Assembly (NCBI GenBank): GCA_947303625.1
Contig: CAMYYV010000009.1
Span: forward strand, 1 to 48,006
Direction: 5' to 3'
DNA from: an uncultured Bacteroidales bacterium
GTDB lineage: Bacteria; Bacteroidota; Bacteroidia; Bacteroidales; F082
DNA: 48,006 nt
The notes under the pieces are model-generated. The model was not told the origin of the DNA, ran no database searches, and was given only the letters and a program-made list of their open reading frames with translations. Below are positions 1-48,006 of this stretch, piece by piece (within the stretch, counting starts at the first letter, position 1; every line of letters starts with the position of its first letter). Both the position numbers and the translations under genes were made by a program.

Positions 1-1936
1 CGCTCACCTTGAAGGCAGGACAGAGCGTGCCACCCATCAAGTTCGACTTGCGGCAATCGCCCGAGCCGTTGCATTGCTCGATGCTGCACAACAAGGCATG
101 GAATTGGCTTTTGGCACCTGTGGCACCAGCCACTTTGCATTCGTCGAAGGCGGCTTTCCAATTATAGTACGTGTGATAGGTCCCTAAGGCTTGAGGTCCC
201 TGAGCCCGTCGAAGGGTCGAAGGGCTGTCTTTTCCACATAATTCCTTCTCAATAGCATATTGCTGGTCGACCTCAAACCGCAGCATGCTATCCATCGGCA
301 ACGTGTCGACGATCTTGTGCAAATTGAAGACTTGCAACGGGTCCCAACAGCGTTTCAGGTCTTTCATTAAGGCATAGACTTCGTCGCCATAGAGCAGCTG
401 GATGAACTCGCCGCGCAGCCGTCCGTCGCCATGTTCGCCGCTGAGTGAGCCTTTGTGTTTCTTGACCAACAAAGCAGTCTGATATGCTACCTCGCGGAAC
501 TTGCGTTTTCCATCGGCTTCTTTGATGTTGATGATGGGCCTCAAGTGCAATTCGCCTGTGCTGATATGGGCATGATAGACGCAATTCAATCCGAGTTGTT
601 CAAGCATTTTCGCGAAGTCGTCCATATAGTCTGGCAACCGTTCGGGGGCCACCGCCGTGTCTTCGATGACACTGATGGGTTTGGCGTCGCCTTTCATGCA
701 GGTGAGTAGTCCCAACCCGGCTTTACGCAGACTCCACACTTTGCTGATTTCATTGTCGTAAATGCGCGAACAAGCATACGCAAGCTGTTCGTCGTGAATT
801 AATGCTTTTTCCAATTGGTCAGCCACGGCATCAATTTCAGTCCTTGTCTCGCCGCGAAGCTCGATGATGAGGATAGCAGCAGGGTCGCCCTGCACGAAGA
901 AGCGGTTCTTTTGCTGCTCCATATTCAGTTTGCTGAGTTCCAGGATGTTGCGGTCCATCAACTCGACGGCAGAAGGATGATATTTCAAGGCAACCAAGTT
1001 GCCCAAAAAGCTCTTCTGAAGAGTGTCGCAGTGGGCGCATACCACCATTTTCTCTTTAGGCGGCAAGGGGTCGAGGTCGACTTTGATCTCTGTGATGAAG
1101 GCTAAGGTGCCTTCGCTTCCTGCCAGCACCTTGCAGAGGTTGACAATGCGTTCCTCAAGTGGTTTGGCGGCATTATGCAGGTCTTCGATGACCTCATCGA
1201 TAGCATAGCCGCACGAGCGACGACGCAGGCTCTTGTCGGGGTAGTTGTCCTCTATGAGGCGCACGGTTTTATCATCAAGAGCCCAGCGTATGAGTTGGGT
1301 ATAGATGCTTTTTATTAAAGAAGCGTCGGGAAACCGACATTCCATAGATTCCTCCCCCTCCTTATGCCCTCGCACGGAATGACATGGTATGTCGGTTTCC
1401 CAAAAACGGTGGCCAAATCGTGCTTCCAATTCACCGATGGTGTATTCCTTGAACTCTTCGATGCTGCCATCGCAAAGTACGCCACGGGCTTCAATTACAT
1501 GGTGTCGGGTGCTGCCATAGACCAAGGAATGCAGTCCGCACGAGTTGTTGCCGAACATGCCGCCGATACAGCAGCGGTTGCTGGTCGAGGTCTCGGGACT
1601 GAAGAAGAGGTTGTAAGGGGCTAAAGCGAGGTTCAATTCATCGAGGACGACACCGGGTTGCACCCTCGCCCATCGTTCTTCTTGGTTGATTTCAATAATC
1701 TTCTTAAAGTGTTTGCTGATGTCGACCACGATACCGCTTCCCACCACCTGTCCAGCGATGGATGTGCCGCCCGCACGGGGGATGAGGTGTGTCTTCTGTT
1801 TTTGTGCCTCTTGGATGAGGAAGACGATGTCCTGTTCGTTTTCGGGGAATGCCACCGCTTTGGGCACTTCGCGATAGGCTGAGGCATCGGTGGCATAGGC
1901 GATGCGATGGAGTGGATCCGTCAGCAGGGTGTACAT
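1..1936 (-). CDS. FAD-linked oxidase (GlcD/D-lactate dehydrogenase type) with Fe-S domain, 3' end outside window
   Basis: This is the N-terminal 645 residues of a large FAD-linked dehydrogenase; the C-terminus runs off the window. The start is the ATG at 1936, seven bases after the stop of the CapD-like gene, so the two are probably co-transcribed. The N-terminal part has the PCMH-type FAD-binding signature (residues near IPRAGGTSIAGQ, then FFSPETSTSNRCCIGGMFGNN). The middle part fits the FAD-oxidase C-terminal fold (VMxxH-like SGEHGDGRLRGEF). The last visible part, CNGSGDCRK followed by GTLCPAF, begins the ferredoxin-like Fe-S region found in fused D-lactate or 2-hydroxyacid dehydrogenases that donate electrons to a membrane or cytosolic acceptor. 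The substrate cannot be told. Two palindromic repeats are embedded in frame (1328-1401, giving IPCHSVRGHKEGEESMECRF, and 198-225, giving PSTLRRAQGP). The frame stays open through both, so the gene looks intact. Confidence 0.85.
   Translation of the reverse strand, partial: MYTLLTDPLHRIAYATDASAYREVPKAVAFPENEQDIVFLIQEAQKQKTHLIPRAGGTSIAGQVVGSGIVVDISKHFKKIIEINQEERWARVQPGVVLDELNLALAPYNLFFSPETSTSNRCCIGGMFGNNSCGLHSLVYGSTRHHVIEARGVLCDGSIEEFKEYTIGELEARFGHRFWETDIPCHSVRGHKEGEESMECRFPDASLIKSIYTQLIRWALDDKTVRLIEDNYPDKSLRRRSCGYAIDEVIEDLHNAAKPLEERIVNLCKVLAGSEGTLAFITEIKVDLDPLPPKEKMVVCAHCDTLQKSFLGNLVALKYHPSAVELMDRNILELSKLNMEQQKNRFFVQGDPAAILIIELRGETRTEIDAVADQLEKALIHDEQLAYACSRIYDNEISKVWSLRKAGLGLLTCMKGDAKPISVIEDTAVAPERLPDYMDDFAKMLEQLGLNCVYHAHISTGELHLRPIINIKEADGKRKFREVAYQTALLVKKHKGSLSGEHGDGRLRGEFIQLLYGDEVYALMKDLKRCWDPLQVFNLHKIVDTLPMDSMLRFEVDQQYAIEKELCGKDSPSTLRRAQGPQALGTYHTYYNWKAAFDECKVAGATGAKSQFHALLCSIEQCNGSGDCRKSNLMGGTLCPAFKVS
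198..225. repeat. Family B palindromic repeat (CCCTGAGCCCGTCGAAGGG type), in CDS
   Basis: The sequence CCCTGAGCCCGTCGAAGGG followed by TCGAAGGGC lies inside the FAD oxidase gene and is read on the minus strand as PSTLRRAQGP. The same unit occurs at 25351-25388 and 28091-28114. It sits in the stretch before the Fe-S motif, probably an exposed linker. Confidence 0.85.
1328..1401. repeat. Family A palindromic repeat with core ATGTCATTyCG...AGGAAATCTATG, in CDS
   Basis: The element has perfect 13-base arms, GGGAAACCGACAT and ATGTCGGTTTCCC, around a core that on the minus strand reads ATGTCATTCCG, a variable part, then AAGGAGGGGGAGGAATCTATG. The core matches that of the copy at 7390-7450, but the arms differ. 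It is translated in frame in the FAD oxidase. Confidence 0.85.
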
Positions 1937-1942
1937 CGCTGA

Positions 1943-3856
1943 TTATTTGTCCAGCTGGCTGAAAACGCTGTTATTACTCTTGAATTCGGGTACGATGACC
2001 TTCATCTGGGCCACAATTCTCATCGGGTCGCAGGTCTCGAGTTCGTCATGGAGCTTTGCTATCATGCTGTCGACCTCGCTGGCTTCGTATTTACGCACGA
2101 CGGCATGCATAATTTTCTCGTTTTCGGTCTTGATGGTGTTCTCTTCGTTGGCCAGTACCTCTTCGTAGAGTTTCTCGCCAGGGCGCAATCCTGTTTCGAT
2201 GATTTCGATTTCGGGACGATGGGACAACTGCCGCATCTTCTCGGCGAGGTCCCAAATCTTGACTTTCTCGCCCATATCGAAGACGAAAATATCACCACCC
2301 TCGCCGATGGAGCCAGCTTCAAGCACGAGGCTACAGGCCTCGGGGATGGTCATGAAGAAACGGGTAATGCGGCGGTCGGTGACGGTGATGGGACCCCCTT
2401 GTTCAATCTGTTTGCGGAATAGAGGCACAACGGAACCGTTTGAACCTAATACATTGCCGAAACGCGTCGTAATAAACTTGGTGTTGCCATGGCGGCTCTG
2501 CGTATATATCTCGGCGATGCGCTTCGTAGCCCCCATCACATTGGTCGGGTTAACGGCTTTGTCGGTGGAGATCATGACAAACTTCTCCACACCGTATTCC
2601 ACAGAGAGGTCGGCCACAAGCTTGGTGCCGAACACGTTGACAAATACGGCCTCGTAAGCGTTCTCCTCCATGAACGGAACGTGCTTGTAGGCTGCGGCAT
2701 GAAACACCACTTGGGGATGGTAGGTCTCAAACACTTCTCTCATGCGCACGGGGTCTTTCACGTTGGTGATGACAAAAGCCATCTTGTCGCGCTTGTCCTT
2801 GAAATTCTCTGTGTTGTTCATCTCAAACTGGAAGTCGTACATGGGCGACTCAGCCTGGTCGAGCATGATGAGTTTGGATGGGTTGTACTGCATCACTTGG
2901 CGGCAAATTTCGCTGCCGATGGAACCGGCAGCACCGGTGACGAGCACCACTTTGTCTTTCACTTCGCGCGCCACGTTTTCTTTGCCTAAGGTGATGGGTG
3001 TGCGGCCCAAGAGGTCTTCAATTTTGATGTCTTGGATTTGATTCGTCGAGATCTTGCCATCGACCCATTTGTCAAAAGCCGGGATAGACTTTACGATGAG
3101 GTTGAGCGCCAAACCCTGCTCAATGATTTCCTTGCTGCGTTCTTGGGTAAGGCTGGGGATGGCCACAATCATCACTTCGATGCCGTATTTCTTGATAAAT
3201 TCGGGGGTCATGGCCTCCTTGGGAGAGAAAATTTTGATGGTATTAATCTGTGTACCTACGCGTTTCAGATCGTCGTCAACGAAAACCTTGATTTTAAATT
3301 TTGAATTAGTGTCTTGACTCAACGTGCGCAACAGCATAGTTCCGCCGTCGCCCGCGCCGTAGATGAGGGTATTCATCTTTTCAGCCGAGTTCTTGTACAC
3401 TTCATTATATAGACGTCGGATGACGAAACGCATCAAACTCAATGCCACCAGAGTGATTAGGTAGTGGTAGATGATGGTCACGTAACGCGGGTACAAATCA
3501 GAGGCCAAAGCCGGAGAAATCTCATGGATGACCAACTTGCTGATGATGAGGAAAGACAAAGCACCTGTACAAGCGTAAAAGAGCTTTCGGATGTCGTTAA
3601 ATCCCGAATAACGGAGCATACCATCGTAGGTCCTGCTGATAAGAAAAGCCAAGAGGTAGACCACAGGCACAAGCCAAATACGGCTCCAATCGAAGGTGGA
3701 AGCGCTAATGTCCTTGAAATAAAGCATCAGGATGGCTATCACATAGGCCAAAAAGACGATGAATATATCTACCGCCAAAATCCAGATACGAGGCAGAGTA
3801 TTGCTTTTGTGTTTTCCGAAGATGAAATCACAAAAATGTTTGATCATTTTTAGCAT
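1943..3856 (-). CDS. Nucleoside-diphosphate-sugar 4,6-dehydratase/epimerase, CapD/WbpM family, membrane anchored
   Basis: The 637-residue protein has the full long form of the CapD/WbpM/PglF family. About four hydrophobic helices occupy the first ~130 residues (for example IWILAVDIFIVFLAYVIAIL). A CoA-binding-like Rossmann region follows (LIYGAGDGGTMLLR, near residue 165), and then the catalytic SDR domain with VLVTGAAGSIGSEICRQ at about 303 and MISTDKAVNPTNVMGATK at about 428. The family uses NAD(P) to convert UDP-HexNAc to 4-keto-6-deoxy intermediates for capsule, O-antigen or protein glycans at the inner membrane. The start is the ATG at 3856 (an ATG at 3847 is possible); a near-consensus -7 element, TATTATTG, lies at 3879-3886. 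It is followed directly by the FAD oxidase and preceded by the sugar-uptake operon, which suggests glycan building, but the exact substrate is not visible. Confidence 0.9.
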   Translation of the reverse strand: MLKMIKHFCDFIFGKHKSNTLPRIWILAVDIFIVFLAYVIAILMLYFKDISASTFDWSRIWLVPVVYLLAFLISRTYDGMLRYSGFNDIRKLFYACTGALSFLIISKLVIHEISPALASDLYPRYVTIIYHYLITLVALSLMRFVIRRLYNEVYKNSAEKMNTLIYGAGDGGTMLLRTLSQDTNSKFKIKVFVDDDLKRVGTQINTIKIFSPKEAMTPEFIKKYGIEVMIVAIPSLTQERSKEIIEQGLALNLIVKSIPAFDKWVDGKISTNQIQDIKIEDLLGRTPITLGKENVAREVKDKVVLVTGAAGSIGSEICRQVMQYNPSKLIMLDQAESPMYDFQFEMNNTENFKDKRDKMAFVITNVKDPVRMREVFETYHPQVVFHAAAYKHVPFMEENAYEAVFVNVFGTKLVADLSVEYGVEKFVMISTDKAVNPTNVMGATKRIAEIYTQSRHGNTKFITTRFGNVLGSNGSVVPLFRKQIEQGGPITVTDRRITRFFMTIPEACSLVLEAGSIGEGGDIFVFDMGEKVKIWDLAEKMRQLSHRPEIEIIETGLRPGEKLYEEVLANEENTIKTENEKIMHAVVRKYEASEVDSMIAKLHDELETCDPMRIVAQMKVIVPEFKSNNSVFSQLDK

Positions 3857-3904
3857 TGTAAAAGGTCATTAGAACGCGCAATAATACAACTTTTTTCAAA
3901 TGTT

Positions 3905-4228
3905 TCAAAAAATTTTTTCCATTCGCTGCCATTTCCCCGTTGAGGGCAGGCTGGGGTCGGCTCCTTGGCATTGTGCCACATGGGCCTCCCACTCGGCTTG
4001 GCGTGGTAAGGTGGCAAGCCGCGCCATGTCGCGTTCCCAGTCGAAGTCATCAACCGTGTCGCATATCATAAACACTTGGTTTTCAAATCGGTAAATCTGC
4101 ATATCAAGGATACCGACTTGACGTTGGCCTTCGATTACCTCGGGCCACACATGGGCGTGGAGTTCGCAATATTTCGCGATGAGTTCGGGGTCGTCGACGA
4201 GTTGTAAGGTTTGGCAATAGCGTTTCAT
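3905..4228 (-). CDS. L-rhamnose/L-fucose mutarotase-like protein (RhaM family)
   Basis: This 107-residue protein has the size and motifs of the RhaM/DUF718 mutarotases: KRYCQTLQLVDDPELIAKY, HAHVWPEV, and the conserved MARLATLPRQAEWEAHVAQC near the C-terminus. These enzymes interconvert the alpha and beta anomers of L-rhamnose (some members act on fucose), feeding the anomer needed by the next enzyme. Its ATG overlaps the stop of the permease gene by four bases (ATGA), so it is translationally coupled as the last gene of the kinase-permease-mutarotase operon. The adjacent FucP-like permease makes fucose or a related deoxysugar the likely substrate, but rhamnose cannot be excluded. Confidence 0.87.
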   Translation of the reverse strand: MKRYCQTLQLVDDPELIAKYCELHAHVWPEVIEGQRQVGILDMQIYRFENQVFMICDTVDDFDWERDMARLATLPRQAEWEAHVAQCQGADPSLPSTGKWQRMEKIF

Positions 4229-5505
4229 ATTTTTTTACTTCTAAATCCATACAAAGTCACAATTACAAAGCATAGTAGCGGCAGCGCGTAACTCACATTC
4301 ACGGCAGGATGGCCCCAAATAGAGCCGCAGTCAATAATCATTCCTTGCAGCGGAGGCATCAGCGCGCCGCCGACAATGGCCATTACCAAGAATGCTGCAC
4401 CAAGAGAGGCGTCGGCAAGCGATACCTTCTCCAAAGCCGTGCCATAGATAGTGGGGAACATCAAACTCATAAAGAGACTAATGCATACAAGGCAATAAAG
4501 ACCAGCTTTGCCCACAATAAAGATAGCACCCAGCGAGCACAGGGCTGCACACAAACCAAACAAGGTCAGTAGTTTCCGGCCGTCTACGTACTTCATGAGG
4601 AAGGTGGATACAAAACGACCAATGAGGAAGAGACACATGGCCAATATGTTGTAGTTCTGCGCTGTGGCCTTGTTGATGCCAAGGTTGTCGGCATACTGGA
4701 TGATAAAGGTCCAGACCATGATTTGAGCAGCCACGTAGAATGCCTGAGCCACTACACCCTCGCGATAAACGCGGTTATGCCATAGGTTTTTGAGGCTTTG
4801 ACGTATGCTGTTCTGCTTATTGGAATCTCCTGTGGTTGTCGGCACTTTGATACAGGCAATGACGACCAACAATATGAGTACTACTATTCCTAGCGCCACA
4901 TAAGGATTACGAATGATCACCAAATCGTGCAAGCGGATAGTGGATTTTTCGGCATCGGACAGCATCGGAAACACGACCGCTCCTGTGGCATCGCGCTTGT
5001 CGCTCAAAAGGTTGGGCAGCACCACCAGTGATGCTACCGCCATACCCGCTAATGAACCCATGGGGTTAAACGCTTGCGCCAGGTTCAATCGTCGTGTCGC
5101 GTTCTCCTTACTGCCGAGCGATAGGATGAAAGGGTTTGCCGTCGTCTCCAGGAAGGCCAGGCCAAAGGTCAAGATATATAAGCTGAAGCAGAAAAAGGTA
5201 AAGCTTTGTCGTGCCGCTGCAGGAATGAAGAGGAATGCGCCGATGGCATAGAGTGCTAACCCCAGTAAAATACCCCACTTGTAGCTATATCGTCGGATGA
5301 ACAAAGCGGCAGGTATCGCCATCGTGGCATAACCTCCATAGAAAGCGAACTGGATGAGCGATGCTTTGGCAGCGGGAAGTTCCATCAGTGTTTGAAATGC
5401 TGCTACCATGGGGTTAGTGATGTCGTTGGCAAACCCCCATAAAGCGAACAATGTGGTTATGGCGATGAAGGGGACGAGGTTTTTCTTGTCGACCAGTTTG
5501 TTCAT
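4225..5505 (-). CDS. FucP-like sugar:H+ symporter (MFS)
   Basis: The protein has 426 residues with about 12 hydrophobic segments and clear FucP features: LVPFIAITTLFALWGFANDITNPMV at the start, LETTANPFILSLG near residue 120, RRLNLAQAFNPMGSLAG, and a second-half FPTIYGTALEKV. FucP-type carriers import L-fucose or related sugars with protons; the WGFANDITNP region is the family signature, while the FucP subgroup shared by glucose/galactose permeases makes the exact sugar uncertain. The start ATG overlaps the stop of the upstream kinase fusion by four bases, and its own stop overlaps the mutarotase start, so three genes form a tightly coupled operon from the promoter at 6725-6732. Confidence 0.88.
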   Translation of the reverse strand: MNKLVDKKNLVPFIAITTLFALWGFANDITNPMVAAFQTLMELPAAKASLIQFAFYGGYATMAIPAALFIRRYSYKWGILLGLALYAIGAFLFIPAAARQSFTFFCFSLYILTFGLAFLETTANPFILSLGSKENATRRLNLAQAFNPMGSLAGMAVASLVVLPNLLSDKRDATGAVVFPMLSDAEKSTIRLHDLVIIRNPYVALGIVVLILLVVIACIKVPTTTGDSNKQNSIRQSLKNLWHNRVYREGVVAQAFYVAAQIMVWTFIIQYADNLGINKATAQNYNILAMCLFLIGRFVSTFLMKYVDGRKLLTLFGLCAALCSLGAIFIVGKAGLYCLVCISLFMSLMFPTIYGTALEKVSLADASLGAAFLVMAIVGGALMPPLQGMIIDCGSIWGHPAVNVSYALPLLCFVIVTLYGFRSKKI

Positions 5506-6707
5506 TTTCTTCTGATTGTAAGAGAGACAGCTTCTGATTGTTGTTCACAGAACGTTTTGGTATCTTTGACGACGCAGGCCAGATAACCGCCTCCTCCTGC
5601 CCCTGGCATCTTCCATGCCAACACATCTTCCAAAGCGGAATACTTTTCGATGTAGTCTTCTATGGTAGGAGATTGCGGGTCTTCGCCCGCAATGACGTTC
5701 TTGGGGTGAATCATACCTGGAAACATGGCGGTCTGGGCGTCGAACGAGGCTTTGTATGCCGTTGCAAAAGCCGTTAAGTCCTTGTTCATGATGGCGTTCC
5801 AGCAGTCGTCGGCAGCCTTGGCCAAGGCTTTCACTTTGGGTTCGGTGATGTCTTTGCCTTCCACGACGGAGCAGCCTAGTTTGCGTGGTTCCATGGGAAT
5901 CATGACGAGATGGTTTTCGAGCCAGCTTAAGATCTCGTCGTCTTGGCAGGTCTCGATCTTGATGGGCCAATATAGCTTGTCGTAATAATGCCTTGCCAAG
6001 CCGGGCATGCAGATGCCGATGCTGTCCTGCGCCCCGCTGATGATGCCGTCGCTGCGCTCGGGGTCGTTCTCGAAACAGAAGACGAGTTTGGCGAGGGTCT
6101 CGGGGTCCATGTCGGGCAGGTGTAGGGGCCAGATGCGTCTGATCATGTTGCGCGTCGAAGTGGAGAGACCGCAGCGTTCGCGGATTTCAAAGGTAGGCTC
6201 GAGCGAGATGGTGATGGCCCAGCCGGGGGCGTGGCACGAGACGTAGGGTTGGTCGATCCAGGTGCCGGCGAGGTCGAGGCGGGTGGGAATTTGGCAGATG
6301 TCGCGTTTCAAGGCTGTCGACGAGCGGGCTTCAAGCCCATCGGAGGGAACACGTTGCAACACGATGTATTGGATGCCGCGCTCCTCGCAGAAACGGCGTT
6401 TCTCTTCCGATGCGCCGTCTTCGTTGACCACGAAGATGTCGGGTTTCAGGCGCTCGACGGTGCTGATGAAATCCATTACACCGTCGCCGTCGTTGATGAA
6501 TGCATCTTTTACGTAGCGGATGGCCTTCACCATGAAGAGGCGTTCTTGCTCGGGATAGAGCGTCTTGTGGTTCTTGTAGTGCAGGATGGTCTCGTCGGAG
6601 CCGATACCGACATAGAGGTCGCCATATTGCGCCGCCTGACGGAAAAACTCCACGTGGCCGCTGTGCAGCAGGTCGTAGCAGCCCGAGACAAATACTTTCT
6701 TGGTCAT
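5502..6707 (-). CDS. Bifunctional HxGH nucleotidyltransferase - GHMP sugar kinase fusion
   Basis: The 401-residue protein joins two enzymes. Residues 1-135 form a cytidylyltransferase-like domain with VSGCYDLLHSGHVEFF (the HxGH nucleotide-binding motif at H15-H18), PEQERLFMVKAIRYV, and RSSTALK near 128, which corresponds to the SSTxLK motif. Residues 138-401 are a GHMP kinase with RLDLAGTWIDQPYV, GLSTST, SGAQDSIGICMPGL and the glycine motif PGAGGGGY near 368. GHMP kinases of this branch phosphorylate C1 of fucose or heptoses, and the first domain could then make an NDP-sugar, possibly a CDP- or ADP-sugar. The order and the nucleotidyltransferase type differ from Bacteroides Fkp (pyrophosphorylase plus fucokinase) and from HldE (PfkB kinase plus nucleotidyltransferase). 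The first gene of the operon, it has promoter TATCTTTG at 6725-6732 and a short leader. A palindromic repeat (5664-5697) codes for VIAGEDPQSPTIED just before the glycine motif. Confidence 0.8.
   Translation of the reverse strand: MTKKVFVSGCYDLLHSGHVEFFRQAAQYGDLYVGIGSDETILHYKNHKTLYPEQERLFMVKAIRYVKDAFINDGDGVMDFISTVERLKPDIFVVNEDGASEEKRRFCEERGIQYIVLQRVPSDGLEARSSTALKRDICQIPTRLDLAGTWIDQPYVSCHAPGWAITISLEPTFEIRERCGLSTSTRNMIRRIWPLHLPDMDPETLAKLVFCFENDPERSDGIISGAQDSIGICMPGLARHYYDKLYWPIKIETCQDDEILSWLENHLVMIPMEPRKLGCSVVEGKDITEPKVKALAKAADDCWNAIMNKDLTAFATAYKASFDAQTAMFPGMIHPKNVIAGEDPQSPTIEDYIEKYSALEDVLAWKMPGAGGGGYLACVVKDTKTFCEQQSEAVSLTIRRK
5664..5697. repeat. Family F repeat (AGGAGATTGCGGG...CCCGCAATGA), in CDS
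   Basis: The unit AGGAGATTGCGGG, a TCTTCG loop and CCCGCAATGAC forms a hairpin with arms ATTGCGGG and CCCGCAAT. The same half-element is part of the larger intergenic palindrome at 31110-31195. Here it is read in frame on the minus strand within the kinase domain. Confidence 0.8.
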
Positions 6708-6724
6708 TGGGTATTAATTTGGCG

Positions 6725-6732
6725 CAAAGATA
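6725..6732 (-). promoter_or_regulatory. -7 promoter element TATCTTTG for the sugar operon
   Basis: On the minus strand the sequence TATCTTTG matches the Bacteroidetes -7 consensus TAnnTTTG and lies 18 bases before the start codon of the kinase fusion. No clear -33 TTG is visible; that region overlaps the end of the SprT-like gene. Confidence 0.7.
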
Positions 6733-6740
6733 GTGATTTT

Positions 6741-7358
6741 TTATACTACCTGCACTTCAGCCAAAGCTGCCACGAAATACCAGCGCCCATTAGTTTCGCA
6801 GTAGCATTTATAACGTGTACGCTGCTTCTCCCCTTTTTGGAAGACAAGGCCGTTTTTGGTTTTGAAGCGTGTACCCTCGGGAAGGCTTTCCACTGTGGTA
6901 GTATTGGTTGGGTTCTTGTCGTATTGGTGTAGTACCCTTTGCAGGTTTAGGTCGGCGGTACTGGAGGCTTTGATGTGTTGCAGGTGGTTCAGAAGGGCTT
7001 CGAGCACGTCGTCGGGGAAGACGGTCTGGGTCATGAAAGGTTGTAACAAGGCTGCAAACTGCTGTTGCCATTCTGAACCATGTGGCGACACCTTTTTTGA
7101 GCCATATTGTTGATACACGTCGTAATGCGCCACCTCGTGGACGTATGTGATTAGCATCTGATAGGGGTTGAGGTCCATGTTCAGGGTGATGGTGCAAATG
7201 CCGTTTTTCGTTCTCGGTGGACGGAAGTCACCCAATTTGGAGCTGCGGGGGCGTTTGAAATAGAGCTTGAAATGGCGTTGCGTGAACATCTCGCCTACCA
7301 TCGTCACTGCTGTCTCTGGAAAATGACGTTTTAGCAGTTCAAGTTCTTCGGGTTTCAT
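6741..7358 (-). CDS. SprT-like zinc metallopeptidase-like protein
   Basis: The 205-residue protein carries the SprT/Spartan zincin signature MLITYVHEVAHYDVY, with HExxH at residues 74-78, and after it the third-ligand region HGSEWQQQF. The C-terminal part (FKTKNGLVFQKGEKQRTRYKCYC) corresponds to the zinc-ribbon region of SprT proteins but has lost most of the cysteine pairs. Eukaryotic relatives cleave DNA-protein crosslinks; the bacterial role is not established. It starts at the ATG at 7358, directly after the small lipoprotein gene ends at 7364, so it may belong to the M23 transcription unit. Soluble, no signal peptide. Confidence 0.82.
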   Translation of the reverse strand: MKPEELELLKRHFPETAVTMVGEMFTQRHFKLYFKRPRSSKLGDFRPPRTKNGICTITLNMDLNPYQMLITYVHEVAHYDVYQQYGSKKVSPHGSEWQQQFAALLQPFMTQTVFPDDVLEALLNHLQHIKASSTADLNLQRVLHQYDKNPTNTTTVESLPEGTRFKTKNGLVFQKGEKQRTRYKCYCETNGRWYFVAALAEVQVV

Positions 7359-7363
7359 CAGTA

Positions 7364-7696
7364 TTAATTCTGGTAGTATGTCATACCGAACCTTTCAGTG
7401 CATAGATTTCCTCCCTCCTTCGTCGGTCGAAATGACATGCACTGAAAGGTGAGAGTATCTAAGGTTTCCTGTGGGACATAGCTCCACTTGGTGCAGGTGT
7501 TGCAGTGGCGTGGTGTACGACGACGCCCCGGGACTTCTTTGGTACGGCAGGAAGACATGAAAACCGTGGTGAGTATTAATGCGAGGATTAGGGTTGTTTT
7601 TACTCCCCCTTGCCCCCTCTCAGAGGGGGATGGTCCCCCTTCTAAAGGGGGCAGGGGGGAGTGAAAAAACGCTCTTATTTTCATAATCTTTTTCAT
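7364..7696 (-). CDS. Small lipoprotein built partly from palindromic repeats
   Basis: I place the start at the ATG at 7696 (MKKIMKIRAFF), which overlaps the M23 gene stop as ATGA, giving 110 residues. The signal peptide is split: a positive n-region, then HSPLPPLEGGPSPSERGQGG, which is the translation of the C-rich palindrome at 7602-7662, then the hydrophobic core and lipobox (TLILALILTTVFMSSC). The mature part has a basic stretch and CNTCTKWS, a short motif I associate with small Bacteroidales lipoproteins. The C-terminal third (FQCMSFRPTKEGGNLCTERF) is the translation of the family A palindrome at 7390-7450. No usable start codon lies between the first repeat and the hydrophobic core, so the repeat must be translated if the protein is exported. 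Function unknown; a decaying gene is also possible. Confidence 0.62.
   Translation of the reverse strand: MKKIMKIRAFFHSPLPPLEGGPSPSERGQGGVKTTLILALILTTVFMSSCRTKEVPGRRRTPRHCNTCTKWSYVPQETLDTLTFQCMSFRPTKEGGNLCTERFGMTYYQN
7390..7450. repeat. Family A palindromic repeat, second copy, in CDS
   Basis: The arms ACCTTTCAGTGCAT and ATGCACTGAAAGGT are perfectly complementary and enclose a core (minus strand GTCATTTCGACCGACGAAGG, then AGGGAGGAAATCT). The core matches the copy at 1328-1401 but the arms are unrelated to it. It encodes most of the C-terminus of the small lipoprotein. Confidence 0.87.
7602..7662. repeat. Family C palindromic repeat (CCCCCT...AGGGGG), in signal peptide
   Basis: The outer arms are ACTCCCCCTTGCCCCCT and the matching AGGGGGCAGGGGGGAGT. 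Inside are two small hairpins, CCCCCTCTCAGAGGGGG and CCCCCTTCTAAAGGGGG. It is read in frame on the minus strand as SPLPPLEGGPSPSERGQGG. A shorter relative is at 25958-25993. Confidence 0.88.
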
Positions 7697-9066
7697 TGCG
7701 ATAACCAATTCGCCGGGTTTTGTCGGCTTTGTTCTTTCAGTAGTTCGAAGTGAATCTCGGTCTTTCCCTCGTTCTTGTTGGTGTGGACCGTGCCGATGTT
7801 TTGCTTGGTCTTCACCTTGTCGCCGCGTTTCACGGTGACGTTCTCAAGGTTGGAGTAGACCGTGAAGTATTCGCCATGGCGGATGATGACGACAGTGTTG
7901 GAGCCGGTGAGTTTGGTGACGCTGGTCACCTCGCCGTCGAATACGGCACGGGCCTTGGCGCCTTCGGTGGTGGCGATGTCGATGCCGTTGTTGGTCACCG
8001 TGACCTTGTTGGAGACTACCGAGGTGTGTTTTCCGTATGACGAAGATATGACGCCGCGTTCGACGGGCCAGGGCAGTTTGCCTTTGTTGCCGACGAAATT
8101 GGATGACAGTGTCTTCTCTTCGGGTGTAAGTGCCATACCTTTTTCTTTTGTGGTCGTAGTGGAGGTTGTGGCCTTACCTTTGTTGGCATTCTTTTTGGCT
8201 TCTTCCTTACGCCTTTTTTCAGCCTCCTCGTTGGCTTTTCGGATCTCCTCGGCGATGATGTCGTCAATGGCTTTTTGCAGCTTCTGTGCTTGCTGTTGCT
8301 TGTTCTTGATGTCTTGTTGGATGCTGCTTTCTTTTTTCTTGAGGTTGGCCACTTGTGTGTTGAGATCTTCTTTCTCGGTCTTTAGTGCGTCCTGCTGTGC
8401 CTTCTCGTCTTTCAGCAAGGCGGTTTGTTGCTCGCGAGCCAGTTGGCTGGCTTCCAACTCGCTGTTGATTTTTTGTTGGGTTGAGCTGATTTGTTCCATC
8501 TTCACCTTGCGGGCGTCGCTGAACTCTCGGATGTAGCGCAGCCGGCTGAAGGCTTGGTTGAAGTCCTTGGCAGAGAAGATGAAGCCGAGGAGGTCGTAAT
8601 GGCTGCGGTTCTTGTTGGCGAAGACGACCATCTGTGCGTATTCCTTCTGCAATTTGCTGAGGTCGGAGTTAAGGCTCTTGATGTTGCTTTGTCCCTTGTT
8701 GATTTCGTCGTCAAGGATAGCGATTTGCTCGTTGTAGGCTATGATGAGTTGCTCGCGTTGTTTGATTTTCTTGTCCAAGAGGTTGACTTCGTTGAGGGTC
8801 ATCTCCTTGTCCTTGGTGGTCTTTTTGAGTAACTGGTTGGCGGTCGAAATCTCTTTCTCTAACGAGTTGATTTCGCTTTGCAGCTGCTGTTTCGTCTTGC
8901 CTTTCGTTTTTTGGGCATAGGCCGGATTGAAGGAGAACAAGAGTATAATGAAACAAAGGACTGCGAGACTGCGAGACTGCGAGACTACGGGGCGTTTTGA
9001 AGTCCCGAAGTCCCGAAGTCCCGGAGTCCCGAAGTCTACTTGTCTCGTGTTGATTTCTATTCTCAT
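7693..9066 (-). CDS. Murein hydrolase activator/M23 peptidase with coiled coil (EnvC-like)
   Basis: The 457-residue exported protein has a long coiled coil (about residues 55-300, rich in K, E and Q: QLQSEINSLEKEISTANQLL and so on), a low-complexity linker (KATTSTTTTKEKG), and a C-terminal LytM/M23 fold (LPWPVERGVISSSYGKHTS, GIDIATTEGAKARAVFDGEV, VVIIRHGEYFTVYSNL). In the C-terminal motif the usual HLH-type ligands are not all present, as in EnvC, so it may activate amidases rather than cut peptidoglycan. The start at 9066 overlaps the DUF4292 stop (ATGA). The signal peptide is preceded by about 25 residues (QVDFGTPGLRDFGTSKRP...) encoded by tandem 8-base repeats at 8959-9036; no other start exists between them and the hydrophobic core. 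Confidence 0.85.
   Translation of the reverse strand: MRIEINTRQVDFGTPGLRDFGTSKRPVVSQSRSLAVLCFIILLFSFNPAYAQKTKGKTKQQLQSEINSLEKEISTANQLLKKTTKDKEMTLNEVNLLDKKIKQREQLIIAYNEQIAILDDEINKGQSNIKSLNSDLSKLQKEYAQMVVFANKNRSHYDLLGFIFSAKDFNQAFSRLRYIREFSDARKVKMEQISSTQQKINSELEASQLAREQQTALLKDEKAQQDALKTEKEDLNTQVANLKKKESSIQQDIKNKQQQAQKLQKAIDDIIAEEIRKANEEAEKRRKEEAKKNANKGKATTSTTTTKEKGMALTPEEKTLSSNFVGNKGKLPWPVERGVISSSYGKHTSVVSNKVTVTNNGIDIATTEGAKARAVFDGEVTSVTKLTGSNTVVIIRHGEYFTVYSNLENVTVKRGDKVKTKQNIGTVHTNKNEGKTEIHFELLKEQSRQNPANWLSQ
8959..9036. repeat. Family H: inverted arms of tandem 8-base units GACTnCGn, in signal-peptide region
   Basis: The left arm contains three tandem copies of ACTGCGAG, and the right arm has four to five copies of AGTCCCGA/AGTCCCGG. 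Since AGTCCCGA reversed is TCGGGACT, both arms are made of the unit GACTnCGn in opposite orientation, separated by GGGGCGTTTTGA. The arms pair imperfectly (about six of eight bases per unit). The element is translated in frame at the N-terminus of the M23-type protein. Confidence 0.8.
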
Positions 9067-9614
9067 GGCTTTTTGGGTATGCGCACGCGTTCCATCTTAT
9101 TGGTGATCTTCAGCGGGAAGTCAGTGGCCTTGTTCAGTCGGATGTTGTGGTATTGAATCTTGGCGCTCATGTTGCCCATGATGAAGGTCTTGAGCAGCAC
9201 CGTTTGATTCTCAACGGGTGGAAGGCCTTGATTATTGTCTAAGAGCAAAGTTTGTATCAATGGGAGGCTGAGGGGCATGCTGAGTTGTGCGGCGAGGGAG
9301 TCGATGGGTTCGGCCAAGTAGGTTTTTTCCAGACGGTTGACCACCCATAACGAGTCGTTGCTGACTTTGGCGCGTACCACTTCGATGCCCATGGTGGCGG
9401 TGATGTTAAGCCATACAATGCTGTCGTTGCGCATCCGAAGCTGTCCTTTCAGGTCGTTGAATTCCATACCGTTGCCTTCGGCTTGGATGTTGAGGTTGGA
9501 GGTCATCCATTCGAAGGCTTGCGGCTGTGGGGGCGCGACGGTTTTCTTGCGCGAGGCGCAGGAGGTGGCGGCCAGCAGCAACACTAAGGACACTATGGTT
9601 ATTCGGGTTTTCAC
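9063..9614 (-). CDS. DUF4292 family lipoprotein
   Basis: The 183-residue protein has a lipoprotein signal (TIVSLVLLLAATSC) and the DUF4292 pattern: NIQAEGNGMEFNDLKGQLRM, RNDSIVWLNITATMGIEVVRAKVSNDSLWVVNR and YLAEP. DUF4292 proteins have a LolA/LolB-like beta fold and sit next to TPR and M23 genes in Bacteroidetes, which suggests outer-membrane or lipoprotein handling. The start is GTG (complement of 9612-9614). A near-consensus AAACTTTG lies upstream on the minus strand. The stop overlaps the M23 start. Confidence 0.85.
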   Translation of the reverse strand: MKTRITIVSLVLLLAATSCASRKKTVAPPQPQAFEWMTSNLNIQAEGNGMEFNDLKGQLRMRNDSIVWLNITATMGIEVVRAKVSNDSLWVVNRLEKTYLAEPIDSLAAQLSMPLSLPLIQTLLLDNNQGLPPVENQTVLLKTFIMGNMSAKIQYHNIRLNKATDFPLKITNKMERVRIPKKP

Positions 9615-9693
9615 GCAGGTTTTACTCTCAATTATTGTTCCAAATTATTGGGGCAAAGTTTGCAGTTTTATTTTTGGACTTCGTTTTTATGGT

Positions 9694-10116
9694 TTAGGGT
9701 TCATAATGCAAAGTCCATTGATTTTCTTCTAATTGCGACAAAGTCGTTTCCCATTCCTTTCTTATGGGGAACAGTTGCTCGAATTCTTCACACGACATGG
9801 TATCGATATCTTCAAGATAAAAGACTCCAACATACAATGCGTCGGCTGGATGTTGGGTCATCAACTCTGCTATCTCCTCAAAACATTTCTCCGAGTTTGG
9901 TAATACTACTCTTGAACGTCTCAACTCTGAATACTCGTATGTAGTTGGGGGTTTCATACAGCAAGTGTCCTGGCTGATGGGGCCATAGAGAGAAAACTGT
10001 ACGACGATTTCCTTATCAGACCCATTCTTTATGACGAACGAAGGGTGTTCTTCATTGTGTTTGCAACTACTGTTAATAAGCAATAGTAAAAACAAAAACA
10101 GACAATACTTTTTCAT
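9694..10116 (-). CDS. Hypothetical lipoprotein
   Basis: The protein is 140 residues with a clear lipobox (FLFLLLLINSSC). I do not recognise the mature domain (HPSFVIKNGSDKEIVVQFSL, two adjacent cysteines in DTCCMKPP, and a C-terminus rich in E and W). The FVIKNGSDKEIVVQF stretch resembles the start of an immunoglobulin-like beta strand pattern. It is more A+T-rich than its neighbours and, with the next gene, interrupts the TPR-DUF4292-M23 order, which suggests later insertion. Confidence 0.75.
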   Translation of the reverse strand: MKKYCLFLFLLLLINSSCKHNEEHPSFVIKNGSDKEIVVQFSLYGPISQDTCCMKPPTTYEYSELRRSRVVLPNSEKCFEEIAELMTQHPADALYVGVFYLEDIDTMSCEEFEQLFPIRKEWETTLSQLEENQWTLHYEP

Positions 10117-10138
10117 ATTTTACTGATTTTGAGATTAA

Positions 10139-10678
10139 TCATGGGATGAAAATATTAGTGCTGTCGGGCTTGGGAGAGAACTGGCGGAAATGAAAAGTCT
10201 CGTTTGCGTTCCCCTCATCTGTCACTTCTCCGTTTTCCATCCTATAATATCTCTGCAGGACAAAGGTGGTATCATTAAGTATGGTTCCTTCTTGAAAATA
10301 GCATTGAAACGGCCTTGTAGGCACCCAATAATTAAACAGAATCCTATCATTTTCAACGTTGTACAATTCCCATGATAACTGACTATCATGAAAACGATTC
10401 TCACCAACGAGTTCATTTATTACATACTCGTCAACTTCTTGCAAAGAGTGGGATCCACTAGGTGGTCGAAACGCAACGCCGTTCTTATAGAAGAAAGTTA
10501 TTGTCCTAAAATATTCACCATTCATTGTATAATAATAATACCCGTCGGTTCTAAGTTCTTCGCCAGTATAGGGTGTCTTTGGCAAGGTGAGTTCTTCATC
10601 TTCGAACCATTTCTTGCAGCCGCCCGCAAAAAGGACTACTAATGCCAAAACCAAAATAAGTCTTAATTGTCTATACAT
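10139..10678 (-). CDS. Hypothetical lipoprotein
   Basis: The protein has 179 residues with a lipoprotein signal (ILVLALVVLFAGGC followed by KKWFEDE). The body shows a repeated tyrosine-rich beta pattern (LRTDGYYYYTMNGEYFRTITFFYKNG), a WELYNVENDRILFNYW segment and FVLQRYYRMENGE. This pattern occurs in small Bacteroidales lipoproteins of unknown role. It lies 22 bases upstream of the 9694-10116 gene on the same strand, and both look like A+T-rich insertions between the TPR and DUF4292 genes. Confidence 0.78.
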   Translation of the reverse strand: MYRQLRLILVLALVVLFAGGCKKWFEDEELTLPKTPYTGEELRTDGYYYYTMNGEYFRTITFFYKNGVAFRPPSGSHSLQEVDEYVINELVGENRFHDSQLSWELYNVENDRILFNYWVPTRPFQCYFQEGTILNDTTFVLQRYYRMENGEVTDEGNANETFHFRQFSPKPDSTNIFIP

Positions 10679-10712
10679 GTTTTTCTTGTTTCTATAGTAC
10701 TACCTTGTTTCA

Positions 10713-12407
10713 TTATTGTTTTAGCTTCTGGTCTAGTTCTTTCGAGGCTCCTCCTGCTTTCTGGGCTTTCTTCCAGTATTCCATGGCTTCGCTCTCCTTG
10801 CCGAGCTTGAGGAGGATGTCACCATAGTGCTCAAGGTTGGCCCCCGAGGGGTTCTTCTCAAGACCTAAGCATTTCTTCATGATCTTTTCGGCTTCTTTGT
10901 AACGACCTAGTTTGTATAGCACCCAAGCGTAGGTGTCGGTGTAATAGACGTTGTCGGGCACCAGCTCGTTGGCGCGGATGGCCATCTCCAGGGCTTCGTC
11001 GAGTCGCTCACCACGAAGCGAGAGGTAATAAGCGTAGTTGTTCAGCACCAAGGCGTTGTCGGGGTTGTTACGCAGGGTGCGGTCGTAGGCGTCGAAGGCC
11101 TTGGCCTCGTCGCCTTGCTGGTGGTAGAGGTCGCCCAAAAAGCCGTCGAACTCCGACATCTGCAGTTTGTCGGTGGTGTAGCGCCGACCTTTCTCAAGGT
11201 AGGTGATGGCGTCGTCGTTGTTTGTCAACACCGCGTTGGCTACGCCTGCGTACCAATAGAAGACGGGCTGCATGGGGTAGAATTTCAAGGCGGCGATGGC
11301 GTGGTCGCGCACGGCCTCGTTTTCGTTGAGACGGCTCTCGCTGATGATGAGGTTCTGCCAGCCATAGAAGTCGGTGCTGTCGATGGACAAAACCTTTTGA
11401 TACATTGCTTTCGACTTCACCGAGTTCTCTTCGATGAGATAACAGGAGCCGAGGATAAGGTAGCCGAGCTTGTGGTCGGGAAGGGCCTCGACGAAGGCTT
11501 GGCCGCATTGCCTTGCCTGCTCGTCGATGTCTTTGTCGGCTTGGTGTTTGTTCATCCAGTAGTCATAGGTATTTGTCTTGGTGGCGATGTCGAGGTTTTG
11601 GTTGCGGATGGCGGCCAACAATTCCTTGAAGGCTTTGTCGTTGTCGCCGTTTTTCTCGTAGAGTTCGAGGAGCGAGACATTGATATAGGGATTTTCCGGG
11701 TTGATCTCCTTGATTTTTTCGTAAGTTTTCACGGCGTCCTTGATTTTGCCGTTTTCGGAATATTCCTGCGCCAACAGACCGTAATAGCGGATGTTCTCTG
11801 GGTTTTGTTCGATGAGTTTTTCGAGTTCCGCAATCACTTTTTTGGAGCTGCCTTGATGCTTGTAGATGGCGAGGCGCTGTTCGGTGATCAAATCATTTTG
11901 TCCGATTTGTTTTTCCAACAGATCCATCTTTTCCAAAGCCTTGCCGTAGTTTTCGGTGAGGAGATAAGCCTCGATGAGCTCGCTGAGCATGTCGGGGTCG
12001 TCGGGATATTTCGCCGTCAGTTTTTCATAGAGTTTGATGAAGTCGTCGTATTGCTCCAAGTTGCGGTAAAACAGGCCGAGACGCATTTGATACCATTTGT
12101 TCTCTGGGTCGATTTTGGCAGCTTGCTGGATCATGTTGAAGGCTTCTTCGATACGGCCGGCATTGTAGTATTGCTCGCTTAGCTCGTACATTGATGCGGC
12201 ATCGTCGGGCATGAAGCGCAGGGCTTGCTCGAAGTTGCGGATGGCGCCTTCGGTGTCGTCGCGGTACTTGCTTTGAAGGCCATTCGAGAAGTAGGTGGCA
12301 TTCTTTTTCTTGTCGGGTTTGTTGGTGAATTCCGACTCCACTTGCTGAGCAACCCCCAAAATTGAGCAGCCCAACACAATGAACAACAAAATAACTCTAT
12401 ATTTCAT
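10713..12407 (-). CDS. Exported TPR-repeat protein
   Basis: The 564-residue protein begins with a signal peptide (VILLFIVLGCSILGVAQ) and is then almost wholly made of tetratricopeptide repeats of about 34 residues, for example EGAIRNFEQALRFMPDDAASMYELSEQYYNAGRIEEA. The last repeats are the most regular (ALVLNNYAYYLSLRGERLDEALEMA). TPR proteins act as scaffolds. In Bacteroides relatives this gene sits between dut and DUF4292, as here, and I infer a periplasmic or outer-membrane assembly role. The 26 bases between the dut stop and this ATG consist of a short direct repeat (AACTCTcAACTTTaa type). Confidence 0.85.
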   Translation of the reverse strand: MKYRVILLFIVLGCSILGVAQQVESEFTNKPDKKKNATYFSNGLQSKYRDDTEGAIRNFEQALRFMPDDAASMYELSEQYYNAGRIEEAFNMIQQAAKIDPENKWYQMRLGLFYRNLEQYDDFIKLYEKLTAKYPDDPDMLSELIEAYLLTENYGKALEKMDLLEKQIGQNDLITEQRLAIYKHQGSSKKVIAELEKLIEQNPENIRYYGLLAQEYSENGKIKDAVKTYEKIKEINPENPYINVSLLELYEKNGDNDKAFKELLAAIRNQNLDIATKTNTYDYWMNKHQADKDIDEQARQCGQAFVEALPDHKLGYLILGSCYLIEENSVKSKAMYQKVLSIDSTDFYGWQNLIISESRLNENEAVRDHAIAALKFYPMQPVFYWYAGVANAVLTNNDDAITYLEKGRRYTTDKLQMSEFDGFLGDLYHQQGDEAKAFDAYDRTLRNNPDNALVLNNYAYYLSLRGERLDEALEMAIRANELVPDNVYYTDTYAWVLYKLGRYKEAEKIMKKCLGLEKNPSGANLEHYGDILLKLGKESEAMEYWKKAQKAGGASKELDQKLKQ

Positions 12408-12433
12408 AACTCTAAACTCTCAACTTTAAACTC

Positions 12434-12440
<7 letters not shown>
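12408..12440. repeat. Short direct repeat filling the dut-TPR spacer
   Basis: The spacer reads ACTCTAAACTCTCAACT then TTAAACTCTCAACTCTT, a tandem of a 12-14 base unit. The complement supplies the dut stop (AGTTGAGAG) and the purine-rich stretch before the TPR start codon. Confidence 0.6.
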
Positions 12441-12871
<431 letters not shown>

Positions 12872-12886
12872 GGCTATGGATTTCAA

Positions 12887-12940
12887 GATTTCAAGATTTC
12901 TAATTTAACTACGTTGAATACTTCGTATTTCAAGATTTGT
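12887..12940. repeat. Short AAATCTTG direct repeats between flippase and dut
   Basis: Three copies of AAATCTTG (minus strand) occur in the 58-base gap: two in tandem next to the dut start and one at the flippase end, where it provides the stop codon (AAA TCT TGA). Confidence 0.55.
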
Positions 12941-14432
12941 GGATTTTTCGTTTGACGAAAGCAACGACGCCTTTGACCAGGTCTTTCTCCATCCAGCAGA
13001 TGAAAGCGAAGAAGATGAGCAACAGGGCCGTGTTGACGACAAGGGTCCAAACGGTATTCTCGATGGGGATGTATTTTTGTGCAAAATATAAGCCTATCGC
13101 TATGGTGAAATAGAGGAATGCCGACTTCAGGTTGTAGGGTATCGGGGCTTTCTTTTGTCCGACGATGAACGACAATACCATGCAGGTGCCATAGCCAGCA
13201 AAGCCGCCCCAGGCGCAGGCCATGTAACCGTATTTCGGCACGAAGATGAAGTTGATGGCGAGCAGAACAGCGCAGCCTATGGCCGAAAAGATGGCACCCC
13301 ACCAGGTCTGGTCGATGAGTTTGTACCAGAACGAGAGGTTGAAATAGATACCCATGAAGATCTCGGCCATCATCACGATGGGCACCACGCGCAGACCCTC
13401 CCAATAATTGGGGCTGATGATGTGCTTGAGCAGTGGCATATACATCACCACGGCGAGGAAAGCCAACAGGGTAAAGATGATGAAGTATTTCATCACTTTG
13501 GCTTGGGCTTCCTTGTCGGCGTCGTCGCGTTTGCCGCCGAAGACGAAAGGCTCGTAGGCATAGCGGAAGGCTTGAGTGATCATCGCCATAATCATTGCTA
13601 TCTTGACGCAAGCGCCATAGATGCCCAATTGCACGTCGCCTTCTTCGCCAGGGATGATGAAGCGGAAGCAAATCTTGTCGGCCACTTGGTTGAGGATGCC
13701 GGCCAGTCCCAAAAGCAGCAACGGCCAGGTGTAACGGAGCATCTGTTTCAGTAAGCAACGGTCGATGCCGAAGCGCAGCTTTTTGATTTCGGGGAGAAAA
13801 CCGAGGGTAATCAGACCCGTGCAGATGAGGTTGACGATGAAGATATAACCGACTTGATAGCTGTTCTCATACCAACCCATCAGTGCAGGATGGCTTTCTT
13901 TTAAGCCCGGAGCGACCAAGAAGATGAACAGGTTAAGCCCGATGTTAAGAAAGATGAACAGCAGCTTCAGAGCGGCAAATTTAACGGCTTTGTTTTCATA
14001 GCGCAGGCGGGCAAACAGGATGGCTTGGAAGGCGTCCAAGGCCACGATGATGGCCATGATTTCGACAAACTCGGGATGGTCGGCATAATGCAGCGCGTTG
14101 GAGATGGGCTTCAAAAACACGCTGATTAGTATCACAAACAGCAATGCGACCAATCCCACGGCCAGTCCCGAAGTAGAGAAGGCTTTGTTTGGGTCGACAT
14201 CTTTCTTGTTGGAGAAGCGGAAGAAGGTAGTCTCCATGCCAAAGGTGAGGATGACGAGGAGCAAGGCAGTGTAGGCATAAAGATTCGTTACGATGCCGTA
14301 GCCACCCGACTCAGCAGCAATTTTGTAGGTGTAGAGTGGCACCAGCAGGTAGTTCAAGAACCTACCGATAATGCTGCTCAATCCGTAAATGGCGGTTTGC
14401 TTCGCCAAGGAGCCTAATCTATTGTCTGCCAT
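12930..14432 (-). CDS. Polysaccharide/lipid-linked glycan flippase (Wzx/MATE-like)
   Basis: The 500-residue protein has about 12-14 hydrophobic helices in the pattern of Wzx-type flippases (LAKQTAIYGLSSIIGRFLNYLLVPLYT at the start, FGMETTFFRFSNK, and YAYEPFVF near residue 290). Such carriers move undecaprenyl-linked glycan units across the inner membrane. The start is the ATG at 14432. It heads the flippase-dut-TPR block and shares a short gap with the lipoprotein gene upstream. Confidence 0.87.
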   Translation of the reverse strand: MADNRLGSLAKQTAIYGLSSIIGRFLNYLLVPLYTYKIAAESGGYGIVTNLYAYTALLLVILTFGMETTFFRFSNKKDVDPNKAFSTSGLAVGLVALLFVILISVFLKPISNALHYADHPEFVEIMAIIVALDAFQAILFARLRYENKAVKFAALKLLFIFLNIGLNLFIFLVAPGLKESHPALMGWYENSYQVGYIFIVNLICTGLITLGFLPEIKKLRFGIDRCLLKQMLRYTWPLLLLGLAGILNQVADKICFRFIIPGEEGDVQLGIYGACVKIAMIMAMITQAFRYAYEPFVFGGKRDDADKEAQAKVMKYFIIFTLLAFLAVVMYMPLLKHIISPNYWEGLRVVPIVMMAEIFMGIYFNLSFWYKLIDQTWWGAIFSAIGCAVLLAINFIFVPKYGYMACAWGGFAGYGTCMVLSFIVGQKKAPIPYNLKSAFLYFTIAIGLYFAQKYIPIENTVWTLVVNTALLLIFFAFICWMEKDLVKGVVAFVKRKIHKS

Positions 14433-14450
14433 GGGTCGTTTAGATTTAGG

Positions 14451-15911
14451 TTATAGTTCTTCAAAGACTCTTATTGGAACGGCATTATTGATGATTTTAG
14501 TTTGTTCTTCATCAAGTTGGTCGTAAGTTTTTTTGAATATCCTTATTGACAAGTCCTCTTTCCTCTCTTTAAAAGCCTGTAATATTTCTTTTTGTACGTC
14601 TAAATAGCGTGCAAATAAAGCATTCCTGTCTGTGTCAAAAAAGACAATTCCTTTTGAATACAAAATTGAGTCTATATTATCAATAGTTTTCCATTCTACT
14701 TCTGGAGCGTTATCATCGTCAGGATGTGGTGTTATGAAGTTTTTTACCAAATCTTTTAGTTCTTCTAATGTGGTTTCGTGACCATTGACGAGTATTTTGT
14801 TATTTCCGTCTAAATAAACCCGCATTATATTTTTTTCGGCAATTCTTGTGTCTTCAAGATTTGGAGCAACGAATACTATTTTCCCAAAATTGTGCTTATC
14901 TGCAAATGATTTTACATATCGTTCCAAATGCTTGAAGTATTCTGTATTAGACGGCATGTCATCATCTTTGCAGAGGACAGAAAGGCCCTCGTTTTTGGTG
15001 TACTGGAGAAAATGAAAGTTATCATAATAACTACTATCTACTTCGTTAGGATAGACCATTCTAAAGTAACGCTGTGTTTTACTTCTAAATTCACTTGATA
15101 ATAAATCGTCACGATAATGTTCTGTAATATGTCCATCCAAATCATAAAATTTTGGAGCATACATAACTATCTCCCAAGGGATTTCATCAAACCGATGACA
15201 AGGAAAACCTGGATTCAGATGATTATAAAAGATGGTATCTGTATTTACCTTAATCATCAACAAAGTGTCTTCACAACACCATGTAATTTCATCGCTATGG
15301 TTTAAGAAATAACGAAAAACAGCGGCACTATTCCGTTCATCAATATGACCCCAAAGGCCATACCCTTCTCTGCTTCTGTCAATAGCCACAGTATCAGTAT
15401 CTATCAGGGGTTGCAATCCTGAATACTCAATAAAGTCACTGAGCGAATTGGGAAATTTGAAATAATCTTCGATATATTGATCTAAAATATACCCCCAATT
15501 CCATGCTGAATACTGTCTACCAAATTTAACGACCAATCCGTTTTCGGCAACAATATCTTCTAAAGCGTAAGAGTCTTTTAAAATTGTATCTCTTTTTGAA
15601 AGTATGGTTAAATCTGTTTCTTCCCACGGATAGGTCGTTTCACATTTCCAAAATAGCTTATCCTTTTCTTTATGAAGATATGCCAATGTGGTTTCTATAC
15701 TATCTTTTGCCGTTTCTTTTTCCCAGTATTCTCTATACACATTTGTAAAAGAAATCAGTTCGTCTGCTGAAGTTGGAAATTCAATATAACGGTTATAATA
15801 ACCATCTATCAACATAGGTAATGCGGAGTATTTTTCTGTATTTGTAAGACGATGACTTGCACAAGACGTTAAGATACAGGTTAAACACAGTATGTACAGC
15901 GTTTTTTTCAT
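14451..15911 (-). CDS. Large lipoprotein with duplicated N-terminal motif and ExbD-like C-terminus
   Basis: This 486-residue protein begins with a lipoprotein signal (LYILCLTCILTSC). The N-terminal part contains a duplicated motif: DGYYNRYIEFPTSADELISF near residue 37 and YIEDYFKFPNSLSDFIEY near residue 145. The last ~150 residues look like the periplasmic domain of Bacteroidetes ExbD proteins (MRVYLDGNNKILVNG, TLEELKDLVKNFI, FDTDRNALFARYLDVQKEIL, ending NNAVPIRVFEEL), but without the N-terminal membrane anchor of ExbD. This similarity is from pattern recall and is an inference. The gene is distinctly A+T-rich compared with the flippase and the kinase on either side, so it was probably acquired separately. 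Confidence 0.72.
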   Translation of the reverse strand: MKKTLYILCLTCILTSCASHRLTNTEKYSALPMLIDGYYNRYIEFPTSADELISFTNVYREYWEKETAKDSIETTLAYLHKEKDKLFWKCETTYPWEETDLTILSKRDTILKDSYALEDIVAENGLVVKFGRQYSAWNWGYILDQYIEDYFKFPNSLSDFIEYSGLQPLIDTDTVAIDRSREGYGLWGHIDERNSAAVFRYFLNHSDEITWCCEDTLLMIKVNTDTIFYNHLNPGFPCHRFDEIPWEIVMYAPKFYDLDGHITEHYRDDLLSSEFRSKTQRYFRMVYPNEVDSSYYDNFHFLQYTKNEGLSVLCKDDDMPSNTEYFKHLERYVKSFADKHNFGKIVFVAPNLEDTRIAEKNIMRVYLDGNNKILVNGHETTLEELKDLVKNFITPHPDDDNAPEVEWKTIDNIDSILYSKGIVFFDTDRNALFARYLDVQKEILQAFKERKEDLSIRIFKKTYDQLDEEQTKIINNAVPIRVFEEL

Positions 15912-15922
15912 GTATTTTGTTC

Positions 15923-18919
15923 TTATTGTTTTGGTAGTTGTATAATAAACTCTGCCCCCTCCCCTTCCTGGCTTTCGAAAGTAATCGTTCCGCCTGCGGA
16001 TTGCACGATGTTGAAGGTCAGCGAGAGCCCCACACCTGAGCCGCCTGTCTTGGTAGTAAAATTGGGAAGGAATATTTTCTCCTTGTCTTCATCCTTGATG
16101 CCCTTGCCGTTGTCTTTCACGCTGATGACGAAGGCTTTGTCGCTGGCTCTTAGGGCGACTTCAATCCGGCCATTGGGCTTCGATCCTATGGCCTGTACCG
16201 CGTTTTTCACGAGGTTGCTGACGGCGCTGTTGAGATGAGTCTTGTCGCCGACGAATGTGTGGTCAACGGAGGGGTCATGGTCGTAATGGAATTCGATGTT
16301 GTCGACGTTATCGTATAGGTTCACCACGTTGCCCACCAGTTCTGCCAAATCGAAGGGCGCAGGGTGGTTCTCGGGCATTTTGGCATAGCTTGAGAACGAC
16401 GAGGCGATGTTCGACAAGGAGTCGATTTGCTCGATTAATGTGTTGGCGGTGCTTTGGATTTGTTGGGTTGTGGCTTTTCCATTCTCTATGTTGCGTTGTA
16501 GCATCTGCACGCTAAGTCGCATCGGGGTGAGCGAGTTCTTGATTTCGTGTGCCACTTGCCGCGCCACCTCGCGCCATGCCGACTCGGTCGTGGTGCGTTT
16601 CAGCTCTGCGACGCTTTCGTCAAGTTTGTCGATGAGTTTGTTGTACTCCTCGACTAACTCGCCGATTTCATCGTCGCCTTCCCATTCGATGTGTTCATTC
16701 TTTTGGTCGATTTTGATGTGTCTCAGTTTGTCCTGTATCAGGGCTAAAGGCTTGGTCAGACGGCGAGCAATCAAGAGGATGAGCAACAGAGCGATGCCAA
16801 GCAACACGATGATGATATTGAGATAGGTAAGAATGAAATCTCGTATCTCTTTGTGCAAGTCGGTGGAGCTTGTGAAATACGGTGTGTTGAGATAGGCTAA
16901 CGTGTTGCCATTGTCGTCGGAAAGCGGGATGTATGCCGACTCGTAGGTTCCCTTGCCGAGGTGTTCGGCATGGGTATAATACAGCTCTTTATTCTTGTGG
17001 ATGTTTTGGTAGGCCTCAGGGTCCATCAACGGGGCCAGTAGGTGAAGGTCGTATATTTCGGGTCGCGTGGTGGCTATTAGTTGTCCATTGAGATTGTAAA
17101 GGTTCAAGTCGGTAAAGAAGGTGGTGGTATATTGTTGTAGGATTTCGTTCCACCTCTCTCGTGATGCTGTACGCATCGTTGTGGCTATGTCGTGGTCATT
17201 ACGCATCTCGATGGAAAGAGTCCTTGTGGTGTCAAATTGGTTGGCCGTGGTCTTTTTGTTGTATAAGGTTTGCATATAGACGATGGACACAGGTCCGATG
17301 ACGAGAAGTGAAATGCCCAAGGTGAGGAAGACCACGGTTTGCAATCTGCTTCTTAAGCTCCGGTCGCGCCATTTACGGTGTTCTTTGGGTCGTATTAACC
17401 ATAGAATCAAGAGATACGGCAAAAGAAGACCTAAGAAGAACACGGCAAAAGGTGCAGTAATTTCCGTCCAGCTTTTACTCGGTGTGCTGACCACGATGGC
17501 GTTGTTGTCGTCGACTATGATGGCGTAATGCTTGTATTTTCTGCTGAATGTGTATTCTTTGTCTCTCACCTTCAAGCTGTTCAGGAAGTTGGGATAGACG
17601 TAGCGACCATATTTGTAGACGAGCTGGTTGTCGCGGTAGCTGCCCACTGAATAGTCGTAAGGAGTTTGGCTATTTGCCTCCTGTAGGAGTTGCGGGAAAC
17701 CGAAGCCTTCGGGTGCAATCGGCTTGTAAAACTCGAAATAGAGAGTCTTTTGCTGTAAGGTGTCTTTCGATTCGATACGGATTGTACCTAAATAGTTGGG
17801 GTCGAGGGTGTAATAATCCATGAAATATAGGCCATCCCCTACCCTTTCGTGTCGGTTATTGCCCAGTTTTTCGAGGAAATAACCCTCACATTCGGTCACA
17901 AGTCCTTCGGGTTGGATATTGATCTCTTCGCCGGGTGCACAAAGTGTTAATGTTGCGTTATAGGCTTTCATTGTCTCGTCGAAGAGCAGCTCTTTCGAGT
18001 AGCCTAATATCACGTCAGCCAACACATTGCTTTCTGCAAACAGCATTTCGCGGACGGAAGTGTCGTTTTTCAGCTGTTCTGCGAATTGCAAATAACTTTT
18101 TTCGAACCCTTCGTCGCGTTTCACCATGAGTTTTTCAGCCAGTTGTTGCATTTGGCTGTTTTCCTTAGCCACTGTTTTCTTGTGATAGATATAGGTGCAG
18201 ATGATGGAAATGATTAGGACTGCGCCTATGCCGATGACTACCGCACGTGTCTTTTTCTCGTCATCAGGTGTCTCTTTTCGGTGTCTTCCTAAGGCTAACA
18301 GCGCGACTATGGCGATTAAGACAACGATTGGGACAAACCATAGCGAACGGAAAGGTTCTTTCAATCGGGGCTTGTCTGTGATTTTGTAATAGGTCAGAAC
18401 TTTGTTTTCGTTGTTTGTAAGCGCAATGCCACCCTCTTTTTCGGCTATGGCTATATCGGCATCGATAAACCAAGGTAGGCTTTGGATACGGTTTTCAAAA
18501 TACCGGTTTTCGATTTGATAGGTCGTGTTTACCGTTCGATAGACATAATAGGTCATGGAGCCTCTTTCGTAGGATTTCACGTAATAATTGCCGGATAATA
18601 GCGAACAGATGGTGTCATGCCCGACTGTCACTTTCCGTTTCATTAGTTTTGGGCTGACGTCGTTGCGGTTCCAGTAAACCAAAGTATCGCTCATGAAAAT
18701 GGACAATCCTGTATGGCTTTTTTCCAGCTGTTCCTGGTTTAGGCCTTTGTCGATCAGATTTTGCATTTCTTTGTCCATTTTTTGCACCGACCTTTGAAGG
18801 TTTCGTTGGACGAAGCTTTCGTTTAAGGAAAACAGAAAATAGGTTCCTATAAGAAGTAGCAAAATGATGCTGCTCCATGCAATCCAGTTTCCGATATGTT
18901 TGCTATTTTTGACCTTCAT
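15923..18919 (-). CDS. NtrY-like membrane sensor histidine kinase
   Basis: The 998-residue protein has a first membrane helix near residues 12-31, further helices near 190-245, a large extracytoplasmic sensor region, paired helices near 495-560, and a last helix before a HAMP domain (RRLTKPLALIQDKLRHIKID). The kinase core has the H-box ARQVAHEIKNSLTPMRLS (His791), the N-box NLVKNAVQAIG, DNGKGI and GSGVGLSL. The HEIKNxLTPM form is typical of NtrY-type kinases. No response regulator lies next to it, so its partner is elsewhere. A near -7 element GATTTTTG lies 14 bases before the ATG. Function: autophosphorylation in response to an envelope signal. Confidence 0.88.
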   Translation of the reverse strand: MKVKNSKHIGNWIAWSSIILLLLIGTYFLFSLNESFVQRNLQRSVQKMDKEMQNLIDKGLNQEQLEKSHTGLSIFMSDTLVYWNRNDVSPKLMKRKVTVGHDTICSLLSGNYYVKSYERGSMTYYVYRTVNTTYQIENRYFENRIQSLPWFIDADIAIAEKEGGIALTNNENKVLTYYKITDKPRLKEPFRSLWFVPIVVLIAIVALLALGRHRKETPDDEKKTRAVVIGIGAVLIISIICTYIYHKKTVAKENSQMQQLAEKLMVKRDEGFEKSYLQFAEQLKNDTSVREMLFAESNVLADVILGYSKELLFDETMKAYNATLTLCAPGEEINIQPEGLVTECEGYFLEKLGNNRHERVGDGLYFMDYYTLDPNYLGTIRIESKDTLQQKTLYFEFYKPIAPEGFGFPQLLQEANSQTPYDYSVGSYRDNQLVYKYGRYVYPNFLNSLKVRDKEYTFSRKYKHYAIIVDDNNAIVVSTPSKSWTEITAPFAVFFLGLLLPYLLILWLIRPKEHRKWRDRSLRSRLQTVVFLTLGISLLVIGPVSIVYMQTLYNKKTTANQFDTTRTLSIEMRNDHDIATTMRTASRERWNEILQQYTTTFFTDLNLYNLNGQLIATTRPEIYDLHLLAPLMDPEAYQNIHKNKELYYTHAEHLGKGTYESAYIPLSDDNGNTLAYLNTPYFTSSTDLHKEIRDFILTYLNIIIVLLGIALLLILLIARRLTKPLALIQDKLRHIKIDQKNEHIEWEGDDEIGELVEEYNKLIDKLDESVAELKRTTTESAWREVARQVAHEIKNSLTPMRLSVQMLQRNIENGKATTQQIQSTANTLIEQIDSLSNIASSFSSYAKMPENHPAPFDLAELVGNVVNLYDNVDNIEFHYDHDPSVDHTFVGDKTHLNSAVSNLVKNAVQAIGSKPNGRIEVALRASDKAFVISVKDNGKGIKDEDKEKIFLPNFTTKTGGSGVGLSLTFNIVQSAGGTITFESQEGEGAEFIIQLPKQ

Positions 18920-19074
18920 AATGTTCGTTCTTCAAAAATCGCGCTTTATTATTGATATTGTGCAAGTTGCAAAAGCTTTGTTATTTTTCGTCTTTTTTAC
19001 TTGTCTCGCATCGTCAGTCATTTTCTTGCCAAAACGTCTTAAATCGGCTGAAAACGGCCAAATTTCAAATTTCC

Positions 19075-19950
19075 TTATTTCTTCTCAAATATGTACACCA
19101 TGCTTGACCATTCACCTGAGCGTCTGGCCTTGCAGTTTGAGATCCATCCGCGATAGGCTCCCCTAATCAGAGGAAGCTTGTGTAACTTGTATTGTTCACT
19201 CATGAATGAGATGTAATAGGCATCCCATTTCAGTTTGTCTGTTTTGATAAGTTTTAATCCTTTGGTATTGAATATTTTAGCTATTACAATCTTGTTAAAA
19301 TGGTTGAGGTGTCGAGGTACATCGTAGGCTGCCCAAAGCTCTTTATAGTACTGTCCGTCATAGGATTTGTAGTTAGGTAATGCGATGATAATTCTACCAT
19401 TAGGTTTGATAAGTCGCTGTAATTGCTCAACTTGCCATCTTAGGTTATCGACATGCTCCAGCACGTGCCACATGGTGATGACATCGAACGATGCTGCGGG
19501 CAGGCTTTCGAGTTGTTCGCTTTCTATAATTTCTGCTTTCGTTCTTTGTCTGGCAATAGATTTGGCATCCTTTGATGGTTCCACACCTACGCATTGCCAA
19601 CCATGCGTTTCTGCCGTATGTAAAAAATCTCCGACGCCGCAACCGATGTCCAATATTTTTCCAACGCTTAATCCATTGGTTGCTAATGAATATTTGTGTT
19701 TTAGATTGTTTCTTTTGACTTTTTCGTAGATTTTTGGTATAAAGCCTTTTTTGTTTTCCTGATGGCTGTAGTATTCTTCTGACTTATAGTATTCGCCTAT
19801 TTTGTCTCTGTTTGGGCGGGGCATGGTGTATAATAGTCCACAGTTTAGGCATTCGCAAATATGGAAGTCTTCTTTTGTCAGAAACTCATCTTTGAGCCAG
19901 AGATTTATTTGCGCTTTGTCGGATCCGCACCAAGGGCATTTGTTGTTCAT
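19075..19950 (-). CDS. Class I SAM-dependent methyltransferase with zinc-finger N-terminus
   Basis: The 291-residue protein starts with a zinc-ribbon-like pair of CxxC motifs (CPWCGSDK near residue 4 and CECLNCGLLYTMPRP), followed by a Rossmann methyltransferase domain (GKILDIGCGVGDFLHTAE, VGVEPSKDAKSIAR, SFDVITMWHVLEHV). This arrangement is common in glycan-associated and other C-methyltransferases, but the substrate cannot be told. The ATG at 19950 is ten bases downstream of a parS-like site. It lies after mnmG on the same strand. Confidence 0.85.
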   Translation of the reverse strand: MNNKCPWCGSDKAQINLWLKDEFLTKEDFHICECLNCGLLYTMPRPNRDKIGEYYKSEEYYSHQENKKGFIPKIYEKVKRNNLKHKYSLATNGLSVGKILDIGCGVGDFLHTAETHGWQCVGVEPSKDAKSIARQRTKAEIIESEQLESLPAASFDVITMWHVLEHVDNLRWQVEQLQRLIKPNGRIIIALPNYKSYDGQYYKELWAAYDVPRHLNHFNKIVIAKIFNTKGLKLIKTDKLKWDAYYISFMSEQYKLHKLPLIRGAYRGWISNCKARRSGEWSSMVYIFEKK

Positions 19951-19959
19951 GGTCGTTTG

Positions 19960-19975
19960 TGTTTCATGTGGAACA
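19960..19975. promoter_or_regulatory. parS-like site (2 mismatches)
   Basis: The 16-mer TGTTTCATGTGGAACA differs from the widely conserved ParB-binding site TGTTTCACGTGAAACA at two positions. It lies between the methyltransferase start and the mnmG stop. A closer match at 21866-21881 flanks the other end of mnmG. Confidence 0.55.
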
Positions 19976-19981
19976 ATTGTG

Positions 19982-21853
19982 CTATCTTCCTAAAAATATG
20001 GCCAATACGTTGATGTCGGCAGGTGAAATTCCGCTGATTCTTGAAGCTTCTCCCAATGTGGTGGGTTGGTATCGGTTCAGTTTCTCCCTTGACTCGTAGG
20101 ACAATGATTGGAGTTGGTGGTAGTCGAAATCTTTTGGCAGCTTCACCCCTTCCAAGCGTCTCAATTTGTCGGCGAGTTCGTCTTCTTTTTCTATGTAGCT
20201 TGCGTATTTGATTTGTATCTCAGCCTCTTCCAGACATTCGTTGATAAATCGCTCTCTGTTTCTGTATTTTTCCAATGCAGGTAAGACCGTTATTATTTCT
20301 GCCAGATTGATTTGTGGACGCAGTAAAAGGTATGCCATCTTCATTTTTTGGTCTATCCTGGTGCTTTCTTTTTGCTCTAATAACCCGTTGATTTCGTCCG
20401 GATAGACGTAGGTTTCGTTTAGGAAGGCCTTGATTTCTTCTACTTTTTGCCGCTTTTCTATGTACTTTTGGTATCTTTCTTCTTTGGCTAAGCCTTGCTT
20501 GTGTGATAGTTCTGTGAGTCGGGTGTCAGCATTGTCTTGTCGTAATAGGATGCGATATTCTGCCCGGCTGGTGAACATTCTATATGGCTCGTCGACCCCC
20601 TTGGTGATAAGGTCGTCGATGAGTACTCCGATATAGGCTTCATAGCGTGACAATACTAAGGGCTCCTTTTCCCTTAGTGCCAAGCTTGCGTTGATGCCAG
20701 CCATCATTCCTTGGCACGCAGCTTCTTCATAGCCTGTTGTGCCGTTGATCTGTCCTGCAAAATACAGTCCATGTATGCGTCTAGTCTCCAAGGAGTGGTG
20801 TAATTGGTCGGGTGGAAAATAGTCGTATTCGATGGCGTAACCGGGGCGATATATTTTGGCGTTTTCGAAGCCTTCTATCTGTCGTAAGGCTTCGTATTGG
20901 ATATAATCGGGTAGCGACGAGCTGAAACCATTGAGATAATACTCTTCCGTAGTCCAGCCTTCGGGCTCCACGAAGAGTTGGTGGCTGTCTTTACTCGAAA
21001 ATCGCTCAATCTTATCTTCGATGCTTGGGCAATAACGGGGTCCCACGCCTTGTATTCTGCCATTGAACATGGGAGAGTATTTGAATCCTTTGCGTAACGT
21101 CTCGTGCACCTTGAGCGAGGTGTGTGCTATCCAGCAACTTCGTTGCTTGGTGATTTTGAATGGCTCCGTATAGGAGAAGCCTACCACTTCTTCATCGCCT
21201 TTTTGCTCGACGAGCTTGCTGAAGTCTATTGTCCGGCCGTCGATGCGTACGGGTGTACCTGTCTTCAGTCTTTTCACTTCAAAACCCTGTTCTTTTAGCT
21301 GCTCGCTGATGCCGTGACTGGCCACTTCGCCCATCCTGCCGCCTGGGAAGTGTTGTTCACCGATATGGATTAGGCCATTGAGGAAGGTGCCATTGGTGAG
21401 GATGACAGCCTTGCTCTCGATGTCGCCGCCCATTAAGGTCTTCACGCCTTTCACCTGATCGCCCTTGATGAGCAGACCCACTACCGTGTCTTGCCAAAAG
21501 TCGAGGTTGGGTGTCTTTTCCAAGAGACTGCGCCACTCAGCCGAGAACATCATCTTGTCGCTTTGGCATCTGGGGCTCCACATGGCGGGACCTTTCGACT
21601 TGTTGAGCATCCGGAATTGGATCATGGTGCGGTCGCTGACGATGCCGGAATAGCCGCCCATAGCGTCGATTTCGCGGACGATTTGTCCCTTGGCGATGCC
21701 GCCCATGGCGGGGTTGCATGACATGGATGCCATCAGACGCAGGTCCATGGTGACGAGCAGGACTTTGCTGCCCATATTGGCCGCTGCCGCTGCCGCCTCG
21801 CATCCCGCGTGGCCCGCGCCTACAACGATGATATCGTATGGTTCAAAATACAT
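19982..21853 (-). CDS. mnmG: tRNA uridine-5-carboxymethylaminomethyl modification enzyme MnmG (GidA)
   Basis: The 623-residue protein is of normal length for MnmG. It shows the FAD-binding Rossmann signature IIVVGAGHAGCEAAAAAA at the N-terminus, SCNPAMGGIAKGQIVREIDAMGG, and the family motifs GPRYCPSIEDKIERF and GTTGYEEAACQG. With MnmE it installs the cmnm5 group on U34 of tRNAs. Start ATG at 21853, 12 bases from a parS-like site in its leader. It follows ybeY, as in other Bacteroidales. In many bacteria mnmG lies near the replication origin. Confidence 0.97.
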   Translation of the reverse strand: MYFEPYDIIVVGAGHAGCEAAAAAANMGSKVLLVTMDLRLMASMSCNPAMGGIAKGQIVREIDAMGGYSGIVSDRTMIQFRMLNKSKGPAMWSPRCQSDKMMFSAEWRSLLEKTPNLDFWQDTVVGLLIKGDQVKGVKTLMGGDIESKAVILTNGTFLNGLIHIGEQHFPGGRMGEVASHGISEQLKEQGFEVKRLKTGTPVRIDGRTIDFSKLVEQKGDEEVVGFSYTEPFKITKQRSCWIAHTSLKVHETLRKGFKYSPMFNGRIQGVGPRYCPSIEDKIERFSSKDSHQLFVEPEGWTTEEYYLNGFSSSLPDYIQYEALRQIEGFENAKIYRPGYAIEYDYFPPDQLHHSLETRRIHGLYFAGQINGTTGYEEAACQGMMAGINASLALREKEPLVLSRYEAYIGVLIDDLITKGVDEPYRMFTSRAEYRILLRQDNADTRLTELSHKQGLAKEERYQKYIEKRQKVEEIKAFLNETYVYPDEINGLLEQKESTRIDQKMKMAYLLLRPQINLAEIITVLPALEKYRNRERFINECLEEAEIQIKYASYIEKEDELADKLRRLEGVKLPKDFDYHQLQSLSYESREKLNRYQPTTLGEASRISGISPADINVLAIFLGR

Positions 21854-21865
21854 CTCTTTGGTCGG

Positions 21866-21881
21866 TGTTTCCCGTGAAACA
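21866..21881. promoter_or_regulatory. parS-like site (1 mismatch)
   Basis: TGTTTCCCGTGAAACA matches the ParB-binding consensus TGTTTCACGTGAAACA at 15 of 16 positions and keeps the dyad symmetry except at one base. It lies in the leader of mnmG. Confidence 0.72.
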
Positions 21882-21920
21882 ATTTGTTTATTATGTTGAT
21901 TATCAGTTTTATAAATTGTT

Positions 21921-21995
21921 TAACCCTGACCATAAACCCTGACCCTGACCATTTCAACAGGGTGAAAAGTCAGGGTCAGGGTCATTGGTCATGGT
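21921..21995. repeat. Family E palindromic repeat (TGACCCTGACC arms), overlapping ybeY 3' end
   Basis: The left arm has TTAACCCTGACC, ATAAACCCTGACCCTGACC and the right arm GTCAGGGTCAGGGTCATTGG, TCATGG, enclosing the loop CATTTCAACAGGGTGAAAA. A second copy at 42392-42468 has nearly the same arms but a different loop. The last 14 residues and the stop of YbeY are encoded by the right arm. Confidence 0.87.
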
Positions 21996-22409
21996 TTGGT
22001 ACAATGCCAGACATATCTCCTCTTGGGCTCTCATCTCTTTCTGGTCTTCTTCGCTGTGGTCGTCAAAGCCGATAAGGTGCAACACACCGTGGATGATGAC
22101 GCGATGCAGCTCACTCTCATAGCTTCTGCCGAAAGTCTCGGCATTCTCCTTGATGCGCTCGGTGCTGATGCAGAACTCGCTCGAAAGCACGGTTTCACAG
22201 TCGGTCAAAGGAAAGGTTACGATGTCGGTATAGAAGTCGTGTCCGAGGCGTTCCTTATTGATTTCCAACAACTTCTCATCGCTACAAAAATAGTAGTACA
22301 ACTCCCCTATTGTCTTGCCGTGTCTTTGGGCCACTTTGTTGATCCACGCCTTGTCGTGTAGTGGGTCTATGGGTGGCATCTCTACATCCAATGTGTTGAA
22401 TCTGATCAT
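21954..22409 (-). CDS. ybeY: rRNA maturation endoribonuclease YbeY
   Basis: The 151-residue protein has the zinc-binding signature HRVIIHGVLHLIGFDDH, the three histidines of the catalytic metal site, and the upstream YTDIVTFPL motif. YbeY takes part in 16S rRNA 3' maturation and ribosome quality control. The C-terminal YQTMTNDPDPDFSPC is not part of the family: it is translated from the right arm of the family E repeat, which also supplies the stop. It sits between the DUF4175 gene (1-base gap) and mnmG, probably one operon. Confidence 0.93.
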   Translation of the reverse strand: MIRFNTLDVEMPPIDPLHDKAWINKVAQRHGKTIGELYYYFCSDEKLLEINKERLGHDFYTDIVTFPLTDCETVLSSEFCISTERIKENAETFGRSYESELHRVIIHGVLHLIGFDDHSEEDQKEMRAQEEICLALYQTMTNDPDPDFSPC

Positions 22410-22410
22410 C

Positions 22411-25400
22411 TTAGTGTGTGTTTTTCTTCATGTAGTATTCGTTAATCTTGTTCTGGTAATAGGGAGCGTATTCAATCGGGTTGGTCTTCAGGAACTCTTG
22501 GTTTTTCTTCATTGACTCCTTATAGAGGAGGTCGTTTATCTGTCTGTCGAAATGCGAGCCTTTGTATTCGTTCGACTTGCGTTTCTCCTCTTGTTCGCGT
22601 TTCTCTTGGGCTTTTTGCGATTCTAGCATCCTTGACTCAATCTTACGGCTGCGTTCAATCATCTGTCGGTTGATTCTTTTATTCACGAGGTCTTCTTCCA
22701 GTTTCTCCATGTCCTTGATGATTTCGTTGAAGCCGTCGTCGCCGATCTGTCCATTTTCTTTCATGTCGTTGAGCATCTGTTGCATGCCTTGGCGAAGCAT
22801 CTCTTGTTCGGCGGCCATGCGTGCAAACTCCTCACTCATCGAATTGGGTGTTTGTTGACCCTTTTCCATCTGCTCTTGCATCTTTTGGAGCTGCTCGCTG
22901 AGTTGCTGTTGCATTTGTTGCATCTTTTGCATGCTTTGCTGGCCTTGTCCCTGTTTAGGATTAGAACACGACATTGGCATGCCCATGGCATCCATACTGT
23001 TTTCCATGTTCTCCAACGACTCAGCCAGCATCAGCGCCAGGTTGTTCATCGACATCATGGCGGTCTGCTGATGGCGCGTGGCTTGCGACAGCTTCAGGTC
23101 GTTGAGTTGTTTCATCGCGTTTTCGGTCTGATTCTCAATGGTGTGCAGCTCATCGAAGACGAAGTTCTGGATCATAGGTTGGCGCATGGCCATGCTACGC
23201 AAGGAGTCGCGGACCATATTGAAGTTGTCGGCCACCTCTTTCTGATGGATGATCTTTTCAACCAACGATGGGTCGTCGGTGCGCATCTTGCCAATTTCGG
23301 TCATCAGGGCCTCTTGTTCATGCGAAGCTTGTACCACGTTTTCAAGCAGAATGCGCATCAAATGTGCGTCTTCGGCCATCTGTTGCATGCCGCCCATCTG
23401 CATCATCGACATCATGTTCTGTGCCATTTGCTGCATCTTTTGGCCTGCATTCTGTTTGTTTTGTTGCGACTGTTGTTGCTGGTTGTTCTGCTCGTTCTGC
23501 ATGGCATCTTGCAGGTCTTGGTCGATGCTCTCCTGCATCTCTTGGTCTTTCTCCATGTCGAAAGGCTGTTTTAAGTCTTGGTTTTTCTCCAGCAACTGAT
23601 CGAGTTCATCCATCATCTTGTCGAACTCCTCCTTGGCTTCTTCGGCTGTTTTTTGGTCGTTCTTCTCCCCTTCTTTATCTTGATTTCCAGCCTCTTGCTT
23701 CTGCAATTCTTCGCCTAGTTTATCTAATTTGTTGGCCAAGTCGCTGAGGTCTTTCTCCATCTTAAGCTGTTCCAAAAGTGCCATGTTGCGGTCGAGGAGA
23801 TTCTGCATCGACTGGTTGTTTTTCTTGATGTCCTGCATCATCTGCTGCATCTGTTCGCGTGGCATCTCTTCAAGGAGTTTGTCGATTTGTTCCAACATCT
23901 TTTGCAGCTCCTCTGGGAATACCTCGTCGAATAGCTTGTTGATTTGCTCCTGTTTCTTGATGAGGTCTTCGTTGCCTAGGTTGTGTTCTTTCATGAATTC
24001 CGACAGCTTCTCTTGTTCTTGCTGTAGCTTGTTCCATTCTTCCTGGATCTGTTGTTGCCGCTCCAAGAGGTCTTTCATCTTCTCCTTGTCGGCCCAATCC
24101 AACTCCTTCTTTTGGATGAGGTCTTGCAGCATCTTCTCGATTTCTTCTTGCAGCTTGTCGGCCTCTTGCGACTTCTCTTGCAGACGTTCCATGATGTCGT
24201 CCGATTGCTGGTCGGCGATGCTGTCCAAGGCCGATTCCGAAGGTTTATAGTAAGTGAAAGTCTCTGAGCGCTTCGACTTGGGCCCGTGGAAACCATCGTT
24301 GTCCCAGACCACAAAATATACCTCCATGTTCTGACCTGGCATGATGCCGAGGCTGTCCATGTTGAACTGGTAGAAGAAAGAGGAGCGTGTCTGCTTCATG
24401 TCCAAGGGCACAGTCTTGACGATGTTCTTTTCTTTGGGTTCCTTCACGATGCAGTTGAAGGTCAGGCGGCTGAAGCCGTAGTCGTCGGTGACGAGGCCTG
24501 AAAAGTAGACATTGGTGGAGAGCTGTTCGTCGAACGACTCCACGCGGATGTCGGGGTAAGCGTCGGGCAGCACGTCGACGGAGAAGGGTAGGGGATCGAT
24601 GCTTTGGTTCCAAGTGTTCTGCACCTGCACCTCGAATTTGGTGGACTGTCCGGCCACGAATTGGTATTCAAAGACATCGTCATTGGCCGTCAGGTCGGTG
24701 GTCAGCGTGTCGCGGGTGACGGACATCAGCTCGGTGTCGCGGGTGGTGAAGCTGAAGATGAGTTGGGTGCCTTGGGGCACGATAAGCCTTGTTTTGCCTT
24801 CTAAGGTCTCATTAGTGCGGTGGATGTAGGCGGGATAGCGCAAATCGCAGCGGTAGGAGAGTAGGGTAGGGTTGGGGCGCACCGTGATGTGCAGGGGACG
24901 GCTGGTGTATTCGCCTCCGGTTACGTTGAAGTCCAAGTCGTTGAACAGATTCTTGAAGGTGTAGCTGAAATCGTTGGCCGAGCCACGGGTCATCAGCTGT
25001 TGCCCCAGCTCGCTCTTCACATAGAAGGCGTCGGGGATGCGGTCGCCGGTGACGCGGATGTTGAACTTCACCTCCTGGCCTTGGGTGGTCTCTATCTCGT
25101 CCTGCTCGATTTCAACCTGATAGGGTAGGGGTTTCTCGAAATGCTGCTCATAGTTAACGATGCGTTGCGTGGGCTGCACTGCAAAAGAGGGCAGAAAGAC
25201 CATCAAGGCTATTAATATAAGGAGCGAACCAAAGAAGATGCCCAAGTACTTCAAATTGCCGCGCAAGTCGACAGCATCGGAGAAGCGGATAGGGGAGAGG
25301 CGGGCACTACGCTGCTCGATGGTGGCGGCCAACAAAGCGTTATCATCTGAGGTCTCTGAGCCCTGAGCCTGTCGAAGGGTCGAAGGGCCGACATTATTGG

Positions 25401-25770
25401 TTGTATTTAAAGCCTCCATCTGGTTGCTCAGTTGAATCGTATTCAGCAACTTGTCCTTGATTTCTGGAAAGAACTTGCCGATCATCACCGAAGCCTGTTC
25501 CACTGACATCTTCTTTCGGAAGCGAATGAGGTTGATAAGTGGGATGAGGAAATAATACACCAGCACAAAGGCGCTGCCTGCCAGCAAAAACAGGAACAGC
25601 ACAAAACGGCCTTTGGGCGGGAACCACGAGAAGTATTCTAGCCCGTTGATGAGCAGGTAGAAAACAATCCACAGCACGGCACCCACCAACGCTCCTTGTA
25701 TCAGGCGGTTGAGGTAATACTTCCGCGTGAAGCCCTCGATTTTCTCTATCAATTTGTTTGGTGCAGACAT
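22411..25770 (-). CDS. DUF4175 family membrane protein
   Basis: About 1,119 residues. The N-terminus has two membrane helices (near residues 25-80), a third follows at about 180 (YLGIFFGSLLILIALMVFLP), then a large beta-rich extracytoplasmic part and a long coiled-coil tail rich in Q, M, E and K (for example QNNQQQQSQQNKQNAGQKMQ) typical of DUF4175. I chose the ATG at 25770; the GTG six bases upstream is also open, but the promoter TATTTTTG at 25791-25798 fits either. Function unknown; the family is common in Bacteroidetes and adjoins ybeY and mnmG. A family B repeat (25351-25388) lies in frame in the loop after the second helix and encodes GPSTLRQAQGSE. Confidence 0.88.
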   Translation of the reverse strand: MSAPNKLIEKIEGFTRKYYLNRLIQGALVGAVLWIVFYLLINGLEYFSWFPPKGRFVLFLFLLAGSAFVLVYYFLIPLINLIRFRKKMSVEQASVMIGKFFPEIKDKLLNTIQLSNQMEALNTTNNVGPSTLRQAQGSETSDDNALLAATIEQRSARLSPIRFSDAVDLRGNLKYLGIFFGSLLILIALMVFLPSFAVQPTQRIVNYEQHFEKPLPYQVEIEQDEIETTQGQEVKFNIRVTGDRIPDAFYVKSELGQQLMTRGSANDFSYTFKNLFNDLDFNVTGGEYTSRPLHITVRPNPTLLSYRCDLRYPAYIHRTNETLEGKTRLIVPQGTQLIFSFTTRDTELMSVTRDTLTTDLTANDDVFEYQFVAGQSTKFEVQVQNTWNQSIDPLPFSVDVLPDAYPDIRVESFDEQLSTNVYFSGLVTDDYGFSRLTFNCIVKEPKEKNIVKTVPLDMKQTRSSFFYQFNMDSLGIMPGQNMEVYFVVWDNDGFHGPKSKRSETFTYYKPSESALDSIADQQSDDIMERLQEKSQEADKLQEEIEKMLQDLIQKKELDWADKEKMKDLLERQQQIQEEWNKLQQEQEKLSEFMKEHNLGNEDLIKKQEQINKLFDEVFPEELQKMLEQIDKLLEEMPREQMQQMMQDIKKNNQSMQNLLDRNMALLEQLKMEKDLSDLANKLDKLGEELQKQEAGNQDKEGEKNDQKTAEEAKEEFDKMMDELDQLLEKNQDLKQPFDMEKDQEMQESIDQDLQDAMQNEQNNQQQQSQQNKQNAGQKMQQMAQNMMSMMQMGGMQQMAEDAHLMRILLENVVQASHEQEALMTEIGKMRTDDPSLVEKIIHQKEVADNFNMVRDSLRSMAMRQPMIQNFVFDELHTIENQTENAMKQLNDLKLSQATRHQQTAMMSMNNLALMLAESLENMENSMDAMGMPMSCSNPKQGQGQQSMQKMQQMQQQLSEQLQKMQEQMEKGQQTPNSMSEEFARMAAEQEMLRQGMQQMLNDMKENGQIGDDGFNEIIKDMEKLEEDLVNKRINRQMIERSRKIESRMLESQKAQEKREQEEKRKSNEYKGSHFDRQINDLLYKESMKKNQEFLKTNPIEYAPYYQNKINEYYMKKNTH
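25351..25388. repeat. Family B palindromic repeat, in DUF4175 CDS
   Basis: CCCTGAGCCTGTCGAAGGG followed by TCGAAGGGCC; read on the minus strand it gives GPSTLRQAQGSE. It is nearly identical to the copy at 198-225, including the duplicated TCGAAGGG. Confidence 0.87.
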
Positions 25771-25790
25771 CTCCACATTAGATTAATCCG

Positions 25791-25798
25791 CAAAAATA
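25791..25798 (-). promoter_or_regulatory. -7 promoter element TATTTTTG for the DUF4175-ybeY-mnmG operon
   Basis: TATTTTTG on the minus strand matches TAnnTTTG and is about 20 bases before the likely start at 25770. Confidence 0.7.
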
Positions 25799-25843
25799 GG
25801 CATTTTCCGCGAAAGAGAAGGAATTATGGTCGCTTTTGGGCAA

Positions 25844-25873
25844 CAAAAAAAGAGTTCCGTCTCCGAAACTCTT
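25844..25873 (-). terminator. Rho-independent terminator of tRNA-Thr
   Basis: On the minus strand AAGAGTTTCGG, AGA, CGGAACTCTT forms a hairpin followed by a run of T. It lies seven bases after the tRNA 3' end. Confidence 0.8.
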
Positions 25874-25880
25874 CTGCATG

Positions 25881-25953
<73 letters not shown>

Positions 25954-25957
25954 CTCT

Positions 25958-25993
25958 CATTTCCCCCTTCTAAGGGGGCAGGGGGATTAAATG
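25958..25993. repeat. Family C repeat, short form, in tRNA leader
   Basis: CCCCCTTCTAAGGGGG followed by CAGGGGG is half of the element at 7602-7662, bounded by CATTT and AAATG. It lies between the tRNA promoter and the tRNA 5' end. Confidence 0.8.
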
Positions 25994-25999
25994 CGGCTG

Positions 26000-26007
26000 C
26001 AAAAATA
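26000..26007 (-). promoter_or_regulatory. -7 promoter element TATTTTTG for tRNA-Thr
   Basis: Minus-strand TATTTTTGCAGCC matches TAnnTTTG; the tRNA starts about 47 bases downstream. Confidence 0.65.
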
Positions 26008-26149
26008 GGAATAATTCGCGAATTGGAACGCATTTTTTGAAAAAAACTACTTTTTGGATTGCTTCGCAAGAAATCTTTCAAAAATTGTCGTTTAAAATCT
26101 ATTGAAAATCAATAATATAAGAATTATTTACCGAATATTACAATAATTA

Positions 26150-26165
26150 AACTAATTTTTTAGTT
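26150..26165. promoter_or_regulatory. Perfect dyad AACTAA-TTTT-TTAGTT, candidate operator
   Basis: A 16-base perfect dyad overlaps the -33 element of the LRR-BlaI-BlaR1 promoter. Operons with BlaI repressors are normally autoregulated by such dyads; binding here is an inference. Confidence 0.45.
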
Positions 26166-26192
26166 GTATATTCAAAAAGTTCTCTATATTTG
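26164..26192 (+). promoter_or_regulatory. Promoter (TTG ... TATATTTG) of the LRR-BlaI-BlaR1 operon
   Basis: TTG at 26164-26166, then an 18-base spacer, then TATATTTG at 26185-26192, a good match to the Bacteroidetes -33/-7 promoter. The start codon follows 20 bases on. Confidence 0.75.
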
Positions 26193-26212
26193 CAGCGTCA
26201 AGACAAATTAAA

Positions 26213-27235
26213 ATGGCTATCAAACGAAACATAGTATTATTAATGGTGATGGGATTATTCACATCATGCGTGACCCAACGCGCCAAATATGTGACTTATG
26301 TTCCTGATTCGGTGACTAGGTTTGATGTCGTCCAGGCCAATGTTTATCGTCTTGACATTCCCAAAGACAATCATATCGAGGTGCTCTCGCTGACCAACTG
26401 TGGTCTTGACCGAATTCCTTCGAGCATCAAACATTGCAAACATCTGCGAAGACTGAACTTGGAAGGCAACCAGATCAGGCACATCCCTAGATGGCTCTCT
26501 TCGCTGGATAGTCTTGAGGAAATCAATTTGAATTTCAACAAGCTGAACCTGAAAAGACGGGATATTCGCCGCTTGTCGAAGGTAGAAGACGTCCTGTTGG
26601 CGGGCAATGGCATCAAGAAACTCCCCGACAATGTCGGAGTCCTACGTTGCGAAAGCCTGAACCTTTCCAAGAACCAACTCAGCACCTTGCCCAAGTCGTT
26701 TGCCGAAATGAAACAAGCCAGATACTTGATTTTCTATGACAACGCGTTTGAATCCATCCCGGAGGAATTGGAAGGTTTCAAGAATTTGAAACATCTGGAT
26801 TTCTATAAAAACAAGATCACGAAAATCCCAGATTTTATTGGCGATATGGACAACTTGCAACAGCTTTTCCTGTCATTTAATGAAATTGAGGAGATACCCG
26901 ACACTTTGCGAAACCTGAAACGGCTGAAGTATTTCTACATCCATCACAACGAATTGCATTTCATTCCGGAATGGATTACCGAAATGGATTCCATAGAGCG
27001 TTTTGGGATTGGCTTCAACCATCTGCTGGAGTTGCCCGACGTATCGAAAATGAAGTCCCTAAAAGACTTCGACTGTGAACACAACCTTTTGGAACGCTTC
27101 CCTTGGGAACTTTTGGAAAAACCCGACATGGAGATGATTAATGCAAGAGACAATGATTTCAACTTCTCTGATGACGAAAGGATGCGTTTGATAAAAGCAA
27201 GTAAAACAATCAATATTAATATTGAGAATCAATAA
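26213..27235 (+). CDS. Leucine-rich repeat lipoprotein
   Basis: 340 residues with a lipobox (IVLLMVMGLFTSC) and about ten 23-residue leucine-rich repeats of the LxxLxLxxNxLxxIPxxL type (LRRLNLEGNQIRHIPRWL, LKHLDFYKNKITKIPDFI, LQQLFLSFNEIEEIPDTL). Such surface lipoproteins usually mediate protein binding. It has its own promoter, and BlaI starts 13 bases after its stop, so the three genes form an operon; the operon link to BlaI/BlaR1 is unusual and suggests the LRR protein is under BlaI control. Confidence 0.88.
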   Translation: MAIKRNIVLLMVMGLFTSCVTQRAKYVTYVPDSVTRFDVVQANVYRLDIPKDNHIEVLSLTNCGLDRIPSSIKHCKHLRRLNLEGNQIRHIPRWLSSLDSLEEINLNFNKLNLKRRDIRRLSKVEDVLLAGNGIKKLPDNVGVLRCESLNLSKNQLSTLPKSFAEMKQARYLIFYDNAFESIPEELEGFKNLKHLDFYKNKITKIPDFIGDMDNLQQLFLSFNEIEEIPDTLRNLKRLKYFYIHHNELHFIPEWITEMDSIERFGIGFNHLLELPDVSKMKSLKDFDCEHNLLERFPWELLEKPDMEMINARDNDFNFSDDERMRLIKASKTININIENQ

Positions 27236-27248
27236 AACCCCATATACC

Positions 27249-27623
27249 ATGAAAGAATTAACCAAAGCAGAAGAGCAAGTGATGCAAGTCATCTGGAACA
27301 TAGGGCAGGGCTTCGCCAATGAGATCATGGCGGCCTATCCTGAGCCCAAGCCGGCTTACAACACGGTGCTTTCCATCATCAAGATCTTGGAAAACAAGGG
27401 CTTCGTGAAACATGAGACCTTCTGCCGTGCTCACCGCTACAGCGCTGTCATCAGCAAGGAGGAATACTCGCACCGTTATCTCGGCAGTGTGGTGGAACGC
27501 TATTTCAACAATTCCTATTTAGACCTCGTCTCGGCCTTTGCGCGGAAGGAGAACTTCAGCGTCGAAGAGCTGGAAGAGATGAGAAAAGCCATCGACGAGG
27601 CCATCGCCTCAGAAAGGAGTTAA
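27249..27623 (+). CDS. BlaI/MecI-family transcriptional repressor
   Basis: The 124-residue protein has the winged-helix BlaI pattern: MKELTKAEEQVMQVIWNIGQ, AYNTVLSIIKILENKGFVKHE, and SVVERYFNNSYLDLVSAFA for dimerisation. BlaI repressors bind dyad operators and are cleaved on signalling by the BlaR1 peptidase, encoded next. I use the ATG at 27249; an upstream in-frame start at 27222 would overlap the LRR gene. It is four bases before the BlaR1-like gene. Confidence 0.93.
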   Translation: MKELTKAEEQVMQVIWNIGQGFANEIMAAYPEPKPAYNTVLSIIKILENKGFVKHETFCRAHRYSAVISKEEYSHRYLGSVVERYFNNSYLDLVSAFARKENFSVEELEEMRKAIDEAIASERS

Positions 27624-27626
27624 GCC

Positions 27627-29621
27627 ATGAATACGCAAGAATTGATCATTGGTTATCTGCTGCCCATTGCGGCTACCATTGCCATCCTTTGGTTGGTGTA
27701 TCGCCTGTTGTTCCGCAACAGCAACCGCTTGATGTTCAACCGTTATTTTTTGCTGACGAGCATGCTATTGGCTTTGGCCATGCCATTGCTCGGCTTGCTT
27801 TCGGGTTTGGAGTCGCCGCAGATGGTGGAGTTGAAACAAAACATGTTTAGCGGAACCATGCTCCATGAGGTCGTTGTCACCCCCGACGGGCAGCCTGTGT
27901 TACCCGAAGTGACAGTGACCACCAGCACGCAGTCGCATTTCAGTGTGTGGCAAGTCATCGGCGGCATCTATTTCTTGGGTGTCGGCGTGATGACGCCGCT
28001 GTTCCTCATCAAGTTGGTGAGACTCATGGCGCTCATCATCCGCTCGCCCAAACGCAAGATGGATGGCTTCACGGCGGTGTATCTTTCGGCGGTCCCTGAG
28101 CCCGTCGAAGGGCCGCAAAGAGGATCTTTCTCCTTCTTCCGTTATGCCTTCTTCCCAAGCGAAAACGTGGATCCCGATATCTTACGGCACGAGATGAGCC
28201 ACATTGAGCACCATCATTCGTGGGACATCCTCTTCGCCGAGGTGATGATGATCTTGCAATGGTTCAACCCCTTCATCTATCTGTACAAGAAGGAGTTGCA
28301 GAGCCTTCACGAATACCAAGCCGACCGCGACGTGGTGGCCACCGGCGTTGACAAAAAGAATTATATGATGCTGATCCTGCAGCAGTGCACGGCTGTCGAC
28401 TTCAGCGGAATGAGCAATAACTTCAGTTTAATCCTTACCAAAAAAAGAATCAAGATGATTACAAGAAACGAAAAGGCCAAGGGCCTCTGGTGGAGGCTCT
28501 TGGCTACATTGCCAGTGTTGGCGATTCTGCTGATTGCCAACACGAAAGTCGCGGCACAAGAACAAAAGACAGATGTGCGAATCGTACATGAAACAGATGC
28601 GCTGCCTTTAAACGCAGACTCTTACCAAATCGTGATGTACGAATATGAAGGACAGGAAAAACTGCCTTTCAACGACACGGTGATCTATAATCCAGACGGC
28701 TCCTATTCGGAAGTCAAGCGAGTACAAGACATCGACCCTGAAACAAACAAACCCTTCACAAAGGTTCTAATTTCTTCGTATGATAAAAATGGAGAGCCTG
28801 CCAAAGGCTTTCACATCCAAACCATGCCCAGAGAGGACGACATTAAAGAGTTTAGAATCACAGCCAATGAAGGTTTCACTTATCCCGCTATCATCAAGGA
28901 TGAACAAAGCAACGACAGCATCTACCAAATTGTTGACGAAATGCCCGAATTTCCTGGCGGTGAAAAAGCCTTGATGGATTATATGTCCCAAAACGTCAAA
29001 TATCCAGAAGAGGCCAAGAACAAAAACATTGCTGGTCGTGTGTTCATCAGTTTTGTTGTCGAGAAAGACGGTAGCGTTTCCAATGTGAAAGTGTTGCGTG
29101 GCATCGGCGGTGGCTGTGATGAGGAAGCCGTCCGAGTGATCAAAGGCATGCCGAAATGGAAGCCTGGCATGCAAAAGGGCAAGCCAGTTCGTGTGAATTT
29201 CCAGATGCCTTTCGTGTTCAAACTGGACGAGAGCGCGGCAAGCAAGAACGGTCTTATCAACAACACTTACATGGGCAAGGAAACGGGCACCAAAGACGGA
29301 GTCACTTACACGATGGAGATGACGATGGAATTTGAAAGCAACACTGCGGGTTATTTCGTTATGACTCTGACTTCGCAGAAGAAGAATGGAAAACCACAGG
29401 TTGAATTTGAAGATGTGGGTTTGCCCTTCACCTATACCTTTGACGGCAAATCATCGGGTTCCATCCAGCCCACGAATCCTGATGGCAGCCAGTTGGGCGA
29501 TGAGCCGATGGCTCCTTATGGTTTTATTGTCAATAAGGATGGTTCCATCCAAGTCAATCTCTATGATATGAAAGAAGATATCGGTGTGGAGAAAATGGTG
29601 TTCAAGAAGGTGGTTAAATGA
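27627..29621 (+). CDS. M56 (BlaR1-like) peptidase with TonB C-terminal domain
   Basis: 664 residues. Helices near 8-25, 38-58 and 108-130 precede the M56 zinc site HEMSHIEHHHSWD (188-192) and HEYQAD. A further helix is near 290-310. A TonB-like domain follows (MPEFPGGEKALMDYM near 441, then YPEEAKNKNIAGRVFISFVV), and then a C-terminal extension (MGKETGTKDGVTYTMEMTM...) that I do not recognise. The M56-TonB combination is common in Bacteroidetes. It should sense an envelope signal and cut BlaI. A family B repeat (28091-28114) is in frame in the loop just before the catalytic region (SAVPEPVEGPQRG). Confidence 0.9.
   Translation: MNTQELIIGYLLPIAATIAILWLVYRLLFRNSNRLMFNRYFLLTSMLLALAMPLLGLLSGLESPQMVELKQNMFSGTMLHEVVVTPDGQPVLPEVTVTTSTQSHFSVWQVIGGIYFLGVGVMTPLFLIKLVRLMALIIRSPKRKMDGFTAVYLSAVPEPVEGPQRGSFSFFRYAFFPSENVDPDILRHEMSHIEHHHSWDILFAEVMMILQWFNPFIYLYKKELQSLHEYQADRDVVATGVDKKNYMMLILQQCTAVDFSGMSNNFSLILTKKRIKMITRNEKAKGLWWRLLATLPVLAILLIANTKVAAQEQKTDVRIVHETDALPLNADSYQIVMYEYEGQEKLPFNDTVIYNPDGSYSEVKRVQDIDPETNKPFTKVLISSYDKNGEPAKGFHIQTMPREDDIKEFRITANEGFTYPAIIKDEQSNDSIYQIVDEMPEFPGGEKALMDYMSQNVKYPEEAKNKNIAGRVFISFVVEKDGSVSNVKVLRGIGGGCDEEAVRVIKGMPKWKPGMQKGKPVRVNFQMPFVFKLDESAASKNGLINNTYMGKETGTKDGVTYTMEMTMEFESNTAGYFVMTLTSQKKNGKPQVEFEDVGLPFTYTFDGKSSGSIQPTNPDGSQLGDEPMAPYGFIVNKDGSIQVNLYDMKEDIGVEKMVFKKVVK
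28091..28114. repeat. Family B palindromic repeat, in BlaR1-like CDS
   Basis: TCCCTGAGCCCGTCGAAGGG followed by CC, read on the plus strand as VPEPVEGP. It is in the opposite reading orientation to the copies in the FAD oxidase and DUF4175 genes. Confidence 0.87.
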
Positions 29622-29634
29622 TTAATGACTATAG

Positions 29635-29655
29635 GGCTGTCGTACCACGGCAGCC
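29635..29655 (+). terminator. Hairpin after the BlaR1-like gene
   Basis: GGCTGTCGT-ACC-ACGGCAGCC forms a stem with one G-U pair, followed by TTATATT. The T tract is weak, so termination is possible but uncertain. Confidence 0.4.
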
Positions 29656-29666
29656 TTATATTACGT

Positions 29667-29761
29667 CGCTTCGCGTCATTGCGAGCGCAGCGAAGCAATC
29701 CAGAAAAATGGTTTTGTCCCCTGGATTGCTTCGTCGTTCCTCCTCGCAATGACGCGAAGCG
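29667..29761. repeat. Family G REP-like palindrome (CATTGCGAGCG...GAAGCAATCC)
   Basis: Outer arms CGCTTCGCGTCATTGCGAG and CTCGCAATGACGCGAAGCG are perfectly complementary. Inside them, GAAGCAATCCAG and CTGGATTGCTTC pair. It lies between convergent genes, a typical REP position. Open frames across it give the recurrent peptides LRAQRSNP and RGGTTKQS and are not genes. Confidence 0.92.
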
Positions 29762-29770
29762 TGGCAAGAA

Positions 29771-30412
29771 TCATTCAATAATCAACTGTTCCCATTTAAT
29801 CTTCGGAACGAATTGTACCCCATTTTCATCACGATAATACGCCAGTTTGTCGCCAGCATCCACGGGTTGTAACTTGATTTTCTCGTTGCCTTTGCCAATA
29901 GCCAAGATGAGCAGCGGCTCGTATGGCAAATTGAAAGCCTCGGTAATCTTTGCCTTGTTGAAAGCGCCAATCATGATGCCGTTCAAGCCCATCTCGGTGG
30001 CTTTCAGCAACATGCTCTGCGCCGCAATGCCGAGGTCAATGTCAACGAACTTGTTTTCGGCAATCGTACTGCAAATAATGATGAAGGCCTCGGGCTCGGT
30101 GCCAGGGAAGGGGAGGTGCAGCTCGGGCAACAGGCCGCCTAATTTCATGTTCTGAGAGATGATTTCAGCACCTGTTTCCTTGGTCACCAGTTTAAAACGC
30201 AGCACTTGCTGGTTCTTCGCCGAGGCAATCTTGGTGTTCACCGCCACGATGCGTTCCAGCATGTCGCGCCTCACCACAAAGCTTTGGTCGTAACCACGAT
30301 AACTACGGTTTCTCTCCATCAAGGTTTCAACTGAAGTGTGCTTCACCACGGTCTTTTTGGCACCATTGCCAAAGACCTCCTCATAGCGTTTTTCAAGGTA
30401 TCCGTCGGCCAT
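29771..30412 (-). CDS. Nitroreductase-family FMN protein
   Basis: 213 residues with the family pattern: ETLMERNRSYRGYDQ (FMN phosphate contact), NQQVLRFKLV, DLGIAAQSMLLKATEMGLNGIMIGAF and LLILAIGKG near the C-terminus. It should reduce nitro, quinone or similar substrates with NAD(P)H. The start ATG at 30412 is preceded by a palindromic repeat (30431-30533). Convergent with the BlaR1-like gene. Confidence 0.9.
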   Translation of the reverse strand: MADGYLEKRYEEVFGNGAKKTVVKHTSVETLMERNRSYRGYDQSFVVRRDMLERIVAVNTKIASAKNQQVLRFKLVTKETGAEIISQNMKLGGLLPELHLPFPGTEPEAFIIICSTIAENKFVDIDLGIAAQSMLLKATEMGLNGIMIGAFNKAKITEAFNLPYEPLLILAIGKGNEKIKLQPVDAGDKLAYYRDENGVQFVPKIKWEQLIIE

Positions 30413-30430
30413 TAGTATTTGTATTTCAGA

Positions 30431-30533
30431 TTGGCTTCTGGCTTTTGGCCTTTGGCTACTGGCAGTCCCAACAGAAGGAAAGGCTTTCCCTTACCCAGAG
30501 ACTGCCAGCAGCCAATAGCCAGTTGCCAGAAGC
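30431..30533. repeat. Family I: inverted arms of tandem TTGGCnx/TGGC units
   Basis: The left arm is TTGGCTTCTGGCTTTTGGCC then TTTGGCTACTGGCAGTC, a run of related 6-7 base units; the right arm is GACTGCCAGCAGCCAATAGC then CAGTTGCCAGAAGC, its rough complement. The loop (about 32 bases) is CCAACAGAAGGAAAGGCTTT and onward. It lies between the nitroreductase and the HYC_CC_PP gene. Confidence 0.8.
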
Positions 30534-30583
30534 TTTAAAACGCGAAATTACACAAAATAACGACATCATTCGACCTTTTTCCC

Positions 30584-30591
30584 TATTTTTG
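30584..30591 (+). promoter_or_regulatory. -7 promoter element TATTTTTG for the HYC_CC_PP-TonB operon
   Basis: TATTTTTG at 30584-30591 ends four bases before the GTG start, so the transcript would begin at or next to the start codon. Confidence 0.6.
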
Positions 30592-30595
30592 TGCC

Positions 30596-31063
30596 GTGAA
30601 AAAACGCTTATTGCAATTCGGTTCCCTTCTGATGGCCCTCACCGTGCTGTTTGTCTCGGTCGGCTGGGACGTGAAGTTCCATTACTGTACCGAAGACCAT
30701 CACATGACAGGCAGTTTCAATGATGCTTCCGCCGAATGCGTGCATTGTATGGGGCATCATCATGGGCACGAGGAAGCGGAAGAAGTCTTGCCGCAGGATG
30801 TCGTACACTTCAACGCCAAGTGCTGCTGCGACGACTTCGACAGCAAGATCCAGTTCACTGACAACTACGTTTTTTCGGCAGATAAACACTTCCACCTCAA
30901 CCTTCCGGATGTGGCCTTCCAGCATTACGATATTGAGGTGCAGTTGCCTGATTTACAGCGTGTTTTCAGCATCTTCTCACCACGAAAGATACTCACCTTC
31001 CTATCCGGTCGGGAGAGGACGGTGTTTTTCTCCTCGCTTAGAGTGGATCCTTTGGTTTTCTGA
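30596..31063 (+). CDS. HYC_CC_PP family exported metal-binding protein
   Basis: 155 residues. A signal-like N-terminus (RLLQFGSLLMALTVLFVSVGW) is followed by the family pattern: VKFHYC (HYC), a histidine cluster HCMGHHHGH, and KCCCDDF (CC). The conserved proline pair after it is less clear. These proteins occur next to TonB receptors for metals in Bacteroidetes. The start is GTG (30596), only four bases after a -7 element, so translation would be leaderless or nearly so. An ATG at 30632 is an alternative that would remove the basic n-region. TonB receptor follows 167 bases on. Confidence 0.82.
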   Translation: MKKRLLQFGSLLMALTVLFVSVGWDVKFHYCTEDHHMTGSFNDASAECVHCMGHHHGHEEAEEVLPQDVVHFNAKCCCDDFDSKIQFTDNYVFSADKHFHLNLPDVAFQHYDIEVQLPDLQRVFSIFSPRKILTFLSGRERTVFFSSLRVDPLVF

Positions 31064-31109
31064 ATAACCATGAGACATTAGACCGGGAACGTCTATCCCG
31101 AGCCTTAAT

Positions 31110-31195
31110 CCTCATTGCGGAGGAACATCCGCAATCTCCTGCGCGGGAAGGTGTTCCTAACGCTTAGGAGATTGCGGGTCAAGCCCGCAATGAGG
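31110..31195. repeat. Family F full palindrome (cruciform)
   Basis: Outer arms CCTCATTGCGG and the matching CCGCAATGAGG, with inner arms CCGCAATCTCCT and AGGAGATTGCGG; the right half repeats the unit at 5664-5697. It lies in the HYC-TonB gap. Confidence 0.88.
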
Positions 31196-31230
31196 CCAAA
31201 AAACAAAAACAACCCTAAACAATTATCATC

Positions 31231-33468
31231 ATGAAAACCAAACACATAACCCTAATAACCCTCTTATTCTTCGCCTTCACCTCGGGCGCGTTTGCCCAGG
31301 GCTTTATCGAAGGCACCGTTTACGAAGAAACCGAGAACGGCGAACGCACCCCACTACCGGGCGTCAACGTCTATTGGAAAATCGTTAACGAAGGCACCGT
31401 GACTGATGCCAACGGACATTATAAAATCCCGTTGCACGAACGTATCGGCTGCCTCGTGTTTAGCTGCATCAGCTATGAGAACGACACAGTCCATCACATG
31501 GTGGAACCTACGCATTATGACCACATCTTCCATTCCACCCATGTGTTGAACGAGGTACAGATTGCGGCCCGACAGAAGGCCTTATACATCAACCCCATCA
31601 AAGCCCAGGCGATAGAAACCATTACTTCCGAGAGTCTCAAACGCGCGGCTTGCTGTAGCCTTGCAGGGAGTTTTGAGAACAACGCTTCCGTCGACGTATC
31701 CTACAGCGATGCCGTCACGGGTGCCAAACAGATCCAACTGCTCGGTTTAAGTGGTATTTACACTCAGATGATGACCGAGATCATCCCCAATTTCCGAGGT
31801 CTCGCTTCGACTTTCGGGCTTAACTATGTGCCAGGCACTTGGATGAACGGCATCCAAGTCTCCAAAGGAACATCCTCGGTCAGAAACGGCTACGAGTCCA
31901 TCACGGGACAAATCAACGTGGATTACAAAGAGCCTCTACCCGACAAGAGCGAAAAAGTGTTTGTCAATCTATATGGCAATACCATGTTGATGACCGATTT
32001 TAATTTCAACGGGCGCGTCAAGGTGGGGAAGAACGACGGCATCATGCTCTTCGGCCACGTGAGTCATAACCACATGAAGATGGACGGAAATGGCGATTCG
32101 TTTATGGACGACCCAATCACCACGCAATACAATGTCTTCATGCGTTATAGCCATCCCCATACGGGCAGTTTTGGCTGCAAGGTGGGTCTCAAGGCCTTGA
32201 AAGAAACCCGGCTCGGTGGGCAGATGGACTTCGACCCAGCGCACCGTCTCGATGACGGCTACAACCTGTATGGCATTGGCATCAACACTGAGCGTTACGA
32301 GGCTTTCGCCAAGGGTGGCTATCATTTTGACCGTAAAGACACCAGCCTTGGAACACAGCATCAGGTGACCTACCATAAAGTGGATTCCTACTACGGCCTC
32401 ACCGACTACAACGCCAACCAACTCTCCTATTTCGGTAATCTGTTGTTTGACTCCTACCTTGTCAACGAGCATCACAACTATTCCGTGGGAGTCAGTTATA
32501 CCTACGATAAGTATGATGAACACTTGAACGACAGCGCTTTCCAACGTGTTGAACAGGTACCGGGTGCCTTCGTGGAATACAATTTCAGCGACGACCACCA
32601 TTGGAATATCATCGCGGGCTTCCGTGCCGACTACAATACTTATTACCAAAGGATGCTCTACACGCCCCGTCTGCATGTGCGCTTCAAGACCCACGATGAG
32701 TTGACCCTCAGGGCTTCGGCAGGTAAAGGCTACCGCTCGCCCAATGTGTTGGCTGAGAACTCCACGATGTTTGCATCGTCGAGAGCCATCCGTTTCTTGG
32801 ACACCCCCAAGATGGAAGAGGCATGGAACTATGGCATCAACCTAACCAAAGGCATCGACATCGGCTGGCGCGAGATTGTCATCAACGCCGACTTTTATCG
32901 CACCGACTTCGTCAACCAAATCGTTCTCGACCGTGATGCCGATGCCCATGAAGTGCGCATCTACAACCTCAACGGCAAGTCATTCTCCAACAGCGCCCAA
33001 ATCGAGGCCAACTGTGAGATCTTCCCAGACTTCGACCTGACACTGGCCTTCCGCTACAACGACGTGAAGATGACCATCGACGATTCGCTGCGCGAGAAGC
33101 CCTTCGTCAATCGCTATAAAGGCTTGGTGACGATGTCGTATGCTCCTGGCACTTGGCAGTTCGACTTCACGACCCAGTTCAATGGCGACAGCCGCGTGCC
33201 TGACCTCAGCGGCAACGCTACCGCCATGGCTCATGGGCAGAATATCGAGCGCTCGCCTTTCTATGTCATCATGAACGCACAGGTCATGAAGAAGCTGGGT
33301 AATTGTTGGGAACTCTATCTCGGCGGCGAGAACCTGACCAACTACAAGCAGGACTATCCCATCATCTCGGCCGACAACCCTGCCAGTGAAGATTTCGATG
33401 CTTCAATGGTGTGGGGACCGCTGAGCGGCATCCGCGCTTATCTGGGCGTACGTTTTCAGATAAAATGA
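31231..33468 (+). CDS. TonB-dependent outer-membrane receptor, likely metal related
   Basis: 745 residues: signal peptide (ITLLFFAFTSGAFAQ), a carboxypeptidase-regulatory-like domain (LPGVNVYWKIVNEGTVTDANGHY), a plug with AACCSLAGSFENNASVDVSY and SDAVTGAKQIQLLGLSG, and a C-terminal beta barrel ending LGVRFQIK. The AACCSLAxSF form is typical of receptors next to HYC_CC_PP proteins, which suggests metal or metal-chelate uptake. It takes energy from TonB/ExbBD across the inner membrane. Same operon as the HYC_CC_PP gene. The stop is followed by a GTAGAGACG palindrome. Confidence 0.93.
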   Translation: MKTKHITLITLLFFAFTSGAFAQGFIEGTVYEETENGERTPLPGVNVYWKIVNEGTVTDANGHYKIPLHERIGCLVFSCISYENDTVHHMVEPTHYDHIFHSTHVLNEVQIAARQKALYINPIKAQAIETITSESLKRAACCSLAGSFENNASVDVSYSDAVTGAKQIQLLGLSGIYTQMMTEIIPNFRGLASTFGLNYVPGTWMNGIQVSKGTSSVRNGYESITGQINVDYKEPLPDKSEKVFVNLYGNTMLMTDFNFNGRVKVGKNDGIMLFGHVSHNHMKMDGNGDSFMDDPITTQYNVFMRYSHPHTGSFGCKVGLKALKETRLGGQMDFDPAHRLDDGYNLYGIGINTERYEAFAKGGYHFDRKDTSLGTQHQVTYHKVDSYYGLTDYNANQLSYFGNLLFDSYLVNEHHNYSVGVSYTYDKYDEHLNDSAFQRVEQVPGAFVEYNFSDDHHWNIIAGFRADYNTYYQRMLYTPRLHVRFKTHDELTLRASAGKGYRSPNVLAENSTMFASSRAIRFLDTPKMEEAWNYGINLTKGIDIGWREIVINADFYRTDFVNQIVLDRDADAHEVRIYNLNGKSFSNSAQIEANCEIFPDFDLTLAFRYNDVKMTIDDSLREKPFVNRYKGLVTMSYAPGTWQFDFTTQFNGDSRVPDLSGNATAMAHGQNIERSPFYVIMNAQVMKKLGNCWELYLGGENLTNYKQDYPIISADNPASEDFDASMVWGPLSGIRAYLGVRFQIK

Positions 33469-33470
33469 TT

Positions 33471-33498
33471 GTAGAGACGCAAAATGTTGCGTCTCTAC
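33471..33498. repeat. Family D palindrome (GTAGAGACGCAAAA... CGTCTCTAC)
   Basis: GTAGAGACGC, AAAATGTT, GCGTCTCTAC is a perfect dyad after the TonB receptor stop and before the Sel1 promoter. Relatives at 34735-34807 and 46949-46975. Confidence 0.88.
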
Positions 33499-33511
33499 AT
33501 CAAATTTTACC

Positions 33512-33519
33512 TAATTTTG
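33512..33519 (+). promoter_or_regulatory. -7 promoter element TAATTTTG for the Sel1 lipoprotein
   Basis: TAATTTTG matches TAnnTTTG; a TTG at 33487-33489 lies 22 bases upstream, inside the family D palindrome. ATG follows at 33542. Confidence 0.7.
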
Positions 33520-33541
33520 CAGCCCAAAATCTGTGTAAAAA

Positions 33542-34459
33542 ATGAAGAAATCCCTATTGGTATTTGCTGCCGCGCTGTTGCTGGCGGCCTGCGGACAGAA
33601 TAACACCCCCCAAGACCCATCGACGACCACGTCCAACGACACAACAAAGGAGAAGTATGTCTTCCCAGGTGTGCCGGTGGCTCCGATACAGCATGTCGAA
33701 GTTCCCATCAAAGGGGATTTTGATCCTACCGCTACTGGTGACCCCAATGCGCCTGTCTTAAGGCTTGAAGAAGGCATGCCGCTCGACTTCAGCCAGCTTC
33801 AGGGCGGTGGTGCCTCGGTGGAAGAACGTGTGGCCGCACAAATCGACTCCATTCGCTACAAGGCGGAGCACGGCGATGTCAAGTTCCAGTATGCCTATGG
33901 TGTTTGCTACGAGAAGGGCTGGGGAGTGGATGAAGACATGAAAGAGGCGGCAGCGTGGTACCTGAAGGCGGCCGAGAAGGGCAACGGTCCCGCCTGCACT
34001 GCCTTGGGCAACTTCTACCGTGAAGGCACCGGGGTGAAAGCCAGTGCCGACAAGGCTTTCGAGTGGTACCAGAAGGGTGCCGCTGTCAATGACGACCAGG
34101 CCATGCTCAATGTCGGCAACTGTTATTATTATGGCATGGGTACTGCGAAAGACGAACAGAAGGCTATCAAGTGGTGGGAAGACGCCGCCGATGCGGGCAA
34201 TGCCTTTGCCATGTCGATGATAGGCGATTGCTACTTCTTCGGTCAAGGCAAAGAAAAGGACTTGAAGAAAGCTATCGAATACTATAGTCCCGCCTCCGAG
34301 AAAGGGGTGAGCAGCGCCCAATACCGTTTAGGCATCCTTTATTATACCGGCGAGGGTGTGGAGCAAGATCAGTCCTACGCCAAGCTCCTCATGCGCAAGG
34401 CCGCCGATGGCGGCATGGAGGAGGCGCAGGTGTTTCTAAATAAGTATTTCAAGGAATAA
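33542..34459 (+). CDS. Sel1-repeat lipoprotein
   Basis: 305 residues with a lipobox (LLVFAAALLLAAC) and, from about residue 115, five Sel1-type repeats of about 36 residues (VKFQYAYGVCYEKGWGVDED, ACTALGNFYREGTGVKASAD, AMLNVGNCYYYGMGTAKDEQ, AMSMIGDCYFFGQGKEKDLK, SAQYRLGILYYTGEGVEQDQ). Sel1 repeats are helical scaffolds for protein contacts, often in envelope signalling. Monocistronic: its own promoter and a strong terminator at 34467-34493. Confidence 0.9.
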   Translation: MKKSLLVFAAALLLAACGQNNTPQDPSTTTSNDTTKEKYVFPGVPVAPIQHVEVPIKGDFDPTATGDPNAPVLRLEEGMPLDFSQLQGGGASVEERVAAQIDSIRYKAEHGDVKFQYAYGVCYEKGWGVDEDMKEAAAWYLKAAEKGNGPACTALGNFYREGTGVKASADKAFEWYQKGAAVNDDQAMLNVGNCYYYGMGTAKDEQKAIKWWEDAADAGNAFAMSMIGDCYFFGQGKEKDLKKAIEYYSPASEKGVSSAQYRLGILYYTGEGVEQDQSYAKLLMRKAADGGMEEAQVFLNKYFKE

Positions 34460-34466
34460 CTTACAC

Positions 34467-34493
34467 AAAGGATTTCGTCTGAAATCCTTTTTT
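34467..34493. terminator. Terminator hairpin AAAGGATTTC-GTCT-GAAATCCTTT
   Basis: A perfect ten-base stem and T tract eight bases after the Sel1 stop. It ends three bases before the -7 element of the next gene. Confidence 0.88.
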
Positions 34494-34495
34494 GT

Positions 34496-34503
34496 TATCT
34501 TTG
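34496..34503 (+). promoter_or_regulatory. -7 promoter element TATCTTTG for the TPR regulator
   Basis: TATCTTTG ends five bases before the ATG at 34509; the -33 position falls inside the terminator hairpin. Confidence 0.62.
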
Positions 34504-34508
34504 CAGGC

Positions 34509-36257
34509 ATGAAACGCTTTGCTTGGATAGGTATCTTGATTTTGTTTGTTTTTGCGGCTTGCGACACCACTACGCGTGAGGCACGCCGCATGGTGAAGCG
34601 TGCCGAGCGGTTGGCCGACACCTTGCCTGACAGCACCGTGCGCCTCATCGACAGCGTATTGCGCATGCCTGTGCGTTTCGGTGAGCGCGAGCGCATGAAT
34701 ATGGCCTTGTTGCAGGCCGAGGCCTTGTTTGGCTGTAGAGACGTTTCCCGAAACGTCTCGAAAAACGACGATGGTTTGTTGGGAGACGTTTCAGGAAACG
34801 TCTCTACCCTTTCGCCTATCATGGACGACGATTTCTTCGACGACCAAGCCCACATCTCCACCAGCCCTGAATTGGAGCGAGCCTCTGCCTATTATGCCAG
34901 GAAGGAGGACTACGGCAAGGCCGCCCACGCCGCCCTCTACAGCGGTTTTGTGCAGCAGAACTACAACGAGAAGGAGGCCGCCATGCACTCGTTCAAGGAG
35001 GCCGAGCAATATGGCATGATGGCGGGCGACAGCCTTACCGTGGCCCGGGCGGAATACAAGATGGGGAAGATGCTGTTTGATGAATACATGGAGCAGGAAG
35101 CCCAAGACATGTTTCGAAAATCCAAGAAGTTTATTGGTAACCATCACACCGAAAGAGCATCTATCGAAAATAGCGAAGCCGTAATCTATATCCTGATGGG
35201 GCAATTTGACGATGCCGATTCCTGCCTTCAACGTGGAATGATTCTGGCCGAAAAATGGCATTCCGACAAAGTCATTCGTAAAATCCACAACAACTATTCG
35301 GTGCTATACCGCCTCCAAGGCAAGTATGACCAAGCCGTTGATTGCCTGCATCGAATGATGGACAACCCAAATCTTGGCGAAAACGATGTGTTAGTGCTGA
35401 ACTTGAACTTGGGCAATGTGTATTTTGACAAGAAAGAGATGGATTCAGCCGCCAAATACTACCAATTTGTAGAATTGGCGCTACCTAAGGTCAACGTAAA
35501 AAAAGAGACTGTACTTGCTGCATACGAAGCGCTTTACCGTTTCGCAGAAGACCAAAACGACGACTCTTTAGCCTTACAATATCGTGAATTGCACGAAAAG
35601 GGATTGTATGATTTGATGGTCCTGCGGCAAAAACAGACTATCTATAGAATTCAAAAGCAATTCGACTACGAAAGCCTTCAGAATGAAATGAACAAAAAGC
35701 TCCTTCAGAGACAACGCCTTATCACCTTGCTCGCAGTATTCACCATCATTGGTCTCGGGGCATTGGCAGTTTCGCAAATCCGACTGGCAAGAACACGCAA
35801 ACACGAAGCCGAAACCAACGCCAACCTGTTCCACTTCATGCAACAGAACAAGGCTTTGGTGGAAAGCAACATGAGGCATGAGCAAAAGGTGGAGGACGCG
35901 GCCCAACAACTTTCAGACATGCTTCATAAAAGGCTCATGGCAATGCTGAAGCTCGACTATTGCCTTAAGACCCCGATAGACAAGATTGCCGCCAAGGACT
36001 TGGAAAAAGAAGTGTTCGGCGACGGCGACCATTGGGAAGCCGTGAAGGAGGTTCTCGATTCGCTCTATCCCGGCCTGTGGGAAACCATAGGACTGAAATA
36101 TCCTGACATGGATGAGATGGAGCGTCGCGTATGCATGCTGTCGCGCCTCAAATTGTCGCGTCTGAGCGAAGCCGCCCTGCTCGGGGTTAGCGTCAGCGTG
36201 CTCGACAAGCTTCGCACCAAGGTCCGCAAGACGGTGGAACAAGAAGAAACACGATAG
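34509..36257 (+). CDS. TPR - transmembrane - HTH-like regulatory protein
   Basis: 582 residues. The N-terminus has a lipobox-like signal (ILILFVFAAC), then TPR-like repeats (FDDADSCLQRGMILAEKW, YDQAVDCLHRMMD and others) from about 130 to 370, a coiled coil, a membrane helix (RLITLLAVFTIIGLGALAVSQI, near 410), a second coiled coil, and a cytoplasmic end (DMDEMERRVCMLSRLKLSRL then SEAALLGVSVSVLDKLRTKV) resembling the degenerate HTH of Bacteroidetes TPR regulators. I infer a membrane-bound transcription factor that senses in the periplasm. A family D palindrome (34735-34807) is in frame near residue 80 (CRDVSRNVSKNDDGLLGDVS). The island downstream is its probable target. Confidence 0.77.
   Translation: MKRFAWIGILILFVFAACDTTTREARRMVKRAERLADTLPDSTVRLIDSVLRMPVRFGERERMNMALLQAEALFGCRDVSRNVSKNDDGLLGDVSGNVSTLSPIMDDDFFDDQAHISTSPELERASAYYARKEDYGKAAHAALYSGFVQQNYNEKEAAMHSFKEAEQYGMMAGDSLTVARAEYKMGKMLFDEYMEQEAQDMFRKSKKFIGNHHTERASIENSEAVIYILMGQFDDADSCLQRGMILAEKWHSDKVIRKIHNNYSVLYRLQGKYDQAVDCLHRMMDNPNLGENDVLVLNLNLGNVYFDKKEMDSAAKYYQFVELALPKVNVKKETVLAAYEALYRFAEDQNDDSLALQYRELHEKGLYDLMVLRQKQTIYRIQKQFDYESLQNEMNKKLLQRQRLITLLAVFTIIGLGALAVSQIRLARTRKHEAETNANLFHFMQQNKALVESNMRHEQKVEDAAQQLSDMLHKRLMAMLKLDYCLKTPIDKIAAKDLEKEVFGDGDHWEAVKEVLDSLYPGLWETIGLKYPDMDEMERRVCMLSRLKLSRLSEAALLGVSVSVLDKLRTKVRKTVEQEETR
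34735..34807. repeat. Family D double palindrome, in CDS
   Basis: Two adjacent dyads, GAGACGTTTC-CC-GAAACGTCTC and GAGACGTTTC-AG-GAAACGTCTC, with GTA and TAC at the outer ends and a 24-base spacer. Read in frame in the regulator. Confidence 0.88.
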
Positions 36258-36295
36258 CGGTTTTCAAGAAAATCGCGGTGTTTTTCACCTCAAAG

Positions 36296-36403
36296 TTCGG
36301 TGTCCAGACTTGAAAAGTTCGGACGATAGAAGTTGTAACAGTTTGTAATAAAACAACTTAACACGATATGACCGCCGAAAAAGTTCGGACGGCATTTCGG
36401 ACG
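36296..36403 (+). promoter_or_regulatory. Direct TTCGGACG repeats upstream of DUF3244 gene
   Basis: TTCGGACG occurs at 36318-36325, 36384-36391 and 36396-36403, with a partial TTCGGTGTCC at 36296. The last two are 12 bases apart, and the third covers the -33 position of the promoter at 36418. These are candidate binding sites for the adjacent regulator. Confidence 0.5.
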
Positions 36404-36417
36404 ACCTCCCTATGGCC

Positions 36418-36425
36418 TATTTTTG
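36418..36425 (+). promoter_or_regulatory. -7 promoter element TATTTTTG for the DUF3244 island
   Basis: TATTTTTG matches TAnnTTTG and precedes the ATG at 36493 by about 68 bases. Confidence 0.72.
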
Positions 36426-36492
36426 CATCGTGATTTTATTCACGACATGCATGTTATCTAATCAATTTGTCAAACTTAATATTATCTCATCT

Positions 36493-36906
36493 ATGAACAA
36501 AAAAGCACTAATCATTATCGCACTTTGCGCTTTAGGCCTATGCATTGGAGAAACACATGCCATAAACACGACCTCCTTAGCACCTATTAATACATGGGAG
36601 ATTGCAGATCCTCCTCAAGGCTATGAAAAGATACATCTACACGGCACTTTGATGCTAGGCATCGGCCCCAACGCCGTCGTGGCAGGTGCCAGTGACAACG
36701 CTGTCTACATCGGCTTCAACCAGGATTTCGGCAATGTAAGCATCTCTATCTATAATAGTATTGGCGGTCTTATATACAATACCGTGGTGAACACTGCAGT
36801 GCAGTCCGTGGTCATCATTCCTATTACCACGGCAGCCAGCGGTACATATACCGTGGAAATCAATAATGCTACTGATTATGCCGAAGGAGATTTTGACCAT
36901 AACTAA
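36493..36906 (+). CDS. DUF3244 family exported protein
   Basis: 137 residues from the ATG at 36493. A longer frame starting at 36412 would begin within the promoter, so I reject it. Signal peptide: ALIIIALCALGLCIGETHA. The mature part shows the DUF3244 pattern (VYIGFNQDFGNVSISIYNSI, then IIPITTAASGTYTVEI), an Ig-like small beta fold with a Gly-Thr-Tyr-Thr final strand. Function unknown; in Bacteroides such genes are found near TPR regulators. A+T-rich compared with flanking genes. Confidence 0.8.
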   Translation: MNKKALIIIALCALGLCIGETHAINTTSLAPINTWEIADPPQGYEKIHLHGTLMLGIGPNAVVAGASDNAVYIGFNQDFGNVSISIYNSIGGLIYNTVVNTAVQSVVIIPITTAASGTYTVEINNATDYAEGDFDHN

Positions 36907-37358
36907 ATAAACAGCAATCGCCCTATACTTTCTATGTCTTGGGGAACGGAAATGTTTACGCTCTTGGCAGCTACCTAACAATTACGGGATCAGGGCCCTC
37001 TGGAAAAGGCACTCATTCCATCGAAAACGCTTCGGAAATGGTATCTCGGATGAAAGGTTACTATTTGGACACAAACGAGTTTGAGGGAGTTACCCCCGAG
37101 GAACTCGAAAATAGCAGCTTTGTGTCACCCGAAGCGTTGGAAGGCCTGCTTCGTGACTTGGAGAAAGGCCGCACTGCGGGTATGGTGGCCGAGGAACTCG
37201 AAGAGGTGTTGCCAGAGGCCGTGCGTCACAATCCCGAAGGATTGGCGGGCATCAACTACGACGCGATTGTCGCTGTGCTAATAGAAGCCTTCAAGGAGCA
37301 ACAGGCAAGGATTGACCAGTTAGAATCCATCCTGAGGGAAAACGGCCTTTATCGATAA
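36903..37358 (+). pseudogene. 5'-truncated tail-fibre/S74 chaperone-domain gene
   Basis: The frame is open from 36903 to 37358 with no ATG near the start (a TTG at 36939 is the first possible start). The C-terminus looks like a Peptidase_S74 chaperone domain: AGMVAEELEEVLPEAV, INYDAIVAVLIEAFKEQQAR and a final coiled coil. The upstream part (SPYTFYVLGNGNVYALGSYL) matches the middle of such proteins, so a signal peptide and first half are missing. It is likely the remnant of a longer exported protein, in a different frame from the DUF3244 gene; a short functional product is possible but not likely. Confidence 0.6.
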
Positions 37359-37371
37359 AACCCTTGCAGCC

Positions 37372-38583
37372 ATGAAAAAGTTTGTATACCTTTGCGGCAT
37401 GATGTTGCTGAGTTTGAATATGGTAGCGCAGATTGACTTGAGTCAAGGATGGAGTCTTGTACTCGATGAACAGTTTGCTGGTACGGGAAGAACTTGGGAT
37501 TCTACTTATTTTGAAAAACGCCCCGAAAACATACCTGCAGATTCCAATTGGAAATGTTTATGGCGTGTTGATGCACCAGAATCCATTGATGGTGTTACTA
37601 AAAAGAAATATCATCATGCATTCCAACGTTCTAACACCTTATTCAACAATGGGGTTTTAAATGACAATAAAATGCGATTGGTGGCAGAATACATCTCTGG
37701 CGACACTCTTGTCTGTGACAATATTAGGCCTGTAGGTTATGAAATCCCGAAAGGCACAGGACATCATTGCGACACTGCTAAAAATAACATCCGCTATTAT
37801 TCAGGCAACATACAATCCAGATACCAATCTTATGAATATGGATATTACGAGATAGAATGTGCTCTGCCTATACATAAAGGCATCCATACAAGTTTTTGGC
37901 TTTATGGGGAACGCGAAGATGTGGCTGCGGGCTACAAATACTATGAAGAAATAGACATTATGGAATATTCTCATAATGATTGGGAGGGTGATTCTCTTCG
38001 AGGTTATAGTTCCGGAATATGGTATAAAAAACAAGACATAAGTGAATCTTCGTTTCCAGACCATTATGGTTATAGAAACTTTCACATGGACGTAACAGAG
38101 CCTGATATCAATCATTTGCACACCTACGGTTGCGAGTGGATGCCCAACTATATCATCTTTTATCGTGATGGCAAGGTTACTCATGAATTCCATGACGTGC
38201 AACATATTCCGCAATACCCCAAATATATAAAAACAGGGTATACTATTGATCATAGGGCGTTAGACGAATCTCCTTTTTGGTTGGGCCCCGATACGTTATC
38301 CATTAACTATATCAAAGTTTATAAACTCAATACCGACTGTGATACGGACGAGCACGTACAAACCTTACAACAGTTGAACCAAATCAACAGCATGAAGCGT
38401 TCCATCACTTTCAATAGTTCAAGTGGAATAACAATACCATCAGCCACAAACAAAACCCTTCGAGCCTCAGATTATATCCTCATCAATGGACCGTTAGAAA
38501 TCGCCATAGGTGCACAACTCACCTTAATGGTACACGAATGTCCGGATTATACCAGTAATTATACGGAAATGTCGAATCCTTAA
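37372..38583 (+). CDS. Glycoside hydrolase family 16 protein
   Basis: 403 residues with a signal peptide (FVYLCGMMLLSLNMVAQ). The GH16 active-site motif EIDIME is at residues 193-198 (E193 nucleophile, D195, E198 acid/base). Typical framework: NIQSRYQSYEYGYYEIE, GIHTSFWLYG, and YGCEWMPNYIIFYRDGKV. GH16 enzymes cleave beta-1,3/1,4-glucans or galactans (laminarin, carrageenan, agar and others); subfamily not visible. The C-terminal ~60 residues (ITIPSATNKTLRASDYILI, then VHECPDY) form an extra beta segment. Part of the A+T-rich island. Starts 13 bases after the S74 remnant. Confidence 0.85.
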   Translation: MKKFVYLCGMMLLSLNMVAQIDLSQGWSLVLDEQFAGTGRTWDSTYFEKRPENIPADSNWKCLWRVDAPESIDGVTKKKYHHAFQRSNTLFNNGVLNDNKMRLVAEYISGDTLVCDNIRPVGYEIPKGTGHHCDTAKNNIRYYSGNIQSRYQSYEYGYYEIECALPIHKGIHTSFWLYGEREDVAAGYKYYEEIDIMEYSHNDWEGDSLRGYSSGIWYKKQDISESSFPDHYGYRNFHMDVTEPDINHLHTYGCEWMPNYIIFYRDGKVTHEFHDVQHIPQYPKYIKTGYTIDHRALDESPFWLGPDTLSINYIKVYKLNTDCDTDEHVQTLQQLNQINSMKRSITFNSSSGITIPSATNKTLRASDYILINGPLEIAIGAQLTLMVHECPDYTSNYTEMSNP

Positions 38584-38596
38584 AACAATAAATAAG

Positions 38597-39427
38597 ATGA
38601 AAAGAGCGAAACTACTGACCTTTTTATTAACGTTTTTGACTATCACAAGCGTAAACGCCCAACAAGGCGAGATTATCTATAGAGAGTTTGATCCGCCATT
38701 GGAAATTGTACAAAATATTTATGGTCCCGCCCAGAGTCTGGAATTGGACTTTGACGGTGACGGAGAGACAGACCACAGGTTTTATGGTGAAAGCGATCGC
38801 TGGCATGAATTTGATGTTATGGAGGTTTCTCTTAACGGATGGGAAACTAGATTGGTATATTTGGATGAAAACGATCCCAATACTTTTGATGCAAACGACA
38901 CTCTCATCCCCAACGCACCAAACGGATGGAGACGCGGCCCCAACTTTGCATATTACCATTTTCCTAACCTTAATGCCAATGGAATCTACCATGAAACTTG
39001 GGGAATGCATATAGAAATTGATGACAAAGACTATTATGGTTGGTATCACGGTTATGGTATGGAAGGAAGAGAATATTCAGGTGGACCTTATCTGTATAAA
39101 ATATATATTGACAAAATAGCCTTCTGCACCATTCCAGACTTCCCCCTGTGCTATGGACAGACCAGCCTTACTGTTGGCGTTAATGAAAACGAATTATCCT
39201 CTTTTGCCACCCTCCATCCCAACCCCACCACCAGCCAAGTCACCATCACTGGTCAAAATTTGAAGACCGCCGAAGTCTTCAACACCCTCGGGCAACATGT
39301 GGCCACAGCCATGGGTGATGGAGAAAGGCTCACAGTGGACCTCTGCGGGCAGCCGGCAGGCATCTATTTTGTCAAAATCACCGACAAGGGAGGCCGGAAG
39401 TGTGTGCGCAAGGTGGTGAAGGAATAG
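38597..39427 (+). CDS. T9SS-sorted secreted protein
   Basis: 276 residues. Signal peptide (LLTFLLTFLTITSVNAQ), an unrecognised middle part (LELDFDGDGETDHRFYG, NGWRRGPNFAYYHFP), and a type IX secretion system type A sorting domain at the end (LHPNPTTSQVTITG, VFNTLGQHVATA, GIYFVKITDKGGRKCVRKVV). The protein should be exported through the outer membrane and attached at the surface. Last gene of the island; its stop abuts the stop of the ROK gene with no space between. Confidence 0.9.
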   Translation: MKRAKLLTFLLTFLTITSVNAQQGEIIYREFDPPLEIVQNIYGPAQSLELDFDGDGETDHRFYGESDRWHEFDVMEVSLNGWETRLVYLDENDPNTFDANDTLIPNAPNGWRRGPNFAYYHFPNLNANGIYHETWGMHIEIDDKDYYGWYHGYGMEGREYSGGPYLYKIYIDKIAFCTIPDFPLCYGQTSLTVGVNENELSSFATLHPNPTTSQVTITGQNLKTAEVFNTLGQHVATAMGDGERLTVDLCGQPAGIYFVKITDKGGRKCVRKVVKE

Positions 39428-40375
39428 TTATGCCTTTACCAAAGCTGCAGCACCAAGGATAGCAGCATCGTTGTCGGGCAACTCCGAGACGCGGACCTCG
39501 ACACTGCCGTCGTAGACGAAACACAGATGTTTCTTGAACGACGCGCGCACCGGGTCCATCAGCACCTCGCCCGCCTTCACGGGACCGCCCATGAGGAAGA
39601 TGGCCTCGGGGCCGCTGAACGCCACCGCATTGGCCAAGGCGATGCCCAACCAGTACCCTGTCATTTCAAAGACCTTCAACGCCAACGGGTCGCCTTGTTG
39701 GGCCGCATCGCCTACCATCTTGCTGGTCAGATCGTCAGGATTGACGTCGGCTAAAGGGCCGTCATAGCTCGGTGTGGCTTCCAGCATCTCGAGTGCCGTG
39801 CGCCGGATGCCCGTGGCCGAGGTGTAAGTCTCGAGACAGCCTTTGCGTCCGCAGCCGCAGGGTCGTCCCTCGGGAATGAGGATGGCATGGCCCAATTCGC
39901 CTGCGCCTCCCGTCTTGCCATGCACCAGCTTGCCGTCGACCACGATGCCGCTCCCCACACCCGTGCCAAGGGTGAAGGTGATGAAGTTCTTCATGCCCTT
40001 GGCGCCGCCGTAGATGAGCTCGCCGTAGGCCGCGGCGTTGGCATCGTTGGAGACCACGACAGGCACGTCGATGTGCTTGTGAAACAGCGCCGCAAGGTCA
40101 ACCACGCCTTTGAAATTCAAGTTGGTGGCATTCTCGATACAGCCCGTGTAATAGTTGCCCGCCGGCGCCGCGATGCCGATGCCGTCGATGGCTGCCACGT
40201 CGTGTTCGGTCATCAAAGTACGGATCTGTTCGCAGATGTCCGACACATAAAGCGATGCGTCGTGATACTTGTTGGTCGGGAGGTTTTTCTTGGCCATGCA
40301 GCGGCCGTCGTCGCGCACCAGCCCAATGTCGGTGTTGGTGCCGCCAATGTCGATACCTATAGAATACGTGTTCAT
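39428..40375 (-). CDS. ROK-family sugar kinase (glucokinase-like)
   Basis: 315 residues from the ATG at 40375 (MNTYSIGIDIGGTNTD); the longer frame to 40447 starts upstream of a promoter-like site and lacks family sequence. Motifs: phosphate-binding GIDIGGTNTDIG, catalytic region VVSNDANAAAYGEL, and the zinc motif CGCGRKGCLET (near 172). ROK kinases phosphorylate glucose, N-acetylmannosamine or similar sugars. Weak -7 site TATTTTAG at 40399-40406 on the minus strand. Divergent from the RNA-ligase-like gene. Confidence 0.93.
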   Translation of the reverse strand: MNTYSIGIDIGGTNTDIGLVRDDGRCMAKKNLPTNKYHDASLYVSDICEQIRTLMTEHDVAAIDGIGIAAPAGNYYTGCIENATNLNFKGVVDLAALFHKHIDVPVVVSNDANAAAYGELIYGGAKGMKNFITFTLGTGVGSGIVVDGKLVHGKTGGAGELGHAILIPEGRPCGCGRKGCLETYTSATGIRRTALEMLEATPSYDGPLADVNPDDLTSKMVGDAAQQGDPLALKVFEMTGYWLGIALANAVAFSGPEAIFLMGGPVKAGEVLMDPVRASFKKHLCFVYDGSVEVRVSELPDNDAAILGAAALVKA

Positions 40376-40469
40376 GATGAGGTCTGTTTTTGAAAGGGCT
40401 AAAATACGGAAAAATGTTGTATCGGGAAGAAAAAGCGTGTTTTTCACCCTACAATTGAGACGTAAAGCC

Positions 40470-40477
40470 TATTTTTG
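40470..40477 (+). promoter_or_regulatory. -7 promoter element TATTTTTG for the RNA ligase-like gene
   Basis: TATTTTTGCAGCC at 40470 precedes the ATG at 40497 by about 20 bases. A quasi-palindrome (40417-40454: TTGTAtcGGG ... CCCTACAA) sits between this site and the opposing ROK site. Confidence 0.7.
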
Positions 40478-40496
40478 CAGCCGAAATCAAGAAACG

Positions 40497-41066
40497 ATGT
40501 ACACCAAACGAACCTTTTTAGCCATCCAAATCCCGAGCACAACGGATTATACCGCGATGGTGAACCGTCTGAAAAATAACCTGACCCACGAGAGATTCAT
40601 CAACTACTGCCGGCCCGAGAACATCCATCTGACGCTGAAGTTCCTCGGCAGCACACCCGTCGATGACATCCACAACATCATTGAGGCTTGCCAAAAGGTG
40701 GCCCGACGTCACCAGCCCTTCACCATGGACTTCGACAAAACAGGCTTCTTTGGAAAGAACCGTGTGCCTACCGTGCTTTGGCTCGGTATGAACAACCAGC
40801 CTCAGGCCCTCTTCGACCTTGAAGCCGACCTCTTGGACGCCTTCGACGACCTGGGCTACCTGCGCGACCGCCAGAACTTTGTACCTCACCTCACCGTGTG
40901 TCGCATCAAGTCGCTGGTCGACAAGCAGTTCTTCATGCAGGTCTACGACGGCATCGAAGCCAAGACCTACCTCCATGCCGACGTGAAGGAGCTGGTGTAT
41001 TACCAGAGCATCCTTCAGCCCACGGGACCGATTTACAAGGTGATTAAGAAAATACCGTTAGGTTGA
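40497..41066 (+). CDS. thpR: RNA 2',3'-cyclic phosphodiesterase / 2'-5' RNA ligase family
   Basis: 189 residues from the ATG at 40497; a frame reaching back to 40269 overlaps the ROK gene and is rejected. The two HxTx motifs of the 2H phosphoesterase fold are HLTL (H44) and HLTV (H131), and the family pattern PENIHLTLKFLGSTP is present. These enzymes hydrolyse 2',3'-cyclic phosphates on RNA ends; the ligase name is historical. Promoter at 40470-40477. Confidence 0.93.
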   Translation: MYTKRTFLAIQIPSTTDYTAMVNRLKNNLTHERFINYCRPENIHLTLKFLGSTPVDDIHNIIEACQKVARRHQPFTMDFDKTGFFGKNRVPTVLWLGMNNQPQALFDLEADLLDAFDDLGYLRDRQNFVPHLTVCRIKSLVDKQFFMQVYDGIEAKTYLHADVKELVYYQSILQPTGPIYKVIKKIPLG

Positions 41067-41114
41067 TTTGGCACTAAAATTGCGGCGAAAGCCCGCGTAC
41101 AAAGAAAAAAAGCG

Positions 41115-41122
41115 TACTTTTG
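41115..41122 (+). promoter_or_regulatory. -7 promoter element TACTTTTG for the LRR operon
   Basis: TACTTTTG matches TAnnTTTG and is 58 bases before the ATG at 41180. Confidence 0.72.
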
Positions 41123-41179
41123 CAATTTATTTGCCCCATTGGAGTTATTAGAGAAAAAACAAATAAAAATTCTATAAAA

Positions 41180-41815
41180 ATGAAAAGCAAACTCACAACC
41201 ATCCTGATGGTCCTTCTCGCCGCTTTTATCACGATAGGAGGCACCACCAGCTGCAAGAGCAAGAAGAGACTGGCCCGCGAAGCAGCCGAGGCCGAGTACA
41301 AATCAAGAGTGGAACAGGCCGTGAAAGACCTCAACGCCATCCTCGACGACGAGACCCTTTGGAGCCTCGAAGAGAAAGAGGCCCGTGTGCAGACCATCAA
41401 AGACTGGAACTTGCAAAACGCCGAAGTCGACGACCTGCTGTTCCAAGTGGAGAAAAAACTGGCCCGCGAACGCGCCCAGAAGGAAGAAGAGGAGCGTCGT
41501 GAGCGCGAGGAACGTGAGAAAGCCAATGCCGCTGATGCCGTGTTGGGACGTAACTTCAACAGCATCGCCAACGCCGCTAGCGCAAGTCAGGCCAACCGCG
41601 TCATCAACGAGACCTTGGGCATGTTTGAATCGCCCAACACGCCCGTGCTTATCATCATTAAGCAGAACCAAGGCTTCAACGACTACGACCGCCCCACCAC
41701 CATCGAGAAGTATCTCAACTATGTGAAGGACCAGAAAAAAGCCACCGAGAAGGTGCACCAAATCAAATACAACGATTCCGGAAAGATTAACGAACTTGAA
41801 CTGATAAAGAAATGA
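41180..41815 (+). CDS. Lipoprotein with coiled coil, first gene of LRR operon
   Basis: 211 residues from the ATG at 41180 (a frame to 41120 begins inside the promoter). The signal and lipobox are MVLLAAFITIGGTTSC. A charged coiled coil (ARERAQKEEEERREREEREK) runs to about residue 120, and a C-terminal domain has ASQANRVINETLGMF, NTPVLIIIKQNQGFNDYDRP and NDSGKINELELIKK. A similar xxANRVI(N/D)xxxxxF motif is in the next protein. Function unknown; the C-terminal ~90 residues resemble a small NTF2-like fold seen at the end of other Bacteroidales envelope proteins (inference). The stop overlaps the next start (ATGA). Confidence 0.78.
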   Translation: MKSKLTTILMVLLAAFITIGGTTSCKSKKRLAREAAEAEYKSRVEQAVKDLNAILDDETLWSLEEKEARVQTIKDWNLQNAEVDDLLFQVEKKLARERAQKEEEERREREEREKANAADAVLGRNFNSIANAASASQANRVINETLGMFESPNTPVLIIIKQNQGFNDYDRPTTIEKYLNYVKDQKKATEKVHQIKYNDSGKINELELIKK

Positions 41816-42387
41816 AAAAGATCATCGCCACTTTAGTGATTGCCTTGTGCGTCGTGGGAAGCGCCATGGCACAGGAAGAAATCGATTATGCACGCAAGCA
41901 GGCCATCGACAGCCTCGCCCTGGAGAAGGTGAGGGACCTGAGCAAATACATCAAGATCGTCGGCTCGAAGGAGACGCCTTTCAGCGAGGCCAACCGCGTC
42001 ATCGACCGCGCCGAAGAGCTCTTCATGAGCGATGCCGAGATTGGCGTTTCATCGCTCGGCTCCAATAAGATCACCTACTATCGTGTCCGCAAGTACTTCG
42101 AGCATCTCATGCGCCTCAACTACGACCGTGTCGAGATTGAATGGTACAACATTGAATATGTCAGCGACTTGCAGCGTCAGCCCGACGGTACCTATGTGGG
42201 TGTCATCACCATCTTCCAGACCTTCCGTGGCTATGACAAGGAGGGCAACCTGGCCTACAAGGACACCACTAAGAAAGATATCACCGTCTACGTGAAACGC
42301 AAAGAGACACAAATCGGCGGCCGTACCATCGGCTTCTGGGACGTGTTGCTCGGCGACATGCGCGTGAAGGAAACGACGAATCGATAA
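41812..42387 (+). CDS. Exported protein of the LRR operon
   Basis: 191 residues with a signal peptide (IATLVIALCVVGSAMAQ). The body has FSEANRVIDRAEELF, then YFEHLMRLNYDRVEIEWYNI and a beta-rich stretch (GTYVGVITIFQTFRGYDKEG, TTKKDITVYVKRKE) that fits an NTF2/SnoaL-like small domain. No known function. Translationally coupled to the gene before. A family E repeat separates it from the next gene. Confidence 0.78.
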   Translation: MKKIIATLVIALCVVGSAMAQEEIDYARKQAIDSLALEKVRDLSKYIKIVGSKETPFSEANRVIDRAEELFMSDAEIGVSSLGSNKITYYRVRKYFEHLMRLNYDRVEIEWYNIEYVSDLQRQPDGTYVGVITIFQTFRGYDKEGNLAYKDTTKKDITVYVKRKETQIGGRTIGFWDVLLGDMRVKETTNR

Positions 42388-42391
42388 AACT

Positions 42392-42468
42392 TTGACCCTG
42401 ACCAATGACCCTGATCCTGACCTCCGTTGATAGCGGATAGTCAGGGTCAGGGTTCATGGTCAGGGTAA
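42392..42468. repeat. Family E palindrome, second copy, inside LRR operon
   Basis: Left arm TTGACCCTGACCAATGACCC then TGATCCTGAC, right arm GTCAGGGTCAGGGTTCATGG then TCAGGGTAAA. Loop CTCCGTTGATAGCGGATA, unlike the loop at 21921-21995. It lies between the second and third operon genes. Confidence 0.87.
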
Positions 42469-42471
42469 ACG

Positions 42472-43311
42472 ATGATGAAAGCTTATATTCGACATATCAC
42501 GCTTCTGGCCACACTTCTCCTTTGGATAGGCAACAGCATTGCCCAGACGATTGGCGATTTTAAGATGGATGAGACCGAGCTCTACGCCATGACTAAGCAG
42601 ATGGGGCAGTTCATGCGCCGGTTCAATTACGAGGAAGACCAGTTTGGCAACCAGCTCAACCCCAAAGACCCTAAATACCGCAGCAACGAGATGCGCCGCA
42701 AGTCGCTGCCCATCCTCTTCGACCAAGAGAGATACGGCACGCAGACTGAGCTGCAGCGCTATTTCATCGAAGACGTCACCAAGGGCGACTCCACCTATAT
42801 GACTTTCCTCGGTGGCAGGTGGTACTCCGAGGTGTCGTGCACTTTCCGCTACAACGGACGCGATGTCAACGTGATCCTCTTCCTTGCCATCGAGAAAGAG
42901 GGCTTGGGGTCAAAATGGGTGCTTACCAATGTGTATTTCTCGGAGTTCAACAAGCTCTTCCCCAATGGCGAGATGGCCGAACGCGAGAAGCACTTCCTGC
43001 ATCCCATGAGCCACGAGCTTGACTTCATGAACATCTACAAGGCCTTCCAGGACCCTGACGTCATCGAATACTATGCCTCCAAGGAGTTTCAACCCGACTA
43101 CCTGACCTTGTTCTTTTACGAAATCAAGAAAGGCAAATTGATCTTCCAGCATGTCGACGGTGTCAAGTTCCACGTCCTTCAAATCAAGGACTGGTATTTC
43201 GAGGTGTCGTGGTTCAACCGCTCGGGTCTCAACTCGGGCTGGCTCATGTCGAACGTCATCTATATGCCTGAAAAGGAAAAAATCAACCTCATCAAATTCT
43301 ATCAACCATGA
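42472..43311 (+). CDS. Exported protein of the LRR operon
   Basis: 279 residues with a signal peptide (HITLLATLLLWIGNSIAQ). I see RYFIEDVTKGDSTYMTFLGG, then GRDVNVILFLAIEKEGLGSK, and FHVLQIKDWYFEVSWFNRSG near the C-terminus. The pattern resembles the small domain in its neighbours. I do not recognise a family. Its stop overlaps the LRR gene start (ATGA). Confidence 0.77.
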   Translation: MMKAYIRHITLLATLLLWIGNSIAQTIGDFKMDETELYAMTKQMGQFMRRFNYEEDQFGNQLNPKDPKYRSNEMRRKSLPILFDQERYGTQTELQRYFIEDVTKGDSTYMTFLGGRWYSEVSCTFRYNGRDVNVILFLAIEKEGLGSKWVLTNVYFSEFNKLFPNGEMAEREKHFLHPMSHELDFMNIYKAFQDPDVIEYYASKEFQPDYLTLFFYEIKKGKLIFQHVDGVKFHVLQIKDWYFEVSWFNRSGLNSGWLMSNVIYMPEKEKINLIKFYQP

Positions 43312-45860
43312 GAAAGGTAGCTTTACTCACGATCATGCTGCTGAGTTTCGCCTTGGGTGCACAGGCCCAAAAACTCTCGAAAGACGAAATCGCCAAATAT
43401 GAAAATGAGATCAAGGCGATGGTCACCTATCTCGAGGAGACCATGAACTTCTTGGGCGACAGCACCTCGTCGGCCTTAGAGAAAGAAATCGTATTCACCG
43501 AGAGCTGGAGTAAGGTCTTCACCGACGACAAGGTACAGATCGAAGACGACCTCGACGTGAATCGCAAGACACCTATCAACAAGGACGTGCAAGCCTATCT
43601 CAAGGACATTGACTTCTTCTTTAAGTGGGCTACCTTCAAATTTGACGTGCAGAGCATCGCCAACAGCACCCGCTCCGACGGCACCATCTTCTTCAAGGCC
43701 ACCCTCACGCGTCATCTGACGGCCATGACCATCAACGACGAACCTGTCGACAATGTGAAGAACCGTTTCGTCGAAATCAACCTCGACCGACAGAACAACA
43801 GCCTCAAGATTGCGAGCATCTATACCACCAAAATCAACGAAAAAGAGGCGCTGCGCAACTGGTGGAACGAATTGTCGCAGAATTGGAAAAACCGTCTCGG
43901 TAGCGACGTGATGCTTTACGACAGCATCCCGTTGGCCTATGTGGGCATGATCACCTCCAACGATTTCATGGGTTCGTACCCCATTGTCGACCCCGTTACT
44001 GGCGAGACTACCCTTAAAGACAAGATCTTCAAGAACGACATGCCCGAACTCGATGCCAAGCTGAAACTCGTCAGCCAAAAACAACGCCTCGACCTCTCGG
44101 GCATCCGCGAAATCATTTCATTGGAGCCGCTCAATGAGCTGTCGGACCTCACCTGGTTAGATGTGTCGGAGACCTCGGTGGAAGACCTCTCACCTGTGCG
44201 TAACCTAAATAAACTGAAAGTGTTGCGCGCTAACTCCACCTTGGCTCAGGACCTTTCGGCGTTGAAATACAACATCACCCTTGAGGAGTTGGAGATGGCC
44301 AACACCACCGTCGACGACCTTTCGGTGCTTGCCTCGCTGCGCAACCTCACCAAACTCAACTTGGCCAATACCCAAATCACCAGGCTCACGCATCTGAAGA
44401 GCTGCCCCGAACTCACCTCACTCAACCTGAGCGGCACACGTATCTCCAATATCGGTGTGCTGCAAGATATGGAGCAGCTGCGTTCGCTCGACATCAGCAA
44501 TACTTCGGTGCGCGACCTAGGCCCCATCAGCCAGCTTAAAGACCTGCAAAGTCTCAATATCTCTGGTTCGGCCATTAGCAATTTACAGGCCTTGCACGAG
44601 ATGGAGAATCTAAGAGAGCTTTATTGCAGCAATACCTCCATCAGCGACCTCACCCCATTGAAAGGCAACCGCCGACTGAGTAAGATCTACTGCGACCACT
44701 CGAGCATCCATGATGCCGAGGCCAGCGCCTTCACCAAAGACAACCCCTTCGCTCTCGTCATCTACGACACCGAGGCCTTGAAAAACTGGTGGAACGGCCT
44801 CCCGATGTACTGGAAAGCCGTGTTCTCGAAGCAGATACTCGTCGACAAGGAGCCGACTACCGAGCAGCTGCACCAAATCATCAACATGCAGGAACTCGAC
44901 CTTTCTGGCAACACCTACATTCAAAACCTGATGCCCGTCAGCCGTTTGACCAACCTGCGTGACCTCAACATCGCCAATACCAGCATCAGCTTCCTACAAC
45001 CTATTCAAAGCCTTGCCAACTTGGAGTCACTCAACATCGAGCACACCTATATCAACGACCTCAAGCCCTTGCAGGACATGCCCAGCTTGAAGTTCCTCAA
45101 CATCATGAATACTCCTGTTAACGACCTTTCGGCCTTGGCCAACGACAACAAGATTGAAGTGATCTTGGCCGACAGCACCATCATCGGCAAGAGCCAAGTC
45201 GTGGCGCTGAAGGAGCGACAGAGGCAGGTGACGGTGGTGTATCAATCAGAGTCGCTGAAAAACTGGTGGAACGGCCTCGATGCGATTTGGCAGGCCATCT
45301 TCCGCAACGCTATCGGCACGCAGCAAGAAACACCTGAAGCACTGCAACTGCAGCAGATCAGGGACCTGAGGGAGATCGAGATTACCCCCGAGTTCCCCAT
45401 TATCACTTTGGAACCGCTTACCAGTCTGATGTGGCTCGAACGCCTCACCATCAACAACCAGGGTGTGAGCGACTTGAAGCCCTTGGCCGACAAGGAGTTC
45501 CTAGTGGAACTTAACGCGCAGAATAACCCCGTCAGCAGCCTGAAACCCATCGAGGGAAGCACATTACTCGAATTGCTCAACATCGAGAATACACAAGTCA
45601 GCGACTTGGGTCCGCTCTCGAAGATGGACAACCTCGTCACCCTCAACGCAAGCGGCACGCCAGTGAAGTCGCTGAAACCGCTGTCGGGACTGCCGAAGCT
45701 GGAGAACCTCTTTGTCAACAACACTAACGTGCGTAGCATCTCACCCGTCGAGAACATGCCGTCACTCAAGCAGCTGAAGGTTTACAACACCCGGGTGAAG
45801 AAACGTGCTGTCGAGTCGTTGCAGCAAAAACGTCTCGGTTTGAACATCATCTATTATTGA
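43308..45860 (+). CDS. Large secreted LRR protein with three NWWN modules
   Basis: 850 residues: signal peptide (LLTIMLLSFALGAQA), an N-terminal small domain (20-175), then three tandem units. Each starts with a tryptophan module, EALRNWWNELSQNWK (180), EALKNWWNGLPMYWK (489) and ESLKNWWNGLDAIWQ (648), and continues with 22-residue internalin/SDS22-like LRRs (LTKLNLANTQITRLTHL, LRSLDISNTSVRDLGPI, and so on); units end in a VxYxxE-like segment. The last unit ends NIIYY. No membrane anchor or sorting signal is seen. Probable role: surface or periplasmic protein binding. Terminator at 45882-45938. Confidence 0.87.
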   Translation: MRKVALLTIMLLSFALGAQAQKLSKDEIAKYENEIKAMVTYLEETMNFLGDSTSSALEKEIVFTESWSKVFTDDKVQIEDDLDVNRKTPINKDVQAYLKDIDFFFKWATFKFDVQSIANSTRSDGTIFFKATLTRHLTAMTINDEPVDNVKNRFVEINLDRQNNSLKIASIYTTKINEKEALRNWWNELSQNWKNRLGSDVMLYDSIPLAYVGMITSNDFMGSYPIVDPVTGETTLKDKIFKNDMPELDAKLKLVSQKQRLDLSGIREIISLEPLNELSDLTWLDVSETSVEDLSPVRNLNKLKVLRANSTLAQDLSALKYNITLEELEMANTTVDDLSVLASLRNLTKLNLANTQITRLTHLKSCPELTSLNLSGTRISNIGVLQDMEQLRSLDISNTSVRDLGPISQLKDLQSLNISGSAISNLQALHEMENLRELYCSNTSISDLTPLKGNRRLSKIYCDHSSIHDAEASAFTKDNPFALVIYDTEALKNWWNGLPMYWKAVFSKQILVDKEPTTEQLHQIINMQELDLSGNTYIQNLMPVSRLTNLRDLNIANTSISFLQPIQSLANLESLNIEHTYINDLKPLQDMPSLKFLNIMNTPVNDLSALANDNKIEVILADSTIIGKSQVVALKERQRQVTVVYQSESLKNWWNGLDAIWQAIFRNAIGTQQETPEALQLQQIRDLREIEITPEFPIITLEPLTSLMWLERLTINNQGVSDLKPLADKEFLVELNAQNNPVSSLKPIEGSTLLELLNIENTQVSDLGPLSKMDNLVTLNASGTPVKSLKPLSGLPKLENLFVNNTNVRSISPVENMPSLKQLKVYNTRVKKRAVESLQQKRLGLNIIYY

Positions 45861-45881
45861 TCCAATCCAGTGTTGGGTATG

Positions 45882-45938
45882 ACGCCTTTGGGCAAGGTTG
45901 CCGAGCTTGTCGGAGCAACCGTCCAAAGGCGTTTTTTT
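45882..45938 (+). terminator. Rho-independent terminator of the LRR operon
   Basis: ACGCCTTTGG and CCAAAGGCGT form the outer stem; GGTTGC and GCAACC pair inside; a run of seven T follows. Confidence 0.9.
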
Positions 45939-45953
45939 ATTCTGTGTTTTCCT

Positions 45954-45984
45954 TTGACTTGAAAGATAATATTTTGTACTTTTG
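45954..45984 (+). promoter_or_regulatory. Promoter (TTG ... TACTTTTG) of ptb-buk
   Basis: TTG at 45954-45956, 20-base spacer, TACTTTTG at 45977-45984, then about 50 bases of leader to the ATG at 46036. Confidence 0.75.
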
Positions 45985-46035
45985 CAAAATCTATGAAAAT
46001 TTTGAATATTAAATTTTAAATTTAAATCTATCAAT

Positions 46036-46938
46036 ATGGAAATCAGAAAATTAGAACAAATGTTCGAGGTTTTGCGCAGCAAACCCAAGAAACGTCTTGT
46101 GGCCGCCTATGCCAACGACGACCATACCATCTGCGCGGTGAACGCCGCCGTTAAGGAAGGTCTCATCGAAGCTACGCTGCTGGGTGACCAGAACGTCATC
46201 GCCGAGGTGTGCAAGGCCGAGAATATCGACATCAACAACTTCAAGGTCATCCATGAGCCTGTCGACGTGAAGGCTGCCGCTATGGCTTGCGACCTCATCA
46301 ACGCTGGCGAAGCCGACATCCTGATGAAGGGCCTGCTGCCCACCGACAAGTACATGCGCGCCATCCTCAACAAGGAACGTGGCCTTTGCCCGCCCAACGT
46401 GACGCTGGCCCATGTCGCCGTCATCGAGAACCCCAACTACCATAAGCTCATGGTGGCTTCTGACTGCGCCATCATCCCGCTGCCCGACATCAAACAGAAG
46501 CAGCAGTTGCTCAAGTATGTGACCTCTGTGGCTACCAAACTGGGTGTCAGCTGCCCGAAGGTCGCCATGGTGACCGCCACCGAGCAGATGAGCGCTGGCA
46601 TCCCCGCTTGCGTCGATGCTGCCATCATCGCCAAGATGGCTGAGCGTGGCCAGATCAAGGGCTGCATGGTGGAAGGCCCCATCAGCCTCGACCTCGCCTT
46701 GGATGCCGAAACCGCTGCCATCAAGGGCATGAAGAACCCCGTGGCTGGCGACGCCGACTGCCTCGTGTTCCCCAACCTCGAAGCCTCCAACGTGTTCTAC
46801 AAGTGCTGCACCAAGTTCGACAAGAGCGAGGTGGGTGCCATGCTGATGGGTGCCAAGGTGCCTTGCGTGCTGTCTTCGCGTGGCGACACGTCCAAGACGA
46901 AACTGTATTCCATCGCCTTAGCGGCCTTGATGGCATAA
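46036..46938 (+). CDS. ptb: Phosphate butyryltransferase
   Basis: 300 residues of the phosphate acetyl/butyryltransferase family. Motifs: LVAAYANDDHTICAV at the start, ADILMKGLLPTDKYMRAIL, HVAVIENPNYHKLM, KVAMVTATEQMSAGIP, and ending GDTSKTKLYSIALAALM. Together with buk it converts butyryl-CoA (or related acyl-CoA) and phosphate to acyl phosphate and then to acid plus ATP, a substrate-level phosphorylation. Length and the buk neighbour favour Ptb over Pta. Confidence 0.92.
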   Translation: MEIRKLEQMFEVLRSKPKKRLVAAYANDDHTICAVNAAVKEGLIEATLLGDQNVIAEVCKAENIDINNFKVIHEPVDVKAAAMACDLINAGEADILMKGLLPTDKYMRAILNKERGLCPPNVTLAHVAVIENPNYHKLMVASDCAIIPLPDIKQKQQLLKYVTSVATKLGVSCPKVAMVTATEQMSAGIPACVDAAIIAKMAERGQIKGCMVEGPISLDLALDAETAAIKGMKNPVAGDADCLVFPNLEASNVFYKCCTKFDKSEVGAMLMGAKVPCVLSSRGDTSKTKLYSIALAALMA

Positions 46939-46948
46939 TATATGGTTT

Positions 46949-46975
46949 GTAGAGACGCGATAATTGCATCTCTAC
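46949..46975. repeat. Family D palindrome between ptb and buk
   Basis: GTAGAGACGC, GATAATT, GCATCTCTAC is a near-perfect dyad. It lies in the 62-base ptb-buk gap. Confidence 0.87.
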
Positions 46976-47000
46976 TAGATAACAACAAAAACATAACATT

Positions 47001-48006
47001 ATGGCATACAAAATATTGACGATTAACCCTGGTTCCACCTCGACGAAAATCGCGGTGTTTGAAGACGAAGAGCAAGTCTTCAAGAAGAACATTAAACACT
47101 CCGCAGAAGAAGTGACCAAATACGACCACATCTCTGACCAGAAGCCTTTCCGTACCGAAGTCATCCTCAATGAACTGAAAGAAGCTGGCATCGATGTCAA
47201 GACGATGGACTGCGTTGTAGGTCGTGGCGGCTTGCTGCGTCCGCTTGTGTCGGGTGTCTATGAAGTGAACGAAGCCATGATTGACGACCTGACCATAGGT
47301 TACAACGGCGAGCATGCTTCCAACCTTGGTGGTCTGATTGCCAACGACATCGCCAAAGAAATCGGTGTGAAGGCTTACATTGCCGATCCCGTCGTGGTTG
47401 ATGAAATGGACGAAGTGGCACGCTATTCTGGTCACCCGTTGTTCCCGCGCATTTCCATTTTCCACGCGCTGAACCAGAAGATTATCGCTCGCCAGTTAGC
47501 CAAAGACCTCGGACGCAAATACGAAGATATGAACATCATCGCCATCCACTTGGGCGGCGGCATCAGCGTGAGCGCACACAAGAAAGGCCGTGTGGTCGAT
47601 ACCAACAACGCCCTCAACGGCGACGGTCCCTTCACCCCAGAACGCTCGGGCAGCTTGCCGGCGGGATTCCTCGTCGATGCATGCTTCAGCGGCAAATACA
47701 CCAAGAAAGAAATAGGCCAGATGCTGAAGGGCAAGGGCGGCTTCGTTGCTTACCTCGGCACCAACGATGCCCTTGAGGTGGAAAATGCCGTGAAGGCCGG
47801 CAACAAGGAATGGGAGAAAGTCTATAAAGCCATGGCTTACCAAGTGGCCAAGGAAGTGGGCGGACTCGCAGCCTCGGCCATGAGCATGGACGTGGATGCC
47901 ATCTTCCTCACGGGCGGTATGGCTTACGACAAGGGCTTCTGTGCCTTAGTAAAGAGTCATGTCGAGAAGATCGCTCCCGTGTATGTCTATCCTGGCGAAG
48001 ACGAGA
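47001..48006 (+). CDS. buk: Butyrate kinase, 3' end outside window
   Basis: 335 residues are visible from the ATG at 47001. Acetokinase-family motifs: LTINPGSTSTKIAVFEDEE, CVVGRGGLLRPLVSGVYEV, HPLFPRISIFHALNQK, IIAIHLGGGISVSAHKKGRV, and AIFLTGGMAYDKGF. The enzyme makes butyrate and ATP from butyryl phosphate. Follows ptb; the C-terminus is cut off by the window edge. Confidence 0.93.
   Translation, partial: MAYKILTINPGSTSTKIAVFEDEEQVFKKNIKHSAEEVTKYDHISDQKPFRTEVILNELKEAGIDVKTMDCVVGRGGLLRPLVSGVYEVNEAMIDDLTIGYNGEHASNLGGLIANDIAKEIGVKAYIADPVVVDEMDEVARYSGHPLFPRISIFHALNQKIIARQLAKDLGRKYEDMNIIAIHLGGGISVSAHKKGRVVDTNNALNGDGPFTPERSGSLPAGFLVDACFSGKYTKKEIGQMLKGKGGFVAYLGTNDALEVENAVKAGNKEWEKVYKAMAYQVAKEVGGLAASAMSMDVDAIFLTGGMAYDKGFCALVKSHVEKIAPVYVYPGEDE

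Follow-up and report, generated by a model that had tools for sequence, protein, structure and literature searches.

Palindromic elements lie in frame inside conserved genes of a Bacteroidales genome, and one of them, which we call beta, has outer arms that pair with each other and differ from site to site. At the cleanest site, in an oxidase gene, the ancestral gene already had the sequence of the left arm, and the right arm repeats that sequence in inverted form, a feature that a first-pass annotation of the same DNA had missed. This mirror copy of the host gene beside the element suggests spread by a slip of DNA copying and not by a transposase. The window, by which we mean the whole stretch of DNA analyzed, is contig C9 (48,006 bp) of a 2.12-Mb genome that is 77% complete and comprises 135 contigs. 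Our sample consisted of the window, stretches of the same genome totaling 400 kb, genome-wide pattern searches, and orthologous loci. In our best explanation, the genome is that of a ruminant-gut Bacteroidales that hosts several kinds of nonautonomous palindromic elements. A gene for a 1121-aa protein in the window has 41 related loci in named genomes, nearly all of them herbivore-gut Bacteroidales or Bacteroidia MAGs; these include "bacterium F082," which the NCBI taxonomy names Candidatus Alcium sp. F082.

Hairpins scoring at least 13 numbered 42 in the window plus 400 kb, a count that takes in short-loop, terminator-like hairpins, and 0 in Markov-1 resamples. Exact matches in the 2.1-Mb genome numbered 48 for the core of B, 41 for D, 10 for the strict form of A (beta), and 43 for TGGCNNN x4 arrays, with a control count of 0 for each. 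E, F, G, H, and I had further copies within the sampled stretches of the genome. Matches to C in those stretches were confined to the window (4, both strands counted), and C was seen again at some orthologous loci. Over the 24 same-genus genomes searched, copy numbers ranged from 0 to 73 for B, 1 to 69 for D, and 0 to 53 for TGGC. The inverted repeats listed in the first-pass annotation are present and repeated in the genome, with tens of copies for B and D and no single-copy case where this was tested, and several kinds do coexist in one genome. Its count of at least eight unrelated families, however, was too high. A, F, and G have in common an unpaired GTC, an AT-initial stem, and an unpaired C(T/C) tail, and the sequence of F and G is CGTCATTGC..GCAATC(C/T), with an unpaired end tag as in a CGTC-tagged REP. 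On the basis of the common GTC and stem start, we take A, F, and G to be one putative superfamily, the CGTC-tagged REPs. E, H, and I are alike in architecture, with arms built of 7- to 8-base tandem units. Judged by sequence, the families appear to reduce to about five kinds (A/F/G; E/H/I; B; C; D). A search of the window and of loci L142, L147, L251, and L161 against Rfam returned a tRNA as the sole match above the gathering score, so the palindromes were set aside as a candidate Rfam RNA family.

Insert-free homologues were found at all seven in-gene sites compared, and for this reason we regard the palindromes at these seven as insertions; C also lies in a small lipoprotein gene (5' part, 7597..7667, from a hairpin scan) and I at the start of an EnvC-like gene. 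As had been annotated, the palindromes are in frame and the frames stay open. The refuting case named in the first-pass annotation, the same residues at the same place in homologues from distant species, did not occur at the sites tested, and the empty homologues contradict ordinary protein sequence. The GlcD/YdiJ-like oxidase gene holds B at about residue 575 (195..224, minus strand; site B_198, from sequence and homologue comparison), with 8 filled and 7 empty among 15 other genes. It also holds A (beta) at about residue 183 (1328..1401, minus strand; site A_1328; core at 1344-1385, with locus-specific arms), where 5 of the 14 other genes covering the site are filled and 9 are empty. An empty ancestor would fit the state of the two most diverged oxidase genes, L076 and L077 (62-63% identity), both of them empty; this set of genes is all from the same genus, with no outgroup. 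F (CGTC-type; 5668..5697, minus strand; site F_5667) lies in a nucleotidyltransferase/GHMP-kinase-like gene, for which 28 loci comprised 5 with F (our own counted), 1 with a heptamer tandem array, 1 with another short insert, and 21 that were bare. The A (beta) copy in the 3' part of the small lipoprotein gene (7390..7450, minus strand; site A_7390) sits within remnants of another copy; 16 regions were fetched, and 4 of the 15 that aligned are filled (our own counted) and 11 empty. B was found in 17 of 35 genes at its site in the 1121-aa gene (25361..25379; site B_25358), which we take to be DUF4175-like, the domain search having given no model. A gene encoding a TonB C-terminal domain also carries B (28094..28112; site B_28094), and 15 of 17 genes are empty there; this gene is presumably M56-like, although the search gave the TonB domain. 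At the D pair in a BT3442-like TPR gene (34735..34807; site D_34735), gene copies from six relatives, some of them perhaps paralogues, skip about residues 77-99, the match stopping at residues 76-78 and restarting at 100-101.

Different kinds of element can occupy one site. E, a tandem-unit hairpin, spans the 3' end of ybeY (21922..21996). Of 35 relatives, 24 are empty at this site; among the other 11, CGTC dimers occur in 2, B dimers in 5, and tandem-unit hairpins in 4. In the tandem-unit hairpins at this site (window, L024, L026, L034, and L051), the unit varies by species (TGACCCT, TGACTAT, and TGACCAT), and both arms of each hairpin agree. At one site in Mfd, 20 genes carried beta (7 genes, L230-L236), CGTC elements (L237-L239), a palindrome CGGCTGCCAC..GTGACAGCCCTAC (L238, L239, and L241), heptamer arrays (L240, L242, L243, L245, and L246), or a CATCCC..GGGATG palindrome (L244), while L247-L249 had no evident repeat. 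We infer that the presence of different kinds at the same site reflects selection for tolerant loops and not shared targeting: in-gene copies would be in frame because insertions anywhere but in tolerant loops are lost, and unrelated kinds would therefore accumulate at the same codons. The housekeeping enzymes AroA, AroB, Mfd, and PrmC would then evolve via repeated in-frame insertion of unrelated repeats into the same tolerant loops. The remaining copies in the window are C adjoining a tRNA gene (25963..25985), the intergenic copies of D (33471..33498 and 46949..46975) and E (a tandem-unit hairpin, 42392..42469), and two intergenic pairs of CGTC-type copies in opposite orientation, one of G (29667..29761) and one of F (31113..31197).

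The beta core is conserved and about 41 nt long (ATGTCATTCC-N(12-34)-GGAATCTAT), and its outer arms, of about 5-20 bp, pair with each other and vary from site to site. Beta has an unpaired TGTC, but there are stems on both sides of the tag; because the AT start of the stem is present but the inner stem is short and the loop long, we file it as a CGTC variant, whereas F fits the CGTC stem/loop form by eye. Arm scores of at least 7 were obtained for 33 of 38 distinct cores (several of them orthologous copies) versus 3.4% of cross-paired arms. One of the 38 has no arm, and L112 holds a beta without arms; pairing reached 19/20 at L149, 19/21 at L099, and 15/15 at L204. CGTC matches in 40 genomes of the same genus gave 43 rows, which come from 30 loci of a longer list and in some cases repeat one locus. 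Of these rows, 28 scored at most 3 and have unrelated flanks, and 15 scored 7-18, all of them of the beta form; the 99% point of the cross-pairing null, which includes duplicate loci, was 13.5. DNA folds compared with shuffles had z values of -5.1, -5.1, and -7.8, and for one AroB stretch the margin over shuffles was weak (-1.8). Among 394 further genomes drawn from the phylum, five of them from the same order and none from the genus, 3 had one strict beta match each, all without arms. Six of the 10 strict copies in our genome lie in conserved genes (oxidase, AroA, AroB, Mfd, PrmC, and TIGR01212/MnmL). By NCBIfam, AroB, PrmC, and TIGR01212 scored over their cutoffs, a relative's AroA scored under (256 of 287 bits), and the Mfd identity rests on a 268-aa part. 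Nested elements, each with its own arms, occur at L142, L167, L168, L170, and L176 and probably at L181-L183. AroA is filled in 10 of 20 genes, with differing inserts in both orientations. AroA at L086/L141 has two palindromic inserts in one gene, and relatives' matches skip query residues ~50-95.

The arms of the oxidase element are GGGAAACCGAC. The closest empty oxidase gene (L071) reads TTTTTGGGAAACCGAC|CATAAT, and in the filled genes this left flank is followed by the core and then by GTCGGTTTC. The left arm matches L071 at 11/11 positions and the seven empty genes at 7-11 of 11; the inverted arm, present in filled genes, matches the 7 empties tested at 5-7 of 11, which is chance level. 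At L067, only three host bases were copied at this site. In AroA (L149), the paired arm includes the codons E-A-L. In AroB, where 6 of 20 genes are filled with two elements each, the codons L-S-K-A-S are mirrored. The right arm of AroB is matched at 14/14 in the insert-free gene L256, which could be an excision product; the other 13 of the 14 empties match at 7-12 of 14, so that their host arm is near chance or diverged and not clearly above its inverse. In a radical-SAM gene (12 of 20 filled), filled copies have Q-A-L-E left of the core and its inverse after the core, with A-L-E repeated. The host arm (7-10 of 12) and its inverse (7-8 of 12) are hardly apart at the DNA level in the empties, and Q-A-L-E was shown to be host by protein alignment. 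The host arm and its inverse cannot be told apart from the AroB and radical-SAM empties alone, and a host origin of the arm appears clear only at the oxidase.

Arms matched better within species than between species at 4 of 5 sites. The permutations, of 2000, that reached at least the observed mean were 14 for the oxidase, 2 for radical SAM, 9 for AroA, and 0 for AroB, the last of which mixes two elements per gene (11 rows, 6 loci); the core pattern used caught 6/8 AroA loci and 8/9 radical-SAM loci. At the fifth site, Mfd, own and cross pairing were no different (8.43 versus 8.38 of 14; 1080 of 2000 permutations), and the arm sequence was not seen in Mfd genes without beta. Arms were also compared across sites: in 378 pairs from 28 flanks typed by hand, with AroA and AroB entered more than once, 29 share at least 8 of 12 positions (shuffled mean 1.0, maximum 5). 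An GCTTTAGAAAGC group takes in arms from AroA (L149), AroB, radical SAM, and three other loci, and the oxidase arm lies outside it. Since the arms of different sites are alike beyond shuffles, some arms may have been inherited with the element or may guide it. This likeness and the Mfd result weaken the idea of uniform de novo arm copying at every site.

We favor, at slightly under an even chance, an origin of the beta arms by fold-back (template-switch) synthesis at or after insertion. The element would fold as a hairpin during replication, and the nascent 3' end would switch template to copy the newly synthesized strand, in what is called fold-back or quasipalindrome synthesis. The 3' end would then go back to the first template, sometimes recopying the flank to yield the pattern L-E-L'-L. 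Host flank would thus end up inverted on the element's other side, giving site-specific arms, and the same process may later keep the arms matched. For beta we infer template switching, a hairpin intermediate, this timing, and the lack of a dedicated transposase. Template switching would cover the mirror copy of the flank, the L-E-L'-L pattern, uneven arm ends, nesting, the lasting match of the arms, and the lack of a linked transposase. That template switching creates and maintains hairpins is stated in part of PMC8794818, and passages there and in PMC6649704 provide precedents in quasipalindrome correction and template-switch hairpins. An arm that mirrors its target would preserve a physical record of the insertion event and would link the spread of REPs to template switching in replication, a link testable in laboratory strains.

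The clustering of arms from different sites (29/378 pairs), the GCTTTAGAA-like host codons common to AroA, AroB, and the radical-SAM site, and Mfd genes that lack both beta and the arm would all be expected if the arms were the element's own and a hairpin with ready-made arms inserted by homology, with no copying. We consider this possible but unlikely: the closest cross-site pairs do not include the arms of the oxidase, the lipoprotein, L099, or L106, and the pairing at L149 extends through host codons past the shared motif. A little less likely again is arm-capture homing. Here a mobile hairpin that lacks its own transposase would take up host flank as an arm by fold-back synthesis, and this arm would steer the next insertion toward similar sequence, as at the GCTTTAGAA-like sites of AroA, AroB, and the radical-SAM gene; if true, the palindrome rewrites itself wherever it inserts and adds in-frame decoration to housekeeping enzymes. 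It is distinctly improbable that the stem is useful as an RNA or DNA structure and that, once a plain insertion has occurred, compensatory substitutions under selection maintain the pairing of the arms. The covariation of arms between species at four sites and the strong DNA folds in 3 of 4 stretches agree with such a role, but it does not account for an oxidase arm that inverts preexisting host codons, and other CGTC copies in the genus persist without outer arms. Insertion into preexisting palindromes is highly improbable. Although some REPs lie inside conserved palindromes in other species, according to one section of PMC3733652, the chance-level match of the inverted arm in the seven oxidase empties tested contradicts preexisting palindromes as targets at that site.

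Fold-back synthesis also has to be weighed against movement of the elements by a Y1 (RAYT-like) or other transposase, with arm copying secondary, which we judge improbable. B and Y1 counts correlate (rho 0.54, p 0.006, n 24), and foreign transposases have been suggested as movers of CGTC elements elsewhere (in part of PMC3733652). However, six of the 8 genomes with at least 8 copies of GTCATTCCG..GGAATCT had no match to PF01797; these six have 9-29 CGTC copies, and one PF01797-free genome is 99% complete with 29 copies. Over 40 same-genus genomes, 29 of which had PF01797 matches, CGTC copies and Y1 counts had a nonsignificant rank correlation of -0.19 (p 0.25). Correlations with Y1 counts were not clear for D (0.34, p 0.10) or TGGC (0.17, p 0.42) in 24 genomes, and three genomes with 3-5 Y1 matches had no B. 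CGTC copies are abundant where PF01797 finds no match, which fits the lack of a dedicated transposase alongside. None of 20 Y1 loci, taken from B-rich genomes and our own, had a B, CGTC, D (GTAGAGACG), or TGGC motif within 0.9 kb; the nearest were B at 1.4 kb in two loci and CGTC at 1.0 kb in one. The first-pass annotation rightly saw no RAYT gene in the window. Its conclusion that the mover lies elsewhere fared less well: the one Y1 transposase gene found in our genome is 134 bp from another palindrome, CCCCGTAGGGG, and 6/8 of the CGTC-rich genomes gave no Y1 match. A RAYT/Y1 mover of the CGTC, D, and TGGC elements in the genus is not supported, B being left aside.

CCCCGTAGGGG lies within 0.22 kb of the Y1 gene in 4 of the 20 loci. 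At six Y1 loci, inverted repeats were found on both sides (L210 and L216), on one side (L213 and L229), or on neither (L219 and L225), and L219 has a TTAGC tandem hairpin ~0.9 kb from the Y1 gene. Repeats like CCCCGWAGGGG or TCCCGTAGGGA are close to the Y1 genes of L229, L210, L213, L216, L215, L217, and L228; these genes are perhaps a TIR-associated transposase of the group.

Rickettsia palindromic elements, reportedly described by Ogata in 2000 and 2002, are in-frame palindromes in functional genes, as here, and in-frame insertion with empty homologues was likewise found here. The resemblance to them drawn in the first-pass annotation holds for the tolerance of insertions in coding regions, but it is in part a matter of membership: the CGTC-tagged REPs include Rickettsia RPE-4 and RPE-6, along with Neisseria dRS3, in the relevant part of Di Nocera 2013 (PMC3733652). 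Other passages of that paper already describe CGTC and GTAG REPs inside genes of several species and give the CGTC form as an unpaired CGTC/TGTC/CCTC at one end, an AT-initial stem of 8-9 bp, and a loop of 4-5 nt. Like these REPs, the elements here have an unpaired GTC tag, an AT stem, a short C-rich tail, in-gene copies, and no linked transposase. Beta differs in that its loop is longer than the reported 4-5 nt, its tag is inside a longer stem, and its outer arms vary by site and copy the host at the oxidase. RPE repeats are reported to lose identity over time (in a portion of PMC6649704), whereas beta arms stay matched across diverged species. The coding palindromes of Nematomorpha mitochondria are also matched inverted repeats in coding genes for which template switching was proposed, but the same portion of PMC6649704 describes them as the genes' own inverted repeats, while a dispersed core element is a feature of beta. 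D resembles GTAG-tagged REPs/REPINs with RAYT in being a short dispersed palindrome that starts with GTAG, but its GTAG is paired with CTAC and none of the Y1 genes at 20 loci has it within 0.9 kb. A RAYT gene flanked by the repeat, a REPIN trait, was not seen for motifs B, CGTC, GTAGAGACG, and TGGC at the 20 Y1 loci. We file the set as CGTC REPs and their relatives; in open-licence PubMed Central, we found no report of a bacterial palindrome flanked by an inverted copy of its target and no description of the beta variant's signature.

Tandem units are the building blocks of E, H, and I and of the arrays K and L. In the window, H consists of TGGCNNN arrays placed face to face (30434..30533), I of facing octamer arrays GAGACTGC / AAGTCCCG (8959..9036), and K of a heptamer array AACTCTN (12409..12442) that was absent from the first-pass list. 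Over 1.27 Mb, arrays numbered 34 for period 7 and 9 for period 8 (resamples 0), and 1, 3, 4, 2, and 4 for periods 5, 6, 9, 10, and 11 (versus 0, 0, 0, 0, and 1). Of 26 period-7/8 arrays in 448 kb of our own genome, 16 had a partner, meaning an array with the same unit in inverted orientation no more than 170 nt away (control 0). Relatives gave 11 period-7/8 arrays in 816 kb, 2 of them with a partner (control 1). The STRR of cyanobacteria are mostly intergenic heptamer arrays with a patchy spread. The TAACTGA heptamer repeats are, like the arrays here, mostly intergenic, patchy, and found in Bacteroidetes as well, according to part of MacGregor 2015 (PMC4679880). Compared with both, many different units occur here, and 16/26 arrays face an inverted array of the same unit.

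Several hairpins have arms that are tandem arrays of a fixed 4-mer plus variable bases (TGGCNNN, TTAGCNN, GAATGCN, and TGACCNN). Such fixed-4-mer hairpins occur at L003, L012, L013, L015-L017, and L019 and at window positions 30434, 21922, 42392, and 8959; in the hairpin at 30434, the variable bases mismatch between the arms. Arrays of AACTCTN, CAACTGA, and TTTCAAGA adjoin a dUTPase-like gene (window 12409-12442 and 12881-12900). Heptamer or octamer arrays lie in frame inside relatives' Mfd genes (the five listed above) and a nucleotidyltransferase/kinase gene (L122). A further palindrome family, TGTAGGGCTGTC..GGCAGCCGCAT, is present in relatives (L022 at 6162, L032 at 82, and L056 at 6462).
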